A DNA stretch of 64,000 bases from Marchantia polymorpha subsp. ruderalis (Eukaryota > Streptophyta > Marchantiopsida > Marchantiales > Marchantiaceae): contig AP031358.1 in NCBI GenBank assembly GCA_037833965.1, positions 20,716,001 to 20,780,000 on the forward strand, read 5' to 3'. Position numbers and translations under genes: made by a program. Of this stretch, positions 1 to 64,000 are shown piece after piece; positions within the stretch are counted from its first letter, which is position 1; each line of letters starts with the position of its first letter. Under the pieces are notes generated by a model that saw nothing but the letters and a program-made list of their open reading frames with translations, was not told the origin of the DNA and did no database searches.

Positions 1-950
1 TGAAAAAATATTGAGGCTCATTTATGAAAAATAATATGCATTCTTACCCGGTATGCCTACTTAACCTGGACTTTACTGTACCAGTTTCGAACCATGAGTA
101 ACTTGACTAGATGGAAAATATTCAACACATTGATAATGGTACTCTGATTGTAAGCGATGAAGCTGACATGGTTAACAAGTTTACAGCAATAGTGTTGCGA
201 GTCTTGCTCTAAAGTGTGCACAATCATGTTGGCGATGGAGTTAAAGACAACATGCCAATATATCAAGCGTGTTCTTCCACTCATGCGTATGATTGGACAA
301 TGTTTTTAGAAAGTAAGAAAAAATCTTGAATATCTTGTGCCAGCGAACAGAATACGTTAGTGAAGGGATCACTTTGCTGATACATTCTATGTAGGCAGCG
401 TGACTACTGAGATTTCAAACGTCAGCTTGGATATATTCAAGCAAGTGGATCTATTTTGACAACTGAGTGGCACATGAGTAATCAGCTCGGATGAGAGAGC
501 ATGTTGTGCTTTTCCTTGCTTCGAAGATCAGTACAGGAGTCTACATTACTCTCCATATCTCATAGTTTCAAAACAAACTAATCAACTTTCTAGGAGTGTA
601 CTCGACATAATGTCAAATAACTTTGTACAGAATATAAGAATATTCGAGGTTCTCAAGTGCTGGAATGATTGTTCTCTTACCTCAGCTGTCAAGCAGGCGA
701 GCGCATGCACATTTCTGATACCCAAATCTGGAGGTCTTCCCACCTCAAACATTAAACCAAAATCAGATTCCGTCCGTGCTAAGAGCACTCCTCCTTGTTT
801 ACCACTTACTATAGAGCACGATAGAACAAGCATGATACTTGCTAAGGTCAAAGTGTGGTTACCTGATAAGAATTTACGTGATTGTCCAGATTGTGATTAT
901 GTTACCGAGGTAGGTGAAGATGCTCACTGGTGACTGAACTCAGTGGTTAA
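1..950. repeat. Block alpha (unit 1), noncoding
   Basis: AT-rich block repeated at 21088-22235, about 38109-39345, 43775-44921 and 60976-62040. The shared landmark is CTTACCCGGTATGCCTACTT. Short opposing ORFs around 582-933 exist but overlap each other and are not supported as genes. Confidence 0.7.
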
Positions 951-2007
951 CGTCGTGAACATGTGTTGTATACATAAGATGAAAAAAACTTCAGATGAAG
1001 ATCTTGTTTGAAGTCTAAATGATACGACAAACTGACATGGAAACACAAATATATGGTATACATCATCTTAAATGTAACAAGTCATATACTGCAACTTATG
1101 CAATCGTATGTTCAAACTTGAAAAATGAAAAAATAATGTCCATTACTTAATTGAAAAGATCGTTGAAACGCAATTGTGTTATTTCATGTTTTTAGTTCTC
1201 TCTCTCTTGTGTAAAGCATGTCACATATATTTTTGTTACAAAATTAGAAGCTGCGATTAAATAACCGTGTATCAAATGACTATATTGATTTGCATCCTTA
1301 TTTGATGATACCTCAAATTTCAAAATGTTCAGTAGTAAACAAGCTCGAGTAATTTAAATCTCACAAGAGAAAAAATAATGAAAGTTACACTTTCACATTA
1401 CTCAAGAAGATTCTTAATTGCTTAAAACATTGACTCTACAATCTTTCGTTTGTCTTAATACTTTTTGAACTTTTGTGGATTTGATTCTTCGGATTCTCTT
1501 GATTCGAGTGTCCATTGCTGAACTTGTTTGTTTTTTGGTACATCACAAATCCAAAATACTGTACCACAAAACAAAGAAATTCAGGCAACGTTCTATTTTG
1601 ACTGTAAGACAAAAAAGAAAAAAAGAACTGACGAAAAGATAAAAAAACTGACAAGGCTTTGTCATTCAGAAGAAAGTTAATATATTGGATTTCTTTTGCA
1701 TGGACTCCGGGATGATCTCCGAGGGAAAGGACTCGAGTAACGAGTCAGAGTCCAGCAGTCGATATCACCTCATGCAGTAGTATTCAAAGTTGTGCTGACT
1801 CACATGCAACTCGAGTTCACCGTGAGCCACTTGCACAAGTCGGAGGACCTCGGCATCGGCGTTCTCGAATCAAAACTTTCTAAATCTTGTGGAATGATCG
1901 CCACTGTTTCGAAGTGTCCATGAACCTTATTTTTCATACGGATGCACACCATATCCTGTGTCAGGTTGTTCCTGGACTATCCCTGTTGTGGCCAAATAGT
2001 CCATTGG
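951..2007. repeat. Block epsilon (unit 1), noncoding
   Basis: AT-rich, no supportable gene. The part 1697-2007 is a diverged copy of 3280-3560 (shared GGACTATCCCTGTTGTGGCC). Counterparts lie at about 39346-40408 and 62041-63089. Confidence 0.6.
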
Positions 2008-3006
2008 AAAATGTCCTTAGACGGTCAGGATAAATCTTGACTTTGTTGTGCAAGTGAACAGGGTATGTGAGTCAATGAATTAATGTGCTGATACACTCGC
2101 TGTCGTCACGCAAGCAAGTGGATGTATTCTGACAACTGAGTGGCACATGGGTAGTCAACTCGGAGGACAAATCCTGTTTTACTTTTTTCTTTCTTTGAGG
2201 ATCGGCACAGTATTCTACATTACTCTATACTCGTAGGTTCAGATCAAACAAATCAACTTTTTGGGAGTGGACTAAAAAATATGTCAAATAACTGTGTACA
2301 GCGTATACGACTACTCGAGGTTTTCACCTGCTCGTATAATTGTTCACTCTCCCCAAGAAAGTGAAGATGTTGGGCTGGCTAATTTTATACTCTGTGTGGG
2401 ACCTTATATAACAATTACAACGCACAGGACACTGACTCGATTGCATAATCAATTAGAATCAGGCCACTTTCTTTTCTTTTCAAACAAGCAAAGAAGAGTA
2501 AATAAAAATCACGCCACTTTCTCTTCTTTTTGCACGCGCAATGCTATCCTACCCTCAGGTCTTTTGAATATGTAATCCTCCTTTGTCTTGATCCTTCGGA
2601 TTCGGGATCTGATTCCCACGACAGTAACGTTGGACTCAGAATTCTGTATATGCCGTTTGGGGTTTCTTTAGTCCAACCGACGCGCATGCGTGCGAACCAA
2701 GTTTTCAGAATTAAAGTATTCAGTTTGTTGTCATCTTCTGCAAATCGTACACAATCCTCCACAGAGCATGAGCGTCTACCAGATTGCATTTCAGGTCTAT
2801 CGGGGAATTATAAAGTATCCTGTCCGGCTATATTTTCGGGGGAGAATTATCAAATTGCTGGTAGGAGAACAATAAAAAGTAATCAGAATTGCAGAGATGA
2901 GCACAAGTACTATATTGAGGGTTGATTTAATATGGTTTGTTCTGAATGCTCCGAAACACGTACAATCGCCAAACTCTGTTCCACCAGCAACTCTAAAGCA
3001 GACCCT

Positions 3007-3037
3007 GACAGCAGTCAGTCAGGGTCTGACTGCTGTC
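3007..3037. repeat. Perfect 12-bp inverted repeat, unit 1 only
   Basis: GACAGCAGTCAG and its exact complement flank a 7-nt loop. Unit 2 at the same place reads CTGACTGACTGCTGTC without the second arm, so the hairpin is a recent local change. Confidence 0.75.
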
Positions 3038-3137
3038 TTGATGCTTTCTCCTCTGGAATGCAGCTTACGGGTCTTCGGAAAAAAATTATTCACCATGTGG
3101 GTACAATTACAGCGCTTTGACGCTGGTGAGTTGGATA

Positions 3138-3219
3138 GAATTCAATCTCAAAACTTGTCTCGTTGCTACATCGAGAGAGAATTCAATCTCAAAACTTGTC
3201 TCGTTGCTACATCGAGAGA
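3138..3219. repeat. 41-bp tandem duplication, unit 1 only
   Basis: Two copies with a 41-bp period start at GAATTCAATCTC (3138 and 3179). Units 2 and the beta' blocks have one copy. Confidence 0.8.
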
Positions 3220-4024
3220 AGAGTTTTCGGTACAGCATCCTCAAGATTCCAGTGACTATTTAGTGTACAACTAACTGTACCGCCTTGAGTCACGTGGAGG
3301 TCGGAGATGCCCGCGATGAAAAAGAATCCAGGAACGAGTCACAGTCGATATCAAGTCATGGACTAGTATTCAGAGTTGTGGTGACTCCTGCACAAGTCTG
3401 AGGACTTCGGCGTTCTCAAATCGGAACTTCATAAACTCAAATGGTCTATGAACCCTATTTTTCCACACGGTTTCGGACCCTGACGGGTGTCAATTCGTCC
3501 CCTGGACTATCCCTGTTGTGGCCAAATAGTCCACAAGACCCAGTCACTAAAACGGTGGATTTGTTCCTCCTTGAGTTAATCATTTCCGATGTTTTTGTCT
3601 GATTTGGGTAGTTTAGATTCACCCTTGCTTGCCTAAAAAACAAAAAATGAAATGGACACTGGTTAGACAGCATGGCATACGACCATATTTTTTACTTTAA
3701 CAAACTAGCTACATCTTCTGAAACAACCAGGAGTCAGTAAATTCTGTTGCACATTTGTTCCTGGTCCAGAAAGTATAACTGGTCTAGTTATACTTTTGTG
3801 CAATTGCTAGCAAGAAGTTCACCTGAACGATACCACCTTTTACCTGCAGGCCTTTCAAGATCATCTGCCGGGAAGGTTCCCAGGAAAGCACAACAGACCC
3901 GGCCTTCTCGAAAGACGTGTATGTTTCCCATTTCACATTCTCAGCGCCGGGCCCTTGTCTACAATGAAATCAGTGTTGTTGAACTCCTCATGGGTGATGT
4001 TGATGGGTGACTTGTGATTGAATG

Positions 4025-4202
4025 CAAAGTATGTACGGTAGTCTCCGGGCTAAGTACGCACTTCTATCCTGGAAGAACTAGGAGTACTTTATCCAGTAGC
4101 TGCTTACTTACGCGAATTATTTCTTAATAGAAATAGGAGAAGTTGTCGGACAATCGTTAGGAGAACCTGGATCTTAATTAGCTCTATTTACATTTTATAC
4201 TG

Positions 4203-4237
<35 letters not shown>

Positions 4238-4440
4238 CCCATATTGGTTAAGATGAACCAATAACTATGGAATGTTCATTTCTCCTCTCTTCAACTGAGT
4301 CATAGGAAAAATTTAACAACAATAATTTGTGAATTTATGAGAGATTCATAAATAATTTTTAGAGATCTTTCTGAGTTTAAAAAAATGATGAACATTCTAC
4401 AGAAGAATTTTACATTCTATAGACATGGAGAATTTAGATT
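4025..4440. repeat. Local duplicate of 4919-5290 (about 0.4 kb)
   Basis: Both begin with AAAGTATGTACGGTAGTCTC and continue through an (AT)n tract to AATTTATGAGAGATTCATAAAT. Unit 2 has one copy (about 43150-43530). The two are about 0.89 kb apart. Confidence 0.75.
4205..4235. repeat. (AT)n microsatellite, about 31 bp
   Basis: Uninterrupted AT dinucleotides. The matching tracts at 5109-5137, 37682-37700 and 43344-43357 are shorter. Confidence 0.95.
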
Positions 4441-4463
4441 TTTTTCTTGTCAACATCTAAGCT

Positions 4464-4532
4464 CTGATCAGACATGGAATTCTAGGTAATAAAACATATC
4501 ATTCTTTTACCTATAATTCCATGTTTGATCGG
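4464..4532. repeat. 69-bp imperfect inverted repeat (hairpin), beta block of unit 1
   Basis: Arms of 31 nt starting CTGATCAGACATGG and a 7-nt loop CATATCA. A few mismatches. Homologues are at 37042-37110, 42696-42764 and 59908-59976. Confidence 0.75.
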
Positions 4533-5105
4533 TAGTATGTGGTGATTGAACAGGTGGCACATAAACAGACAATGACATTTCTCACCTAACACACCTGAGG
4601 CATAAACACCATATGAAGAATCTATCAAAGAGCCTGTTGAGGATCAGTTCTAGGTGGAAAGTGAGAACGTCACCACTAGTGGCCGAATGCATGATTTTCG
4701 AGAACGAGGGAGTCCAGGTGTCGAAGATTTTAGAAAATCCCTCCAAAGAGTAGAATAGGAGCTAACGATGGCTCTTCAGGTGTCGACAGTCGAAGAATTA
4801 TAGGCTTCAGATGAAGGTCACAAAGCACCTCCTTAAGCCATCCCATGTGCTAACATAATGCCTAAAATGATAGAGAACATGAAAATGAACACTTTTTCCA
4901 ACTAAGAACGTTGAATCCAAAGTATGTACGGTAGTCTCCGGGCTAAGTACGCACTTTTATCCTGGAAGGATTAGGAGTACTTTATACGGTAGCTGCTTAC
5001 TTACGCGAATTATTTCTTAATAGAAAGAGGAGAAGTTGTCGAAATTGTCGGACAATGGCTAGGAGAACCTGGATCTAAATTAGCTCTATTTACATTTTAT
5101 ACTGG

Positions 5106-5108
<3 letters not shown>

Positions 5109-5137
<29 letters not shown>
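5109..5137. repeat. (AT)n microsatellite, about 29 bp
   Basis: Uninterrupted AT dinucleotides in the second local copy of the duplicated segment. Confidence 0.95.
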
Positions 5138-5139
<2 letters not shown>

Positions 5140-5549
5140 TAATCCCATATTCGTTACGATGAACGAATAACTATCGATGTTCATTTCTCCTCTCTTCAGC
5201 TGAGTCATAGGAAAAATTTATCAACAATAATTTGTGAATTTATGAGAGATTCATAAATATTTTTCAGAGATCTTTCAAGGTTTAAAAAAATGATAAAAAT
5301 TATACAGAAACTACCTAAGCAAATCTTCAAGTTTATTATGAAACAACTTATAATGAGTGGAATCACTTCTTGATATTTTGATTAGATTGTAAATTCAAAG
5401 AAAACAAAAAGTAAACTTCTAAATGAGTGATGATATGATATAAGTAGAGCAACACATATCCTCCCTTTTAGCGGAAGCATCGATATTTCCAGTAAAACTC
5501 TCTAAATTGCGAGGAGGACATTAATGAAGCAGCTATAAAAAATGTTTGA

Positions 5550-5554
5550 GATAA
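5550..5554. other. Target-site duplication, left copy (GATAA)
   Basis: GATAA directly abuts the TG/CA end of the left LTR and is repeated at 21083-21087. A 5-bp duplication is usual for Ty3/gypsy integrases. Confidence 0.93.
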
Positions 5555-6472
5555 TGTAATAACCCACCAAAGGCTAAAACTGCAGTATGGTGGTAAAAAG
5601 ATCGAACCCACAGGGACAGAGGCAACACACAGAGTAAAAGTGTCACATTTAACAGACTTTTGGTAGAGTTTGAATTCTAGGCGACTGTCACTCCCAGAAA
5701 TACTGCAGTGCTCGACTCGGAGGCTCGACTCGGAGGAGGATCTCAACTCGGAGGATGCTCGGAGGATGCACGGTACAGCTTGGTCACTCAACACACACAC
5801 ACACACCTGAAACTGGCAAAAAAGCACAACTCGGAGGTCGGTCAGGACCTCCGCTTCGGATTTCAGGAGGAAAGTGTCTCGCAAGTTCACTCAGAGGTTC
5901 TGCAGGAAGTGCCTCCCACTCCGGCTTTTACTGCCCTTCCGCCAGGAACTAGCGGGGGTACCCGGACTGGACTTCTCACTTCGGAACGAAGCCTCTACGT
6001 ACGCCGTGGACGTCACCCTCGACTATCACACAAGGCGCAGGGAGTGCAGACCCGACTGAGAACTTACTGAAAACACGATCCAGTAACACACACACAACCT
6101 GAATTACAAACCAAGGTTTACACGAAGTAATGAAACTTCACATTGGCATTCAGGGGAAACTTCCCGTAGGAGTACAATCAGGATATGTCACTCGAAGGAG
6201 TAAGGGGGAACTGTTCAAGTATCTAACTCGCAGCCGGCTCTGAGTATCAGAAATCACCCGCAGGTGCAGATCCGCACTACTCAAGTCTCTAACCGGGTAC
6301 TAGCTCTGAACATTCAGCCGAAGGCCTTCAACTACAACATACGGTAACTTCGCTATGCTGCAGCTTCTCTACGTGGTGCCAGGACCAAAAATGCACCAAC
6401 ACGCCAAGAAAGTGAGTTCCTGATCTGCACTTCCGAAACTGGAAGAGTCCCAAGGCAAAACGCCTTGATCTA

Positions 6473-6479
6473 CTTTATA
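6473..6479 (-). promoter_or_regulatory. TATA-like box in 3' LTR
   Basis: This is the copy of the motif at 17132-17138. It lies just downstream of the accessory ORF of the 3' LTR and is a motif match only. Confidence 0.35.
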
Positions 6480-6512
6480 CTCTCAAAAGATCCTAACTAG
6501 CACTACGCTATC

Positions 6513-9068
6513 CTATCTACCACTCGCAGCATCTGCGCGAAACCAAACTACTCTACTGCACTCAGCAGATCCGGTGCTGCGCCTCCTGCGCGCCGGACTG
6601 CTCCGCTTACTATCTCTACCTTGCCAGTCTTCCGACCGGCTGCGTAACCCCAGGCGTCGGAGCGCTGCAGTGACTTCCGACTGCAAGTGCGCCATAGTGT
6701 CGCGCGCACCCGACAAGAAGGTTTCTAATTTTCTTGCCACTCGCCGCCGACTCCGACTGTCACCTTCCGTCAATGCCGCCGCCCGAAGCTCGAACTCCCG
6801 GAGTGTAACCCTCTCTTGAGCTGCCACCTCCCAATGGGTGTATCCGTTTAGACAACGAGTCACCCGTGCCGCCAACTCTCCTCGTGCCCTGCAGCTGCTC
6901 TCCACCTCTGCCAGCTGCATTTCTAAATCCGCACGTTGTGCCCTCAAATCCGAGCACTCGGTTTGCAAGCTGCACAACAACTCCTCATCCTCCTTGCGGG
7001 CTCTTTGACTTTCTTCTAAGGCGCGCGTCTGGCGCGCAAGCTCGGCTGCTAGGACGTTGTTCTGTCTCCGCTCCTCCTGCAGTTCCAACTCGATCTTTGC
7101 CCGTATTAGTTCGGCCTCCGCCTGACTCTTCGTCGCCGCATCCTCCTTCTGCTGCTGCAAGGCTTGGTACAGCTTCTGGGTGACCGCCAGGTGTTGTCGG
7201 AGGGCGGTGTTCCTTTCCACATATACTTGGCAACTAGAGGCCCACTTTGCCACCTTGATCCTCGTCCTTCGCCTGATAGTCTCCACATAAGACTGCGGTT
7301 TTAAGGCACTTCCATATTTGGATGTCTTGCGATCCAGATATCGCAGGAGTGGAACTATCTGTTCGCACAGCACCCCTGTTGGCGTTTTCTGCACCGAATC
7401 CTCTTCTTGCTCTTCCGAGCTCGTCTCATCCTCAGTCTCGAGGATCTCAGTCGCCACCGAATCCCTTGGCGACTCCCTGGAACTGTGGCGCGCAGCAGCT
7501 TCTGCTGCGACTGCTGCTCCACTGCCTGCTAAAATATCCAGGGCAGTGGGAGATCCCACTGCTTGAGCCCCTGTTCCGGCTCGATCTTCGGTTTGTGAAG
7601 GGGTCGACGCCGCAGTGACTTTTGTCACTCTTGCACCGCCCGCTTCTGCTGCCTGTCCTTCCGGCGCCATCTGCGCGGAAGGTGTCCTTGCTGAAGGTGC
7701 GTCCGCCGAAGGCGTCCGCACACTGGTCGTTGGCCCCATCCGTCTCGCAGTCGGCGAATCCGGCTGACTCTCTGTTGTCCGACTCGCAGTCGGCCGACCA
7801 GCAGTTGTCCGACTGGGAGTCGGATACACCCTGCGCGTCTTGACTCCACTTGGCCTGTTTGCTGGTGGCGTTCTTTCAGAAGTGCCTTCCGCCGAAGACG
7901 ACCCTCTGAGGATTGTTGGCTCGTCAGCCAAACTCTCTTCCGCTTCCGGCCTGCTGTCCGGTTCAACGCGCCGTTCAGTTGGCCTTTCTTCCGCTTGTCG
8001 ACCTTCAGTCATCCGACTCGCAGTCGGCCGGTCGTCAGTCCGTCCATCTCCTCCCGAAGGCCGTGGTGCCTTCTGTGCAGAGGTTTCTGCCGTCTTCCCT
8101 AGGACCTGAGCAATTATCTCTTCCTGCGTGAGATTCCGTCGGGTCGGAGTTCGCCTGGTCTCCTCAGTAACAGTTGGCATTCTGCGTGCCCTCTGTTTTG
8201 GTCGACTATGAGGCTCGGGGGTGGGCCGACCACGAGTCGGCGCAGCTGGTACTTCCGGCTGCCTGTCCTCAGGTCTCTCATCCCACTTCCGCTTGCGCGG
8301 AATGCGCTCACTTCGACGTTCTTCTGCTGCTCTTGCTGGAGCCGGAGCCGGAGGCGTACTGGCAGGTTCCTCGTCCGGATCCGTGTCTACTTCGGCCTCC
8401 CTCGAATATCTACCTGGATAAGACCGGCTCAGCTGCGGAAACCGAGTTTTCTCAGCATTCGTCAAACATCCCATCGCCCGGTAAAACACGATTAAGTAAG
8501 GCGATAGATGATTGAGCGTTCCTCCCCTCTCTTCTTGCGCATGTTGGCGCGTCACCTTCCACAGGAGCCGTGCCCAATGCACCGGAGCTCCTGACAACAC
8601 TAGCTCCACGAACTCTACCTGCCAACCATGCATGTAAGCGGTCTTGGTCGGCTGCAATATCTGCAGCAATGCTGTCGCGACATTTCTCCGCAATCGATCC
8701 TTGTAATCCCGAGTCCGGAAACCGTTCTTGGGATGTCTAGCCACCTTGAAGAGCTCATTGTAAGAGACTTCTTCCTCCTGGGACACTTTCACGCTGTCGG
8801 CCTCGAAGAGGAGATCCCCTTCCTCGCCGGCACACCTGCCCAACACCTGCGCCCAATTGCAAATTTCCCATCTCTCTGGGTGTGGGCGAAATCCGCGAGA
8901 AGGCTTGTGTCTCTCTTGCAGATACTCGCGCACCATCTCCGGACACGTCCAATTCCACCCCCAGAGGAGAAAATCGAGCTTCAGCCTCGTCAGCACATCT
9001 TGAAATGCGCGTAGACCGATCTGCGGCACCCTGAGTGGAGACACTCGCAGTTGGGGAACCTTCGACAT
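6513..9068 (-). CDS. Accessory coiled-coil protein encoded inside the 3' LTR (851 aa, second copy)
   Basis: This has the same protein sequence as 17172-19727, since the LTRs are copied from one another at each transposition. In the 3' LTR the ORF lies downstream of pol, so it could be read from a spliced or subgenomic RNA that starts in the 5' LTR. Alternatively it could be read from a promoter in the upstream 1.36 kb of the same LTR. A TATA-like box downstream of the ORF (6479-6473) would place the ORF in U3. The N-terminal globular part, central Pro/Thr/Ser/Arg region and C-terminal coiled coil are as in the other copy. The function is unknown. Confidence 0.75.
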   Translation of the reverse strand: MSKVPQLRVSPLRVPQIGLRAFQDVLTRLKLDFLLWGWNWTCPEMVREYLQERHKPSRGFRPHPERWEICNWAQVLGRCAGEEGDLLFEADSVKVSQEEEVSYNELFKVARHPKNGFRTRDYKDRLRRNVATALLQILQPTKTAYMHGWQVEFVELVLSGAPVHWARLLWKVTRQHAQEERGGTLNHLSPYLIVFYRAMGCLTNAEKTRFPQLSRSYPGRYSREAEVDTDPDEEPASTPPAPAPARAAEERRSERIPRKRKWDERPEDRQPEVPAAPTRGRPTPEPHSRPKQRARRMPTVTEETRRTPTRRNLTQEEIIAQVLGKTAETSAQKAPRPSGGDGRTDDRPTASRMTEGRQAEERPTERRVEPDSRPEAEESLADEPTILRGSSSAEGTSERTPPANRPSGVKTRRVYPTPSRTTAGRPTASRTTESQPDSPTARRMGPTTSVRTPSADAPSARTPSAQMAPEGQAAEAGGARVTKVTAASTPSQTEDRAGTGAQAVGSPTALDILAGSGAAVAAEAAARHSSRESPRDSVATEILETEDETSSEEQEEDSVQKTPTGVLCEQIVPLLRYLDRKTSKYGSALKPQSYVETIRRRTRIKVAKWASSCQVYVERNTALRQHLAVTQKLYQALQQQKEDAATKSQAEAELIRAKIELELQEERRQNNVLAAELARQTRALEESQRARKEDEELLCSLQTECSDLRAQRADLEMQLAEVESSCRARGELAARVTRCLNGYTHWEVAAQERVTLREFELRAAALTEGDSRSRRRVARKLETFLSGARDTMAHLQSEVTAALRRLGLRSRSEDWQGRDSKRSSPARRRRSTGSAECSRVVWFRADAASGR

Positions 9069-10425
9069 TGCGTTGCCTGCACACACAAACGTTCTCCCTT
9101 TCGCTCACTCTCTCACAATCGCCACTGCGCGTCGGCCACTCAAGCACTGACTGCTCACTCTCTCTGCGCTCGTTCAAGATCGCTACTCCCAATTCTGTCA
9201 AGGTCCGCCAAGATCCTTGTGCAACTCGTCTCCGCACTCTCTACTCTCACTGCAGGTCGCTCCGCCCTTGCGCGTAATCTTGGAACTGGAAATTGCAAAG
9301 TCAAGAATGAGAGAATGAGACTGGAGCGCAGTCTTTTCTTCTCCGATTTCAAGAACGTCCAACGTTCTTACTGGTTGCAACGTACGCAGCCGGCTATACG
9401 GCTTAACGGTTCGCCCTTTGCATGCGCGAATTCACGTCCCCGCATTGCGCGCATTCGCATGCTTAAACGTTGAATTCTCCCGCCGCCGCCACCTTCCGGA
9501 CTCGAGTCCGCTGCAGGGTATACGTCGGCCCTGTTGTCTTTTCCTAACCCGCCCTTCTCTGGAGGCGTGTCGCTGCTGGTGCGTTCATTATCCGTCGGCG
9601 CCTTGCTGGAGGCGCACATCCAGCCGGAGCGAATTACGCCGGCGCGCAGTCGTACCGCCTATTTTGTCCTTTATGCCTCGTCCGTTGCTGCCAGCGCATA
9701 TCCGTCAGCGCAACTCATGCCAGCGCATCCGGCCGTCAGCGCCACGTCGGAGGCGTACATCCGACCGGCGCTTTCCTTCCATGAACAGCCGCCAAGGGCG
9801 CTTCCGACTCTGAGTTGGTTTCCTCCTGTGAGCGCGTGATTCCGCCGAAGGCGCATCGCCGAGGGCGTACGGGAATCCTTTCCGGCTGTGAACCCTAGCG
9901 CGAACGGCGCATGTCCGGCTACGAGTTTTCCGACGCTCATAACTTCTCCATTCCTGATCCATCTCCGGCGCTCTTGGACTCGTTAGAACGAGCGTCCCGA
10001 GCTCTTTCGAATGCAACTTCAACCAACTGGATCTACCGTGTATCCCGATTGTTATGAAGGTTTTCCCTTTCCGCGCTAGCGGCGCTTCGCCGAAGGCGCA
10101 CTCATGGTCGGATGCCTTTAGAGGTCCGGGCCCTTCTCCTGACGTCTTTAGCAAAACCTCCTCCTGAGGTGTCTGCGCCGGAAGCGTAGCTTCCTTATAC
10201 GCTAGAGGCGCGTGAGTAGAGACACCTCAAAAAGGAGCTTTTGCCGAAGGCGCCGAAGACGTTGGCGTTGGTACATCCGACTACGTGATTCTTTGTGCCC
10301 TCGTGACGATCTCATCAATCCACTCTATTTAGCGTACCCTTCTCTAGCTACAAACACTGCTTTGGTACTAGTTTTCTAAAATTGTTTAAATTCTGCAAAA
10401 AAAACAAAAAGTGTGTTACCACATG

Positions 10426-10436
10426 CCCCCCTCCTC
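10426..10436 (-). promoter_or_regulatory. Polypurine tract
   Basis: The minus strand reads GAGGAGGGGGG followed by CA, then the LTR start TGTGG. It lies between the pol stop (10461) and the 3' LTR and is the expected primer for plus-strand synthesis. Confidence 0.9.
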
Positions 10437-10460
10437 AATTGTGAGCGCCCACGCGAACAT

Positions 10461-13301
10461 TTACACGTGGTATTTCTTCAGACGCCATCCGTTCACGCGG
10501 GTGCCTAACCATTCTCCCGTCAGTTCTGCGAGTTGGATGGATCCATTTGGGAAAACTTCTATGACCTTGTAAGGTCCCATCCACCTCAAGTGGAGCTTGC
10601 CTGGAAATCTCGCATGTCTGCTATCGTATAGCAGAGCCAAGTCGCCCTTCTCCAGCAGTACTGGTTTGAGCCTTCGATCGTACTTCTCCTTCCGCCTGAG
10701 TTGTAATTGCTTTGTCCGATCTTCGGCCTCTTGACGTCTTTCCTCCAGTGCCATTACCTCTTGCAGTCGATATGCCTGACTTTCTTCCGCGTCCAGCCTT
10801 CTCTGATCTAAGGTCCTCTTGGTAGGTATCTCGAATTCAATGGGTAAGATCGGATGCTGCCCATAAACTAGGAAGTAAGGTGTTTGCCTGGTGGTGACTT
10901 TTTCTGCCGTTCTATATGCCCATAAGGCGGCCGGTAGCTTGGTATCCCAGTCATGAGCATGGTTTACAGTCACTTTGAGGAGTATCTTACAGAGTAATCC
11001 ATTGGATTTCTCTGTCAGACCATTTGCCTTGGGGTTGTATGGAGTAGTCTTCCGATGCTTAATCTGGAAGTGCCGCGTCAAACTTTCTATCACCTGATTC
11101 AGAAAGTGCGTTCCTCTGTCACTGACTATTTCTAGGGGGCACCCGTAGCGTGTGATGATGGATTCGAATAGGAACCGTGCTACTGCGGCTGCGTCATCGT
11201 GCCTTGTGGCTTCTGCCTCCACCATCTTGGTCGCATAGTCTGTTGCTACCAATATGTAGCGCCTGCGCGTGCCTTTAGTGACAGGTTGTATTGGTCCCAC
11301 GAAGTCGATCCCCCATTTTTCAAATGGTGCCAATGGCATGATTGGTGTAAGAGGCCATCTCGTGGTCGGAGTCGGCCTTCCCGTCCTCTGGCAGCTGTCG
11401 CATTTGCGAACGTAGTCGTGTACATCTTTGAACATCGTCGGCCACCAGTATCCTGCATTCACAATTTTGGTCACTGTGTTTCTGGTGGCGTAGTGACCAC
11501 CAGCGTCTTCTGTGTGCATGGCTTTTACAACTCGCGGTACTTCAGACTCCTCTAGACATCTGCACAACCTCTCGTCTGCCATTTTCTTGAACAAGACCCC
11601 TTGTTGGAGCTGGTAAGGTCCCGCTTTATGAACGAAGACTGTGCGCTGCTCTGCATCCAATCCTTCCGGACATTGGAGTGTGAGCAGGAACCTGTATAAG
11701 TCCGCGTACCTGGACTCATGGCTGGCGGACAGCTGAAAAAGTTGTTCGTCGGGAAAATCATCCACTACTTCCTCCTCTATGGGTTCGGTCCATAGTCGGG
11801 AGAGGTAGTCCGCGTTCTCATGGTGAACGCCTTTCCGTGTCTGTACAGTGTAGGTGAATTCCTGCAGCAGTAGTACCCACCTGGCAATTCGTCCGGACAG
11901 ATCCGCCTTCTTCACCAGGTGCTGTAAGGCGTAATGATCTACATGAAACACGAACTCATAGCAGATCAAATAATGTCGGAACTTCTTACAGGAGTACACC
12001 ATTCCCAACGCCTCCCTCTCAGTTGTCGTGTATTTCTTCTCTGCTGCTGACAACTGACGACTCGCGAAGTAAATCGGGTAGTCTTTCTTGTTGTCGTCCT
12101 TCTGACTGAGAACCACTCCGATTGCAAACGCCGACGTGTCTACATAGACATGGAAAGGTCTATTCCAATCCGGACTTCTCAGAACCGGAGCAGTCGTCAG
12201 TTTGGCTTTGAGCGTTTCAAAGGCCAGCTGTTGCTCCTTGCCCCACACATAGGGTTCATCCTTCTTAAGCAGCTTCGTCAGATCGGCTGCCAAGATGGCA
12301 TACATATTTATGAACCTTCGGTAATAACCTACATGGCCAAGGAAGGCCCTCAACTCACGCAGATTCGTTGGCGGCTGTAGTTCAAGAATAATCTTCACCT
12401 TCTCTACATCCACTGCAATGCCATCGGACGAAACTCGGTGCCCCAGCAGGATTCCGCTGGTCATGAAGAAAAAACATTTCTCCGGGTGTAAGGACAAGCT
12501 GCTCTCCCTACATCTGTCGAACGTTTGCCGAAGATGGTTAAGGTGCTCCGACCTCTTACCGAAGACACAAAAGTCGTCGATGAAAATTTCTAGGAACTTC
12601 CTCAGGTGCTCTTGAAAAATGTTTGTCATCATCCGCTGGAACGTTGCTGGCGCGTTGCACAGACCGAACGGCATCTTGTGATAAGCATAGGTTCCCCAGT
12701 CGGTTGTGAAGGTTGTTTTGTCCTTGTCCTGTTCCCTGATGGACACCTGGTTGTAGCCGGAAAATCCGTCTAGGAAACTGTAGCATTCATGCCCTGCTAC
12801 ATGGTCCAGAATAGAGTCCGTGAAAGGAAGAGGGTGATGGTCCTTCTTCGTTGCTGCGTTTAGCTTTCGGAAGTCCTGGCACACCCGGATCTTACCCGTC
12901 AGTTTCTTGGGCACGATCACGATAGGCGACACCCACTCGCTACTAAGTACCGGGTAGATGATTCCTGCGCTCAGGTACTTATCGATTTCGTCCTTCACCA
13001 ATAATGAATATTTTGGGTTGAGCCTGTATTGGCGTTGGCGAACCGGAACTGCCTCGTCCAACAAGTCGATCCTGTGCTCTCCATACCTTGCAGGTATGCC
13101 TTTCATGTCTTCAATCTTCCATGCGAAGACATCCTCATACTGGCGAAGAAACGCCTGTACCCTGTTCAACTCTTCTCCTTGTACTTGGCTTGACACCTTC
13201 AAGCCTTTACCTGGACTGAGCTGCAGTTCGCAGCAATCACTCGGGTCAACAATCCCCTCTGTGTGACTGATCTCGCTTCTGCCCAGTCCGGCTGCTAGTT
13301 G
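10461..13301 (-). CDS. pol: Pol: reverse transcriptase - RNase H - integrase, made by amber readthrough
   Basis: This frame continues directly from gag-pro after one TAG, with 33 open codons before residue 1 of the numbering used here (codon at 13202). RT: LDGFSGY (D145) and FIDD at 207-210, with F in place of the commoner Y. RNase H: D355 in VYVDTS, the TEREAL box near 394-399, and D422 in VDHYAL. Integrase: zinc finger H563/H570/C601/C604, then D633 (WGIDFVGP), D695 (VSDRGTHF) and E731 (DDX35E). A GPY/F-type module, MGPYKVIEV, lies near 875. It ends at KKYHV without a chromodomain. The first ATG in the frame (residue 33) lies inside the conserved pre-RT segment DVFAWKIEDM, so independent initiation there would cut a conserved region. 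That supports synthesis only as a Gag-Pol fusion of about 1,889 residues. No frameshift or internal stop was seen. Confidence 0.94.
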   Translation of the reverse strand, partial: QLAAGLGRSEISHTEGIVDPSDCCELQLSPGKGLKVSSQVQGEELNRVQAFLRQYEDVFAWKIEDMKGIPARYGEHRIDLLDEAVPVRQRQYRLNPKYSLLVKDEIDKYLSAGIIYPVLSSEWVSPIVIVPKKLTGKIRVCQDFRKLNAATKKDHHPLPFTDSILDHVAGHECYSFLDGFSGYNQVSIREQDKDKTTFTTDWGTYAYHKMPFGLCNAPATFQRMMTNIFQEHLRKFLEIFIDDFCVFGKRSEHLNHLRQTFDRCRESSLSLHPEKCFFFMTSGILLGHRVSSDGIAVDVEKVKIILELQPPTNLRELRAFLGHVGYYRRFINMYAILAADLTKLLKKDEPYVWGKEQQLAFETLKAKLTTAPVLRSPDWNRPFHVYVDTSAFAIGVVLSQKDDNKKDYPIYFASRQLSAAEKKYTTTEREALGMVYSCKKFRHYLICYEFVFHVDHYALQHLVKKADLSGRIARWVLLLQEFTYTVQTRKGVHHENADYLSRLWTEPIEEEVVDDFPDEQLFQLSASHESRYADLYRFLLTLQCPEGLDAEQRTVFVHKAGPYQLQQGVLFKKMADERLCRCLEESEVPRVVKAMHTEDAGGHYATRNTVTKIVNAGYWWPTMFKDVHDYVRKCDSCQRTGRPTPTTRWPLTPIMPLAPFEKWGIDFVGPIQPVTKGTRRRYILVATDYATKMVEAEATRHDDAAAVARFLFESIITRYGCPLEIVSDRGTHFLNQVIESLTRHFQIKHRKTTPYNPKANGLTEKSNGLLCKILLKVTVNHAHDWDTKLPAALWAYRTAEKVTTRQTPYFLVYGQHPILPIEFEIPTKRTLDQRRLDAEESQAYRLQEVMALEERRQEAEDRTKQLQLRRKEKYDRRLKPVLLEKGDLALLYDSRHARFPGKLHLRWMGPYKVIEVFPNGSIQLAELTGEWLGTRVNGWRLKKYHV

Positions 13302-13304
13302 CTA
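13296..13304 (-). promoter_or_regulatory. Leaky amber stop with CARYYA readthrough context
   Basis: The minus strand reads TAG CAA CTA. The stop of gag-pro and the pol frame are in phase, with no other stop in the 33 codons that follow. CAA-CTA fits the consensus CAR-YYA, which promotes UAG readthrough in tobamovirus-type RNAs. It is the likely control of the Gag to Gag-Pol ratio. Confidence 0.82.
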
Positions 13305-16130
13305 TTCCTCATCCGGATACACCTCGTCTCCTTCCTCCTCAATGGAGCAGCAAGTGACGTAGCCCACAAAGTCCTCCGACGTTTCGGTCTCTGAAGTGCA
13401 TGATGAGCTGGTCTCCCCTCCGGTTGTGTAACCGGAGGTGGTGGAAGGTGTTTCGCCCTCATGGGGTACCTTGGTCCACGGTACGGTAATGACAGTCGGA
13501 GGGTCCGCAGGGCTACGGAACTGTAATCTCTTCCTACTCCAGTCACACCTTGCTTTGGCTTCGTATAGCCACGGTCTGCCAAGCAGCACATCATAACCTT
13601 TCTTCATCAGAGGTTGCAGTATTATGTAGGACAGTTGAAAGTCCACTCCTCCAATGTTGGTTCTCACATTGCTCAACATTCCTAGTGGCATTCTGCGTGT
13701 TTGATCGGCCAGTCGCAATACTCGGGATGTAGGCTCGAAGGTCTGGAACCCCAAGGAGTTCGCTGTCTCTTCGGTCATGATATTCACGCCCGAGCCGGAG
13801 TCCACTGGTACCTTCTGAATGACGCAGCCTCCGATCTCTACTTCGATCTCTGGAGGTCCCAGGTCTCCTCCTTCCACTCTGTACACAGCCGGAAGTTTCT
13901 CTTTTCGGGGTTTGCGTGGTCGGCGCAACGAAAGCATCAGCATCCTCCTGTACATCTTATTGTCTTCCAACAACTGGTGGAAGGAAATATTTGCCCTCTG
14001 GCTCCCCATGTCTTCCACTATGTCGTAGGGAGTGTTGGAAGTCACGGCCGGAAGTTTCCCTGTACTCGCGGTCGGAAGTGGTGTAGGGGGCCTAACCGCC
14101 TTCCGGACGTCGGATGTCATTCCGGCGCCCAGTGCTTCCTTGATGAGGTGACTCACCTCATCTTTGATGTCCGGAAGGTATTCCCGAGTCCGGAACTCTT
14201 CTGAATACCTGTCCGCCTTTTCTGAGTTCTGCTCCGGCTGGGTGTTTCTCATAGCCGGAGGTGTACCCGGCCTTCTCCTCGGGCCTTCTCTAACTTCTTT
14301 AGACTTCCTCCTCTCTTCCTTACGCTCGAGGCGGCGAGTGTCCTCATGGCCTTCTCCTCTCCTCTTCGAACTTCGGGTTTCTACCCGGCCGCACATTACT
14401 TCTTCCTCTGGCCATACTTCGTTTTCTTCAGCTGGGTCCAGACTCAGTTCTACCTGGTTGACCTGCACCTCTTCCTTGCCAGGTGTCGATACGAAACGCA
14501 CGGCTGGCCTAGGGATTGGTGGCTGGTCACATTCGGCTGCTGTATGTCCAGACTTCTTGCAATTGCTGCACAATGGTGCATACCCCATTGGCTTCCTCGG
14601 GTGGGGACAACTTGGCGCGTAATGCCCCATGTCTCCGCAGTTGTAGCAACCATCGAATTGTGGTCGAGGTCGGTTGTGATTGCCTGGAGGTGCCATGCGT
14701 CTTGGTGGGAGTGTACCCGCCATTTCCCTCGGAACAAAGCGCGGTATATGCACCGGTGGGTTCGGAGTTGTAGCTGGAGCTGTCTGTACTGAGTAGGCGG
14801 TGTCCTCAACCTGCTCAGCATAATACATAGGTGGCTCAGCATAATACATGGGGTTCTCCCACTGTGGTGCCCATTCGACCGCATTCACTGGGTAGGATGG
14901 CCGCGCGGACATGCACTCCGTGTTGGCATGTCCCACCTGTCCGCACGTAGTACACCAGAGATTCGCTCGTTGTCTCGCAGGTGATTTACGTCGGTCTTGG
15001 CCTCCCACTACATGAACTTTCAGGTCCGCAAAATTCTTCACCAGGTTGTCTACCTTGGCGGCGATGTCCCCTTGAGTCTTCACTGGGATTCCCTTACCTC
15101 GATCCTTCTTCTTGATCGCACTGCGTTTCTTCTTCCGTCTTTCTTCTTCTGAAGATGACGAGTCCTCTTCCTCTTCCGAGGAAGAACTTGATTCGGAGGA
15201 GCTTGATTCTTCTGTCGAGGAAGGCGAGTTCCTTCTCTTCCGACGTCCGCCTTGCGACTTCTTCTTCGTCGACCGTCGGTCGCGTCTTCGAGTGTCAAGG
15301 GTTGACGTCTCAAAGGTCTCCGCGGAAGCTATCACATCTTGGATTGTGTCAGTCTTGCCTCTCCTACAGAAGGTCTCCATTTCTCTTGAGAGCCCTGTCA
15401 CATACCAATCCACTGCCTGTTGTACCGAATACGGTTCTCCCGGGCCGGTCTTCGGAATTCGATCTAGGAGGTCTTGGAATCTCTCAGTGTAGTCTCGAAG
15501 ATTCTCCTTCCGCTCGCGTCGAAGATTTCGAAGCCGGGTCAGAACTCGACTGTCGTATCCGAGTTCGCGGAACCGCTTCAGAAACTTTTCCTTGAGCTGA
15601 GCCCAGGTCCGGATGCCAGTGGGGTCGGTGCTCTCATGGTTGTACCAGCTACGCGCTCGTCTGCGTAGCAGGCTAGGAAAGATTCGTAATCTGTCTTCAT
15701 CACTGGTCTCACGATTGGCGATGGAGACAGACTCGAAGAGCTTTATGTATGAATCTGCATCATCGTCGTCGCCCGTTCCCGTGTATCTTGGATACGAATG
15801 TTTGGTGGTAGGTTGGGAAAACACCTGGCGGAGATTGGCTTGATGTTCTGCCATCGGTGATCCTGTCGACGGACTGATCCTAGGTTGGCCAAACTCAGGA
15901 AGAGTTCCCGTCGGAGGGATGTCCAATAGAACTGTTAGCTCAATGCCCTCGGTAGGTGAACTGGAACGCCTTTGTCTTCCAGTAGTCGGTGATGGCGATC
16001 TTTCTGCAGAGTCCTCACCGGGAGTCTTCTTTTTAGTTCGCCGTTTTGTTTCCACGGCTTTTTCTGAATCTCGACGGAGTTTCCGTGTGGCTCTCGCACT
16101 CAGGTTTCCCACACTATCGCTCGTCGACAT
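13302..16130 (-). CDS. gag-pro: Gag-protease polyprotein (942 aa)
   Basis: This is the structural polyprotein of the retrotransposon with its aspartic protease. It starts at an ATG 41 bp after the primer-binding site. In order: a basic Ser-rich N terminus; a retrotransposon Gag domain at about 130-250 (ARSWYNH, LKEKFLKRF, YTERFQDLL); a Ser/Glu-rich acidic stretch at about 303-330; and three CCHC zinc knuckles of form CX2CX4HX4C at about 393-406, 495-508 and 521-534. A charged linker follows. The protease lies at about 765-860, with catalytic D777 in VDSGSG and the conserved VLLGRPWL. The frame ends at TAG (13304-13302), and pol continues in the same frame after it. Three knuckles, with the first about 90 residues from the other two, is more than the usual one or two. 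The frame is intact. Identification is secure. The role in particle assembly and maturation is family knowledge. Confidence 0.95.
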   Translation of the reverse strand: MSTSDSVGNLSARATRKLRRDSEKAVETKRRTKKKTPGEDSAERSPSPTTGRQRRSSSPTEGIELTVLLDIPPTGTLPEFGQPRISPSTGSPMAEHQANLRQVFSQPTTKHSYPRYTGTGDDDDADSYIKLFESVSIANRETSDEDRLRIFPSLLRRRARSWYNHESTDPTGIRTWAQLKEKFLKRFRELGYDSRVLTRLRNLRRERKENLRDYTERFQDLLDRIPKTGPGEPYSVQQAVDWYVTGLSREMETFCRRGKTDTIQDVIASAETFETSTLDTRRRDRRSTKKKSQGGRRKRRNSPSSTEESSSSESSSSSEEEEDSSSSEEERRKKKRSAIKKKDRGKGIPVKTQGDIAAKVDNLVKNFADLKVHVVGGQDRRKSPARQRANLWCTTCGQVGHANTECMSARPSYPVNAVEWAPQWENPMYYAEPPMYYAEQVEDTAYSVQTAPATTPNPPVHIPRFVPREMAGTLPPRRMAPPGNHNRPRPQFDGCYNCGDMGHYAPSCPHPRKPMGYAPLCSNCKKSGHTAAECDQPPIPRPAVRFVSTPGKEEVQVNQVELSLDPAEENEVWPEEEVMCGRVETRSSKRRGEGHEDTRRLERKEERRKSKEVREGPRRRPGTPPAMRNTQPEQNSEKADRYSEEFRTREYLPDIKDEVSHLIKEALGAGMTSDVRKAVRPPTPLPTASTGKLPAVTSNTPYDIVEDMGSQRANISFHQLLEDNKMYRRMLMLSLRRPRKPRKEKLPAVYRVEGGDLGPPEIEVEIGGCVIQKVPVDSGSGVNIMTEETANSLGFQTFEPTSRVLRLADQTRRMPLGMLSNVRTNIGGVDFQLSYIILQPLMKKGYDVLLGRPWLYEAKARCDWSRKRLQFRSPADPPTVITVPWTKVPHEGETPSTTSGYTTGGETSSSCTSETETSEDFVGYVTCCSIEEEGDEVYPDEE

Positions 16131-16213
16131 TCACCGAGCATTGCTGCTCAAGGGTTCTGGTGTTGACGCACTGTCCCCGGCAGCGGCGCCAAAAAGAAGT
16201 TGTCGGCTCCTTA
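16131..16213 (-). other. Internal leader between 5' LTR and gag
   Basis: These 83 bp hold a 22-nt spacer, the primer-binding site and about 41 nt before the gag ATG. There is no room for an extra upstream ORF here, unlike Ogre-type elements. Confidence 0.8.
16172..16191 (-). promoter_or_regulatory. Primer-binding site complementary to tRNA-Asp
   Basis: The minus strand reads TGGCGCCGCTGCCGGGGA. It is complementary to the 3' end of plant tRNA-Asp(GTC), whose usual PBS is TGGCGCCGTTGCCGGGGA, with one mismatch in 18. It primes minus-strand cDNA synthesis. It is separated from the LTR end by 22 nt (16192-16213), which is longer than the few bases usual for this family. The gag start lies only about 41 bp further on. 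Confidence 0.9.
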
Positions 16214-17131
16214 TGTAATAACCCACCAAAGGCTAAAACTGCAGTATGGTGGTAAAAAGATCGAACCCACAGGGACAGAGGCAACACACAGAGTAAAAGT
16301 GTCACATTTAACAGACTTTTGGTAGAGTTTGAATTCTAGGCGACTGTCACTCCCAGAAATACTGCAGTGCTCGACTCGGAGGCTCGACTCGGAGGAGGAT
16401 CTCAACTCGGAGGATGCTCGGAGGATGCACGGTACAGCTTGGTCACTCAACACACACACACACACCTGAAACTGGCAAAAAAGCACAACTCGGAGGTCGG
16501 TCAGGACCTCCGCTTCGGATTTCAGGAGGAAAGTGTCTCGCAAGTTCACTCAGAGGTTCTGCAGGAAGTGCCTCCCACTCCGGCTTTTACTGCCCTTCCG
16601 CCAGGAACTAGCGGGGGTACCCGGACTGGACTTCTCACTTCGGAACGAAGCCTCTACGTACGCCGTGGACGTCACCCTCGACTATCACACAAGGCGCAGG
16701 GAGTGCAGACCCGACTGAGAACTTACTGAAAACACGATCCAGTAACACACACACAACCTGAATTACAAACCAAGGTTTACACGAAGTAATGAAACTTCAC
16801 ATTGGCATTCAGGGGAAACTTCCCGTAGGAGTACAATCAGGATATGTCACTCGAAGGAGTAAGGGGGAACTGTTCAAGTATCTAACTCGCAGCCGGCTCT
16901 GAGTATCAGAAATCACCCGCAGGTGCAGATCCGCACTACTCAAGTCTCTAACCGGGTACTAGCTCTGAACATTCAGCCGAAGGCCTTCAACTACAACATA
17001 CGGTAACTTCGCTATGCTGCAGCTTCTCTACGTGGTGCCAGGACCAAAAATGCACCAACACGCCAAGAAAGTGAGTTCCTGATCTGCACTTCCGAAACTG
17101 GAAGAGTCCCAAGGCAAAACGCCTTGATCTA

Positions 17132-17138
17132 CTTTATA
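17132..17138 (-). promoter_or_regulatory. TATA-like box in 5' LTR
   Basis: The minus strand reads GTATAAAGTA about 35 bp past the end of the accessory ORF. If it drives the genomic RNA, the ORF lies in U3 and R-U5 is about 0.9 kb. It is a motif match only. Confidence 0.4.
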
Positions 17139-17171
17139 CTCTCAAAAGATCCTAACTAGCACTACGCTATC

Positions 17172-19727
17172 CTATCTACCACTCGCAGCATCTGCGCGAA
17201 ACCAAACTACTCTACTGCACTCAGCAGATCCGGTGCTGCGCCTCCTGCGCGCCGGACTGCTCCGCTTACTATCTCTACCTTGCCAGTCTTCCGACCGGCT
17301 GCGTAACCCCAGGCGTCGGAGCGCTGCAGTGACTTCCGACTGCAAGTGCGCCATAGTGTCGCGCGCACCCGACAAGAAGGTTTCTAATTTTCTTGCCACT
17401 CGCCGCCGACTCCGACTGTCACCTTCCGTCAATGCCGCCGCCCGAAGCTCGAACTCCCGGAGTGTAACCCTCTCTTGAGCTGCCACCTCCCAATGGGTGT
17501 ATCCGTTTAGACAACGAGTCACCCGTGCCGCCAACTCTCCTCGTGCCCTGCAGCTGCTCTCCACCTCTGCCAGCTGCATTTCTAAATCCGCACGTTGTGC
17601 CCTCAAATCCGAGCACTCGGTTTGCAAGCTGCACAACAACTCCTCATCCTCCTTGCGGGCTCTTTGACTTTCTTCTAAGGCGCGCGTCTGGCGCGCAAGC
17701 TCGGCTGCTAGGACGTTGTTCTGTCTCCGCTCCTCCTGCAGTTCCAACTCGATCTTTGCCCGTATTAGTTCGGCCTCCGCCTGACTCTTCGTCGCCGCAT
17801 CCTCCTTCTGCTGCTGCAAGGCTTGGTACAGCTTCTGGGTGACCGCCAGGTGTTGTCGGAGGGCGGTGTTCCTTTCCACATATACTTGGCAACTAGAGGC
17901 CCACTTTGCCACCTTGATCCTCGTCCTTCGCCTGATAGTCTCCACATAAGACTGCGGTTTTAAGGCACTTCCATATTTGGATGTCTTGCGATCCAGATAT
18001 CGCAGGAGTGGAACTATCTGTTCGCACAGCACCCCTGTTGGCGTTTTCTGCACCGAATCCTCTTCTTGCTCTTCCGAGCTCGTCTCATCCTCAGTCTCGA
18101 GGATCTCAGTCGCCACCGAATCCCTTGGCGACTCCCTGGAACTGTGGCGCGCAGCAGCTTCTGCTGCGACTGCTGCTCCACTGCCTGCTAAAATATCCAG
18201 GGCAGTGGGAGATCCCACTGCTTGAGCCCCTGTTCCGGCTCGATCTTCGGTTTGTGAAGGGGTCGACGCCGCAGTGACTTTTGTCACTCTTGCACCGCCC
18301 GCTTCTGCTGCCTGTCCTTCCGGCGCCATCTGCGCGGAAGGTGTCCTTGCTGAAGGTGCGTCCGCCGAAGGCGTCCGCACACTGGTCGTTGGCCCCATCC
18401 GTCTCGCAGTCGGCGAATCCGGCTGACTCTCTGTTGTCCGACTCGCAGTCGGCCGACCAGCAGTTGTCCGACTGGGAGTCGGATACACCCTGCGCGTCTT
18501 GACTCCACTTGGCCTGTTTGCTGGTGGCGTTCTTTCAGAAGTGCCTTCCGCCGAAGACGACCCTCTGAGGATTGTTGGCTCGTCAGCCAAACTCTCTTCC
18601 GCTTCCGGCCTGCTGTCCGGTTCAACGCGCCGTTCAGTTGGCCTTTCTTCCGCTTGTCGACCTTCAGTCATCCGACTCGCAGTCGGCCGGTCGTCAGTCC
18701 GTCCATCTCCTCCCGAAGGCCGTGGTGCCTTCTGTGCAGAGGTTTCTGCCGTCTTCCCTAGGACCTGAGCAATTATCTCTTCCTGCGTGAGATTCCGTCG
18801 GGTCGGAGTTCGCCTGGTCTCCTCAGTAACAGTTGGCATTCTGCGTGCCCTCTGTTTTGGTCGACTATGAGGCTCGGGGGTGGGCCGACCACGAGTCGGC
18901 GCAGCTGGTACTTCCGGCTGCCTGTCCTCAGGTCTCTCATCCCACTTCCGCTTGCGCGGAATGCGCTCACTTCGACGTTCTTCTGCTGCTCTTGCTGGAG
19001 CCGGAGCCGGAGGCGTACTGGCAGGTTCCTCGTCCGGATCCGTGTCTACTTCGGCCTCCCTCGAATATCTACCTGGATAAGACCGGCTCAGCTGCGGAAA
19101 CCGAGTTTTCTCAGCATTCGTCAAACATCCCATCGCCCGGTAAAACACGATTAAGTAAGGCGATAGATGATTGAGCGTTCCTCCCCTCTCTTCTTGCGCA
19201 TGTTGGCGCGTCACCTTCCACAGGAGCCGTGCCCAATGCACCGGAGCTCCTGACAACACTAGCTCCACGAACTCTACCTGCCAACCATGCATGTAAGCGG
19301 TCTTGGTCGGCTGCAATATCTGCAGCAATGCTGTCGCGACATTTCTCCGCAATCGATCCTTGTAATCCCGAGTCCGGAAACCGTTCTTGGGATGTCTAGC
19401 CACCTTGAAGAGCTCATTGTAAGAGACTTCTTCCTCCTGGGACACTTTCACGCTGTCGGCCTCGAAGAGGAGATCCCCTTCCTCGCCGGCACACCTGCCC
19501 AACACCTGCGCCCAATTGCAAATTTCCCATCTCTCTGGGTGTGGGCGAAATCCGCGAGAAGGCTTGTGTCTCTCTTGCAGATACTCGCGCACCATCTCCG
19601 GACACGTCCAATTCCACCCCCAGAGGAGAAAATCGAGCTTCAGCCTCGTCAGCACATCTTGAAATGCGCGTAGACCGATCTGCGGCACCCTGAGTGGAGA
19701 CACTCGCAGTTGGGGAACCTTCGACAT
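17172..19727 (-). CDS. Accessory coiled-coil protein encoded inside the 5' LTR (851 aa)
   Basis: I do not recognise this protein. The ATG at 19727 is the first ATG of the frame; a GTG six codons upstream is not a likely plant start. Residues 1 to about 215 look globular and are rich in Trp and Leu (LLWGWNW, YLIVFYRAMGCL). About 220-560 is low-complexity, rich in Pro, Thr, Ser, Arg and Glu, with recurring RPTASR-, TPSA- and ARTPS-like phrases. About 560-600 is acidic. About 614-765 is heptad-rich and strongly predicted to be coiled coil (many Q, E, L, R). The C terminus is Arg/Ser-rich. No signal peptide, membrane span, catalytic motif or zinc finger is visible, so it is not an envelope protein. 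It is identical in sequence to the copy in the other LTR. Possible roles such as RNA binding, Gag partner or host interaction are guesses. The frame has been kept open through 2.5 kb, which suggests selection. Confidence 0.75.
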   Translation of the reverse strand: MSKVPQLRVSPLRVPQIGLRAFQDVLTRLKLDFLLWGWNWTCPEMVREYLQERHKPSRGFRPHPERWEICNWAQVLGRCAGEEGDLLFEADSVKVSQEEEVSYNELFKVARHPKNGFRTRDYKDRLRRNVATALLQILQPTKTAYMHGWQVEFVELVLSGAPVHWARLLWKVTRQHAQEERGGTLNHLSPYLIVFYRAMGCLTNAEKTRFPQLSRSYPGRYSREAEVDTDPDEEPASTPPAPAPARAAEERRSERIPRKRKWDERPEDRQPEVPAAPTRGRPTPEPHSRPKQRARRMPTVTEETRRTPTRRNLTQEEIIAQVLGKTAETSAQKAPRPSGGDGRTDDRPTASRMTEGRQAEERPTERRVEPDSRPEAEESLADEPTILRGSSSAEGTSERTPPANRPSGVKTRRVYPTPSRTTAGRPTASRTTESQPDSPTARRMGPTTSVRTPSADAPSARTPSAQMAPEGQAAEAGGARVTKVTAASTPSQTEDRAGTGAQAVGSPTALDILAGSGAAVAAEAAARHSSRESPRDSVATEILETEDETSSEEQEEDSVQKTPTGVLCEQIVPLLRYLDRKTSKYGSALKPQSYVETIRRRTRIKVAKWASSCQVYVERNTALRQHLAVTQKLYQALQQQKEDAATKSQAEAELIRAKIELELQEERRQNNVLAAELARQTRALEESQRARKEDEELLCSLQTECSDLRAQRADLEMQLAEVESSCRARGELAARVTRCLNGYTHWEVAAQERVTLREFELRAAALTEGDSRSRRRVARKLETFLSGARDTMAHLQSEVTAALRRLGLRSRSEDWQGRDSKRSSPARRRRSTGSAECSRVVWFRADAASGR

Positions 19728-21082
19728 TGCGTTGCCTGCACACACAAACGTTCTCCCTTTCGCTCACTCTCTCACAATCGCCACTGCGCGTCGGCCACTC
19801 AAGCACTGACTGCTCACTCTCTCTGCGCTCGTTCAAGATCGCTACTCCCAATTCTGTCAAGGTCCGCCAAGATCCTTGTGCAACTCGTCTCCGCACTCTC
19901 TACTCTCACTGCAGGTCGCTCCGCCCTTGCGCGTAATCTTGGAACTGGAAATTGCAAAGTCAAGAATGAGAGAATGAGACTGGAGCGCAGTCTTTTCTTC
20001 TCCGATTTCAAGAACGTCCAACGTTCTTACTGGTTGCAACGTACGCAGCCGGCTATACGGCTTAACGGTTCGCCCTTTGCATGCGCGAATTCACGTCCCC
20101 GCATTGCGCGCATTCGCATGCTTAAACGTTGAATTCTCCCGCCGCCGCCACCTTCCGGACTCGAGTCCGCTGCAGGGTATACGTCGGCCCTGTTGTCTTT
20201 TCCTAACCCGCCCTTCTCCGGAGGCGTGTCGCTGCTGGTGCGTTCATTATCCGTCGGCGCCTTGCTGGAGGCGCACATCCAGCCGGAGCGAATTACGCCG
20301 GCGCGCAGTCGTACCGCCTATTTTGTCCTTTATGCCTCGTCCGTTGCTGCCAGCGCATATCCGTCAGCGCAACTCATGCCAGCGCATCCGGCCGTCAGCG
20401 CCACGTCGGAGGCGTACATCCGACCGGCGCTTTCCTTCCATGAACAGCCGCCAAGGGCGCTTCCGACTCTGAGTTGGTTTCCTCCTGTGAGCGCGTGATT
20501 CCGCCGAAGGCGCATCGCCGAGGGCGTACGGGAATCCTTTCCGGCTGTGAACCCTAGCGCGAACGGCGCATGTCCGGCTACGAGTTTTCCGACGCTCATA
20601 ACTTCTCCATTCCTGATCCATCTCCGGCGCTCTTGGACTCGTTAGAACGAGCGTCCCGAGCTCTTTCGAATGCAACTTCAACCAACTGGATCTACCGTGT
20701 ATCCCGATTGTTATGAAGGTTTTCCCTTTCCGCACTAGCGGCGCTTCGCCGAAGGCGCACTCATGGTCGGATGCCTTTAGAGGTCCGGGCCCTTCTCCTG
20801 ACGTCTTTAGCAAAACCTCCTCCTGAGGTGTCTGCGCCGGAAGCGTAGCTTCCTTATACGCTAGAGGCGCGTGAGTAGAGACACCTCAAAAAGGAGCTTT
20901 TGCCGAAGGCGCCGAAGACGTTGGCGTTGGTACATCCGACTACGTGATTCTTTGTGCCCTCGTGACGATCTCATCAATCCACTCTATTTAGCGTACCCTT
21001 CTCTAGCTACAAACACTGCTTTGGTACTAGTTTTCTAAAATTGTTTAAATTCTGCAAAAAAAACAAAAAGTGTGTTACCACA

Positions 21083-21087
21083 GATAA
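21083..21087. other. Target-site duplication, right copy (GATAA)
   Basis: GATAA follows the terminal CA of the right LTR. The host sequence resumes as CAGGGAGCAAATCC. It aligns with the uninterrupted site GACAA-GAGGGAGCAAATCC at 43770 in the next tandem unit. Confidence 0.93.
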
Positions 21088-22235
21088 CAGGGAGCAAATC
21101 CAAAAGAAACAAGATTTAATTTCTAGTGAAACTAAATAGAATATTTTTCAATACTGTTTATTGTTTTATTGAGTTTGAAATACGTTATATTTAGATTGAT
21201 GGCATTTGTAGTGCCAATTTTTCTATTCTGCCATAGGCCAAGACAAAAGGTATTGTATATAGTTTATCAACTTAGACTAAATCAATCACAATGCGATGAT
21301 TGTTGCAAAAGGTGATGCAAAAAACTTCAGACTTCCTCTTAATGTTTCTTGAAAATATATGATTTTTCAAATAGAATAAATGTTGATGCTCATTTTTGGA
21401 AAAAATTATGCACACTTACCCGGTATGCCTACTTAAACTGAACGTTACTGTACCAATTTGGAACAATGAGTAACCTGACTAGATGGAAGATCTTCAACCC
21501 ATCGATAATTGTACTCTGACTTTATACGATGAAGCTGAAATGGTAAACAAGTTGACTGCAATCATGTTGAGATTCTTGCACTTAAGTGTGCACAATCATG
21601 TTGGCTATGGAGGTGACTACAACATGCAAACATATTAAGCGTGTTCCTCCATTCACACGCGCGATAGGGCAATGTTTTTAAAAAATCAGAGTAAATCTTG
21701 ACTTTGTTGTGCTAGCGAATAACATACTTGAGTGAAGGCATCAGTCTACTGATACACTCGATGTGGTCGCGGTGACTACAGAGTTTCAATCGTCATCTTC
21801 ATTCAATCCTTCTTCCTGGAATCTTTGATATATTCAATCAAGTGGATGTACTCTGACAACTGAGTGGCACATGGGAAATCAGCTCGGAGGGCAGAGCATG
21901 TTGTGCTTTTTCCTGGCTTTGAAGATCGGTACAGGAGTCTACATTACTCTGCATATCTCGTGGGATCAGGACAAACCGATAAACTTTATGGGGGTTCACT
22001 AGACATAATGTCAAATAACTTTGTACAGAATATAAGAATATTCGAGGTTCTCAAGTGCTGGAATGATTGTTCTCTTACCTCAGCTGTCAAGCATGCGAGC
22101 GCATGCACATTTCTAATACCGGAGTCTGCAAATATTCACCACCTTGCCAGGCACGCCGGATCCAAGGAATCTCCGAGAATCACGGAGCAAATTGTCTCTA
22201 AATATGTTCTAAGGAAGACTTTCCAGTAACTGATA
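21088..22235. repeat. Block alpha' (unit 1), noncoding
   Basis: Starts CAGGGAGCAAATCC just after the retrotransposon and resembles 1-950. A 121-codon plus-strand ORF (21864-22229) lies here, but it is not conserved in the other alpha blocks and is not supported. Confidence 0.65.
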
Positions 22236-22860
22236 TGAGCGTTAGCACATGTAATAACTTACGGACTTATTCTACTGCAGCTTTGAGATCAATACTCTTT
22301 GAATAAACTCCCTTGCGCATAGAATTTACAACAGACTAGTCTCTTTCACATCCTGACAACTGTTCCAAAAAAAAAAACAGAGTAATTGTTATGATTGTTT
22401 CACAAATTGTTTCGACCACCCAGTTCAGAGTAAATTAAACAATGATGACAAATTGAACGTGACAAATCTAGCTAACTGCAGTCACATATCTAAGAAGTCA
22501 TTCGTATTCTTATATCTTTTCTCACAAACTCTACAACTCTCTCAAAACTGCAGGGTCTCTCCAATGACAGGCCAAAAATCTGACACAGCATGTCTGTGCC
22601 GCTGGTTTCGTCTCTTCCAGAGCCTGCCGCTAGAATGCACGACGAGTGTTGCGAATGCCATGTGAGGAAAGTCCACATCTTGAACAATGCTTGTGGTCGG
22701 ATCGTGCAGATATCCGAGATTTAGTTGGAAGATGTATAATCTCGAGTGATGTACCGAATCCAGGATCGATATCCATCTCCGTCCTCGTCATCCCATTGAC
22801 CATGAGCTCTTGTCTCTCTGCTCGATACAGTATTTACAGCTGATGATCATCATCCTTACA
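22236..22860. repeat. Block gamma (unit 1), noncoding
   Basis: Diverged copy of 28291-28860, which is the 3' side of the intact ROCO gene (shared CTTTGAGATCAAT and TCTAAGAAGTCATTCG). It suggests this was once the 3' flank of the dead ROCO copy. Confidence 0.6.
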
Positions 22861-22880
22861 CAAGGATAGCTTGGTCCACT

Positions 22881-23150
22881 TCATGACCGTGCTTCTGATA
22901 CATCATTAATATTCTGCGTGATGATACTGTACACAATATCGGAGTCGAGTTGAACGAGAATCGCGCTCACTTTGATATTCAGCAGACGATGTTCTCCATT
23001 CTTTGATATAATATTCTCGACCTTAAAGTCAAATTGCTGGAAGAGTCTTTGTAACTGAACGTCCACACGCAGTCCAACTGCAAAAGCATGCGTGCTACGA
23101 AATACCGCATTTATACACGTCACAGTTCTGAGCGTGCTGGCGCTTACCAT
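22881..23150 (-). CDS. Unrecognised 89-codon ORF, likely gene remnant
   Basis: ATG-started ORF, identical in protein to 45567-45836. The middle reads like real protein (VDVQLQRLFQQFDFKVENI, ILVQLDSDIVYSI), but I recognise no family. It lies where the body of the dead ROCO copy would be expected but does not match the ROCO exons by eye. Identity between recent duplicates is weak evidence. It may be one exon of a decayed gene. Confidence 0.25.
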   Translation of the reverse strand: MVSASTLRTVTCINAVFRSTHAFAVGLRVDVQLQRLFQQFDFKVENIISKNGEHRLLNIKVSAILVQLDSDIVYSIITQNINDVSEARS

Positions 23151-23242
23151 TGTGTTGAGATCAGGGCCAGCACAAGCATGTTATCAGCGTCTTTCACAGA
23201 TATACCTCAGCGAGTCAACCATGACCTGATACATGGCTTACT

Positions 23243-23750
23243 AGAACTGAAATGCTGGGATGTGGATGATTCTTTCTGCATGTTCAACAGGTTCAAGGAG
23301 GGCAGCAATGCGGACTCCTCAAATACCTTCTAGTAGAAAGATAAAGATGGGAAGCATCGAGACAAGGTAAGAGACATTCGGAACAAAATATTGGATAACA
23401 CATCAACAGTTTTTCTAATGGCCCTATATTTCTGGATGCAAGCTTTATTATCATCACGGCTCGAGTCAATAGTAGATGACCTGAATCAAGAACTGCTGAT
23501 CCAGTCTCTGAGATTCTGAAGTTTATGTACACCATTCTCTTCGTCCAGATAGAAAGAATTTCTCTAGTCTAAGCGAAACAGGATATGTTTCAGCACAATA
23601 CAGAAGAATTTCTGTCTGTTTCGAGAGTCTTGATTTCTTAAGTTTCCGCTTCGTCTCGCATATGATGCATGAAGCCTTCATTGATCCATTCTTTACGCTC
23701 CACTTCGCCCCTAAAATTCGGAGCGAGTAGGAATTTCACTGGTATGGAGC
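23243..23750. repeat. Block zeta, left copy (unit 1)
   Basis: About 0.5 kb, repeated with divergence at 25817-26280 (shared CTGAAATGCTGGGATG, GTCAATAGTAGATGACCTG and CACTTCGCCCCT). It is noncoding as far as I can see. 23751-24690 between has no feature I can support. Confidence 0.65.
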
Positions 23751-24697
23751 ACGGGCGGGTCCCTTCAAACGAGCACTATTCGGGCGGACGAACTGTTGAG
23801 TAAGTCGATAGAGTTGAGCGAGAGGTGTTGGGTGTTGGGTATGGAGACGGAGCATCAGAGAGATCTTGTCTTTCCCGCGTCCTCTCTCTAGTCTTCAATT
23901 CGAACCCTCGCTCTTCTTGCTTTCGGCTTTCTTCGCTTAGTTTCAGGAGCCAAATGCGCGGAGAAGTGAAGATGTCAACGCTGCAGCATGCTGAGCAACG
24001 ATGAGCGATTTTGGATCGCCGTCAATATTATCTTTGCTGTGAATTGTGGTGGCGAATTGCTCCGGCCCATCACTGTAAGTCAATCCTAAAGTTTAGTAAC
24101 GCGATGTCAAGTAATTTCTTACTGAGAATGCTGTCATACCAATCTCCGAGCACTCAATTGAAAATTCTGGTAGACATAGAAGTGACTGTTACTGTGAAAG
24201 TGTTCCTGCTTCAGGATCCTTTATTTACATTTCGCGATCGGAAGCTTTACAATTGAGGTGATGTTGAAACAAGGCTCTGATTTGCGAAATACAAAATTAC
24301 CTGTATTTGAAAAACCCAAAAATACTTCAGTTAGGCTTTGATTCACCGATCATCACTAAGGATATAAAGTATCAATGTCTTATGCTGGTGAATGATTATT
24401 AGTTTTGTGAGCATGCAATCAATTCGACATCGCTGGATAGACCATATCGTATGGCCTGTGAGGGTGAGCTTTGACATGTACCTTCTTACGCGACAGGAAT
24501 TAGCTTTCAAGACTGAAGGAAAATGTTGGTGCGTTGGGGCTTCATACCAATCAGAGCATAGTTCATTCATTTGGCTTTGTAACTCTCGAATACATGTTCA
24601 TTTTATGAACCCCCAGATTTACAATTGATGGTCTCGAGCAAGCGGTTGAGCGTAGAGGGTGTGATATCAGGGCTTTGTTTATATCTCAGCGTAAATC

Positions 24698-25105
24698 TCA
24701 ATTCACGAACTGATAGAAGGAGAACATACAAGTAGAGACACCAGTCGCGACGCGATTAAAATCAGGCATACCGAAAACTAGAGAGGCCTGCATTCGACAA
24801 TTGCAAGAAGAGAAGTTTTCTGTCTCGCATTTAGGAAGCGTACTGTCTGAGCTGTGTTGATGGCTAGTCATCACAGCAAGAAGACTACACAGAAAGCCAC
24901 CAGATTGGTAGGCAGGGTCAATCAGTATCCCAGAATCAGAAAACATTTTGAAAATCCTACGTACGGATCCATCTTGCATTCCTTCGATAATCCTTATTTG
25001 CCTTGGAATTATTAACCCTGCTGACGATACTGCTGCGACATATTTCAAGCCTTGTGAACTTAAACCACATAAAAACGTAAAATCAACCCAACCCAGCCAA
25101 AACAT
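24698..25105 (-). pseudogene. Unrecognised gene remnant, unit 1 (deleted version)
   Basis: Minus-strand frame with a hydrophobic stretch (KYVAAVSSAGLIIP) followed by a soluble-looking part. Unit 2 keeps about 410 bp more upstream sequence (47740-48150) that is missing here, joined near 25057. I do not recognise the protein. Confidence 0.35.
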
Positions 25106-25562
25106 CCTGCCAGTCTGAAAATGCTTTGAATAGAAAGCAGCAGAAAGGACGCTTTTACGTGAAAGTGGGTAATTCTCTATACGATGTTCTTCTGCGCGTT
25201 GAATCCCACCGAGTAAGATTATTACATCTCAGATTGCAGCAACGAGGAGCAGGCCAGCGCTCTTCAAAATGATAATTTGAGATTCACAGTAAATGATAAG
25301 AACGAGAGGGGTCGCCAGTCGCAACCAAGATTTGAAGATGATTTTACCCCAGTGGATGGGCTTTGAATCAACACGAGTGAACAATTATGACAAATCTGAG
25401 TAGTCAATCAGTCACATCGACTACTCAGATTCCAGATGCCTTCTTTTTCAGGCTCTCTGTAATCAACACTACCTTTCTAAGAGTGATGCGTTGCATGAAT
25501 AGATCAGAAAGAAACTACCATTTCCACCAGAAGCAACGTTGACTCGTTTGAAATTATGGAAC

Positions 25563-25800
25563 TCCATGCCTTTCACTGATGGTCTAGTTTAAAGAGGTGT
25601 TTAGGGTCAGTGTCAGGCGAATTACTCCGCGGATATGGCAAGAAAAGAAGGCGAAAGTTCGAATAGAAGACTGGAGAGAGAAGAGGCAAGACAGCCAGTA
25701 GCTCTCGCTCACGGCAGTCAACTATAGCTACTGACTTAGCAGGCTGTACAGCCGGTGTTCGCATGAATGGCCCCGGCCGTAAGCCCGGCGGGGGTGGCTT
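25563..25800. other. Segment present in unit 1 only, ending in inverted GC-rich arm
   Basis: About 213 bp here have no counterpart in unit 2. Its right end (25777-25800) is the exact reverse complement of 48640-48663 in unit 2. It marks an inversion or template-switch event at a palindrome. Confidence 0.65.
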
Positions 25801-25816
25801 TAGTGAAAATTCTTAC

Positions 25817-26280
25817 TGAAACTGAAATGCTGGGATGCCGATGATTCTTTATGCATGTTCGAGGAGGCAGCGTGCTCAGACTCCTCGAATACCTTCAAGT
25901 AAAAAGATGGAGATGGGAAGAATCGAGACAGGGACGAGACATTCGGAACAAATATAGGATATCACATCAACATTTTTACCAGTGGTCTTTCATTTCTGGA
26001 TTAGCAGATGCGAGCTTTATTATCATCAGTCTGGAGTCAATAGTAGATGACCTGGATCAAAAACTGCTCATCCAGTCTCAAGGATTTCCGTGAAACAATT
26101 TTCTTCGTCCAGATATAAAGAATTTCTCTCATCTAAGCGAAACAAAAGCGGAATTTATGTCACTTTTGAGAGTCTTGATTTCTCAAGTTCTCACTTCGTG
26201 CAGCTGAAGGCTCCATATTTTGATAATTTACGCTGCACTTCGCCCCTGCATTTCGTGGCGAGTATGGCTTTTACCAGTGT
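25817..26280. repeat. Block zeta, right copy (unit 1)
   Basis: Diverged copy of 23243-23750, just left of the dead ROCO fragment. Noncoding. Confidence 0.65.
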
Positions 26281-26314
26281 GTGTTAACATTCATCTTAGA
26301 ATAGGAACTACAGG

Positions 26315-26781
26315 TGTTACTCTAGAGGTAATCGGAATTCTCCCCGGCTGTAAACTCAACTTCTACACTTCCCTATCTGAACTCCAACTTCATGTACATC
26401 CTTCAACTATTATCTCTCGTAGAACGGTGCTAGACCTGAAACCGCTCAAAACTACCTCCCACTCGCGTGCCTTCAACGACGATAAATTCACCGCCACACA
26501 TTTTTCACACTTCCAGAACTTGCAGCTGCCGATTGCGTCCAGCACTCGAAGGTGCACTTGGAATCGGCACTCTATGATGGTCGAGAACACGCTCGGAAAT
26601 CACTTCCGAAATTCTGGTCCGCTTAATGTGGGAAGCTACCGGAGAGTCTCGACTTTGTCTTCCAGACGCCATGTAAGGTCCTGGACAGCGGAGGGATGCT
26701 CCGGTTCCTTGTCTCGGAGTCAATTCTACGTGTCGCGAGCTCAGCTGCGTCACTGACGATGGACGCATCTCAACCTTCCAT
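26315..26781 (-). pseudogene. 5' fragment of a dead ROCO gene, copy 1
   Basis: On the minus strand the sequence aligns with the start and first roughly 165-190 codons of the intact ROCO exon 1 (34065 leftward). Shared segments include VRLRVLEAIGNC (here VHLRVLDAIGSC) and RLTAREWEIVFRGF (here SLKAREWEVVLSGF). The ATG at 26781 is followed by TGA at codon 4, and the frame is shifted further on. The homology stops near 26315 and no Roc or COR sequence follows. It is a truncated, untranslatable relic. Its 5' flank (26782-27470) is also homologous to the flank of the intact gene. Confidence 0.8.
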
Positions 26782-27470
26782 TCTCTCCTCCACTCTCACA
26801 GAGGAAGAAACGTTCGCTGCTTGGCATGCGCGGTGGCATACAAGAGTCCATGTCCTCGATCCGCAAGCTCGCCTCTCCCGGAGATAACTTAACTTCCCGT
26901 CGCATTGTGATAGCATGTGCGTGCTGGGCGCACATGCACTCTGCATGGGGCGCTACACATAATCAGATTGGGACACGTCTATCTATCATCAGGGTGTGAT
27001 GATAGATAATCAGATAAAGAGAAATAACTTTGAACGCAAAACGATTGTGCAAAGTAGAAACAGTGAAGTGCAAGCGATCTGGATCAAAAGTAGCGGTGAG
27101 AATCAGGATTCTTGTTTGAAGAAAATTCGTAGAGGATGTATAAAGAGAAGCTCACGGAAGCGAATATTTATTGTGAGCTCAGAAGGAAAGAGGTGTTTGA
27201 TGTGCAGCTTATTCTGATATCAAAAAGAATAATTTGTAGCAAAGATGATGTGATGTGGAAGTACATTGGCATAGAATGCATCGCATCGCAGAGTACTCTG
27301 CGATTGTGTAAAACTGCATGTACAATTGGACCGGGAAAAGGAGAACCTTGCTGCATGAAGACCTACGGGAAGACAGACCCTACGATATGTAGCGCCTAGA
27401 AAACATATATCATCCCCTTCCCTTCCTGCGATCGTCAGGCGAGGATCAGACACACAATCGATCGGGATAT
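26782..27470. repeat. Block delta (unit 1): 5' flank of the dead ROCO copy
   Basis: Homologous to 34066-34740, the upstream region of the intact gene (shared GTACAATTGGA and CACGGGAAGA-type segments). It may contain a decayed promoter. No clear TATA box was found. Confidence 0.6.
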
Positions 27471-27483
27471 TTTTTTCTACATA

Positions 27484-27690
27484 CTAGATTTCAACGCGCT
27501 CTAGTACGTAGCCAGGCACGAGATTCTTCAGCTCAAGGACTGGAGCACTTACTGGTACACCAGGCTCAATGAGATTCCGGAAAAGCAGTCCGCATCGTTC
27601 TTTCGTGGCCATCTCAGTGGGAGTGGAGCCCACTTCAAAAGTCAGCTTATCAAAAGCAAACCGTCCGAGCTTTCGTTTGTGAACCGGCAT
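27484..27690 (-). CDS. Unrecognised 68-codon ORF
   Basis: ATG-started minus-strand ORF, protein-identical to 50353-50559 with one silent base change seen. The sequence (FAFDKLTFEVGS, GLLFRNLIEPGV, VLELKNLVPGY) has a natural look and could be a terminal exon. No family is recognised. 27691-28290 holds nothing else I can support. Confidence 0.3.
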   Translation of the reverse strand: MPVHKRKLGRFAFDKLTFEVGSTPTEMATKERCGLLFRNLIEPGVPVSAPVLELKNLVPGYVLERVEI

Positions 27691-28290
27691 GTGTGCTCAG
27701 ATCCCCTGAGCTTCGTTCAGCTGTCAAAGTAATAACTGGAAAATTCTCTAGACGCCAAGTCTGTTAGACAGAGAGCATAATATCTAACTGAGATGAAGCA
27801 GAGTCCACAAAAGCGCGTCACTCATGGATCTTCTTTGCTATTTCCTAAAGATTGATGAAATTCAGAGATATCTTCACCGGCTGAAAGTTGATCTCTAACC
27901 ATCAGATCTAAATTTATTATGAATTTTCTCTAATATAATAGAACATGTATACATCGTGAAAATGAAAACGTTAGTGTTAACATGCCTCCATTGTGTACCA
28001 TTTGATGTTGACCTCCAAGTTTTTTCATTCAATTTCTCGGTGTTAGACCTGGAAAACTTACTCAATATATTTTTTATAAGAATCCCTCAGTATGAAATTT
28101 ATTGATTGGGGATTTACCATTAACCAGTTCAAATCTCACCACATCATCAATCTTGCCACTAAAAACAGGCCTGCTGCCGTTTAAGCAGATCTGCACCACT
28201 TAACAAGGCACGCCCATTGCATGAATTTCCATTATCAGCGAGCAAAATGTCCCAAAAAGCGTTTTGTGGAAGACTATCCCATACCTGATC

Positions 28291-28860
28291 TCAGTGTTAG
28301 CACATCTAAGAACTCATAGATTTCTTCTACCACAGCCTTGAGATCAATCCCTCTTAATGAACTGCCTTGCTCAGAGAATTTGCAGAAGACAACCAAGCTG
28401 CCATTAAATTACTCTTGACAACAGTTGGTAAAAAAGAAAATAATATGTTTTGATTGTCTCATGAATTATTTGGACCATCCAGTTCAGAGTAAGGTTCATC
28501 GTAGATTACAGATGGAGCGCAAAAAGCTACCTAGCTGCAGTCACGTATCTAAGAAGTCATTCGGATTCTTACAACTTGACCCTCTTTTTCACAGACTCCG
28601 CAACATCCTCAGCGTAAATCTACGTTGTCTCTCTAATCACATGCTAGTCATTTGACTCAAGAGGTTTGCACAACCGTATTTGTCTCTTCAAGAGCCTGCC
28701 GCTCGAAGAGTGCACATCGAGTGTTACAAAGGCCAGATGAGGAAAGCAGACTCCAGCACATCTTAAACACTGCATGCGGTCTGAACATGCAGTGTTCACT
28801 AGTGTTTAAACAAGGCTACCAACTGTACAAAAATAACATAATCTGATCTTTATTCCTGTC
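28291..28860. repeat. Block gamma' (unit 1), 3' side of ROCO copy 1
   Basis: Diverged copy of 22236-22860. Noncoding. 28861-29198 between it and the ROCO stop holds nothing else I can support; it probably contains the 3' UTR. Confidence 0.55.
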
Positions 28861-29198
28861 AATTCTACAGTTGTTGTACCCTTATCATTCAGAACAATCA
28901 TTCAAGGATTTGTATCAAAATTCAAAGCTGACAAACCAACGTTTAATTGAAGGGATTTCAACAGGGTGAGACTTGCAACAAGCCGCACTGAGAACTTTGT
29001 CCTCAACATGTAATTTTGATAGGTAGCCAAAACTTATCTTCTTTAGAAACATAACTGCGCCATTAACATGATTGCAAAGATTATGAAAGACTTTTACAAG
29101 TGAAAACTTTAAGGAAGATGTTGCAGAGGTTCAAATTGCATGAGGGTCTAAACATATGCTTGTAAATTGCATAGTGACATTCTAATCCCTTCAAATTC

Positions 29199-30572
29199 CT
29201 AATATGTCAAAATGCCAGAACTAAGACCTTTATGCATGCACTCATCGCACACCCATGCATGCCCAAAACTCACGTATTTCACCTGATACAACTTGAATTT
29301 TGCCGAATAGCGATCTCGAAGCTGAGGCGCAAGAGTTTGCTGAATCCTCAGCCATGCTTCTTTTAGCTCCATGCTTTCCCCACCTTTTAGAACTGCCCTA
29401 CGATCACGATCGCTAATGCTGTCTAGTTTAACAATATCTAATTCTAAATCTTTCCAGTCCGGAATCATTGAGCTCAAATTGAGGGTCCTTTCCAGTCCTG
29501 CTTTCACAGCGTAATACACTAGTTTGCATGAGATTTCAATAGTTTTTCGAAGCCACGTGAGATTCTCCTTATCCAAGTGTATGTTCAAACCTTCTTGACC
29601 TTTGACTTTGTGAACCCTAGTCGGCGACTCACACATCAAGTGTAAGCGAATGGTTGTCCCGGCATGCAGAAATGCACTTATCATATAGAGAAGACCAACT
29701 GCATTTGTCACGTAAGGTCTCTTGGGAGTTCTCGCCTCCTGAAGCGATTCAGGATACTGAATCTTCCTGTCCACTTTAGACATGAAGTCGCTCAACCTTG
29801 ACTGGAATTCTTGATAAAAAGTGAGTATCTGTCCCATCTTCATATCCACTCTCTTGAGCACACTCTCCACTGATCTCAATCTCTCATCCAGGTTAACAAA
29901 GTTGGACATATCAAGTCGGTCTGAATTACTCGCATTGCCAATCCTGTTCTCACTTTCAGTGTAAGTTTGATCCAAATCATTGCTCACGCTTATGAAGGCT
30001 TGCCGAAATGATTCCGATTGTTGAACGCACTTCTGTCGGATCTCATTCACAACCGCTTCCACGTCGCTCTCCCGCAGCAAATCCCTAGCTCTTTCTGATA
30101 TTGTCGGTGTGCGCCTGTCAATTGGAGGCCAAGAGTGCTCATAGTTCAACAAATCTTGCTCCACCAAGTGCAACCTATCCGGAGGAATATCCTCAAGTTT
30201 CTCATTGATGCGACGAATGAAGTTTGATTTGAGCTCCTCGATCAGAATGGTTCCTCTGAGATCAATCGGAACCAGCATCTCCACGCAACGTGTTTGTATC
30301 ACACCCAGCACTAACGCCACCCCCGGACAGCCTTTGTTTGATGCACAGAATGATATCAACTCCTCAACAATATACTTCCCAACGTATTGCACAGCCTCCG
30401 ACCTTGATTTATGCTTCGAGCGTAACACCAGAACATCCACGTACTTGTGAGACAATCCTTGCTCGACGTAGATCTCATACCCATCTAGGGAAAGTTGTAG
30501 ATAAATTCGAGAGCAATTCACATTCTCCTTGAGAACATGCTTCTTGGATATCAACTTGCGTCTAATGAACAT
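29199..30572 (-). CDS. ROCO copy 1, exon 3: C-terminal COR, coiled coil and Cys-pair tail
   Basis: The acceptor TTGTAG|ATG opens the exon, residues 988-1444. The first 130 residues complete the COR region (FIRRKLISK; YLQLSLDGYEIYVEQG). A charged linker is followed by a heptad-like stretch at about 1215-1260 (LDERLRSVESVL, MGQILTFYQEF) that could mediate dimer contacts. The last 180 residues form a domain I do not recognise, with conserved-looking LHLMCESP and a final VCDECMHKG containing two Cys that could bind metal. There is no kinase or WD40 domain. About eight residues differ from copy 2. Confidence 0.85.
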   Translation of the reverse strand: MFIRRKLISKKHVLKENVNCSRIYLQLSLDGYEIYVEQGLSHKYVDVLVLRSKHKSRSEAVQYVGKYIVEELISFCASNKGCPGVALVLGVIQTRCVEMLVPIDLRGTILIEELKSNFIRRINEKLEDIPPDRLHLVEQDLLNYEHSWPPIDRRTPTISERARDLLRESDVEAVVNEIRQKCVQQSESFRQAFISVSNDLDQTYTESENRIGNASNSDRLDMSNFVNLDERLRSVESVLKRVDMKMGQILTFYQEFQSRLSDFMSKVDRKIQYPESLQEARTPKRPYVTNAVGLLYMISAFLHAGTTIRLHLMCESPTRVHKVKGQEGLNIHLDKENLTWLRKTIEISCKLVYYAVKAGLERTLNLSSMIPDWKDLELDIVKLDSISDRDRRAVLKGGESMELKEAWLRIQQTLAPQLRDRYSAKFKLYQVKYVSFGHAWVCDECMHKGLSSGILTY

Positions 30573-33500
30573 CTACAATGATACAAAATTTGGTAAATAT
30601 TGAGTTGCGCATTCTAAAAATTGAATTTATCTTTGAAGTAAATATGAAATTAAAATTCAAAAAACAAAATGGAACACTCCATTCATCGATCACAAGTTAC
30701 AATCAGAACTTGACGCATTCAATCTTCTCACAGTTAATATGAAATTACCTGGAAGCATGGAAAAAAAGCAGCAGTCAGTGACATTGTGACTCTATCTTGG
30801 CATTCAATCCGGATGCCAATAAACTGTGAAGTCTCGTCCCTAGTTTCCCAAGCCAATTGTTCAGCCGTCTGTTTTTCCGTGCTTGCATGCTGAGGTATGA
30901 AGGAAGGAATGAAATACCGAGAAGGATCTTCCACCTTGAAACACAAATCTAAATTGATAAGTATGTCTTCAAGCACCTTTGTGGCCACAACTCCCTGTCC
31001 ATGTGGATGCCTTCGCCGAAACTCCTCCATCAAACGAACAAAACCTATCTTGCTCACAAATCCGTCCTTGCTTATGTATGGGCTGCTTTCAAAGGACACA
31101 GACTTTTGGGGTCGAAAGTTTTGACCTAGAGCTACCAGCTTACCCAATAACGTATAAGTAAGCCAGTTGGGATCTACGATGATGTAATCAAGGTTGGGGA
31201 TAGATATGATGGATCCAACATCATTCAAATATGATATGATTGAGCTCGTTATCCTTTCACGATCAACTGAATGAGCTGAAGATGATGGAATAAATTCTGT
31301 CAGACTATCAGCACAGAATTCATGAAAGGTTTTGAATGACCAAAGGGGGGAAACTCTGTGTTCCTTGGTGTTTGTAAACAAGAGAGAGGAGAGGCGTGAA
31401 CACAATTGGGGAACCTGTGGTGACTTTTCACTCAACAAATTTTTTAAGATTTCAAAAATGTGCTTTTGGAGAGGAATAACTTCCTTCTTCTTCCGTGCAT
31501 TCAAATAAAATACCTCTTGGTGGAGATCCACAAAATTTGCGAATCTTTGGGTAAGTCTGCCTACTATGTCCTGAGCCCACTCCAAAGAGCTATATGGTAT
31601 TTTATCCTTGTGTGTAATAACAACAAGAACTTGTGGAAGACTATGTCCCGTGACCCTAGTGCCGGATGTGATGAAACTTAACCATTCCTCCAACTCAGTC
31701 TCGAAACAAGTCTCATCTTTCTCTGAAGAATCTTCTTCGCGAAAGGGACTATAAACAAATAGGAAAATACAAAAATTGTTGGATTGAGGGAAGATCACAT
31801 TTTGAAGGGTACGAAAAATGCCTTGTCCCGCAAGATCCCATATTGAGATTTGACTTTTGTCATCGTTTTGCAAGAATTCCACTTCAATTCCCTGTGTTCT
31901 CCACAACTCCTTCAATTTGTTGCCAATCCAACTTTTGCCTTTAACTATCCTCATCAGGGTTTGACGCACTTGAGTCTTGCCTGCAGAAGATGAATATAGA
32001 AAATCAAAAGAAATATAAATTGTTACTTGAGATATTTTTAAAAATTATTTGTTACCATATTATTTAATCATATTTATAGATAAATAGAATTGGAAAAAAA
32101 TCCAAATTTCACCTCAAAATTTAAAATTACAAAATCAGTTTTATTTATAATCTAAAACTTTGGGATATTAGCTTTCTTTTCTTTCTAGTTTTCTCAAATA
32201 TTTACACAGTTCCAAATACATGTTGATAAAAAAATTTAACTTTTTGACGATAATATTAAATTTTGAAAAGTTAAACCTTAGATTGCTAGTTTGAATACAT
32301 TGAGAAAAAAAACTAAGAACTCAGAGAGCACGTTACCTGCTAGAGGAGAGCCACATAAGAAGAGTCGGCTGGCTTTTGCATCTCCAAATGACAATTTTGC
32401 TTCTCTGAAGACAGACATGTACACTGCCCGCTTCTGGTTCTGCTTGAGCGCCTCTTCAATCTGCGCCGCCTTTCCGTCCTTATTCCATCTGGTTCTTTGC
32501 ACATTTATTTCCTGGAGAGTCAAGTTGACTTGGAGGACCCGCATCAGGTCCCTGAAGGACGCCTCCTTCTCCCCGTAGACTTCGACCCCATCCAAATCCA
32601 AGTGAGTGAGACTTGTGTTCCCTCGCAGGATCCCCATCAGGTCCCTGAACGCCTCTTCTTCTATTTTGGAGTTTATCAAAGACAAGTGAGTGAGACTTGT
32701 GTTCACTCGGAAGCACCGAAGGAGGTACTTCAAAACATCTTTCTGAACAGCTCGTAATTCCAGTTTCTTCAGGACTGAAGTCTCTCCAGTGTTTCCATTC
32801 ATTGACAGGATACCTTCTAATCCATCTTCGTTGCTACCTGAATACTCATCCATCAGCCTTATGTGGAAAGATTTTAGAGATTTGAGTTCCCCGCGCAGTA
32901 CCCTACCTAATAGGTTTAGTGATAACAAGTAATCACTATCAGGGAATAGACTTAGTTCCACTATGGGGTCCTTGACATCGGAGCTAGCAGCACCCGCAAG
33001 AGCTTCTATTGACTTCCAAACATCTTCTTCATCCTCTCCCCTAAATGACTGTACATTAATGTTGGTTGCTGTAGCATTGTCACGTATGCTTTCGCCGAGC
33101 TGCTGCCATTCCTCAGGACTCATCCGCAAGTCCCACAAATTCACTTCCTTCAATGATGGGTTGGAAGTAAGAAGTTGCCTCAAACAGTCTCCGAGTCCAT
33201 CCATACGGACCAGGATAAGACGTTCAATGGATCGGTTGCCATCGTCTCCGGCCAAAGCTTTCAGCAACAAGGCCGCTCCCCACTCTACCCCATTTAACGT
33301 CAATTCTTGCAAAGACGAGCTCTGGATCAAAGCCTGGGACAGCATTCCAACGGCCTCATCATCCGTTTTCGAACTCTCGCCTAATATCAACGTTTGTAAC
33401 AGAGGAGCACTGTTGATCATGTCAGCCACATGCTTCACCGCACTCAAGTCCTCCCACGCGCTCCACAAAACTAACCTCTTGAGTTTAGATTCGCAATTTC

Positions 33501-34065
33501 CTCGCAGTCCTGAGGCGAGATTCAACCAACATCTGGCACTCAATCCGCAACGCCATATTGTCAAGTCTGTCACGCTAGAGGAATTCAGAATTCTCCCCAG
33601 CTGTAAACTCCAGCTCTCCACTTCCGCATCTGAACTCCACTTGATCTCCTCAACGAATATCACTCGTAGATTGCTAGACATGAATCCTCTGAAAACTATC
33701 TCCCACTCCCTTGCCGTCAACCTCGATATATCTCCGCCACAAATAGCTTTCACGGTGAGATCCTCAAAGGTGTTGCAGTTGCCGATTGCCTCCAGCACTC
33801 GAAGGCGCACTTGGCTTCGCCACCCTGTGATCGTCGAAATCAATTCACTATCCGGAAAGAACTCTCGAAATTCTGGCTTGCTTAAATCGGGAAGCCTTAA
33901 AGGCTGGCCTTTGCCTTCCAGACGCCGTAGAAGGTCCTGGACAGCGGACGGAAGCTCCGGTTCCTCGTCTGTCTCCCTCACATCAGGCGTCTCTGGTTCC
34001 CCGTATACGGAGGCCATCGCATGTTCAGCAGCGTCACTGACGAGGGAAGCACCTGCACCTTCCAT
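29199..34065 (-). CDS. LRR-Roc-COR (ROCO) GTPase, TORNADO1-like, copy 1 (about 1444 aa, three exons)
   Basis: This is a large multidomain GTPase-type protein, likely cytoplasmic or membrane-associated. Exons are 34065-32337, 31980-30749 and 30572-29199. Introns are 356 bp (phase 1) and 176 bp (phase 0), both GT-AG. Joined in frame it gives about 1444 residues: LRR at about 90-550, Roc GTPase at about 565-760, COR at about 790 to 1100, coiled coil at about 1215-1260, and a Cys pair at 1429/1432. The P-loop GSPLAGKT is formed only after splicing of intron 1, which strongly confirms the gene model. Arabidopsis TORNADO1 is a 1380-residue LRR-Roc-COR protein, so length and order agree. No kinase domain follows COR, unlike animal LRRK. 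I chose the ATG at 34065; the frame is open further upstream but has no ATG there. A nearly identical copy lies at 56931-52068. Confidence 0.88.
30749..31980 (-). CDS. ROCO copy 1, exon 2: Roc GTPase and N-terminal COR
   Basis: The acceptor TTCTGCAG|GC opens the exon, which completes the P-loop with GKT (Lys578, Thr579). G3 is WDLAGQ at about 624-629, with the Gln usual in Roc domains. G4 is THKDK at about 699-703. COR begins near residue 790, with ISYLNDVGSIISI (about 825-837) and VDPNWLTYTLLGKLV (about 845-859). The exon ends FFPCFQ|GTAATT in phase 0. Against copy 2 I count about five residue changes in 411. All GTP-binding residues I can check are present, so the domain should bind nucleotide. 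Confidence 0.87.
32337..34065 (-). CDS. ROCO copy 1, exon 1: N terminus, LRR domain and first half of P-loop
   Basis: This exon encodes residues 1-577. After an acidic N terminus (DEEPELPS) comes a short helical region and then RI-type leucine-rich repeats of about 28 residues with a helix in each. Examples are SLQELTLNGVEW, SLKEVNLWDLRM, SLTHLSLINSKI and SLTHLDLDGVEV. The exon ends in RLFLCGSPLAG, the strand and first six residues of the GTPase P-loop. The donor reads GCAG|GTAACG. Compared with copy 2 it is the variable part of the gene: I count about 86 differences plus several small indels over 577 residues. Most lie in the xxLxLxx positions. Confidence 0.86.
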
Positions 34066-34848
34066 TCTCTCCTCCACTCTCACAGAGTAAGAAACGTTTG
34101 CTGCTTGACACGCGCGGGCGAAATGTACAAGAGTCACTTCCAAGAGGCTCTCTCCTCCTCGAGCCGCAAGCCCGGCTCACCAGAACAAAACTGAACTGTC
34201 CGTCGCAGAGTCACAACTTGTGTGTAGTGCGCGATGGTCACGAGAGTTCTTGCGCGGTGCTACAGGAGTGACACAGAGATTACTCCGAGCATCGGATCAA
34301 GAGCAATGATCACGAAAGGAGTAAGATTGAACAAAGTGGAAGTTGGAGGTTGCTCAAATTCACTGCAGGGGAGGACAGCCGATGTGAATCAAAATGATCG
34401 CAGACAACCAGGATTCTGGTTCCTAGAGCGTGTGCGTGAATCTATCCGGACGTAAACCTGTTGTGAACTGGAACAGAGAAATGTGTATGATGTGCACTTG
34501 TAACTGAACTCGAACTCAGTGGAAAAGTTGATAGCTCTGGAGGTGAATTTGAAATATACAGAAGACTGGTTCGTAGCAAAGATGGTGAGATGAGGACGCA
34601 GAATGTGTTGGAATGAATGGAAGCTCAGTATCTCAGACTTGAAGAACTTTGCATTGTGTAAAGCTGTAGGTACAATTGGAGTAAGAGAATGCGAATCTAG
34701 TTGCATCGAGACCCACGGGAAGATGGGTAGGTCGTGAAAAACACATGCAGCGTCTTCAATCAGATCTTGTCATCGAATCGTGTGAGAGATCGAGGTAACG
34801 ACAACATGCCAACACAACAAGCCTGCTCCTCCACCCTCGATGTGATTG
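34066..34848. repeat. Block delta' (unit 1): 5' flank of ROCO copy 1
   Basis: Upstream region of the intact gene, including an open stretch without ATG from 34066 to 34143. It probably holds the 5' UTR and promoter. I found no convincing TATA box. Nearly identical to 56932-57721. Confidence 0.55.
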
Positions 34849-37800
34849 GAAAATGTCCTTAGACGGTCAGGATAAATCTTGACTTTGTTGCGCAAGCTAA
34901 CAGGGAATTTGAGTCAATGATTTAAAGTGCTGATACACTCTCTGTCGTCAAGCAAGCAAGTGGATGTATTTTGACAACTGAGTGGCACATGGGTAGTCGA
35001 CTCGGAGGACAAATCTCGTGTTATACTTTTTCCTTGCTTTGAGGATCGGCACAGTATTCTACATTACTCTATACAACTCGTAGGTTCAGATAAAACAAAT
35101 CAACTTTTTGGGAGTTTGCAAAAATATATGTCGAATAACTGTGTACAGCGAATGCCACTACTCGAGGTTCTCAACTGCTCATGTAATTGTTCACTCTACC
35201 CAAGAAAGTGAAGATGCTAGGCTGGCCAATATTGATACTCCGTGTGGGACATTAGATAACAAGTACAACACACAGAGGACAATAACTCAAGTGCAGAGTC
35301 AATTAGAATCACGCCACCTCTCTTCTTTTTGAACAAGCAATGCTATCCGACCCTCAGGTCACTTGAATATGTAATACTCCTTCGTCTTCATCCTTTGGAT
35401 TCGGAATCTGATGCCCACGAGAAAGTAACGTTGAACTCAGAAATCTGTATATGACGTTTGGGGCTTTTTTAGTCCAACCGACGCGCATGCGTGCGAACGA
35501 AGATTTCGAAATTAAACTACTCCGTTTGTTGTCATCTTCTGCAAATCCTACACTTTACTCCAAGAGCATGAGCTGTCTACTAGATTGCTTTTCAGGTCTA
35601 TCGGGAATCATAAAGTATCCTGTCCGGCTACATTTTCGGGGTGAATTATCAACTTGCTGGTAGGAGAACAATAAAAATTACTCAGAATTGCAGATATTAG
35701 CACCAATTACTATATTGAGGGTTGATTAAAGATAGCTGTTCAGAATGCTCTGAAATACGTACAATCGCAAAACTCTGTTTCACCAGCAACTCGAAAGCAG
35801 ATCCGACTGATGTCTTGATGCTGGCTACTCTGGAATGCAGGTTACGGGGTCTTTGGAAAATTATTCACCATGTGGGTGAAATTACAGCGCTTTGACGCTG
35901 CTGAGTTGGATTAAATCCAATCTCGAAACTTGTCTCGTTGTAACAGCGAGAGAAGAAGTTTCGGTACAGCATCCTTGAGATTCCAGTGACTATTCAGTGT
36001 ACAAATAACTGTACCGCCTTGAATCACGTGGAGGTCGGAGATGCCCGCGATGAAAGAATCCAGGAACGAGTCACAGTCGATATCACGTCATGCACTAGTA
36101 TTCAGAGTTGTGGTGACTCATGTGCAACTCCAGTGCTGCACAAGTCTGAGGAGCTCTGCGTTCTCTAATCGGAACTTCATAAACCCGAATTGTCCATGAA
36201 CCCTATTTTTCCACACGGTTTCGGACCATGACCGTTGTCAGTTCGTCCCTTGGACTATCCATGTTGTGGCCAAATAGTTCACAAGACCCAGTCACTAAAA
36301 CGGTGGATTTGTATGCTCTTTGACTTAATCATTTCCGATGCTTTTGTCTAATTTGGGTAGTTTAGATTCACCCTTGCTTGCCTGAAAAACGAAAAGAAAA
36401 ATAGAAATTGGTTAGTTAGCTTGGCATACAACCATATTTTATCGGGGCATGCCATCGACTATAACAAACTTGCTACATTTTTTGAAGGAGAACCGGGAGT
36501 CAAGATATTATGTTGCTCATTTCTTCACTGGTTCAGTTAGGCTTCGGAGCAATTTCCAGCAAGAAGTTCATGGCATAAGCTTCACCTTCAGGATACTACC
36601 TTTTACCTGCATGGTCTTTCAGGATCATCTACAGGGAAGATTCCCAGGAAAGCAAAATCGACCCAACCCTGTGGAAAGACCGGGATGTTTACCATTTCCA
36701 CTTTCCCAGCTTGTGACCTTGTCCACAATAAGACCAGTGTGGATGAACTCCTGCAGTAAGTGGTGAACAATAAGTGGTAATGGGTGATTTCCTCCAAATA
36801 CTCAAGTGGGAAGTCCTTCCTCGAAGCTTAATAGTCATTTATACACATACTTTGTTATCGGCCAAGGGAGTGTAGACAGTGTGTTAATTTGAAAAAGATG
36901 GAACAAAGGTGGAATAACTTCGAGATAATTCAAGACCCAAAGTGGGGTTCATCTTGAATCGACTAGTTTTTCTAGCAATCGACTATGGCTAGTAAGCACA
37001 AGGTCGATGAGCCTATCATTAAACTTGTCAACATGTACGCTCTGATCAGAAATGTAATTCTAGGTAATAGAACATATCATTCCATTACCAAGAATTCCAT
37101 GTTTGATCAGTACTATTAGGTGATGGAACAGGTGCCACATAAACAGACAATGACAACACTCACCTAAGACACCATATGAAGCATCTATCAAAGAGCCTGT
37201 TGAGGATCAGTTCTAGGTGGATGGTGAGAATGTCACCACCACTTGTGGCCGAAAGCATGACTTTCGATAACGAGGGAGTCCAGGTGTCGAAGATTTTAGA
37301 AAATCCCTCCAAAGAGGAGAACAGGAGCTAACGATGGCTCTTCAGATGTCGACAGTCGAAGAATTATAGGCTTCAGATGAAGGTCACAAAGCACCTCCTG
37401 AAGCCATCCCATGTACTAACATAATGCCTGAAATGATAGAGAACATGAAGATGAACACTTTTTCCAACTAAGAACGTTGAATCCAAAGTATGTACGGTAG
37501 TCTCCTGGCTAAATACGCACTTCTCTCCTGGAAGGATAAGGAGTACTTTATCCGGTAGCTGCTTACTTACGCAAATCATTTCTTAATCGAAATAGGAGAA
37601 TTTGTCGAAATTGTCGGACAATGGCTAGGAGAACCTGGATCTAAATTAGCTCTATTTACATTTTATACTGGAAAAAATAATAATATATATATATATATAG
37701 ATAATCCCATATTCGTTACCATGAACGAATAACTATCGATATTCATTTCTCCTCTCTTCAGTTGAGTCATAGGAAAAATTTATCAACAATAATTTGTGAA

Positions 37801-38108
37801 TTTATGAGAGATTCATAAATATTTTTCAGAGATCTTTCAAGGTTTAAAAAAATGATAAAAATTATACAGAAACTACCTAAGCAAATCTTCAAGTTTATTA
37901 TGAAACAACATATAATGAGTCGAATCACTTCTTGATATTTTGATTAGATGGTAAACTCAAGGAAAACAAAAAGTAAACTTCTAAATGAGCGATGATGTGA
38001 TATAAGTTGAGCAACACATATCCTCCCTTTTACCGGAAGCATCGATATTTCTAGCAAAAGGCTCTGACTTGCGAGGAGGATGTTAACGAAGCAGCTTTCA
38101 AAAATGTT
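34849..38108. repeat. Block beta' (unit 1), noncoding
   Basis: Diverged copy of 2008-5549, including the 69-bp inverted repeat and the AT tract. No supportable gene. Confidence 0.7.
37042..37110. repeat. 69-bp imperfect inverted repeat, beta' of unit 1
   Basis: 31-nt arms with five mismatches and a 7-nt loop CATATCA. Confidence 0.75.
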
Positions 38109-39345
38109 TGAGACAAGAGGGAGCAAATCCAAAAAGAAACAATATTTAATGTCTCATGAAACTAAATAGAATTTTTTTCAATACTGTTTATTGTTTTATT
38201 GAGTTTAAAATGCGATATTTTTAGATTGTTGGCATGCTTATGGCCAATTTTCTATTCTGCCATAGGCCAGGACAAAAAGTATTGTATTTAGTTTATCGAC
38301 TTCAATTAAATCAATCACAAGGCGATGAGGGTTGCAAAAGGTGATGCAAAAAACTTCAGACTACCTCTTAATGTTTATTGCCAATATATTATATTTCAAA
38401 TTGAAAAAATATTGAGGCTCATTTATGAAAAATAATATGCATTCTTACCCGGTATGCCTACTTAACCTGGACTTTACTGTACCAGTTTCGAACCATGAGT
38501 AACTTGACTAGATGGAAAATATTCAACACATTGATAATGGTACTCTGATTGTAAGCGATGAAGCTGACATGGTTATCAAGTTTACAGCAATAGTGTTGCG
38601 AGTCTTGCTCTAAAGTGTGCACAATCATGTTGGCGATGGAGTTAAAGACAACATGCCAATATATCAAGCGTGTTCTTCCACTCATGCGTATAATTGGACA
38701 ATGTTTTTAGAAAGTAAGAAAAAATCTTGAATATCTTGTGCCAGCGAACAGAATACGTTAGTGAAGGGATCACTTTGCTGATACATTCTATGTAGGCAGC
38801 GTGACTACTGAGATTTCAAACGTCAGCTTGGATATATTCAAGCAAGTGGATCTATTTTGACAACTGAGTGGCACATGAGTAATCAGCTCGGATGAGAGAG
38901 CATGTTGTGCTTTTCCTTGCTTCTAAGATCAGTACAGGAGTCTACATTACTCTCCATATCTTATAGTTTCAAAACAAACTAATCAACTTTCTAGGAGTGT
39001 ACTCGACATAATGTCAAATAACTTTGTACAGAATATACGAATATTCGAGGTTCTCAAGTGCTGGAATGATTGTTCTCTTACCTCAGCTGTCAAGCAGGCG
39101 AGCGCATGCACATTTCTGATACCCAAATCTGGAGGTCTTCCCACCTCAAACATTAAACCAAAATCAGATTCCGTCCGTGCTAAGAGCACTCCTCCTTGTT
39201 TACCACTTACTATAGAGCACGATAGAACAAGCATGATACTTGCTAAGGTCAAAGTGTGGTTACCTGATAAGAATTTACGTGATTGTCCAGATTGTGATTA
39301 TGTTACCGAGGTAGGTGAAGATGCTCACTGGTGACTGAACTGAGT
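38109..39345. repeat. Block alpha (unit 1/2 junction), noncoding
   Basis: From 38402 on it matches 1-945 almost base for base. No supportable gene. Confidence 0.7.
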
Positions 39346-40408
39346 GGTTAACGTCGTGAACATGTGTTGTATACATAAGATGAAAAAAACTTCAGCTGAA
39401 GATCTTGTTTGAAGTCTAAATGATACGACAAACTGACATGGAAACACAAATATATGGTATACATCATCTTAAATGTAACAAGTCACATACTGCAACTTAT
39501 GCAATCGTATGTTCAATCTTGAAAAATGAAAAAATTATGTCCATTACTTAATTGAAAAGATCGTTGAAACGCAATCGTGTTATTTCATGTTTTTAGTTCT
39601 CTCTCTCTTGTGTAAAGCATGTCACATATATTTTTGTTACAAAATTAGAAGCTGTGATTAAATAACCGTGTATCAAATGACTATATTGATTTGCATCCTT
39701 ATTTGATGATACCTCAAATTTCAAAATGTTCAGTAGTAAACAAGCTCGAGTAATTTAAATCTCACAAGAGAAAAAATAATGAAAGTTACACTTTCACATT
39801 ACTCAAGAAGATTCTTAATTGCTTAAAACATTGACTCTACAATCTTTAGTTTGTCTTAATACTTTTTGAACTTTTGTGGATTTGATTCTTCGGATTCTCT
39901 TGATTCGAGTGTCCATTGCTGAACTTGTTTGTTTTTTGGTACATCACAAAACCAAAATACTGTCCCACAAACAAAGAAATTTCAGGGAAGGTTCTTTTTT
40001 GACTGTAAGACAAAAAGGAAAAAAGAACTGACGAAAAGATAAAAAAACTGACAAGGCTTTGTCATTCAGAAGAAAGTTAATATATTGGATTTCTTTTGCA
40101 TGGACTCCGGGATGATCTCCGAGGGAAAGGACTCGAGTAACGAGTCAGAGTCCAGCAGTCGATATCACCTCATGCAGTAGTATTCAAAGTTGTGCTGACT
40201 CATATGCAACTCGAGTTCACCGTGAGCCACTTGCACAAGTCGGAGGACCTCGGCATCGGCGTTCTCGAATCAAAACTTTCTAAATCTTGTGGAATGATCG
40301 CCACTGTTTCGAAGTGTCCATGAACCTTATTTTTCATACGGATGCACACCATATCCTGTGTCAGGTTGTTCCTGGACTATCCCTGTTGTGGCCAAATAGT
40401 CCATTGGA
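39346..40408. repeat. Block epsilon (unit 2), noncoding
   Basis: Nearly identical to 951-2007. Nothing else seen. Confidence 0.6.
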
Positions 40409-43400
40409 AAATGTTCTTAGACGGTCAGGATAAATCTTGACTTTGTTGTGCAAGTGAACAGGGTATGTGAGTCAATGATTTAATGTGCTGATACACTCGC
40501 TGTCGTCACGCAAGCAAGTGGATGTATTCTGACAACTGAGTGGCACATGGGTAGTCAACTCGGAGGACAAATCCTGTTATACTTTTTTCTTTCTTTGAGG
40601 ATCGGCACAGTATTCTACATTACTCTATACTCGTAGGTTCAGATCAAACAAATCAACTTTTTGGGAGTGGACTAAAAAATATGTCAAATAACTGTGTACA
40701 GCGTATACGACTACTCGAGGTTCTCACCTGCTCGTATAATTGTTCACTCTCCCTAAGAAAGTGAAGATGTTGGGCTGGCTAACTTTGATACTCTGTGTGG
40801 GACCTTATATAACAAGTACAATGCACAGGACACTGACTTGATTGCATAATCAATTAGAATTAGGCCATTTTCTTTTCGAACAAGCAAACAAGAGTAGATA
40901 AGAATCACGCCACTTTCTCTTCTTTTTGCACGCGCAATGCTATCCTACCCTCAGGTCTTTTGAATATGTAATCCTCCTTCGTCTTGATCCTTCGGATTCG
41001 GGATCTGATTCCCACGACAGTAACGTTGGACTCAGAATTCTGTATATGCCGTTTGGGGTTTCTTTAGTCCAACCGACGCGCATGCGTGCGAACCAAGTTT
41101 TCAGAATTAAAGTATTCAGTTTGTTGTCATCTTCTGCAAATCGTACACAATCCTCCACAGAGCATGAGCGTCTACCAGATTGCATTTCAGGTCTATCGGG
41201 GAATTATAAAGTATCCTGTCCGGCTATATTTTAGGGGGAGAATTATCAAATTGCTGGTAGGAGAACAATAAAAAGTAATCAGAATTGCAGAGATGAGCAC
41301 AAGTACTATATTGAGGGTTGATTTAATATGGTTTGTTCTGAATGCTCTGAAACACGTACAATCGCCAAACTCTGTTCCACCAGCAACTCTAAAGCAGACC
41401 CTGACTGACTGCTGTCTTGATGCTTGCTCCTCTGGAATGCAGCTTACGGGTCTTTGGAAAAAAATTATTCACCATGTGGGTACAATTACAGCGCTTTGAC
41501 GCTGGTGAGTTGGATAGAATTCAATCTCAAAACTTGTCTCGTTGCTACATCGAGAGAAGAATTTTCGGTACAGCATCCTCAAGATTCCAGTGACTATTTA
41601 GTGTAAAAATAACTGTACCGCCATGAGTCACGTGGAGGTCGGAGATGCCCGCGATGAAAAAGAATCCAGGAACGAGTCACAGTCGATATCAAGTCATGGA
41701 CTAGTATTCAGAGTTGTGGTGACTCCTGCACAAGTACTGAGTCACAGTCTGAGGACTTCAGCGTTCTCAAATCGGAACTTCATAAACTCAAATGGTCTAT
41801 GAACCCTATTTTTCCACACGGTTTCGGACCCTGACGGGTGTCAATTCGTCCCCTGGACTATCCCTGTTGTGGCCAAATAGTCCACAAGACCCAGTCACTA
41901 AAACGGTGGATTTGTTCCTCCTTGAGTTAATCATTTCCGATGTTTTTGTCTGATTTGGGTAGTTTAGATTCACCCTTGCTTGCCTAAAAAACAAAAAGTG
42001 AAATGGACACTGGTTAGACAGCATGGCATACGACCATATTTTTTACTATAAAAAACTAGCTACATTTTCTGAAACAACCAGGAGTCAGTAAATTCTCTTG
42101 CACATATGATCCTGGTCCAGTTATACTTTCGTGCAATTGCTAGCAAGAAGTTCACCTAAACGATACCAACTTTTACCTGCAAGGCCTTTCAGGATCATCT
42201 GCCGGGGAAGGTTCCCAGGAAAGCACAACAGACCCGGCCCTGTCGAAAGACCTGTATGTTTCCCATTTCACATTCTCAGCGCGGGGCCCTTGTCTACAAT
42301 GAAATCAGTGTGGTTGAACTCCTGATGGGTGATGGTGATGGGTGACTTTTCAAAAAAATACTAAAGTGGGCAGTCCTTCCTCGAAGCTTAATAGTCATTT
42401 ATACACATACTTTGTTTTTGGCCAAGGGAGTGCAGACAGTGTTAATTTGAAAAAGATGGAACAAGAGCAAGGTGGAATAACTTCGAGACATTTCCATATC
42501 CAAAGTGGTGTTCATCTTGAATCGACTAGTTTTTCTAGCAATCGACTATCGTTAGTAAGCACAAGGTCGAGAGGTTAGTGAGCCTATAATTAAACTTATG
42601 ATTGAAGGTCAATCGAGGAGAGCATTTTGAGGAGCGATGAGAGGAAAACTTTGGACATGGAGAATTTAGATTTCTTCCTTGTCAACATCTAAGCTCTGAT
42701 CAGACATGGATTTCTAGGTAATAGAACATAACATTCCATTACCTATAATTCCATGTTTGATCAGTAGTATGTGGTGATTGAACAGGTGGCACATAAACAG
42801 ACAATGACATTTCTCACCTAACACACCTGAGGTATAAACACCATATGAAGTATCTATCAAAGAGCCTGTTGAGGATCAGTTCTACGTGGAAAGTGAGAAC
42901 GTCACCACTAGTAGCCGAATGCATGATTTTCGAGAACGAGGGAGTCCAGGTGTCGAAGGGTTTAGAAAATCCCTCCAAAGAGTAGAACAGGAGCTAACGA
43001 TGGCTCTTCAGATGTCGACAGTCGAAGAATTATAGGCTTCAGATGAAGGTCACAAAGCACCTCCTTAAGCCATCCCATGTGCTAACATAATGCCTGAAAT
43101 GATAGAGAACATGAAGATGAACACTTTTTCCAACTTAGAAAGTTGAATCCAAAGTATGTACGGTAGTCTCCGGGCTAAGTACGCACTTTTATCCTGGAAG
43201 GATTAGGAGTACTTTATACGGTAGCTGCTTACTTACGCGAATTATTTCTTAATAGAAAGAGGAGAAGTTGTCGAAATTGTCGGACAATGGCTAGGAGAAC
43301 CTGGATCTAAATTAGCTCTATTTACATTTTATACTGGAAAAAATATATATATATATAGATAATCCCATATTCGTTACGATGAACGAATAACTATCGATGT

Positions 43401-43774
43401 TCATTTCTCCTCTCTTCAGCTGAGTCATAGGAAAAATTTATCAACAATAATTTGTGAATTTATGAGAGATTCATAAATATTTTTCAGAGATCTTTCAAGG
43501 TTTAAAAAAATGATAAAAATTATACAGAAACTACCTAAGCAAATCTTCAAGTTTATTATGAAACAACTTATAATGAGTGGACTCACTTCTTGATATTTTG
43601 ATTAGATTGTAAATTCAAAGAAAACAAAAAGTAAACTTCTAAATGAGTGATGATATGATATAAGTAGAGCAACACATATCCTCCCTTTTACCGGAAGCAT
43701 CGATATTTCCAGTAAAACTCTCTAACTTGCGAGGAGGATATTAATGAAGCAGCTATAAAAAATGTTTGAGACAA
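40409..43774. repeat. Block beta (unit 2) with the empty retrotransposon site
   Basis: Counterpart of 2008-5554. It ends at GACAA (43770-43774), the uninterrupted equivalent of the GATAA target. It lacks the unit 1 hairpin, the 41-bp duplication and the extra 0.4-kb copy. Confidence 0.7.
42696..42764. repeat. 69-bp imperfect inverted repeat, beta of unit 2
   Basis: 31-nt arms with four mismatches and a 7-nt loop CATAACA. Confidence 0.75.
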
Positions 43775-45546
43775 GAGGGAGCAAATCCAAAAGAAACAAG
43801 ATTTAATTTCTAGTGAAACTAAATAGAATATTTTTCAATACGGTTTATTGTTTTATTGAGTTTGAAACGCGTTATATTTAGATTGATGGCATTTGTAGTG
43901 CCAGTTTTTCTATTCTGCCATCGGCCAAGACAAAAGGTATTGTATATAGGTTATCAACTTAGACTAAATCAATCACTATGCGATGATTGTTGCAAAAGGT
44001 GATGCAAAAAACTTCAGACTTCCTCTTAATGTTTCTTGAAAATATATGATTTTCAAATAGAATAAATTTTGATGCTCATTTTTGGAAAAAATTATGCACA
44101 CTTACCCGGTATGCCTACTTAAACTGGACGTTACTGTACCAATTTGGAACAATGAGTAACCTGACTAGATGGAAGATCTTCAACCCATCGATAATTGTAC
44201 TCTGACTTTATACGATGAAGCTGAAATGGTAAACAAGTTGACTGCAATCATGTTGAGATTCTTGCACTAAAGTGTGCACAAACATGTTGGCTATGGAGGT
44301 GACTACAACATGCAAACATATTAAGCGTGTTCCTCCATTCACACGCGCGATAGGGCAATGTTTTTAAAAAATCAGAGTAAATCTTGACTTTGTTGTGCTA
44401 GCGAATAACATACTTGAGTGAAGGCATCAGTCTACTGATACACTCGATGTGGTCGCGGTGACTACAGAGTTTCAATCGTCATCTTCATTCAATCCTTCTT
44501 CCTGGAATCTTTGATATATTCAATCAAGTGGATGTACTCTGACAACTGAGTGGCACATGGGAAATCAGCTCGAAGGACAGAGCATGTTGTGCTTTTTCCT
44601 GGCTTTGAAGATCGGTACAGGAGTCTACATTACTCTGCATATCTCGTGGGTTCAGGACAAACCGATGAACTTTATGGGGGTTCACTAGACATAATGTCAA
44701 ATAACTTTGTACAGAGTATAGGAATATTCGAGGTTCTCAAGTGCTGGAATGATTGTTCTCTTACCTCAGCTGTCAAGCATGCGAGCGCATGCACATTTCT
44801 AATACCGGAGTCTGCAAATATTCACCACCTTGCCAGGCACGCCGGATCCAAGGAATCTCCGAGAATCACGGAGCAAATTGTCTCTAAATATGTTCTAAGG
44901 AAGACTTTCCAGTAACTGATATGAGCGTTAGCACATGTAATAACTTACGGACTTATTCTACTGCAGCTTTGAGATCAATACTCTTTGAATAAACTCCCTT
45001 GCGCATAGAATTTACAACAGACTAGTCTCTTTCACATCCTGACAACTGTTCCAAAAAAAAAAACAGAGTAATTGTTATGATTGTTTCACAAATTGTTTCG
45101 ACCACCCAGTTCAGAGTAAATTAAACAATGATGACAAATTGAACGTGACAAATCTAGCTAACTGCAGTCACATATCTAAGAAGTCATTCGTATTCTTATA
45201 TCTTTTCTCACAAACTCTACAACTCTCTCAAAACTGCAGGGTCTCTCCAATGACAGGCCAAAAATCTGACACAGCATGTCTGTGCCGCTGGTTTCGTCTC
45301 TTCCAGAGCCTGCCGCTAGAATGCACGACGAGTGTTGCGAATGCCATGTGAGGAAAGTCCACATCTTGAACAATGCTTGTGGTCGGATCGTGCAGATATC
45401 CGAGATTTAGTTGGAAGATGTATAATCTCGAGTGATGTACCGAATCCAGGATCGATATCCATCTCCGTCCTCGTCATCCCATTGACCATGAGCTCTTGTC
45501 TCTCTGCTCGATACAGTATTTACAGCTGATGATCATCATCCTTACA
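43775..45546. repeat. Blocks alpha' and gamma (unit 2), noncoding
   Basis: Counterpart of 21088-22860 with about 1% change. No supportable gene. Confidence 0.65.
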
Positions 45547-45566
45547 CAAGGATAGCTTGGTCCACT

Positions 45567-45836
45567 TCATGACCGTGCTTCTGATACATCATTAATATTC
45601 TGCGTGATGATACTGTACACAATATCGGAGTCGAGTTGAACGAGAATCGCGCTCACTTTGATATTCAGCAGACGATGTTCTCCATTCTTTGATATAATAT
45701 TCTCGACCTTAAAGTCAAATTGCTGGAAGAGTCTTTGTAACTGAACGTCCACACGCAGTCCAACTGCAAAAGCATGCGTGCTACGAAATACCGCATTTAT
45801 ACACGTCACAGTTCTGAGCGTGCTGGCGCTTACCAT
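45567..45836 (-). CDS. Unrecognised 89-codon ORF, likely gene remnant (unit 2)
   Basis: Protein-identical to 22881-23150. Kept at low confidence for the reasons given there. Confidence 0.25.
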   Translation of the reverse strand: MVSASTLRTVTCINAVFRSTHAFAVGLRVDVQLQRLFQQFDFKVENIISKNGEHRLLNIKVSAILVQLDSDIVYSIITQNINDVSEARS

Positions 45837-45928
45837 TGTGTTGAGATCAGGGCCAGCACAAGCATGTTATCAGCGTCTTTCACAGATATACCTCAGCGAG
45901 TCAACCATGACCTGATACATGGCTTACT

Positions 45929-46436
45929 AGAACTGAAATGCTGGGATGTGGATGATTCTTTCTGCATGTTCAACAGGTTCAAGGAGGGCAGCAATGCGGA
46001 CTCCTCAAATACCTTCTAGTAGAAAGATAAAGATGGGAAGCATCGAGACAAGGTAAGAGACATTCGGAACAAAATATTGGATAACACATCAACAGTTTTT
46101 CTAATGGCCCTATATTTCTGGATGCAAGCTTTATTATCATCACGGCTCGAGTCAATAGTAGATGACCTGAATCAAGAACTGCTGATCCAGTCTCTGAGAT
46201 TCTGAAGTTTATGTACACCATTCTCTTCGTCCAGATAGAAAGAATTTCTCTCGTCTAAGCGAAACAGGATATGTTTCAGAACAATACAGAAGAATTTCTG
46301 TCTGTTTCGAGAGTCTTGATTTCTTAAGTTTCCGCTTCGTCTCGCATATGATGCATGAAGCCTTCATTGATCCATTCTTTACGCTCCACTTCGCCCCTAA
46401 AATTCGGAGCGAGTATGACTTTCACTGGTATGGAGC
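45929..46436. repeat. Block zeta, left copy (unit 2)
   Basis: Counterpart of 23243-23750, nearly identical. 46437-47376 beyond it has no feature I can support. Confidence 0.6.
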
Positions 46437-47376
46437 ACGGGCGGGTCCCTTCATACGAACACTATTCGGGCGGACGAACTGTTGAGTAAGTCGATAGAGT
46501 TGAGCGAGAGGTGTTGGGTATGGAGACGGAGCATCAGAGAGATCTTGTGTTTCCCGCGTCCTCTCTCTAGTCTTCAATTCGAACCCTCGCTCTTCTTGCT
46601 TTCGGCTTTCTTCGCTTAGTTTCAGGAGCCAAATGCGCGGAGAAGTGAAGATGTCAACGCTGCAGCATGCTGAGCAACGATGAGCGATTTTGGATCGCCG
46701 TCAATATTATCTTTGCTGTGAATTGTGGTGGCGAATTGCTCCGGCCCATCACTGTAAGTCAATCCTAAAGTTTAGTAAGGCGATGTCAAGTAATTTCTTA
46801 CTGAGAATGCTGTCATACCAATCTCCGAGCACTCAATTGAAAATTCTGGTAGACATAGAAGTGACTGTTACTGTGAAAGTGTTCCTGCTTCAGGATCCTT
46901 TATTTACATTTCGCGATCGGAAGCTTTACAATTGAGGTGATGTTGAAACAAGGCTCTGATTTGCGAAATACAAAATTACCTGTATTTGAAAAACCCAAAA
47001 ATACTTCACTTAGGCTTTGATTCACCGATCATCACTAAGGATATAAAGTATCAATGTCTTATGCTGGTGAATGATTATTAGTTTTGTGAGCATGCAATCA
47101 ATTAGACATCGCTGGATAGACCATATCGTATGGCCTGTGAGGGTGAGCTTTGACATGTACCTTCTTACGCGACAGGAATTAGCTTTCAAGACTGAAGGAA
47201 ACTGTCGGTGCGTTGGGGCTTCATACCAATCAGAGCATAGTTCATTCATTTGGCTTTGTAACTCTCGAATACATGTTCGTTTTATGAACCCCCAGATTTA
47301 CAATTGATGGTCTCGAGCAAGCGGTTGAGCGTAGAGGGTGTGATATCAGGGCTTTGTTTATATCTCAGCATAAATC

Positions 47377-48153
47377 TCAATTCACGAACTGATAGAAGGA
47401 GAATATACAAGTAGAGACACCAGTCGCAACGTGATTAAAATCAGGCATACCGAAAACTAGAGAGCCCTGCATTCGACAATTGCAAGAAGAGAAGTTTTCT
47501 GTCTCGCATTTAGGAAGCGTACTGTCTGAGCTGTGTTGATGGCTAGTCATCACAGCAAGAAGACTACACAGAAAGCCACCAGATTGGTAGGCAGGGTCAA
47601 TCAGTATCCCAGAATCAGAAAACATTTTGAAAATCCTACGTACGGATCCATCTTGCATTCCTTCGATAATCCTTATTTGCCTTGGAATTATTAACCCTGC
47701 TGACGATACTGCTGCGACATATTTCAAGCCTTGTGAACTTCACGTAAACTAGAAAAGCACCGTATGCTAAAATGCTAAACTGGCTCAGTACAAGTAATCG
47801 GCGTACATCTTTGTTTCGTTCTGGAATCCCCTCTAGAATACTTTTCTGGGTTGCACTCAACATGCGATTATTCACAGCTTGATGCAGAGAATGTTCTATG
47901 AAGCCTTGGACGGTAGGCGAAAAATTAATAGAGATATTCCGTGAACAATTTTCTGTTTTTTCTGGCTGCATCTTTCCATGGTCTCTCGTCTTGATGGCAT
48001 GTCCCTCACTACTCTCAGGTAGGAGTTGGGCGAAGCCAAAGCTAGGAAGTGCGCATTGGTGCGCAACAGTTTGACGTTAATCAACGACCCAATGACCTGA
48101 TCTCGAGAGACATCCTTAATTGACTTGGTATCTTTGCTGCAGTTAATCCACAT
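47377..48153 (-). pseudogene. Unrecognised gene remnant, unit 2 (longer version)
   Basis: Three overlapping minus-strand frames seem to follow one another: 48153-47896 (INCSKDTKSIKDVSRDQ), 47971-47740 (VQGFIEHSLHQAVNN, then the hydrophobic LLVLSQFSILAYGAFLVYV), and 47727-47377 (KYVAAVSSAGLIIP). Two hydrophobic stretches could be membrane helices. The frame changes suggest frameshifts in a dead gene or unrecognised introns. No family is recognised. Confidence 0.35.
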
Positions 48154-48639
48154 TAAAACGTAAAATCAACCCAACCCAGCCAAAACATCCTGCCAGTCTG
48201 AAAATGCTTTGAATAGAAAGTAGGAGAAAGGATGCTTTTACGTGAAAGTGGGTAATTCTCCATACGATGTTCTTCTACTCGTCGTAGAAGCCCACCGAGT
48301 AAGATTGTTACATCTCAGATTACAGCAACGAGGAGCAGGCCAGCGCTCTTCAAAATGCTAATTTGAGATTCTTGGTAAATGATAAGAACGAGAGGGTTCA
48401 CCAGTCGCAACCAAGATTCTGAGAAGAATCCACTCGTGTGGATCGGCTTTGAATCAACACGAGTGGATAATTATGACAAATCGACTATCATAATACTTCG
48501 TGTGTGTATCGAAGTGTCGATCAGTCACATCGCCTAATGTAATCAACAGCATCCTTCTAAGAGTGATCCGTTGCATGAATAGATCAGAAAGAAACTACCA
48601 TTTCCACCAGAAGCAACGTTGACTCTTCTGAAAATATGG

Positions 48640-48679
48640 AAGCCACCCCCGCCGGGCTTACGGCCGGCAGGGGTGGCTT
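48640..48679. repeat. GC-rich 16-bp-arm palindrome
   Basis: AAGCCACCCCCGCCGG and its complement (one mismatch) flank an 8-nt loop GCTTACGG. It stands out in AT-rich DNA. In unit 1 the left arm and loop are present in inverted form (25777-25800). Confidence 0.85.
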
Positions 48680-48695
48680 TAGTGAAAATTCTTAC

Positions 48696-49150
48696 TGAAA
48701 CTGAAATGCTGGGATGCCGATGATTCTTTATGCATGTTCGAGGAGGCAGCGTTCTCAGACTCCTCGGATACCTTCAAGTAGAAAGATAGAGATGGGAAGA
48801 ATCGAGACAGGGACGAGACATTCGGAACAAATATAGGATATCACATCAACATTTTTACAAATGGTCTTTCATTTCTGGATTAGCAGATGCGAGCTTTATT
48901 ATCATCAGGCTGGTGTCAATAGTAGATGACCTGGATCAAAAACTGCTCATCCAGTCTCAGGGATTTCCGTGAAACAATTCTCTTCGTCCAGATATAAAGA
49001 TTTCTCTCATCAAAGCAAAACAAAAGCAGAATTTATGTCACTTTTGAGAGTCTTGATTTCTAAAGTTCCCACTTCGTGCAGCTGAAGGTTCCATATTTTG
49101 ATAATTTACGCTGCACTTCGCCCCTGCATTTCGTGGCGAGTATGGCTTTT
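48696..49150. repeat. Block zeta, right copy (unit 2)
   Basis: Counterpart of 25817-26280. Noncoding. Confidence 0.6.
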
Positions 49151-49192
49151 ACCAGTGTGTATTAACATTCATCTTAGAAAAGGAACTACAGG

Positions 49193-49650
49193 TGTTACGC
49201 TAGAGGTAATCGGAATTCTCCCCAGCTGTAAACTCAAGTTCTACACTTCCACATCTGAACTCCAACTTCATGTACGACCTTCAACTATTATCTCTCGTAG
49301 AACGGTGCTAGACCTGAGTCCGCTCAAAACTACCTCCCACTCGCGTGCCTTCAAGGACGATAAATTCACCGCCACACATTTTTCACACTTCCAGCTGCCG
49401 ATTGCGTCCAGCACTCGAAGGTGCACTTGGATTCGGCACTCTATGATGGTCGAGAACACGCTCGGAAATCACTTCCGAAATTCTGGTCCGCTTAATGTGG
49501 GAAGCTACCTGAGAGTCTCGACTTTGTCTTCCAGACGCCATGTAAGGTCCTGGACAGCGGAGGGAAGCTCCGGTTCCTTGTCTCGGAGTCAATTCTACGT
49601 GTCGCGAGCTCAGCTGCGTCACTGACGATGGACGCATCTCAACCTTCCAT
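49193..49650 (-). pseudogene. 5' fragment of a dead ROCO gene, copy 2
   Basis: This is the tandem copy of the relic at 26315-26781, with the same TGA at codon 4 and the same left breakpoint. A nine-base difference lies near 49396, where copy 1 has an extra AACTTGCAG-type segment. The shared stop shows the gene died before the 22.86 kb unit was duplicated. Confidence 0.8.
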
Positions 49651-50340
49651 TCTCTCCTCCACTCTCACAGAGGAAGAAACGTTCGCTGCTTGGCATGCGC
49701 GGTGGCATACAAGAGTCCATGTCCTCGATCCGCAAGCTCGCCTCTCCCGGAGATAACTTGACTTCCCGTCGCATTGTGATAGCATGTGCGTGCTGGGCGC
49801 ACATGCACTCTGCATGGGGCGCTACACATAATCAGATTGGGACACGTCTATCTATCATCAGGGTGTGATGATAGATAATCAGATAAAGAGAAATAACTTT
49901 GAACGCAAAACGATTGTGCAAAGTAGAAACAGTGAAGTGCAAGCGATCTGGATCAAAAATAGCGGTGAGAATCAGGATTCTGGTTTGAAGAAAATTCGTA
50001 GAGCATGTACAAAGAGAAGCTCACGGAAGCGAATATTTATTGTGAGCTCAGAAGGAAAGAGGTGTTTGATGTGCAGCTTATTCTGATATCAAAAAGAATA
50101 CTTTGTAGCAAAGATGATGTGATGTGGAAGTACATTGGCATAGAATGCATCGCATCGCAGAGTACACTGCGATTGTGTAAAACTGCATGTACAATTGGAC
50201 CGGGAAAAGGAGAACCTTGCTGCATGAAGACCTACGGGAAGACAGACCCTACGATATGTAGCGCCTAGAAAACATATATCATCCCCTTCCCTTCCTGCGA
50301 TCGTCAGGCGAGGATCAGACACACAATCGATCGGGATATT
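49651..50340. repeat. Block delta (unit 2): 5' flank of the dead ROCO copy
   Basis: Counterpart of 26782-27470. Noncoding. Confidence 0.55.
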
Positions 50341-50352
50341 TTTTTCTACATA

Positions 50353-50559
50353 CTAGATTTCAACGCGCTCTAGTACGTAGCCAGGCACGAGATTCTTCAG
50401 CTCAAGGACTGGAGCACTTACTGGTACACCAGGCTCAATGAGATTCCGGAAAAGCAGTCCGCATCGTTCTTTCGTGGCCATCTCAGTGGGAGTGGAGCCC
50501 ACTTCAAAAGTCAGCTTATCAAAAGCGAACCGTCCGAGCTTTCGTTTGTGAACCGGCAT
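50353..50559 (-). CDS. Unrecognised 68-codon ORF (unit 2)
   Basis: Protein-identical to 27484-27690. The one base change seen (A to G near 50526) is silent. 50560-51160 beyond it holds nothing else I can support. Confidence 0.3.
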   Translation of the reverse strand: MPVHKRKLGRFAFDKLTFEVGSTPTEMATKERCGLLFRNLIEPGVPVSAPVLELKNLVPGYVLERVEI

Positions 50560-51160
50560 GTGTGCTCAGATCCCCTGAGCTTCGTTCAGCTGTCAAAGTA
50601 ATAACTGGAAAATTCTCTAGACGCCAAGTCTGTTAGACAGAGAGCATAATATCTAACTGAGATGAAGCAGAGTCCACAAAAGCGCGTCACTCATGGATCT
50701 TCTTTGCTATTTCCTAAAGATTGATGAAATTCAGAGATATCTTCACCGGCTGAAAGTTGATCTCTAACCATCATATCTAAATGTATTATGAATTTTCTCT
50801 AATATAATAGAACATGTATACATCGTGAAAATGAAAACGTTAGTGTTAACATGACTCCATTGTGTACCATTTGATGTTGACCTCCAAGTTTTTTCGTTCA
50901 ATTTCTCGGTGTTAGACCTGGAAAACTTACTCAATATATTTTTTATAAGAATCCCTCAGTATGAAATTTATTGATTGGGGATTTACCATTAACCAGTTCA
51001 AATCTCACCACATCATCAATCTTGCCACTAAAAACAGGCCTGCTGCTGTTTAAGCAGATCTGCACCACTTAACAAGGCACGCCCATTGCATGAATTTCCA
51101 TTATCAGCGAGCAAAATGTCCCAAAAAGCGTTTTGTGGAAGACTATCCCATACCTGATCT

Positions 51161-52067
51161 CAGTGTTAGCACATCTAAGAACTCATAGATTTCTTCTACC
51201 ACAGCCTTGAGATCAATCCCTCTTAATGAACTGCCTTGCTCAGAGAATTTGCAGAAGACAACCAAGCTGCCATTAAATTACTCTTGACAACAGTTGGTAA
51301 AAAAGAAAATAATATGTTTTGATTGTCTCATGAATTATTTGGACCATCCAGTTCAGAGTAAGGTTCATCATAGATTACAGATGGAGCGCAAAAAGCTACC
51401 TAGCTGCAGTCACGTATCTAAGAAGTCATTCGGATTCTTACAACTTGACCCTCTTTTTCACAGACTCCGCAACATCCTCAGCGTAAATCTACGTTGTCTC
51501 TCTAATCACATGCTAGTCATTTGACTCAAGAGGTTTGCACAACCGTATTTGTCTCTTCAAGAGCCTGCCGCTCGAAGAGTGCACATCGAGTGTTACAAAG
51601 GCCAGATGAGGAAAGCAGACTCCAGCACATCTTAAACACTGCATGCGGTCTGAACATGCAGTGTTCACTAGTGTTTAAACAAGGCTACCAACTGTACAAA
51701 AATAACATAATCTGATCTTTATTCCTGTCAATTCTACAGTTGTTGAACCCTTATCATTCAGAACAATCATTCAAGGATTTGTATCAAAATTCAAAGCTGA
51801 CAACCCAACGTTTAATTGAAGGGATTTCAACAGGGTGAGACTTGCAACAAGCCGCACTGAGAACTTTGTCCTCAACATGTAATTTTGATAGGTAGCCAAA
51901 ACTTATCTTCTTTAGAAACATAACTGCGCCATTAACATGATTGCAAAGATTATGAAAGACTTTTACAAGTGAAAACTTTAAGGAAGATGTTGCAGAGGTT
52001 CAAATTGCATGAGGGTCTAAACATATGCTTGTAAATTGCATAGTGACATTCTAATCCCTTCAAATTC
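51161..52067. repeat. Block gamma' (unit 2) and 3' flank of ROCO copy 2
   Basis: Counterpart of 28291-29198. Noncoding; probably includes the 3' UTR. Confidence 0.55.
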
Positions 52068-53441
52068 CTAATATGTCAAAATGCCAGAACTAAGACCTTT
52101 ATGCATGCACTCATCGCACACCCATGCATGCCCAAAACTCACGTATTTCACCTGATACAACTTGAATTTTGCCGAATAGCGATCTCGAAGCTGAGGCGCA
52201 AGAGTTTGCTGAATCCTCAGCCATGCTTCTTTTAGCTCCATGCTTTCCCCACCTTTTAGAACTGCCCTACGATCACGATCGCTAATGCTGTCTAGTTTAA
52301 CAATATCTAATTCTAAATCTTTCCAGTCCGGAATCATTGAGCTCAAATTGAGGGTCCTTTCCAGTCCTGCCTTCACAGCGTAATACACTAGTTTGCATGA
52401 GATTTCAATAGTTTTTCGAAGCCACGTGAGATTCTCCTTATCCAAGCGTATGTTCAAACCTTCTTGACCTTTGACTTTGTGAACCCTAGTCGGCGACTCA
52501 CACATCAAGTGTAAGCGAATGGTTGTCCCGGCATGCAGAAATGCACTTATCATATAGAGAAGACCAACTTCGTTTGTCACGTAAGGTCTCTTGGGAGTTC
52601 TCGCCTCCTGAAGCGATTTAGGATACTGAATCTTCCTGTCCACTTTAGACATGAAGTCGCTCAACCTTGACTGGAATTCTTGATAAAAAGTGAGTATCTG
52701 TCCCATCTTCATATCCACTCTCTCGAGCACACTCTCCACTGATCTCAATCTCTCATCCAGGTTAACAAAGTTGGACCTATCAAGTCGGTCTGAATTACTC
52801 GAATTGCCAATCCTGTTCTCACTTTCAGTGTAAGTTTGATCCAAATCATTGCTCACGCTTATGAAGGCTTGCCGAAATGATTCCGATTGTTGAACGCACT
52901 TCTGTCGGATCTCATTCACAACCGCTTCCACGTCGCTCTCCCGCAGCAAATCCCTAGCTCTTTCTGATATTGTCGGTGTGCGCCTGTCAATTGGAGGCCA
53001 AGAGTGCTCATAGTTCAACAAATCTTGCTCCACCAAGTGCAACCTATCCGGAGGAATATCCTCAAGTTTCTCATTCATGCGACGAATGAAGTTTGATTTG
53101 AGCTCCTCGATCAGAATGGTTCCTCTGAGATCAATCGGAACCAGCATCTCCACGCAACGTGTTTGTATCACACCCAGCACTAACGCCACCCCCGGACAGC
53201 CTTTGTTTGATGCACAGAATGATATCAACTCCTCAACAATATACTTCCCAACGTATTGCACAGCCTCCGACCTTGATTTATGCTTCGAGCGTAACACCAG
53301 AACATCCACGTACTTGTGAGACAATCCTTGCTCGACGTAGATCTCATACCCATCTAGGGAAAGTTGTAGATAATGTCGAGAGCAATTCACATTCTCCTTG
53401 AGAACATGCTTCTTGGATATCAACTTGCGTCTAATGAACAT
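52068..53441 (-). CDS. ROCO copy 2, exon 3: C-terminal COR, coiled coil and tail
   Basis: Same boundaries as copy 1 exon 3. About eight residue changes were seen, for example I to H in NCSRIYLQL and I to M in FIRRINEKL. The terminal Cys pair in VCDECMHKG is kept. The exon ends at a TAG stop. Confidence 0.85.
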   Translation of the reverse strand: MFIRRKLISKKHVLKENVNCSRHYLQLSLDGYEIYVEQGLSHKYVDVLVLRSKHKSRSEAVQYVGKYIVEELISFCASNKGCPGVALVLGVIQTRCVEMLVPIDLRGTILIEELKSNFIRRMNEKLEDIPPDRLHLVEQDLLNYEHSWPPIDRRTPTISERARDLLRESDVEAVVNEIRQKCVQQSESFRQAFISVSNDLDQTYTESENRIGNSSNSDRLDRSNFVNLDERLRSVESVLERVDMKMGQILTFYQEFQSRLSDFMSKVDRKIQYPKSLQEARTPKRPYVTNEVGLLYMISAFLHAGTTIRLHLMCESPTRVHKVKGQEGLNIRLDKENLTWLRKTIEISCKLVYYAVKAGLERTLNLSSMIPDWKDLELDIVKLDSISDRDRRAVLKGGESMELKEAWLRIQQTLAPQLRDRYSAKFKLYQVKYVSFGHAWVCDECMHKGLSSGILTY

Positions 53442-56400
53442 CTACAATGATACAAAATTTGGTAAATATTGAGTTGCGCATTCTAAAAATTGAATTTATC
53501 TTTGAAGTAAATATGAAATTAAAATTCAAAAAACGAAATGGAACACTCCATTCATCGATCACAAGTTACAATCAGAACTTGACGCATTCAATCTTCTCAC
53601 AGTTAATATGAAATTACCTGGAAGCATGGAAAAAAAGCAGCGGTCAGTGACATTGTGACTCTATCTTGGCATTCAATCCGGATGCCAACAAACTGTGAAG
53701 TCTCGTCCCTAGTTTCCCAAGCCAATTGTTCAGCCGTCTGTTTTTCCGTGCTTGCATGCTGAGGTATGAAGGAAGGGATGAAATACCGAGAAGGATCTTC
53801 CACCTTGAAACACAAATCTAAATTGATAAGTATGTCTTCAAGCACCTTTGTGGCCACAACTCCCTGTCCATGTGGATGCCTTCGCCGAAACTCCTCCATC
53901 AAACGAACAAAACCGATCTTGCTCACAAATCCGTCCTTGCTTATGTATGGGCTGCTTTCAAAGGACACAGACTTTTGGGGTCGAAAGTTTTGACCTAGAG
54001 CTACCAGCTTACCCAATAACGTATAAGTAAGCCAGTTGGGATCTACGATGATGTAATCAAGGTTGGGGATAGATATGATGGATCCAACATCATTCAAATA
54101 TGATATGATTGAGCTCGTTATCCTTTCACGATCAACTGAATGAGCTGAAGATGATGGAATAAATTCTGTCAGACTATCAGCACAGAATTCATGAAAGGTT
54201 TGGGATGACCAAAGGGGGGAAACTCTGTGTTCCTTGGTGTTTGTAAACAAGAGAGAGGAGAGGCGTGAACACAATTGGGGAACCTGTGGTGACTTTTCAC
54301 TCAACAAATTTTTTAAGATTTCAAAAATGTGCTTTTTGAGAGGAATAACTTCCTTCTTCTTCCGTGCATTCAAATAAAATACCTCTTGGTGGAGATCCAC
54401 AAAATTTGCGAATCTTTGGGTAAGTCTGCCTACTATGTCCTGAGCCCACTCCAAAGAGCTATATGGTACTTTATCCTTGTGTGTAATAACAACAAGAACT
54501 TGTGGAAGACTATGTCCCGTGACCCTAGTGCCGGATGTGATGAAACTTAACCATTCCTCCAACTCAGTCTCGAAACAAGTCTCATCTTTCTCTGAAGAAT
54601 CTTCTTCGCGAAAGGGACTATAAACAAATAGGAAAATACAAAAATTGTTGGATTGAGGGAAGATCACATTTTGAAGGGTACGAAAAATGCCTTGTCCCGC
54701 AAGATCCCATATTGAGATTTGACTTTTGTCATCGTTTTGCAAGAATTCCACTTCAATTCCCTGTGTTCTCCACAACTCCTTCAATTTGTTGCCAATCCAA
54801 CTTTTGCCTTTAACTATCCTCATCAGGGTTTGACGCACTTGAGTCTTGCCTGCAGAAGATGAATATTGAAAATCAAAAGAAATATAAATTGTTACTTGAG
54901 ATATTTTTAAAAATTATTTGTTACCATATTATTTAATCATATTTATAGATAAATAGAATTGGAAAAAAATCCAAATTTCACCTCAAAATTTAAAATTATA
55001 AAATCAGTTTTATTTATAATCTAAAACTTTGGGATATTAGCTTTCTTTTCTTTCTAGTTTTCTCAAATATTTACACAGTTCCAAATACATGTTGATAAAA
55101 AAATTTAACCTTTTGACGATAATATTAAATTTTGAAAAGTTAAACCTTAGATTGCTAGTTTGAATACATTGAGAAAAAAAACTAAGATCTCAGAGAGCAC
55201 GTTACCTGCTAGAGGAGAGCCACATAAGAAGAGTCGGCCGGCTTTTGCATCTCCAAATGACAATTTTGCTTCTCTGAAGACAGACATGTACACTGCCCGC
55301 TTCTGGTTCTGCTTGAGCGCCTCTTCAATCTGCGCCGCCTTTCCTTCCTCCTCCCATCTGGTTCCTTTCACATTTATTTCCTGGATAGTCAAGTTGACTT
55401 GCAGGACCCCCATCAGGTCCCTGAAGGACGCCTCCTTCTCCCCTAAGAATTCGACCCCACCCAAATCCAAGTGAGTGAGACTTGTGTTCCCTCGCAGGAT
55501 CCCCATCAGGTCCCTGAACGCCTCTTCTTCTATTTTGGTTAACATCAAAGACAAGTGAGTGAGACTTGTGTTCACTCGCAAGCACCGAAGAAGGTCCTTC
55601 AAAACAATGCTAGTTTCTAATGTCAGTTTCTTCAGGACTGAAGTCTCTCCAGTGGTTCCATTCATTGACAGGATACCTTCTAATCCATCTTCGTAGCTAC
55701 CTGAATACCCATACTTCCGCCTTATGTGGAAAGATTTTAGAGATTTGAGTTCCCCGCGCAGTACCCTACCTAATAGGTTTAGTGATAACAACCAATTATG
55801 GTCACTATCAGGGAAGAGACTTAGTACCACTATGGGGTCCTTGACATCGGAGCTAGCAGCACCCGCAAGAGCTTCTATTGACTTCCAATCATCATCTTCT
55901 TCATGAAACCCTATATAAATGTTGGTTGCTGTAGCATTGTCACGTATGCCTTCGCCGAGCTGCTGCCATTCCTCAGGACTCATCCGCAAGTGTCCCAAGA
56001 TCACTTCCTTCAATGATGGGTTGGAAGAAAGAACTTGCCTCAAACAGTCTCCGAGTCCATCCATTTTATACAGGTGAAGACGTTCAATGGATCGGTTGCC
56101 ATCGTCTCCGGCCAAAGCTTTCAGCAACAAGGCCGCTCCCCACTCCACCTTCTCTAACGTCAATTTTTGCAAAGACGAGCTGTGGATCAAAGCCTGGGAC
56201 AGCATTCCAACGGCCTCATCATCCATTTTCGAAATCTCGTCTGATCTCAACCTTTGTAATAGAGGAGCATTGTTGATCATTTCAGCCACATGCTTCACCG
56301 CTCTCGAGTCCTCCCACGCGTTCCGCAAAACTAAACTCTGGAGTTTAGATTCGCAATTTCCTCGCAGTCCTGAGGCGAGATTCAACCAACATCTGGCACT

Positions 56401-56931
56401 CAATTCGCAACCCTCCATTATCAATTTTGTCGCGCTAGAGGAATTCAGAATTCTCCCCAGCTGTAAACTCCAGCTCTCCACTTCCGCATCTGAACTCCAC
56501 TTCATCTCCTCAACGTATATCGCTCGTAGATTGGTGCTAGACATGAATCCTCTGAAAACTATCTCCCACTCGCTTGCCGTCAACCTCGATATATCTCCGC
56601 CACAAATAACTCCCAGTCGGAGATACTCAAAGGTGTTGCAGTTGCCGATTGCCTCCAGCACTCGAAGGCGCACTTGGCTTCGCCACCCTGTGATCGTCGA
56701 AATCAATTCACCATCCGGAAAGAACTCTCGTAATTCTGGCTTGCTTACATCGGGAACTACCCACAAAGGCTGGCCTTTGCCTTCCAGACGCCGTAGAAGG
56801 GCCTGGACAGCGGACGGAAGCTCCGGTTCCTCGTCTGTCTCCCTCACATCAGGTTTCTCTGGTTCCCCGTATACGGAGGCCATCGCATGTTCAGCAGCGT
56901 CACTGACGAGGGAAGCACCTGCACCTTCCAT
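52068..56931 (-). CDS. LRR-Roc-COR (ROCO) GTPase, TORNADO1-like, copy 2 (about 1443 aa, three exons)
   Basis: This is the tandem paralogue of 29199-34065, at an offset of 22,869 bp. Exons are 56931-55206, 54849-53618 and 53441-52068, with the same GT-AG sites and phases. The introns are nearly identical to copy 1, with about three changes seen in intron 1. P-loop GSPLAG|KT, WDLAGQ and THKDK are all intact, so both copies look functional. The LRR exon differs strongly from copy 1 while the Roc-COR exons do not. The gene keeps the same orientation and flanks as copy 1. Confidence 0.88.
53618..54849 (-). CDS. ROCO copy 2, exon 2: Roc GTPase and N-terminal COR
   Basis: Same boundaries and motifs as copy 1 exon 2. 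Changes seen are conservative or surface-type: I to V before PYSSLEW, Q to K before KHIFEIL, FK to SQ in the LWSFKTF segment, and I to V in FIGIRI. The exon is complete. Confidence 0.86.
55206..56931 (-). CDS. ROCO copy 2, exon 1: LRR domain
   Basis: This exon encodes residues 1-576. The repeat framework is the same as in copy 1, but the exposed strand residues differ. Examples: LIMEGCELS replaces LTIWRCGLS, LVLRNAWED replaces LVLWSAWED, LHLYKMDGL replaces LILVRMDGL, VILGHLRMS replaces VNLWDLRMS, and LSLMLTKIEE replaces LSLINSKIEE. Small in-frame indels (1-3 codons) occur near residues 57, 130, 365 and 390. No stop or frameshift was seen. Confidence 0.86.
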
Positions 56932-57721
56932 TCTCTCCTCCACTCTCACAGAGAAAGAAACGTTTGCTGCTTGACACGCGCGGGCGAAATGTACAAGAGT
57001 CACTTCCAAGAGGCTCTCTCCTCCTCGAGCCGCAAGCCCGGCTCACCAGAACAAAACTGAACTGTCCGTCGCAGAGTCACAACTTGTGTGTAGTGTGTGT
57101 AGTGCGCGATGGTCACGAGAGTTCTTGCGCGGTGCTACAGGAGTGACACAGAGATTACTCCGAGCATCGGATCAAGAGCAATGATCACGAAAGGAGTAAG
57201 ATTGAACAAAGTGGAAGTTGGAGGTTGCTCAAATTCACTGCAGCGCAGGACAGCCGATGTGAATCAAAATGATCGCAGACAACCAGGATTCTGGTTCCTA
57301 GAGCGTGTGCGTGAATCTATCCGGACGTAAACCTGTTGTGAACTGGAACAGAGAAATGTGTATGATGTGCACTTGTAACTGAACTCGAACTCAGTGGAAA
57401 AGTTGATAGCTCTGGAGGAGAATTTGAAATATACAGAAGACTGGTTCGTAGCAAAGATGGTGAGATGAGGACGCAGAATGTGTTGGAATGAATGGAAGCT
57501 CAGTATCTCAGACTTGAAGAACTTTGCATTGTGTAAAGCTGTAGGTACAATTGGAGTAAGAGAATGCGAATCTAGTTGCATCGAGACCCACGGGAAGATG
57601 GGTAGGTCGTGAAAAACACATGCAGCGTCTTCAATCAGATCTTGTCATCGAATCGTGTGAGAGATCGAGGTAACGACAACATGCCAACACAACAAGCCTG
57701 CTCCTCCACCCTCGATGTGAT
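56932..57721. repeat. Block delta' (unit 2): 5' flank of ROCO copy 2
   Basis: Counterpart of 34066-34848. It has an extra GTGTGTA-type repeat near 57090. Likely promoter and 5' UTR region. Confidence 0.55.
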
Positions 57722-60700
57722 TGGAAAATGTCCTTAGACGGTCAGGATAAATCTTGACTTTGTTGTGCAAGCTAACAGGGTATGTGAGTCAATGATTTAA
57801 AGTGCTGATACACTCTCTGTCGTCACGCAAGCAAGTGGATGTATTTTGACAACTGAGTGGCACATGGTTAGTCAACTCGGAGGACAAATCCTGTTGTACT
57901 TTTTTCTTGCTTTGAGGATCGGCACAGTGTTCTACATTACTCTATACAACTTGTAGGTTCAGATAAAACAAATCAACTTTTTGGGAGTTTGCTAAAAAAT
58001 ATGTCAAATTACTGTGTACAGCGTATACCACTACTCGAGGTTCTCAACTGCTCGTATAATTTTTCACTCTACCCAAGAAAGTGAAGATGCTGGGTTGGCC
58101 AATTTTGATACTCTGTGTGGGACCTTAGATAACAAGTACAACACACAGAGGACAATAACTCAACTGCACAGTCAATTAGAATCTCTTCTTTTTGAACAAG
58201 CAATGCTATCCGACCCTTAGGTCACTTGAATATGTAATACTCCTTCGTCTTCATCCTTTGGATTCGGAATCTGATGCCCACGAGAAAGTAACGTTGAACT
58301 CAGAAATCTGTATATGCCGTTTGGGGTTTCTTTAGTCCAACCGACGCGCATGCGTGCGAACGAAGATTTTGAAATTAAACTACTCCGTTTGTTGTCATCT
58401 TCTGCAAATCCTACACTTTACTCCAAGAGCATGAGCTGTCTACTAGATTGCTTTTCAGTTCTATCGGGAATCATAAAGTATCCTGTCCGGCTACATTTTC
58501 GGGGTGAATTATCAACTTGCTGGTAGGAGAACAATAAAAATTACTCAGAATTGCAGATATTAGCACCAATTACTATATTGAGGGTTGAATAAAGATAGCT
58601 GTTCAGAATGCTCTGAAATACGTACAATCGCAAAACTCTGTTTCACCAGCAACTCGAAAGCAGATCCGACTGATGTCTTGATGCTGGCTACTCTGGAATG
58701 CAGGTTACGGGGTCTTTGGAAAATTATTCACCATGTGGGTAAAATTACAGCGCTTTGACGCTGCTGAGTTGGATTAAATTCAATCTCGAAACTTGTCTCG
58801 TTGTAACAGCGAGAGAAGAAGTTTCGGTACAGCATCCTAGATATTCCAGTGACTATTCAGTGTACAAATAACTGTACCGCCTTGAGTCACGTGGAGGTCG
58901 GAGATGCCCGCGATGAAAGAATCCAGGAACGAGTCACAGTCGATATCACGTCATGCACTAGTATTCAGAGTTGTGGTGACTCATGTGCAGCACTGGAGTT
59001 GCACAAGTCTGAGGAGCTCTGCGTTCTCTAATCGGAACTTCATAAACCCGAATTGTCCATGAACCCTATTTTTCCACACGGTTTCGGACCATGACCGTTG
59101 TCAGTTCGTCCCTTGGACTATCCATGTTATGGCCAAATAGTTCATAAGCCCAGTCACTGAAACGGTGGATTTGTTCCTCTTTGACTTAATCATTTCCGAT
59201 GCTTTTGTCTGATTTGGGTAGTTTAGATTCACCCTTGCTTGCCTGAAAAACGAAAAGCAAAATAGAAACGGGCTAGTTAGCTTGGCATACAACCATATTT
59301 TATCGGGGCATGCCATCCACTATAACAAACTTGCTACATTTTTTGAAGGAGAACCGAGAGTCAGGATATTCTGTTGCACATTTCTTCACTGGTTCACTTA
59401 GGCTTCGGAGCAATTTCCAGCAAGAAGTTCATGGCATAAGCTTCACCTTCACGATACTACCTTTAACCTGCATGGTCTTTCAGGATCATCTACAGGGAAG
59501 ATTCCCAGGAAAGCAAAATGGACCCAACCCTGTGGAAAGACGTGTATGTTAACCATTTCCACTTTCCCAGCTTGTGCCCTTGTCCACAATCAGACCAGTG
59601 TGGATGAACTCCTGCAGTAAGTGGTGAACAATAAGTGGTAATGGGTGATTTCCTCCAAATACTCAAGTGGGCAGTACTTCCTCGAAGCTTAATAGTCATT
59701 TATACACATACTTTGTTATCGGCCAAGGGAGTGCAGACAGTGTGTTAATTTGAAAAAGATGGAACAATAGCAAGGTGGAATAACTTCGAGATAATTCAAG
59801 ACCCAAAGTGGGGTTCATCTTGAATCGACTAGTTTTTCTAGCAATCGACTATGGCTAGTAAGCACAAGGTCGATGAGCCTATCATTAAACTTGTCAACAT
59901 GTACGCTCTGATCAGAAATGTAATTCTAGGTAATAGAACATATCATTCCATTACCTAGAATTCAATGTTTGATCAGTACTATTAGGTGATGGAACAGGTG
60001 CCACATAAATAGACAATGACAACACTCACCTAAGACACCATATGAAGCATCTATCAAAGAGCCTGTTGAGGATCAGTTCTAGGTGGATGGTGAGAATGTC
60101 ACCACTTGTGGCCGAAAGCATGACTTTCGATAACGAGGGAGTCCAGGTGTCGAAGATTTTAGAAAATCCCTCCAAAGAGGAGAACAGGAGCTAACGCGAT
60201 AGCTCTTCAGGTGTCGACCCTCGAGGAATTATAGGCTTCAGATGAAGGTCACAAAGCACCTTCTTAAGCCATCCCATGTACTAACATAATGTCTGAAATG
60301 ATAGAGAACATGAAGATGAACACTTTTTCCAACTATGAACGTTGAATCCAAAGTATGTACGGTAGTCTCCTGGCTAAGTATGCACTTCTCTCCTGGAAGG
60401 ATTGTGAGTACTTTATCCGGGAGCTGCTTACGTAAGCGAATTATTTCTTAATAGAAATCGGAGAAGTTATTGAAATTGTCAGACAATCGCTAGGAGAACC
60501 TGGATATCCATTAGCTTTATTTACATATTATGCTGCAATATATGTATATATAAATATAAATATATATAATCCTATATTCGTTCCGATGAACGAATAACTA
60601 TCGAGGTTCTCCTATCTTCAACTGAGTCATAGGAAAAAGTTTTCAACAATAATTTGTGAATTTATGAGAGATTCAGAAATAATTTTTAGAGATCTTTCTG

Positions 60701-60975
60701 AGTTTTAAAAAATGATAAACTTTTTACAGAAACTACCTAAGCAAATCTTCAAATTTATTATGAAACAACTTATAATGAGTCGAATCACTTCTTGATATTT
60801 TGATTAGATGGTAAACTCAAGGAAAACAAAAAGTAAACTTCTAAATGAGTGATGATTTGATATAAGTTGAGCAACACATATCCTCCCTTTTACCGGAAGC
60901 ATCGATATTTCCAGCAAAAGGCTCTAACTTGCTAGGAGGATGTTAATGAAGCAGCTTTCAAAAATGTTTGAGACA
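57722..60975. repeat. Block beta' (unit 2), noncoding
   Basis: Counterpart of 34849-38108. The AT tract here is interrupted (about 60536-60568). No supportable gene. Confidence 0.7.
59908..59976. repeat. 69-bp imperfect inverted repeat, beta' of unit 2
   Basis: 31-nt arms with a few mismatches and a 7-nt loop CATATCA. Confidence 0.75.
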
Positions 60976-63089
60976 AGAGGGAGCAAATCCAAAAGAAACA
61001 ATGTTTAATGTCTCATGAAACTAAATAGAATTTTTTTTCAATACTGTTTATTGTTTTATTGAGTTTGAAATGCGATATTTTTAGATTGTTGGCATGCGTA
61101 TGGCCAATTTTTCTATTCTGCCATATGCCAAGACAAAAAGTATTGTATTTAGTTTATCGACTTCAATTAGATCAATCACAAGGCGATGAGGGTTGCAAAA
61201 GGTGATGCAAAAAACTTCAGACTACCTCTTAATATTTGTTGACTATATATTTTATTTCAAATTGAATAAATGTTGATGCTCATTTTTGGAAAAAATTATG
61301 CACACTTACCCGGTATGCCTACTTAACCTGGACGTTACTGTACCAGTTTAGAACCATGAGTAACCTGACTAGATGGAAAATCTTCAACCCTTGATAATGG
61401 TACTCTGATTGTAAGCGACGAGGCTAACATGGTTAACAATTTGACTGCAATAGTGTTTCCATTCTTGCACCAAAGTGTGCACAATCATGTTGGCGATGGA
61501 GGTAACGACAACATGCCAATATATGAAGCGTGTTCTTCCACTCATGCGTATGATTGGACAATGTTTTTGAAAAGTAAGAAAAAATCTTGACTTTGTTGTG
61601 CCAGCCAACACAATACGTTAGTGAAGGGATCACTTTGCTGATAAAATCTATGTAGGCAGCGTGACTACTGAGATTTCAAACGTCACCTTCCTGGAATCTT
61701 TGATATATTCAAGCAAGTGGATGTATTTTGACAACTGAGTGTCACATGGGTTATCAGCTCGGAGGACAGAGCATGTTTTGCTTTTCCTTGCTTTGACGAA
61801 CGGTACATGAGTCTACATTACTCTGCATGTCAAAACTTTGACGGAAATCAGATTCCGTCCGTGCTAAGAGCACTCCTCCTTGTTTACCACTTACTATAGA
61901 GCACGATTGAACGAGCATGATACTTGCTAAGGTCAAAGTCTGTTTACGTGGTAAGAATTTCCCTGATTGTCCAGATTGTGATTATGTTACGGAGGTAGGT
62001 GTAAGATGCTCACTGGTGACTGAACTGAATGGTCAACGTGGTGAACATGTGTTGTATACATAAGATGAAAAAACCTTCAGATGAAGATCTTGTTTGAAGT
62101 CTAAATAATAAGACAAACTGACATGGAAACACAAATATATGGTATACATCAACTTAAATGTAACAAGTCACATACTGCAACTTATGCAATCGTATGTTCA
62201 AACTTGAAAAATGAAAAAATAATGTCCATTACTTCATTGAAAAGATCGTTGAAACGCAATCGTGTAATTTCATGTTTCTAGTTCTCTCTCTCTCTTGTGT
62301 AAAGCATGTCACATATATTTTTGTTACAAAATTAGAAGCTGTGATTAAATAACCGTGTATCAAATGTCTATATTGATTTGCATCCTTATTTGATGATACC
62401 TCAAATTTCAAAATGTTCAGTAGTAAACAAGCTCGAGTAATTCAAATCTCACAGGAGAAAAAATAATGAAAGTTACACTTTCACATTACTCAAAAAGATT
62501 CTTGATTGCTTAAAACATTGACTCTACAATCTTTCGTTTGTCTTAATATTTTTTAAACTTTTGTGGATTTGTTTCTTGGGATTCTCTTGATTCAAGGTCC
62601 ATTGCTGAACTTGTTTGTTTTTTGGTACATCACAAATCCAAATTACTGTCCCACAAAACAAAGAAATTTCAGGCAAGGTTCTTTTTTTACTGTAAGACAA
62701 AAAGAAGAAAAGAACTGACGAAAAGAGGAAAAAACTGACAAGGCTTTGTCATTCAGAAGAAAGTTAATATATTGGATTTCTTTTGCATGGACTCCGGGAT
62801 GGTCTCCGAGGGAAAGGACTCGAGTAACGAGTCAGAGTCCAGCAGTCGATATCACCTCATGCAGTAGTATTCAAAGTTGTGCTGACTCATCTGCAACTCG
62901 AGTTCACCGTGCGCCACCTGCACAAGTCGGAGTACCTCGGCATCGGCGTTCTCAAATCAAAACTTTCTAAATCTTGTGGAATGATCGCCACTGTTTCTAA
63001 TTGTCCATGCACCTTATTTTCCAGACGGATGCACACCATATCTTGTGTCAGGTTGTTCCTGGACTATTCCTGCTGTGGCCAAATAGTCC
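60976..63089. repeat. Blocks alpha and epsilon (unit 2/3 junction), noncoding
   Basis: Counterpart of 38109-40408, more diverged and with a deletion near 61830. No supportable gene. Confidence 0.65.
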
Positions 63090-64000
63090 ATTGGAAAATG
63101 TCCTTAGACGGTCAGGATAAATCTTGACTTTGTTGTACAAGTGAACAGGGTATGTGAGTCAATGATTTAATGTGCTGATACACACGCTGTCGTCACGCAA
63201 GCAAGTGGATGTATTCTGACAACTGAGTGGCACATGGGTAGTCAACTCGGAGGAAAAATCCTGTTTTACTGTTTTCTTTCTTTGAGGATCGGCACAGTAT
63301 TCTACATTACTCTATACTCGTAGGTTCAGATCAAACAAATCAACTTTTTGGGAGTGCACTAAAAAATATGTCAAATAACTGTGTACAGCGTATACGACTA
63401 CTCGAGGTTCTCACCTGCTCGTATAATTGTTCACTCTCCCCAAGAAAGTGAAGATGTTGGGCTGGCTAATTTTGATTCTCTGTGTGGGACCTTATATAAC
63501 AAGTACAGCGCACAGGACACTGACTCGATTGCATAATCAATTAGAATCAGGCCACTTTCTTTTCTTTTCGAACAAGCAAAGTAGAGAAGAATCACGCCAC
63601 TTTCTCTTCTTTTTGCACGCGCAATGCTATCCTACCCCCAGGTCTTTTGAATATGTAATCCTCCTTCGTCTTGATCCTTCGGATTCGGGATCTGATTCCC
63701 ACGACGGTAACGTTGGACTCAGAATTCTGTATATGCCGTTTGGGGTTTCTTTAGTCCAACCGACGCGCATGCGTGCGAACCAAGTTTTCAGAATTAAAGT
63801 ATTCAGTTTGTTGTCATCTTCTGCAAATCGTACACAATCCTCCACAGAGCATGAGCGTCTACCAGATTGCATTGCAGGTCTATCGGGGAATTATAAAGTA
63901 TCCTGTCCGGCTATATTTTCGGGGGAGAATTATCAATTTGCTGGTAGAAGAACAATAAAAAGTAATCAGAATTGCAGAGATGAGCACAAGTACTATATTG
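61263..64000. repeat. Tandem unit 3, partial
   Basis: This starts the third unit: 61323 aligns with position 61 and 63773 with 2690. It has lost a segment matching about 610-760 of unit 1 (junction near 61830). It shows that the array continues to the right. Confidence 0.88.
63090..64000. repeat. Block beta (unit 3), cut by the window end
   Basis: Counterpart of 2008-2920. No supportable gene. Confidence 0.65.

What the first reader, a model, noticed from the sequence alone, without database searches (positions are those of the whole stretch)
32337..56931. LRR exon of the tandem ROCO genes is hypervariable while Roc-COR is nearly frozen
Seen: between the two tandem ROCO genes, exon 1 differs at about 86 of 577 residues (about 15%), exon 2 at about 5 of 411 and exon 3 at about 8 of 457. 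Both introns and the flanks are also nearly identical. The exon 1 changes cluster in the exposed positions around the conserved L-x-L of each beta strand (for example LTIWRCGLS/LIMEGCELS, LILVRMDGL/LHLYKMDGL, LSLINSKIEE/LSLMLTKIEE), with small in-frame indels. Known: this is the signature of diversifying selection in plant LRR immune receptors. Inference: these TORNADO1-like ROCO GTPases may be an array of variable recognition receptors in a non-seed plant, with the Roc-COR module as a conserved switch. I know of no such role described for plant ROCO proteins.
Basis: partly seen in the sequence, partly recalled or inferred. Interest (0 to 1): 0.88.

Follow-up and report, generated by a model that had tools for sequence, protein, structure and literature searches.

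The report
Liverwort receptor-like genes with hypervariable sensors
Two neighbouring genes in the liverwort Marchantia share an almost identical GTPase switch but differ at nearly every exposed strand of their leucine-rich sensor, the pattern seen in immune receptors, which suggests that liverworts carry a large family of variable recognition proteins of an unexpected kind.

Summary
The window is Marchantia polymorpha Tak-2 chromosome 8; the genes are MPTK2_8g16140 and 8g16167. Exon 1 (LRR) differs at 87 of 571 aligned residues, exon 2 at 5 of 411, exon 3 at 8 of 457; introns and near flanks differ by 0.7%.

Exon 1 shows positive selection (codon ML omega 3.4, p 1e-5). Changes concentrate on predicted beta-strands (40 of 104 residues against 38 of 319 elsewhere in the LRR).

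Linkage in exon 1 decays over one to two LRR repeats. Exon 1 behaves as a recombining, selected pool decoupled from Roc-COR.

Of 8 same-chromosome Tak-1/Tak-2 pairs, 5 show the full contrast, 2 a weaker one, 1 none. The genome has at least 70 exon-1 places (66 NB-ARC matches). Angiosperm TORNADO 1, a single-copy liverwort ROCO and one tandem pair lack the pattern.

Best reading: intracellular recognition receptors with a conserved ROCO switch, NLR-like in evolution; function untested. Brown-algal LRR-ROCOs are the closest precedent.

The parts
32337..34065 (-). Gene A (MPTK2_8g16140) exon 1: N-terminal tail and 15-strand LRR solenoid; hypervariable
   Evidence: model; P0001; fold; omega 3.37 against gene B
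32491..33774 (-). Gene A residues 98-525, the LRR block used in the strand analysis
31981..32336 (-). Gene A intron 1 (GT-AG, phase 1, inside the second glycine codon of the P-loop GSPLAGKT); 4 of 356 sites differ from B
30749..31980 (-). Gene A exon 2: Roc GTPase and COR-A, near frozen
   Evidence: Pfam
29199..30572 (-). Gene A exon 3: C-terminal part, near frozen, no Pfam match in the library used
55206..56931 (-). Gene B (MPTK2_8g16167) exon 1: hypervariable LRR exon
   Evidence: P0002
55360..56637 (-). Gene B LRR block (approximate, by alignment to gene A)
53618..54849 (-). Gene B exon 2: Roc and COR-A
52068..53441 (-). Gene B exon 3: C-terminal part
25773..38957 (.). Unit of the tandem duplication holding gene A; partner 48652-61828 holds gene B, 96.3% identical
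26315..26714 (-). Fragment related to the 5' part of exon 1 (76% identity), stops in the frame translated: probable relic
49193..49583 (-). Partner of the exon 1 fragment in the second unit

Best explanation
These are two members of a large, clustered family of LRR-Roc-COR proteins of Marchantia that act as polymorphic intracellular recognition receptors. The ribonuclease-inhibitor-like LRR binds a variable partner through residues on and just after its parallel beta-strands. Binding is passed to the conserved Roc-COR GTPase, which works as the switch. Diversity is made by two processes together: diversifying selection on strand residues, and repeated exchange of short tracts (one to two LRR repeats) between paralogues, which keeps the LRR exon a pool shared by sister clades while Roc-COR follows its own clade history. 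[quoted passage not shown] Inferred: intracellular place, that the ligand is a pathogen product or a guarded host protein, and the switch mechanism.
Against: No expression, infection or ligand data. Exon 1 dS is raised too (3.4% against 0.7% outside), so part of the divergence is imported, and recombination can inflate site tests. Between A and B, exons 2+3 have too few changes (14 and 5) to show constraint (omega 0.77 counted, 0.95 ML). Exon 1 omega exceeds 1 in only 30 of 435 pairs; of the 14 closest pairs listed, 13 do. The other one, tandem pair L025/L026, has a conserved exon 1 (dN 0.003, dS 0.014). Among Tak-1/Tak-2 pairs 4g13541 is nearly identical throughout and 7g10710 and 8g15140 also change by 4-20% outside the LRR. 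Clade III shares few modules with I (0.25) and II (0.08), so the shared pool is limited. AU tests did not reject Roc-COR clades in exon 1 (p 0.257, 0.253). PHI at 40 sites is not significant in exon 1 (p 0.11), while exons 2 and 3 also give nominal signals (p 0.007; 0.037 and 0.017).
Confidence: 0.58

Rival explanations
1. Exon 1 was merely replaced by gene conversion from an older paralogue, with no selection on its sites.
For: Silent divergence of exon 1 is five times that of introns, flanks and silent sites of the other exons (13.2/391 against 29/4069, p 3.6e-5). About half of the 10-residue words that set A apart from B occur in other family proteins (162 of 313 for A, 130 of 313 for B).
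Against: dN is 2.3-3.4 times dS and the excess survives masking. 10 of 15 strand modules of gene A occur in no other protein of the set (not tested for B). The scaffold between strands is conserved.
Confidence: 0.12
2. The same receptors, but for self/non-self recognition between plants or gametes, or for diverse endogenous ligands, not for pathogens.
For: Sequence pattern alone cannot tell ligands apart; high difference between two accessions suits allorecognition as well.
Against: Only indirect: places on 8 of 9 contigs do not suggest one mating or recognition locus; brown-algal ROCOs respond to several stresses (PMC11378527, abstract).
Confidence: 0.23
3. Strand codons are hit by a local hypermutation process.
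For: Silent differences at conserved codons are 2.5 times higher in strand windows in the 7-gene clade (7 of 427 label shifts reach this). Codons with two or three changes are frequent there.
Against: Across 30 genes conserved strand leucine codons are not significantly more diverse than other leucine codons (p 0.13). Selection with short conversion tracts also explains linked silent change.
Confidence: 0.05
4. Relaxed constraint, pseudogenes or assembly error.
For: Gene L034 has a broken exon 2; 1 of 30 exon 1 frames has a stop.
Against: Frames of A and B are intact; GTPase motifs are kept in 100, 92 and 101 of 103 proteins; omega is above 1, not near 1; proteins of the separate Tak-1 assembly show the same pattern.
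Confidence: 0.02

Closest known systems
Brown-algal LRR-ROCO candidate immune receptors (Teng 2024, PMC11378527: abstract, first part of the discussion and passages seen; Zambounis 2012 only as cited there)
   Same: LRR-Roc-COR order, expanded family, positive selection on concave LRR sites, immune role proposed
   Different: There each LRR is its own 72-bp exon and whole exons shuffle; here one exon holds the entire LRR and exchange happens inside it. Different lineage; 9-47 genes per species there, at least 70 exon-1 places here.
Plant hypervariable NLRs (known here from search listings and abstracts, and recall)
   Same: Clusters, hypervariability within the species, variable LRR on a conserved nucleotide-binding switch
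   Different: No NB-ARC match in P0001 or P0002; the switch is a ROCO GTPase
TORNADO 1 of angiosperms
   Same: Plant LRR-Roc-COR protein; 24-27% identity to the single-copy liverwort ROCO P0104
   Different: Developmental gene (recalled); LRR hardly accelerated (median ratio 1.17 over 15 pairs of 6 proteins)
LRRK1, LRRK2 and Methanosarcina Roco2
   Same: Roc-COR fold of a paralogue
   Different: No kinase domain matched in P0001 or P0002

Membership tests
ROCO proteins | Roc GTPase domain | tested here: met
   Pfam Roc 27.3 and 27 bits against cut-off 27 for P0001, P0002, marginal; exon 2 alone 26.6 and 26.5, just under; P-loop, DLAG and G4-like motifs in 100/92/101 of 103 family proteins. A sequence search of the PDB found no Roco chain at E 0.01.
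ROCO proteins | COR domain following Roc | tested here: met
   COR-A only 19.4 bits, under the cut-off 35.3; but the predicted fold of paralogue P0029 (62% identical to P0001) matches LRRK1, LRRK2 and M. barkeri RocCOR first. Not folded for A or B themselves.
ROCO proteins | N-terminal LRR (plant and prokaryote type) | tested here: met
TORNADO 1 orthologue | One-to-one relation to angiosperm TORNADO 1 | tested here: inconclusive
   Homology at 24-27% identity seen from P0104 only; no tree with outgroups made
Plant NLR | NB-ARC domain | tested here: not met
   No NB-ARC match in P0001 or P0002 at E 0.1
Brown-algal LRR-ROCO | One LRR per 72-bp phase-2 exon | tested here: not met
   All LRRs lie in one exon of 1.73 kb
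Brown-algal LRR-ROCO | Positive selection at concave LRR sites | tested here: met
   Omega above 1 in exon 1 and changes concentrated at strands; no formal site model was run
Hypervariable immune receptor (functional class) | Hypervariability of the LRR within the species | tested here: met
   Tak-1 against Tak-2 at protein level: 5 of 8 same-chromosome pairs in full, 2 weaker, 1 none; two accessions only
Hypervariable immune receptor (functional class) | Role in defence | not testable with these tools
   No expression or phenotype data held

The most novel reading that the evidence does not exclude
Liverworts run a second polymorphic receptor system beside NLRs, as large as or larger than it, built on ROCO GTPases, whose LRR is assembled by continual exchange of tracts one to two repeats long among paralogues, so that each accession carries a private set of binding surfaces on a common switch.
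Probability: 0.4. Interest if true: 0.9.

Novelty: new variant of a known kind. Interest (0 to 1): 0.75.

Why it matters
Bryophyte immunity is mostly discussed in terms of NLRs and surface kinases (recalled, and the introduction passages of PMC12890914 seen). A family of at least 70 LRR-ROCO places with receptor-like variation would be an unexamined recognition repertoire in a model plant that can be edited. It would also suggest that land plants and brown algae turned the same GTPase scaffold into variable receptors separately, and would give a functional handle on plant ROCO proteins. In the held open-access library no paper holds 'ROCO', 'Marchantia' and 'GTPase' together or 'Marchantia' and 'Roc-COR'; subscription papers and preprints were not searchable.

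Tried and rejected
Exon-1 tree incongruence by AU test: the tree mixed the clades but the test did not reject them, so I lean on dS contrasts, module sharing and linkage decay. Hypermutation: considered and set aside. Retrocopy spread: set aside for A and B because introns are kept. No formal site model (M2a, M8) was run. Paper searches, 10 in all. 'ROCO, Marchantia, GTPase' 0 papers; 'Marchantia, Roc-COR' 0; 'Marchantia, TORNADO' 4 and 'ROCO, Physcomitrella, LRR' 4, none about this family by title and start of abstract. PMC12890914 and PMC13078153 were searched for chosen terms only. Sequence search of the PDB with P0001: two flagellar LRR chains only. Rfam and tRNA scans of the window: nothing.

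Rows and choices: 10 Tak-1/Tak-2 locus-tag pairs were found among the 120 of 156 proteins listed; for 2g21700 and 3g01435 the Tak-2 protein sits on a contig whose length is that of another chromosome, so I do not count these two as allelic (they diverge throughout). The database is clustered at 90% identity, so near-identical alleles are collapsed and visible pairs are biased towards variable ones. P0005 was kept outside the clades. L034 was left out of the PHI and linkage tests because exons 2 and 3 are broken. In one search exon 3 could be compared in 208 of 231 pairs. In one search, 15 of 18 Riccia fluitans proteins (with a P-loop) and 76 of their pairs passed the length filter. In one search, 6 of the 10 TORNADO-1-like hits (P0148-P0157) were used. 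One search gave 130 matches, which I merged into 70 places; 70 of 417 candidates were scored. NB-ARC matches (66 from 76 candidates) include several fragments at one place on C4.
Full report
What and where. The window lies at 20716001-20780000 of contig C9 (24.2 Mb) of a 241-Mb genome in 9 contigs. A protein search returned gene A at 100% as MPTK2_8g16140 of Marchantia polymorpha subsp. ruderalis and gene B's protein as MPTK2_8g16167, on a contig of the same length: this is the female Tak-2 assembly (9 chromosomes, 242 Mb in PMC13078153, passages seen), chromosome 8. Each gene has three exons; intron 1 (phase 1) falls in the second glycine codon of the P-loop GSPLAGKT, intron 2 is in phase 0. 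The genes sit in tandem units (25773-38957 and 48652-61828, 96.3% identical).

The contrast is real. Exon 1 differs at 87 of 571 residues with 5 indels, exon 2 at 5 of 411, exon 3 at 8 of 457. Introns and near flanks differ at 24 of 3510 sites (0.7%), exon 1 at 7.2%.

Selection. Counting gives dN 0.090 and dS 0.035 in exon 1 (p 0.00035). Pairwise codon likelihood gives omega 3.37 (p 1.4e-5); exons 2+3 give 0.95, from too few changes to say more. Realignment by three MAFFT settings (same result), gap masks of 3 and 6 codons, and restriction to codons with single-nucleotide changes give 2.3-2.8 with p 0.001-0.006. In six pairs of genes on C9, exon 1 omega is 1.35-3.37 (significant in 4 of 6) and exons 2+3 0.47-0.99 (significantly below 1 in 4 of 6). 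Over 30 genes, exon 1 omega exceeds that of part of exon 2 in 434 of 435 pairs, but exceeds 1 in only 30; of the 14 closest pairs 13 exceed 1. At the neutral rate seen around the gene about 9 non-synonymous differences would be expected in exon 1; 112 are seen (arithmetic).

Exon 1 is also imported and exchanged. Its silent divergence between A and B is 3.4%, five times the surroundings (13.2/391 against 29/4069, p 3.6e-5). Against the neighbouring clade (L031 = MPTK2_8g16155) the order reverses: gene A to L031, exon 1 dS 0.084, exons 2+3 0.159 (p 0.002). So exon 1 does not share the history of the rest. With 11 proteins of three Roc-COR clades from both accessions, pairs share exactly, of 15 strand modules: 1.17 within clade I, 0.83 within II, 0.67 within III, 1.62 between I and II, but only 0.25 between I and III and 0.08 between II and III. 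Roc-COR differs by 1-3% within clades I and II and by about 14% in the two I-II pairs measured. So clades I and II draw on one pool and clade III hardly does. Incompatible site pairs in exon 1 are 10-13% under 40 bases, 16% at 40-80, 26% at 80-160 and 30% beyond; in exons 2 and 3 they stay at 0-7%. The PHI test in exon 1 is significant at a 10-site window (0 of 300 permutations) but not at 40 sites (p 0.11); exons 2 and 3 give nominal signals too (exon 2 p 0.24 and 0.007, exon 3 p 0.037 and 0.017), on a much lower level of incompatibility (0.06 and 0.03 against 0.28). An exon-1 tree mixed the clades but the AU test did not reject them (p 0.257, 0.253). I read this as exchange of tracts of one to two LRR repeats. 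About half of the words that separate A from B occur elsewhere in the family; 10 of 15 modules of A do not, so new change and exchange both contribute, unless donors were not sampled.

Between accessions. Ten Tak-1/Tak-2 pairs share a locus tag among the listed proteins; two of them lie on different chromosomes and are set aside. Of the remaining 8, five (8g16140, 16167, 16155, 15893, 15075) have LRR 13.8-17.6% with Roc-COR 1.0-1.9% and exon 3 1.0-2.2%; 7g10710 and 8g15140 have LRR 14-17% with 4-20% elsewhere; 4g13541 is nearly identical. Near-identical alleles are merged in that database, so these proportions lean towards variable pairs.

Family and controls. Exon 1 gives 130 matches in this genome that merge into 70 places on 8 of 9 contigs, 48 of the 70 in clusters with neighbours under 500 kb; only 70 of 417 candidates were scored, so this is a lower bound. 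NB-ARC gives 66 matches from 76 candidates. GTPase motifs persist in 100, 92 and 101 of 103 family proteins. Fifteen Riccia fluitans proteins show a milder form (LRR 15-31%, Roc-COR 4-11% in the 25 closest of 76 pairs; median ratio 1.76), which is only a little above 13 dispersed M. polymorpha paralogues (ratio 1.42, 78 pairs) and the single-copy liverwort ROCO 5g17320 (1.3-1.4, 3 pairs); angiosperm TORNADO 1 has 1.17 (15 pairs), the variable chromosome 8 pairs 12-15 (4 pairs). Divergent pairs saturate, which lowers their ratio, so this control is not decisive alone.

Results against. L025/L026, a tandem pair on C5, has a conserved exon 1. Silent change is also raised at conserved strand codons in the 7-gene clade, although not significantly for leucine codons over 30 genes.

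Mechanism. Shown: LRR sensor of ligand-binding shape, conserved GTPase, selection on the sensor surface, short-tract exchange. Inferred: binding of variable partners and signalling through Roc-COR. The nearest precedent is the brown-algal LRR-ROCO repertoire (PMC11378527), where separate LRR exons shuffle; the Marchantia LRR lies in one exon, so the diversification route differs.

Noticed in passing
window 5554-21082: LTR retrotransposon with unusually long repeats: 4870-base arms 99.96% identical, each holding an 863-codon open frame without a Pfam match; gag and Ty3-type pol frames lie between them. Looks like a recent insertion.
   Followed up: partly
window 1-5551, 21082-25061, 34845-48000, 57720-64000: Nested array of non-ROCO repeat units of about 5.6 kb at 60-99% identity between and around the ROCO genes, without frames of 200 codons or more.
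   Followed up: no
window 26315-26714 and 49193-49583: Fragments related to the 5' part of ROCO exon 1 downstream of each gene, the first with stops.
   Followed up: partly
L043, L044: Exon-level mosaics between loci: L044 (C3) exon 3 is 82% like gene A while its exons 1 and 2 are 59% and 64%; L043 (C2) exon 2 is 80% while exons 1 and 3 are 63% and 61%.
   Followed up: no
chromosome 8 cluster: Tak-1 lists six close relatives (16135, 16140, 16155, 16163, 16167, 16169), Tak-2 three (16140, 16155, 16167) plus the broken L034: probable copy-number variation, subject to clustering of the protein database.
   Followed up: no
P0090 (MPTK2_3g01435) and P0087 (MPTK2_2g21700): Tak-2 proteins whose locus tags name chromosomes 3 and 2 but whose contig lengths are those of chromosomes 2 and 8: lift-over naming or relocated copies.
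   Followed up: no
G000 C5 16.84-17.73 Mb: Fourteen ROCO exon-1 places in 0.9 Mb, several with identical scores: probable recent segmental duplication.
   Followed up: no
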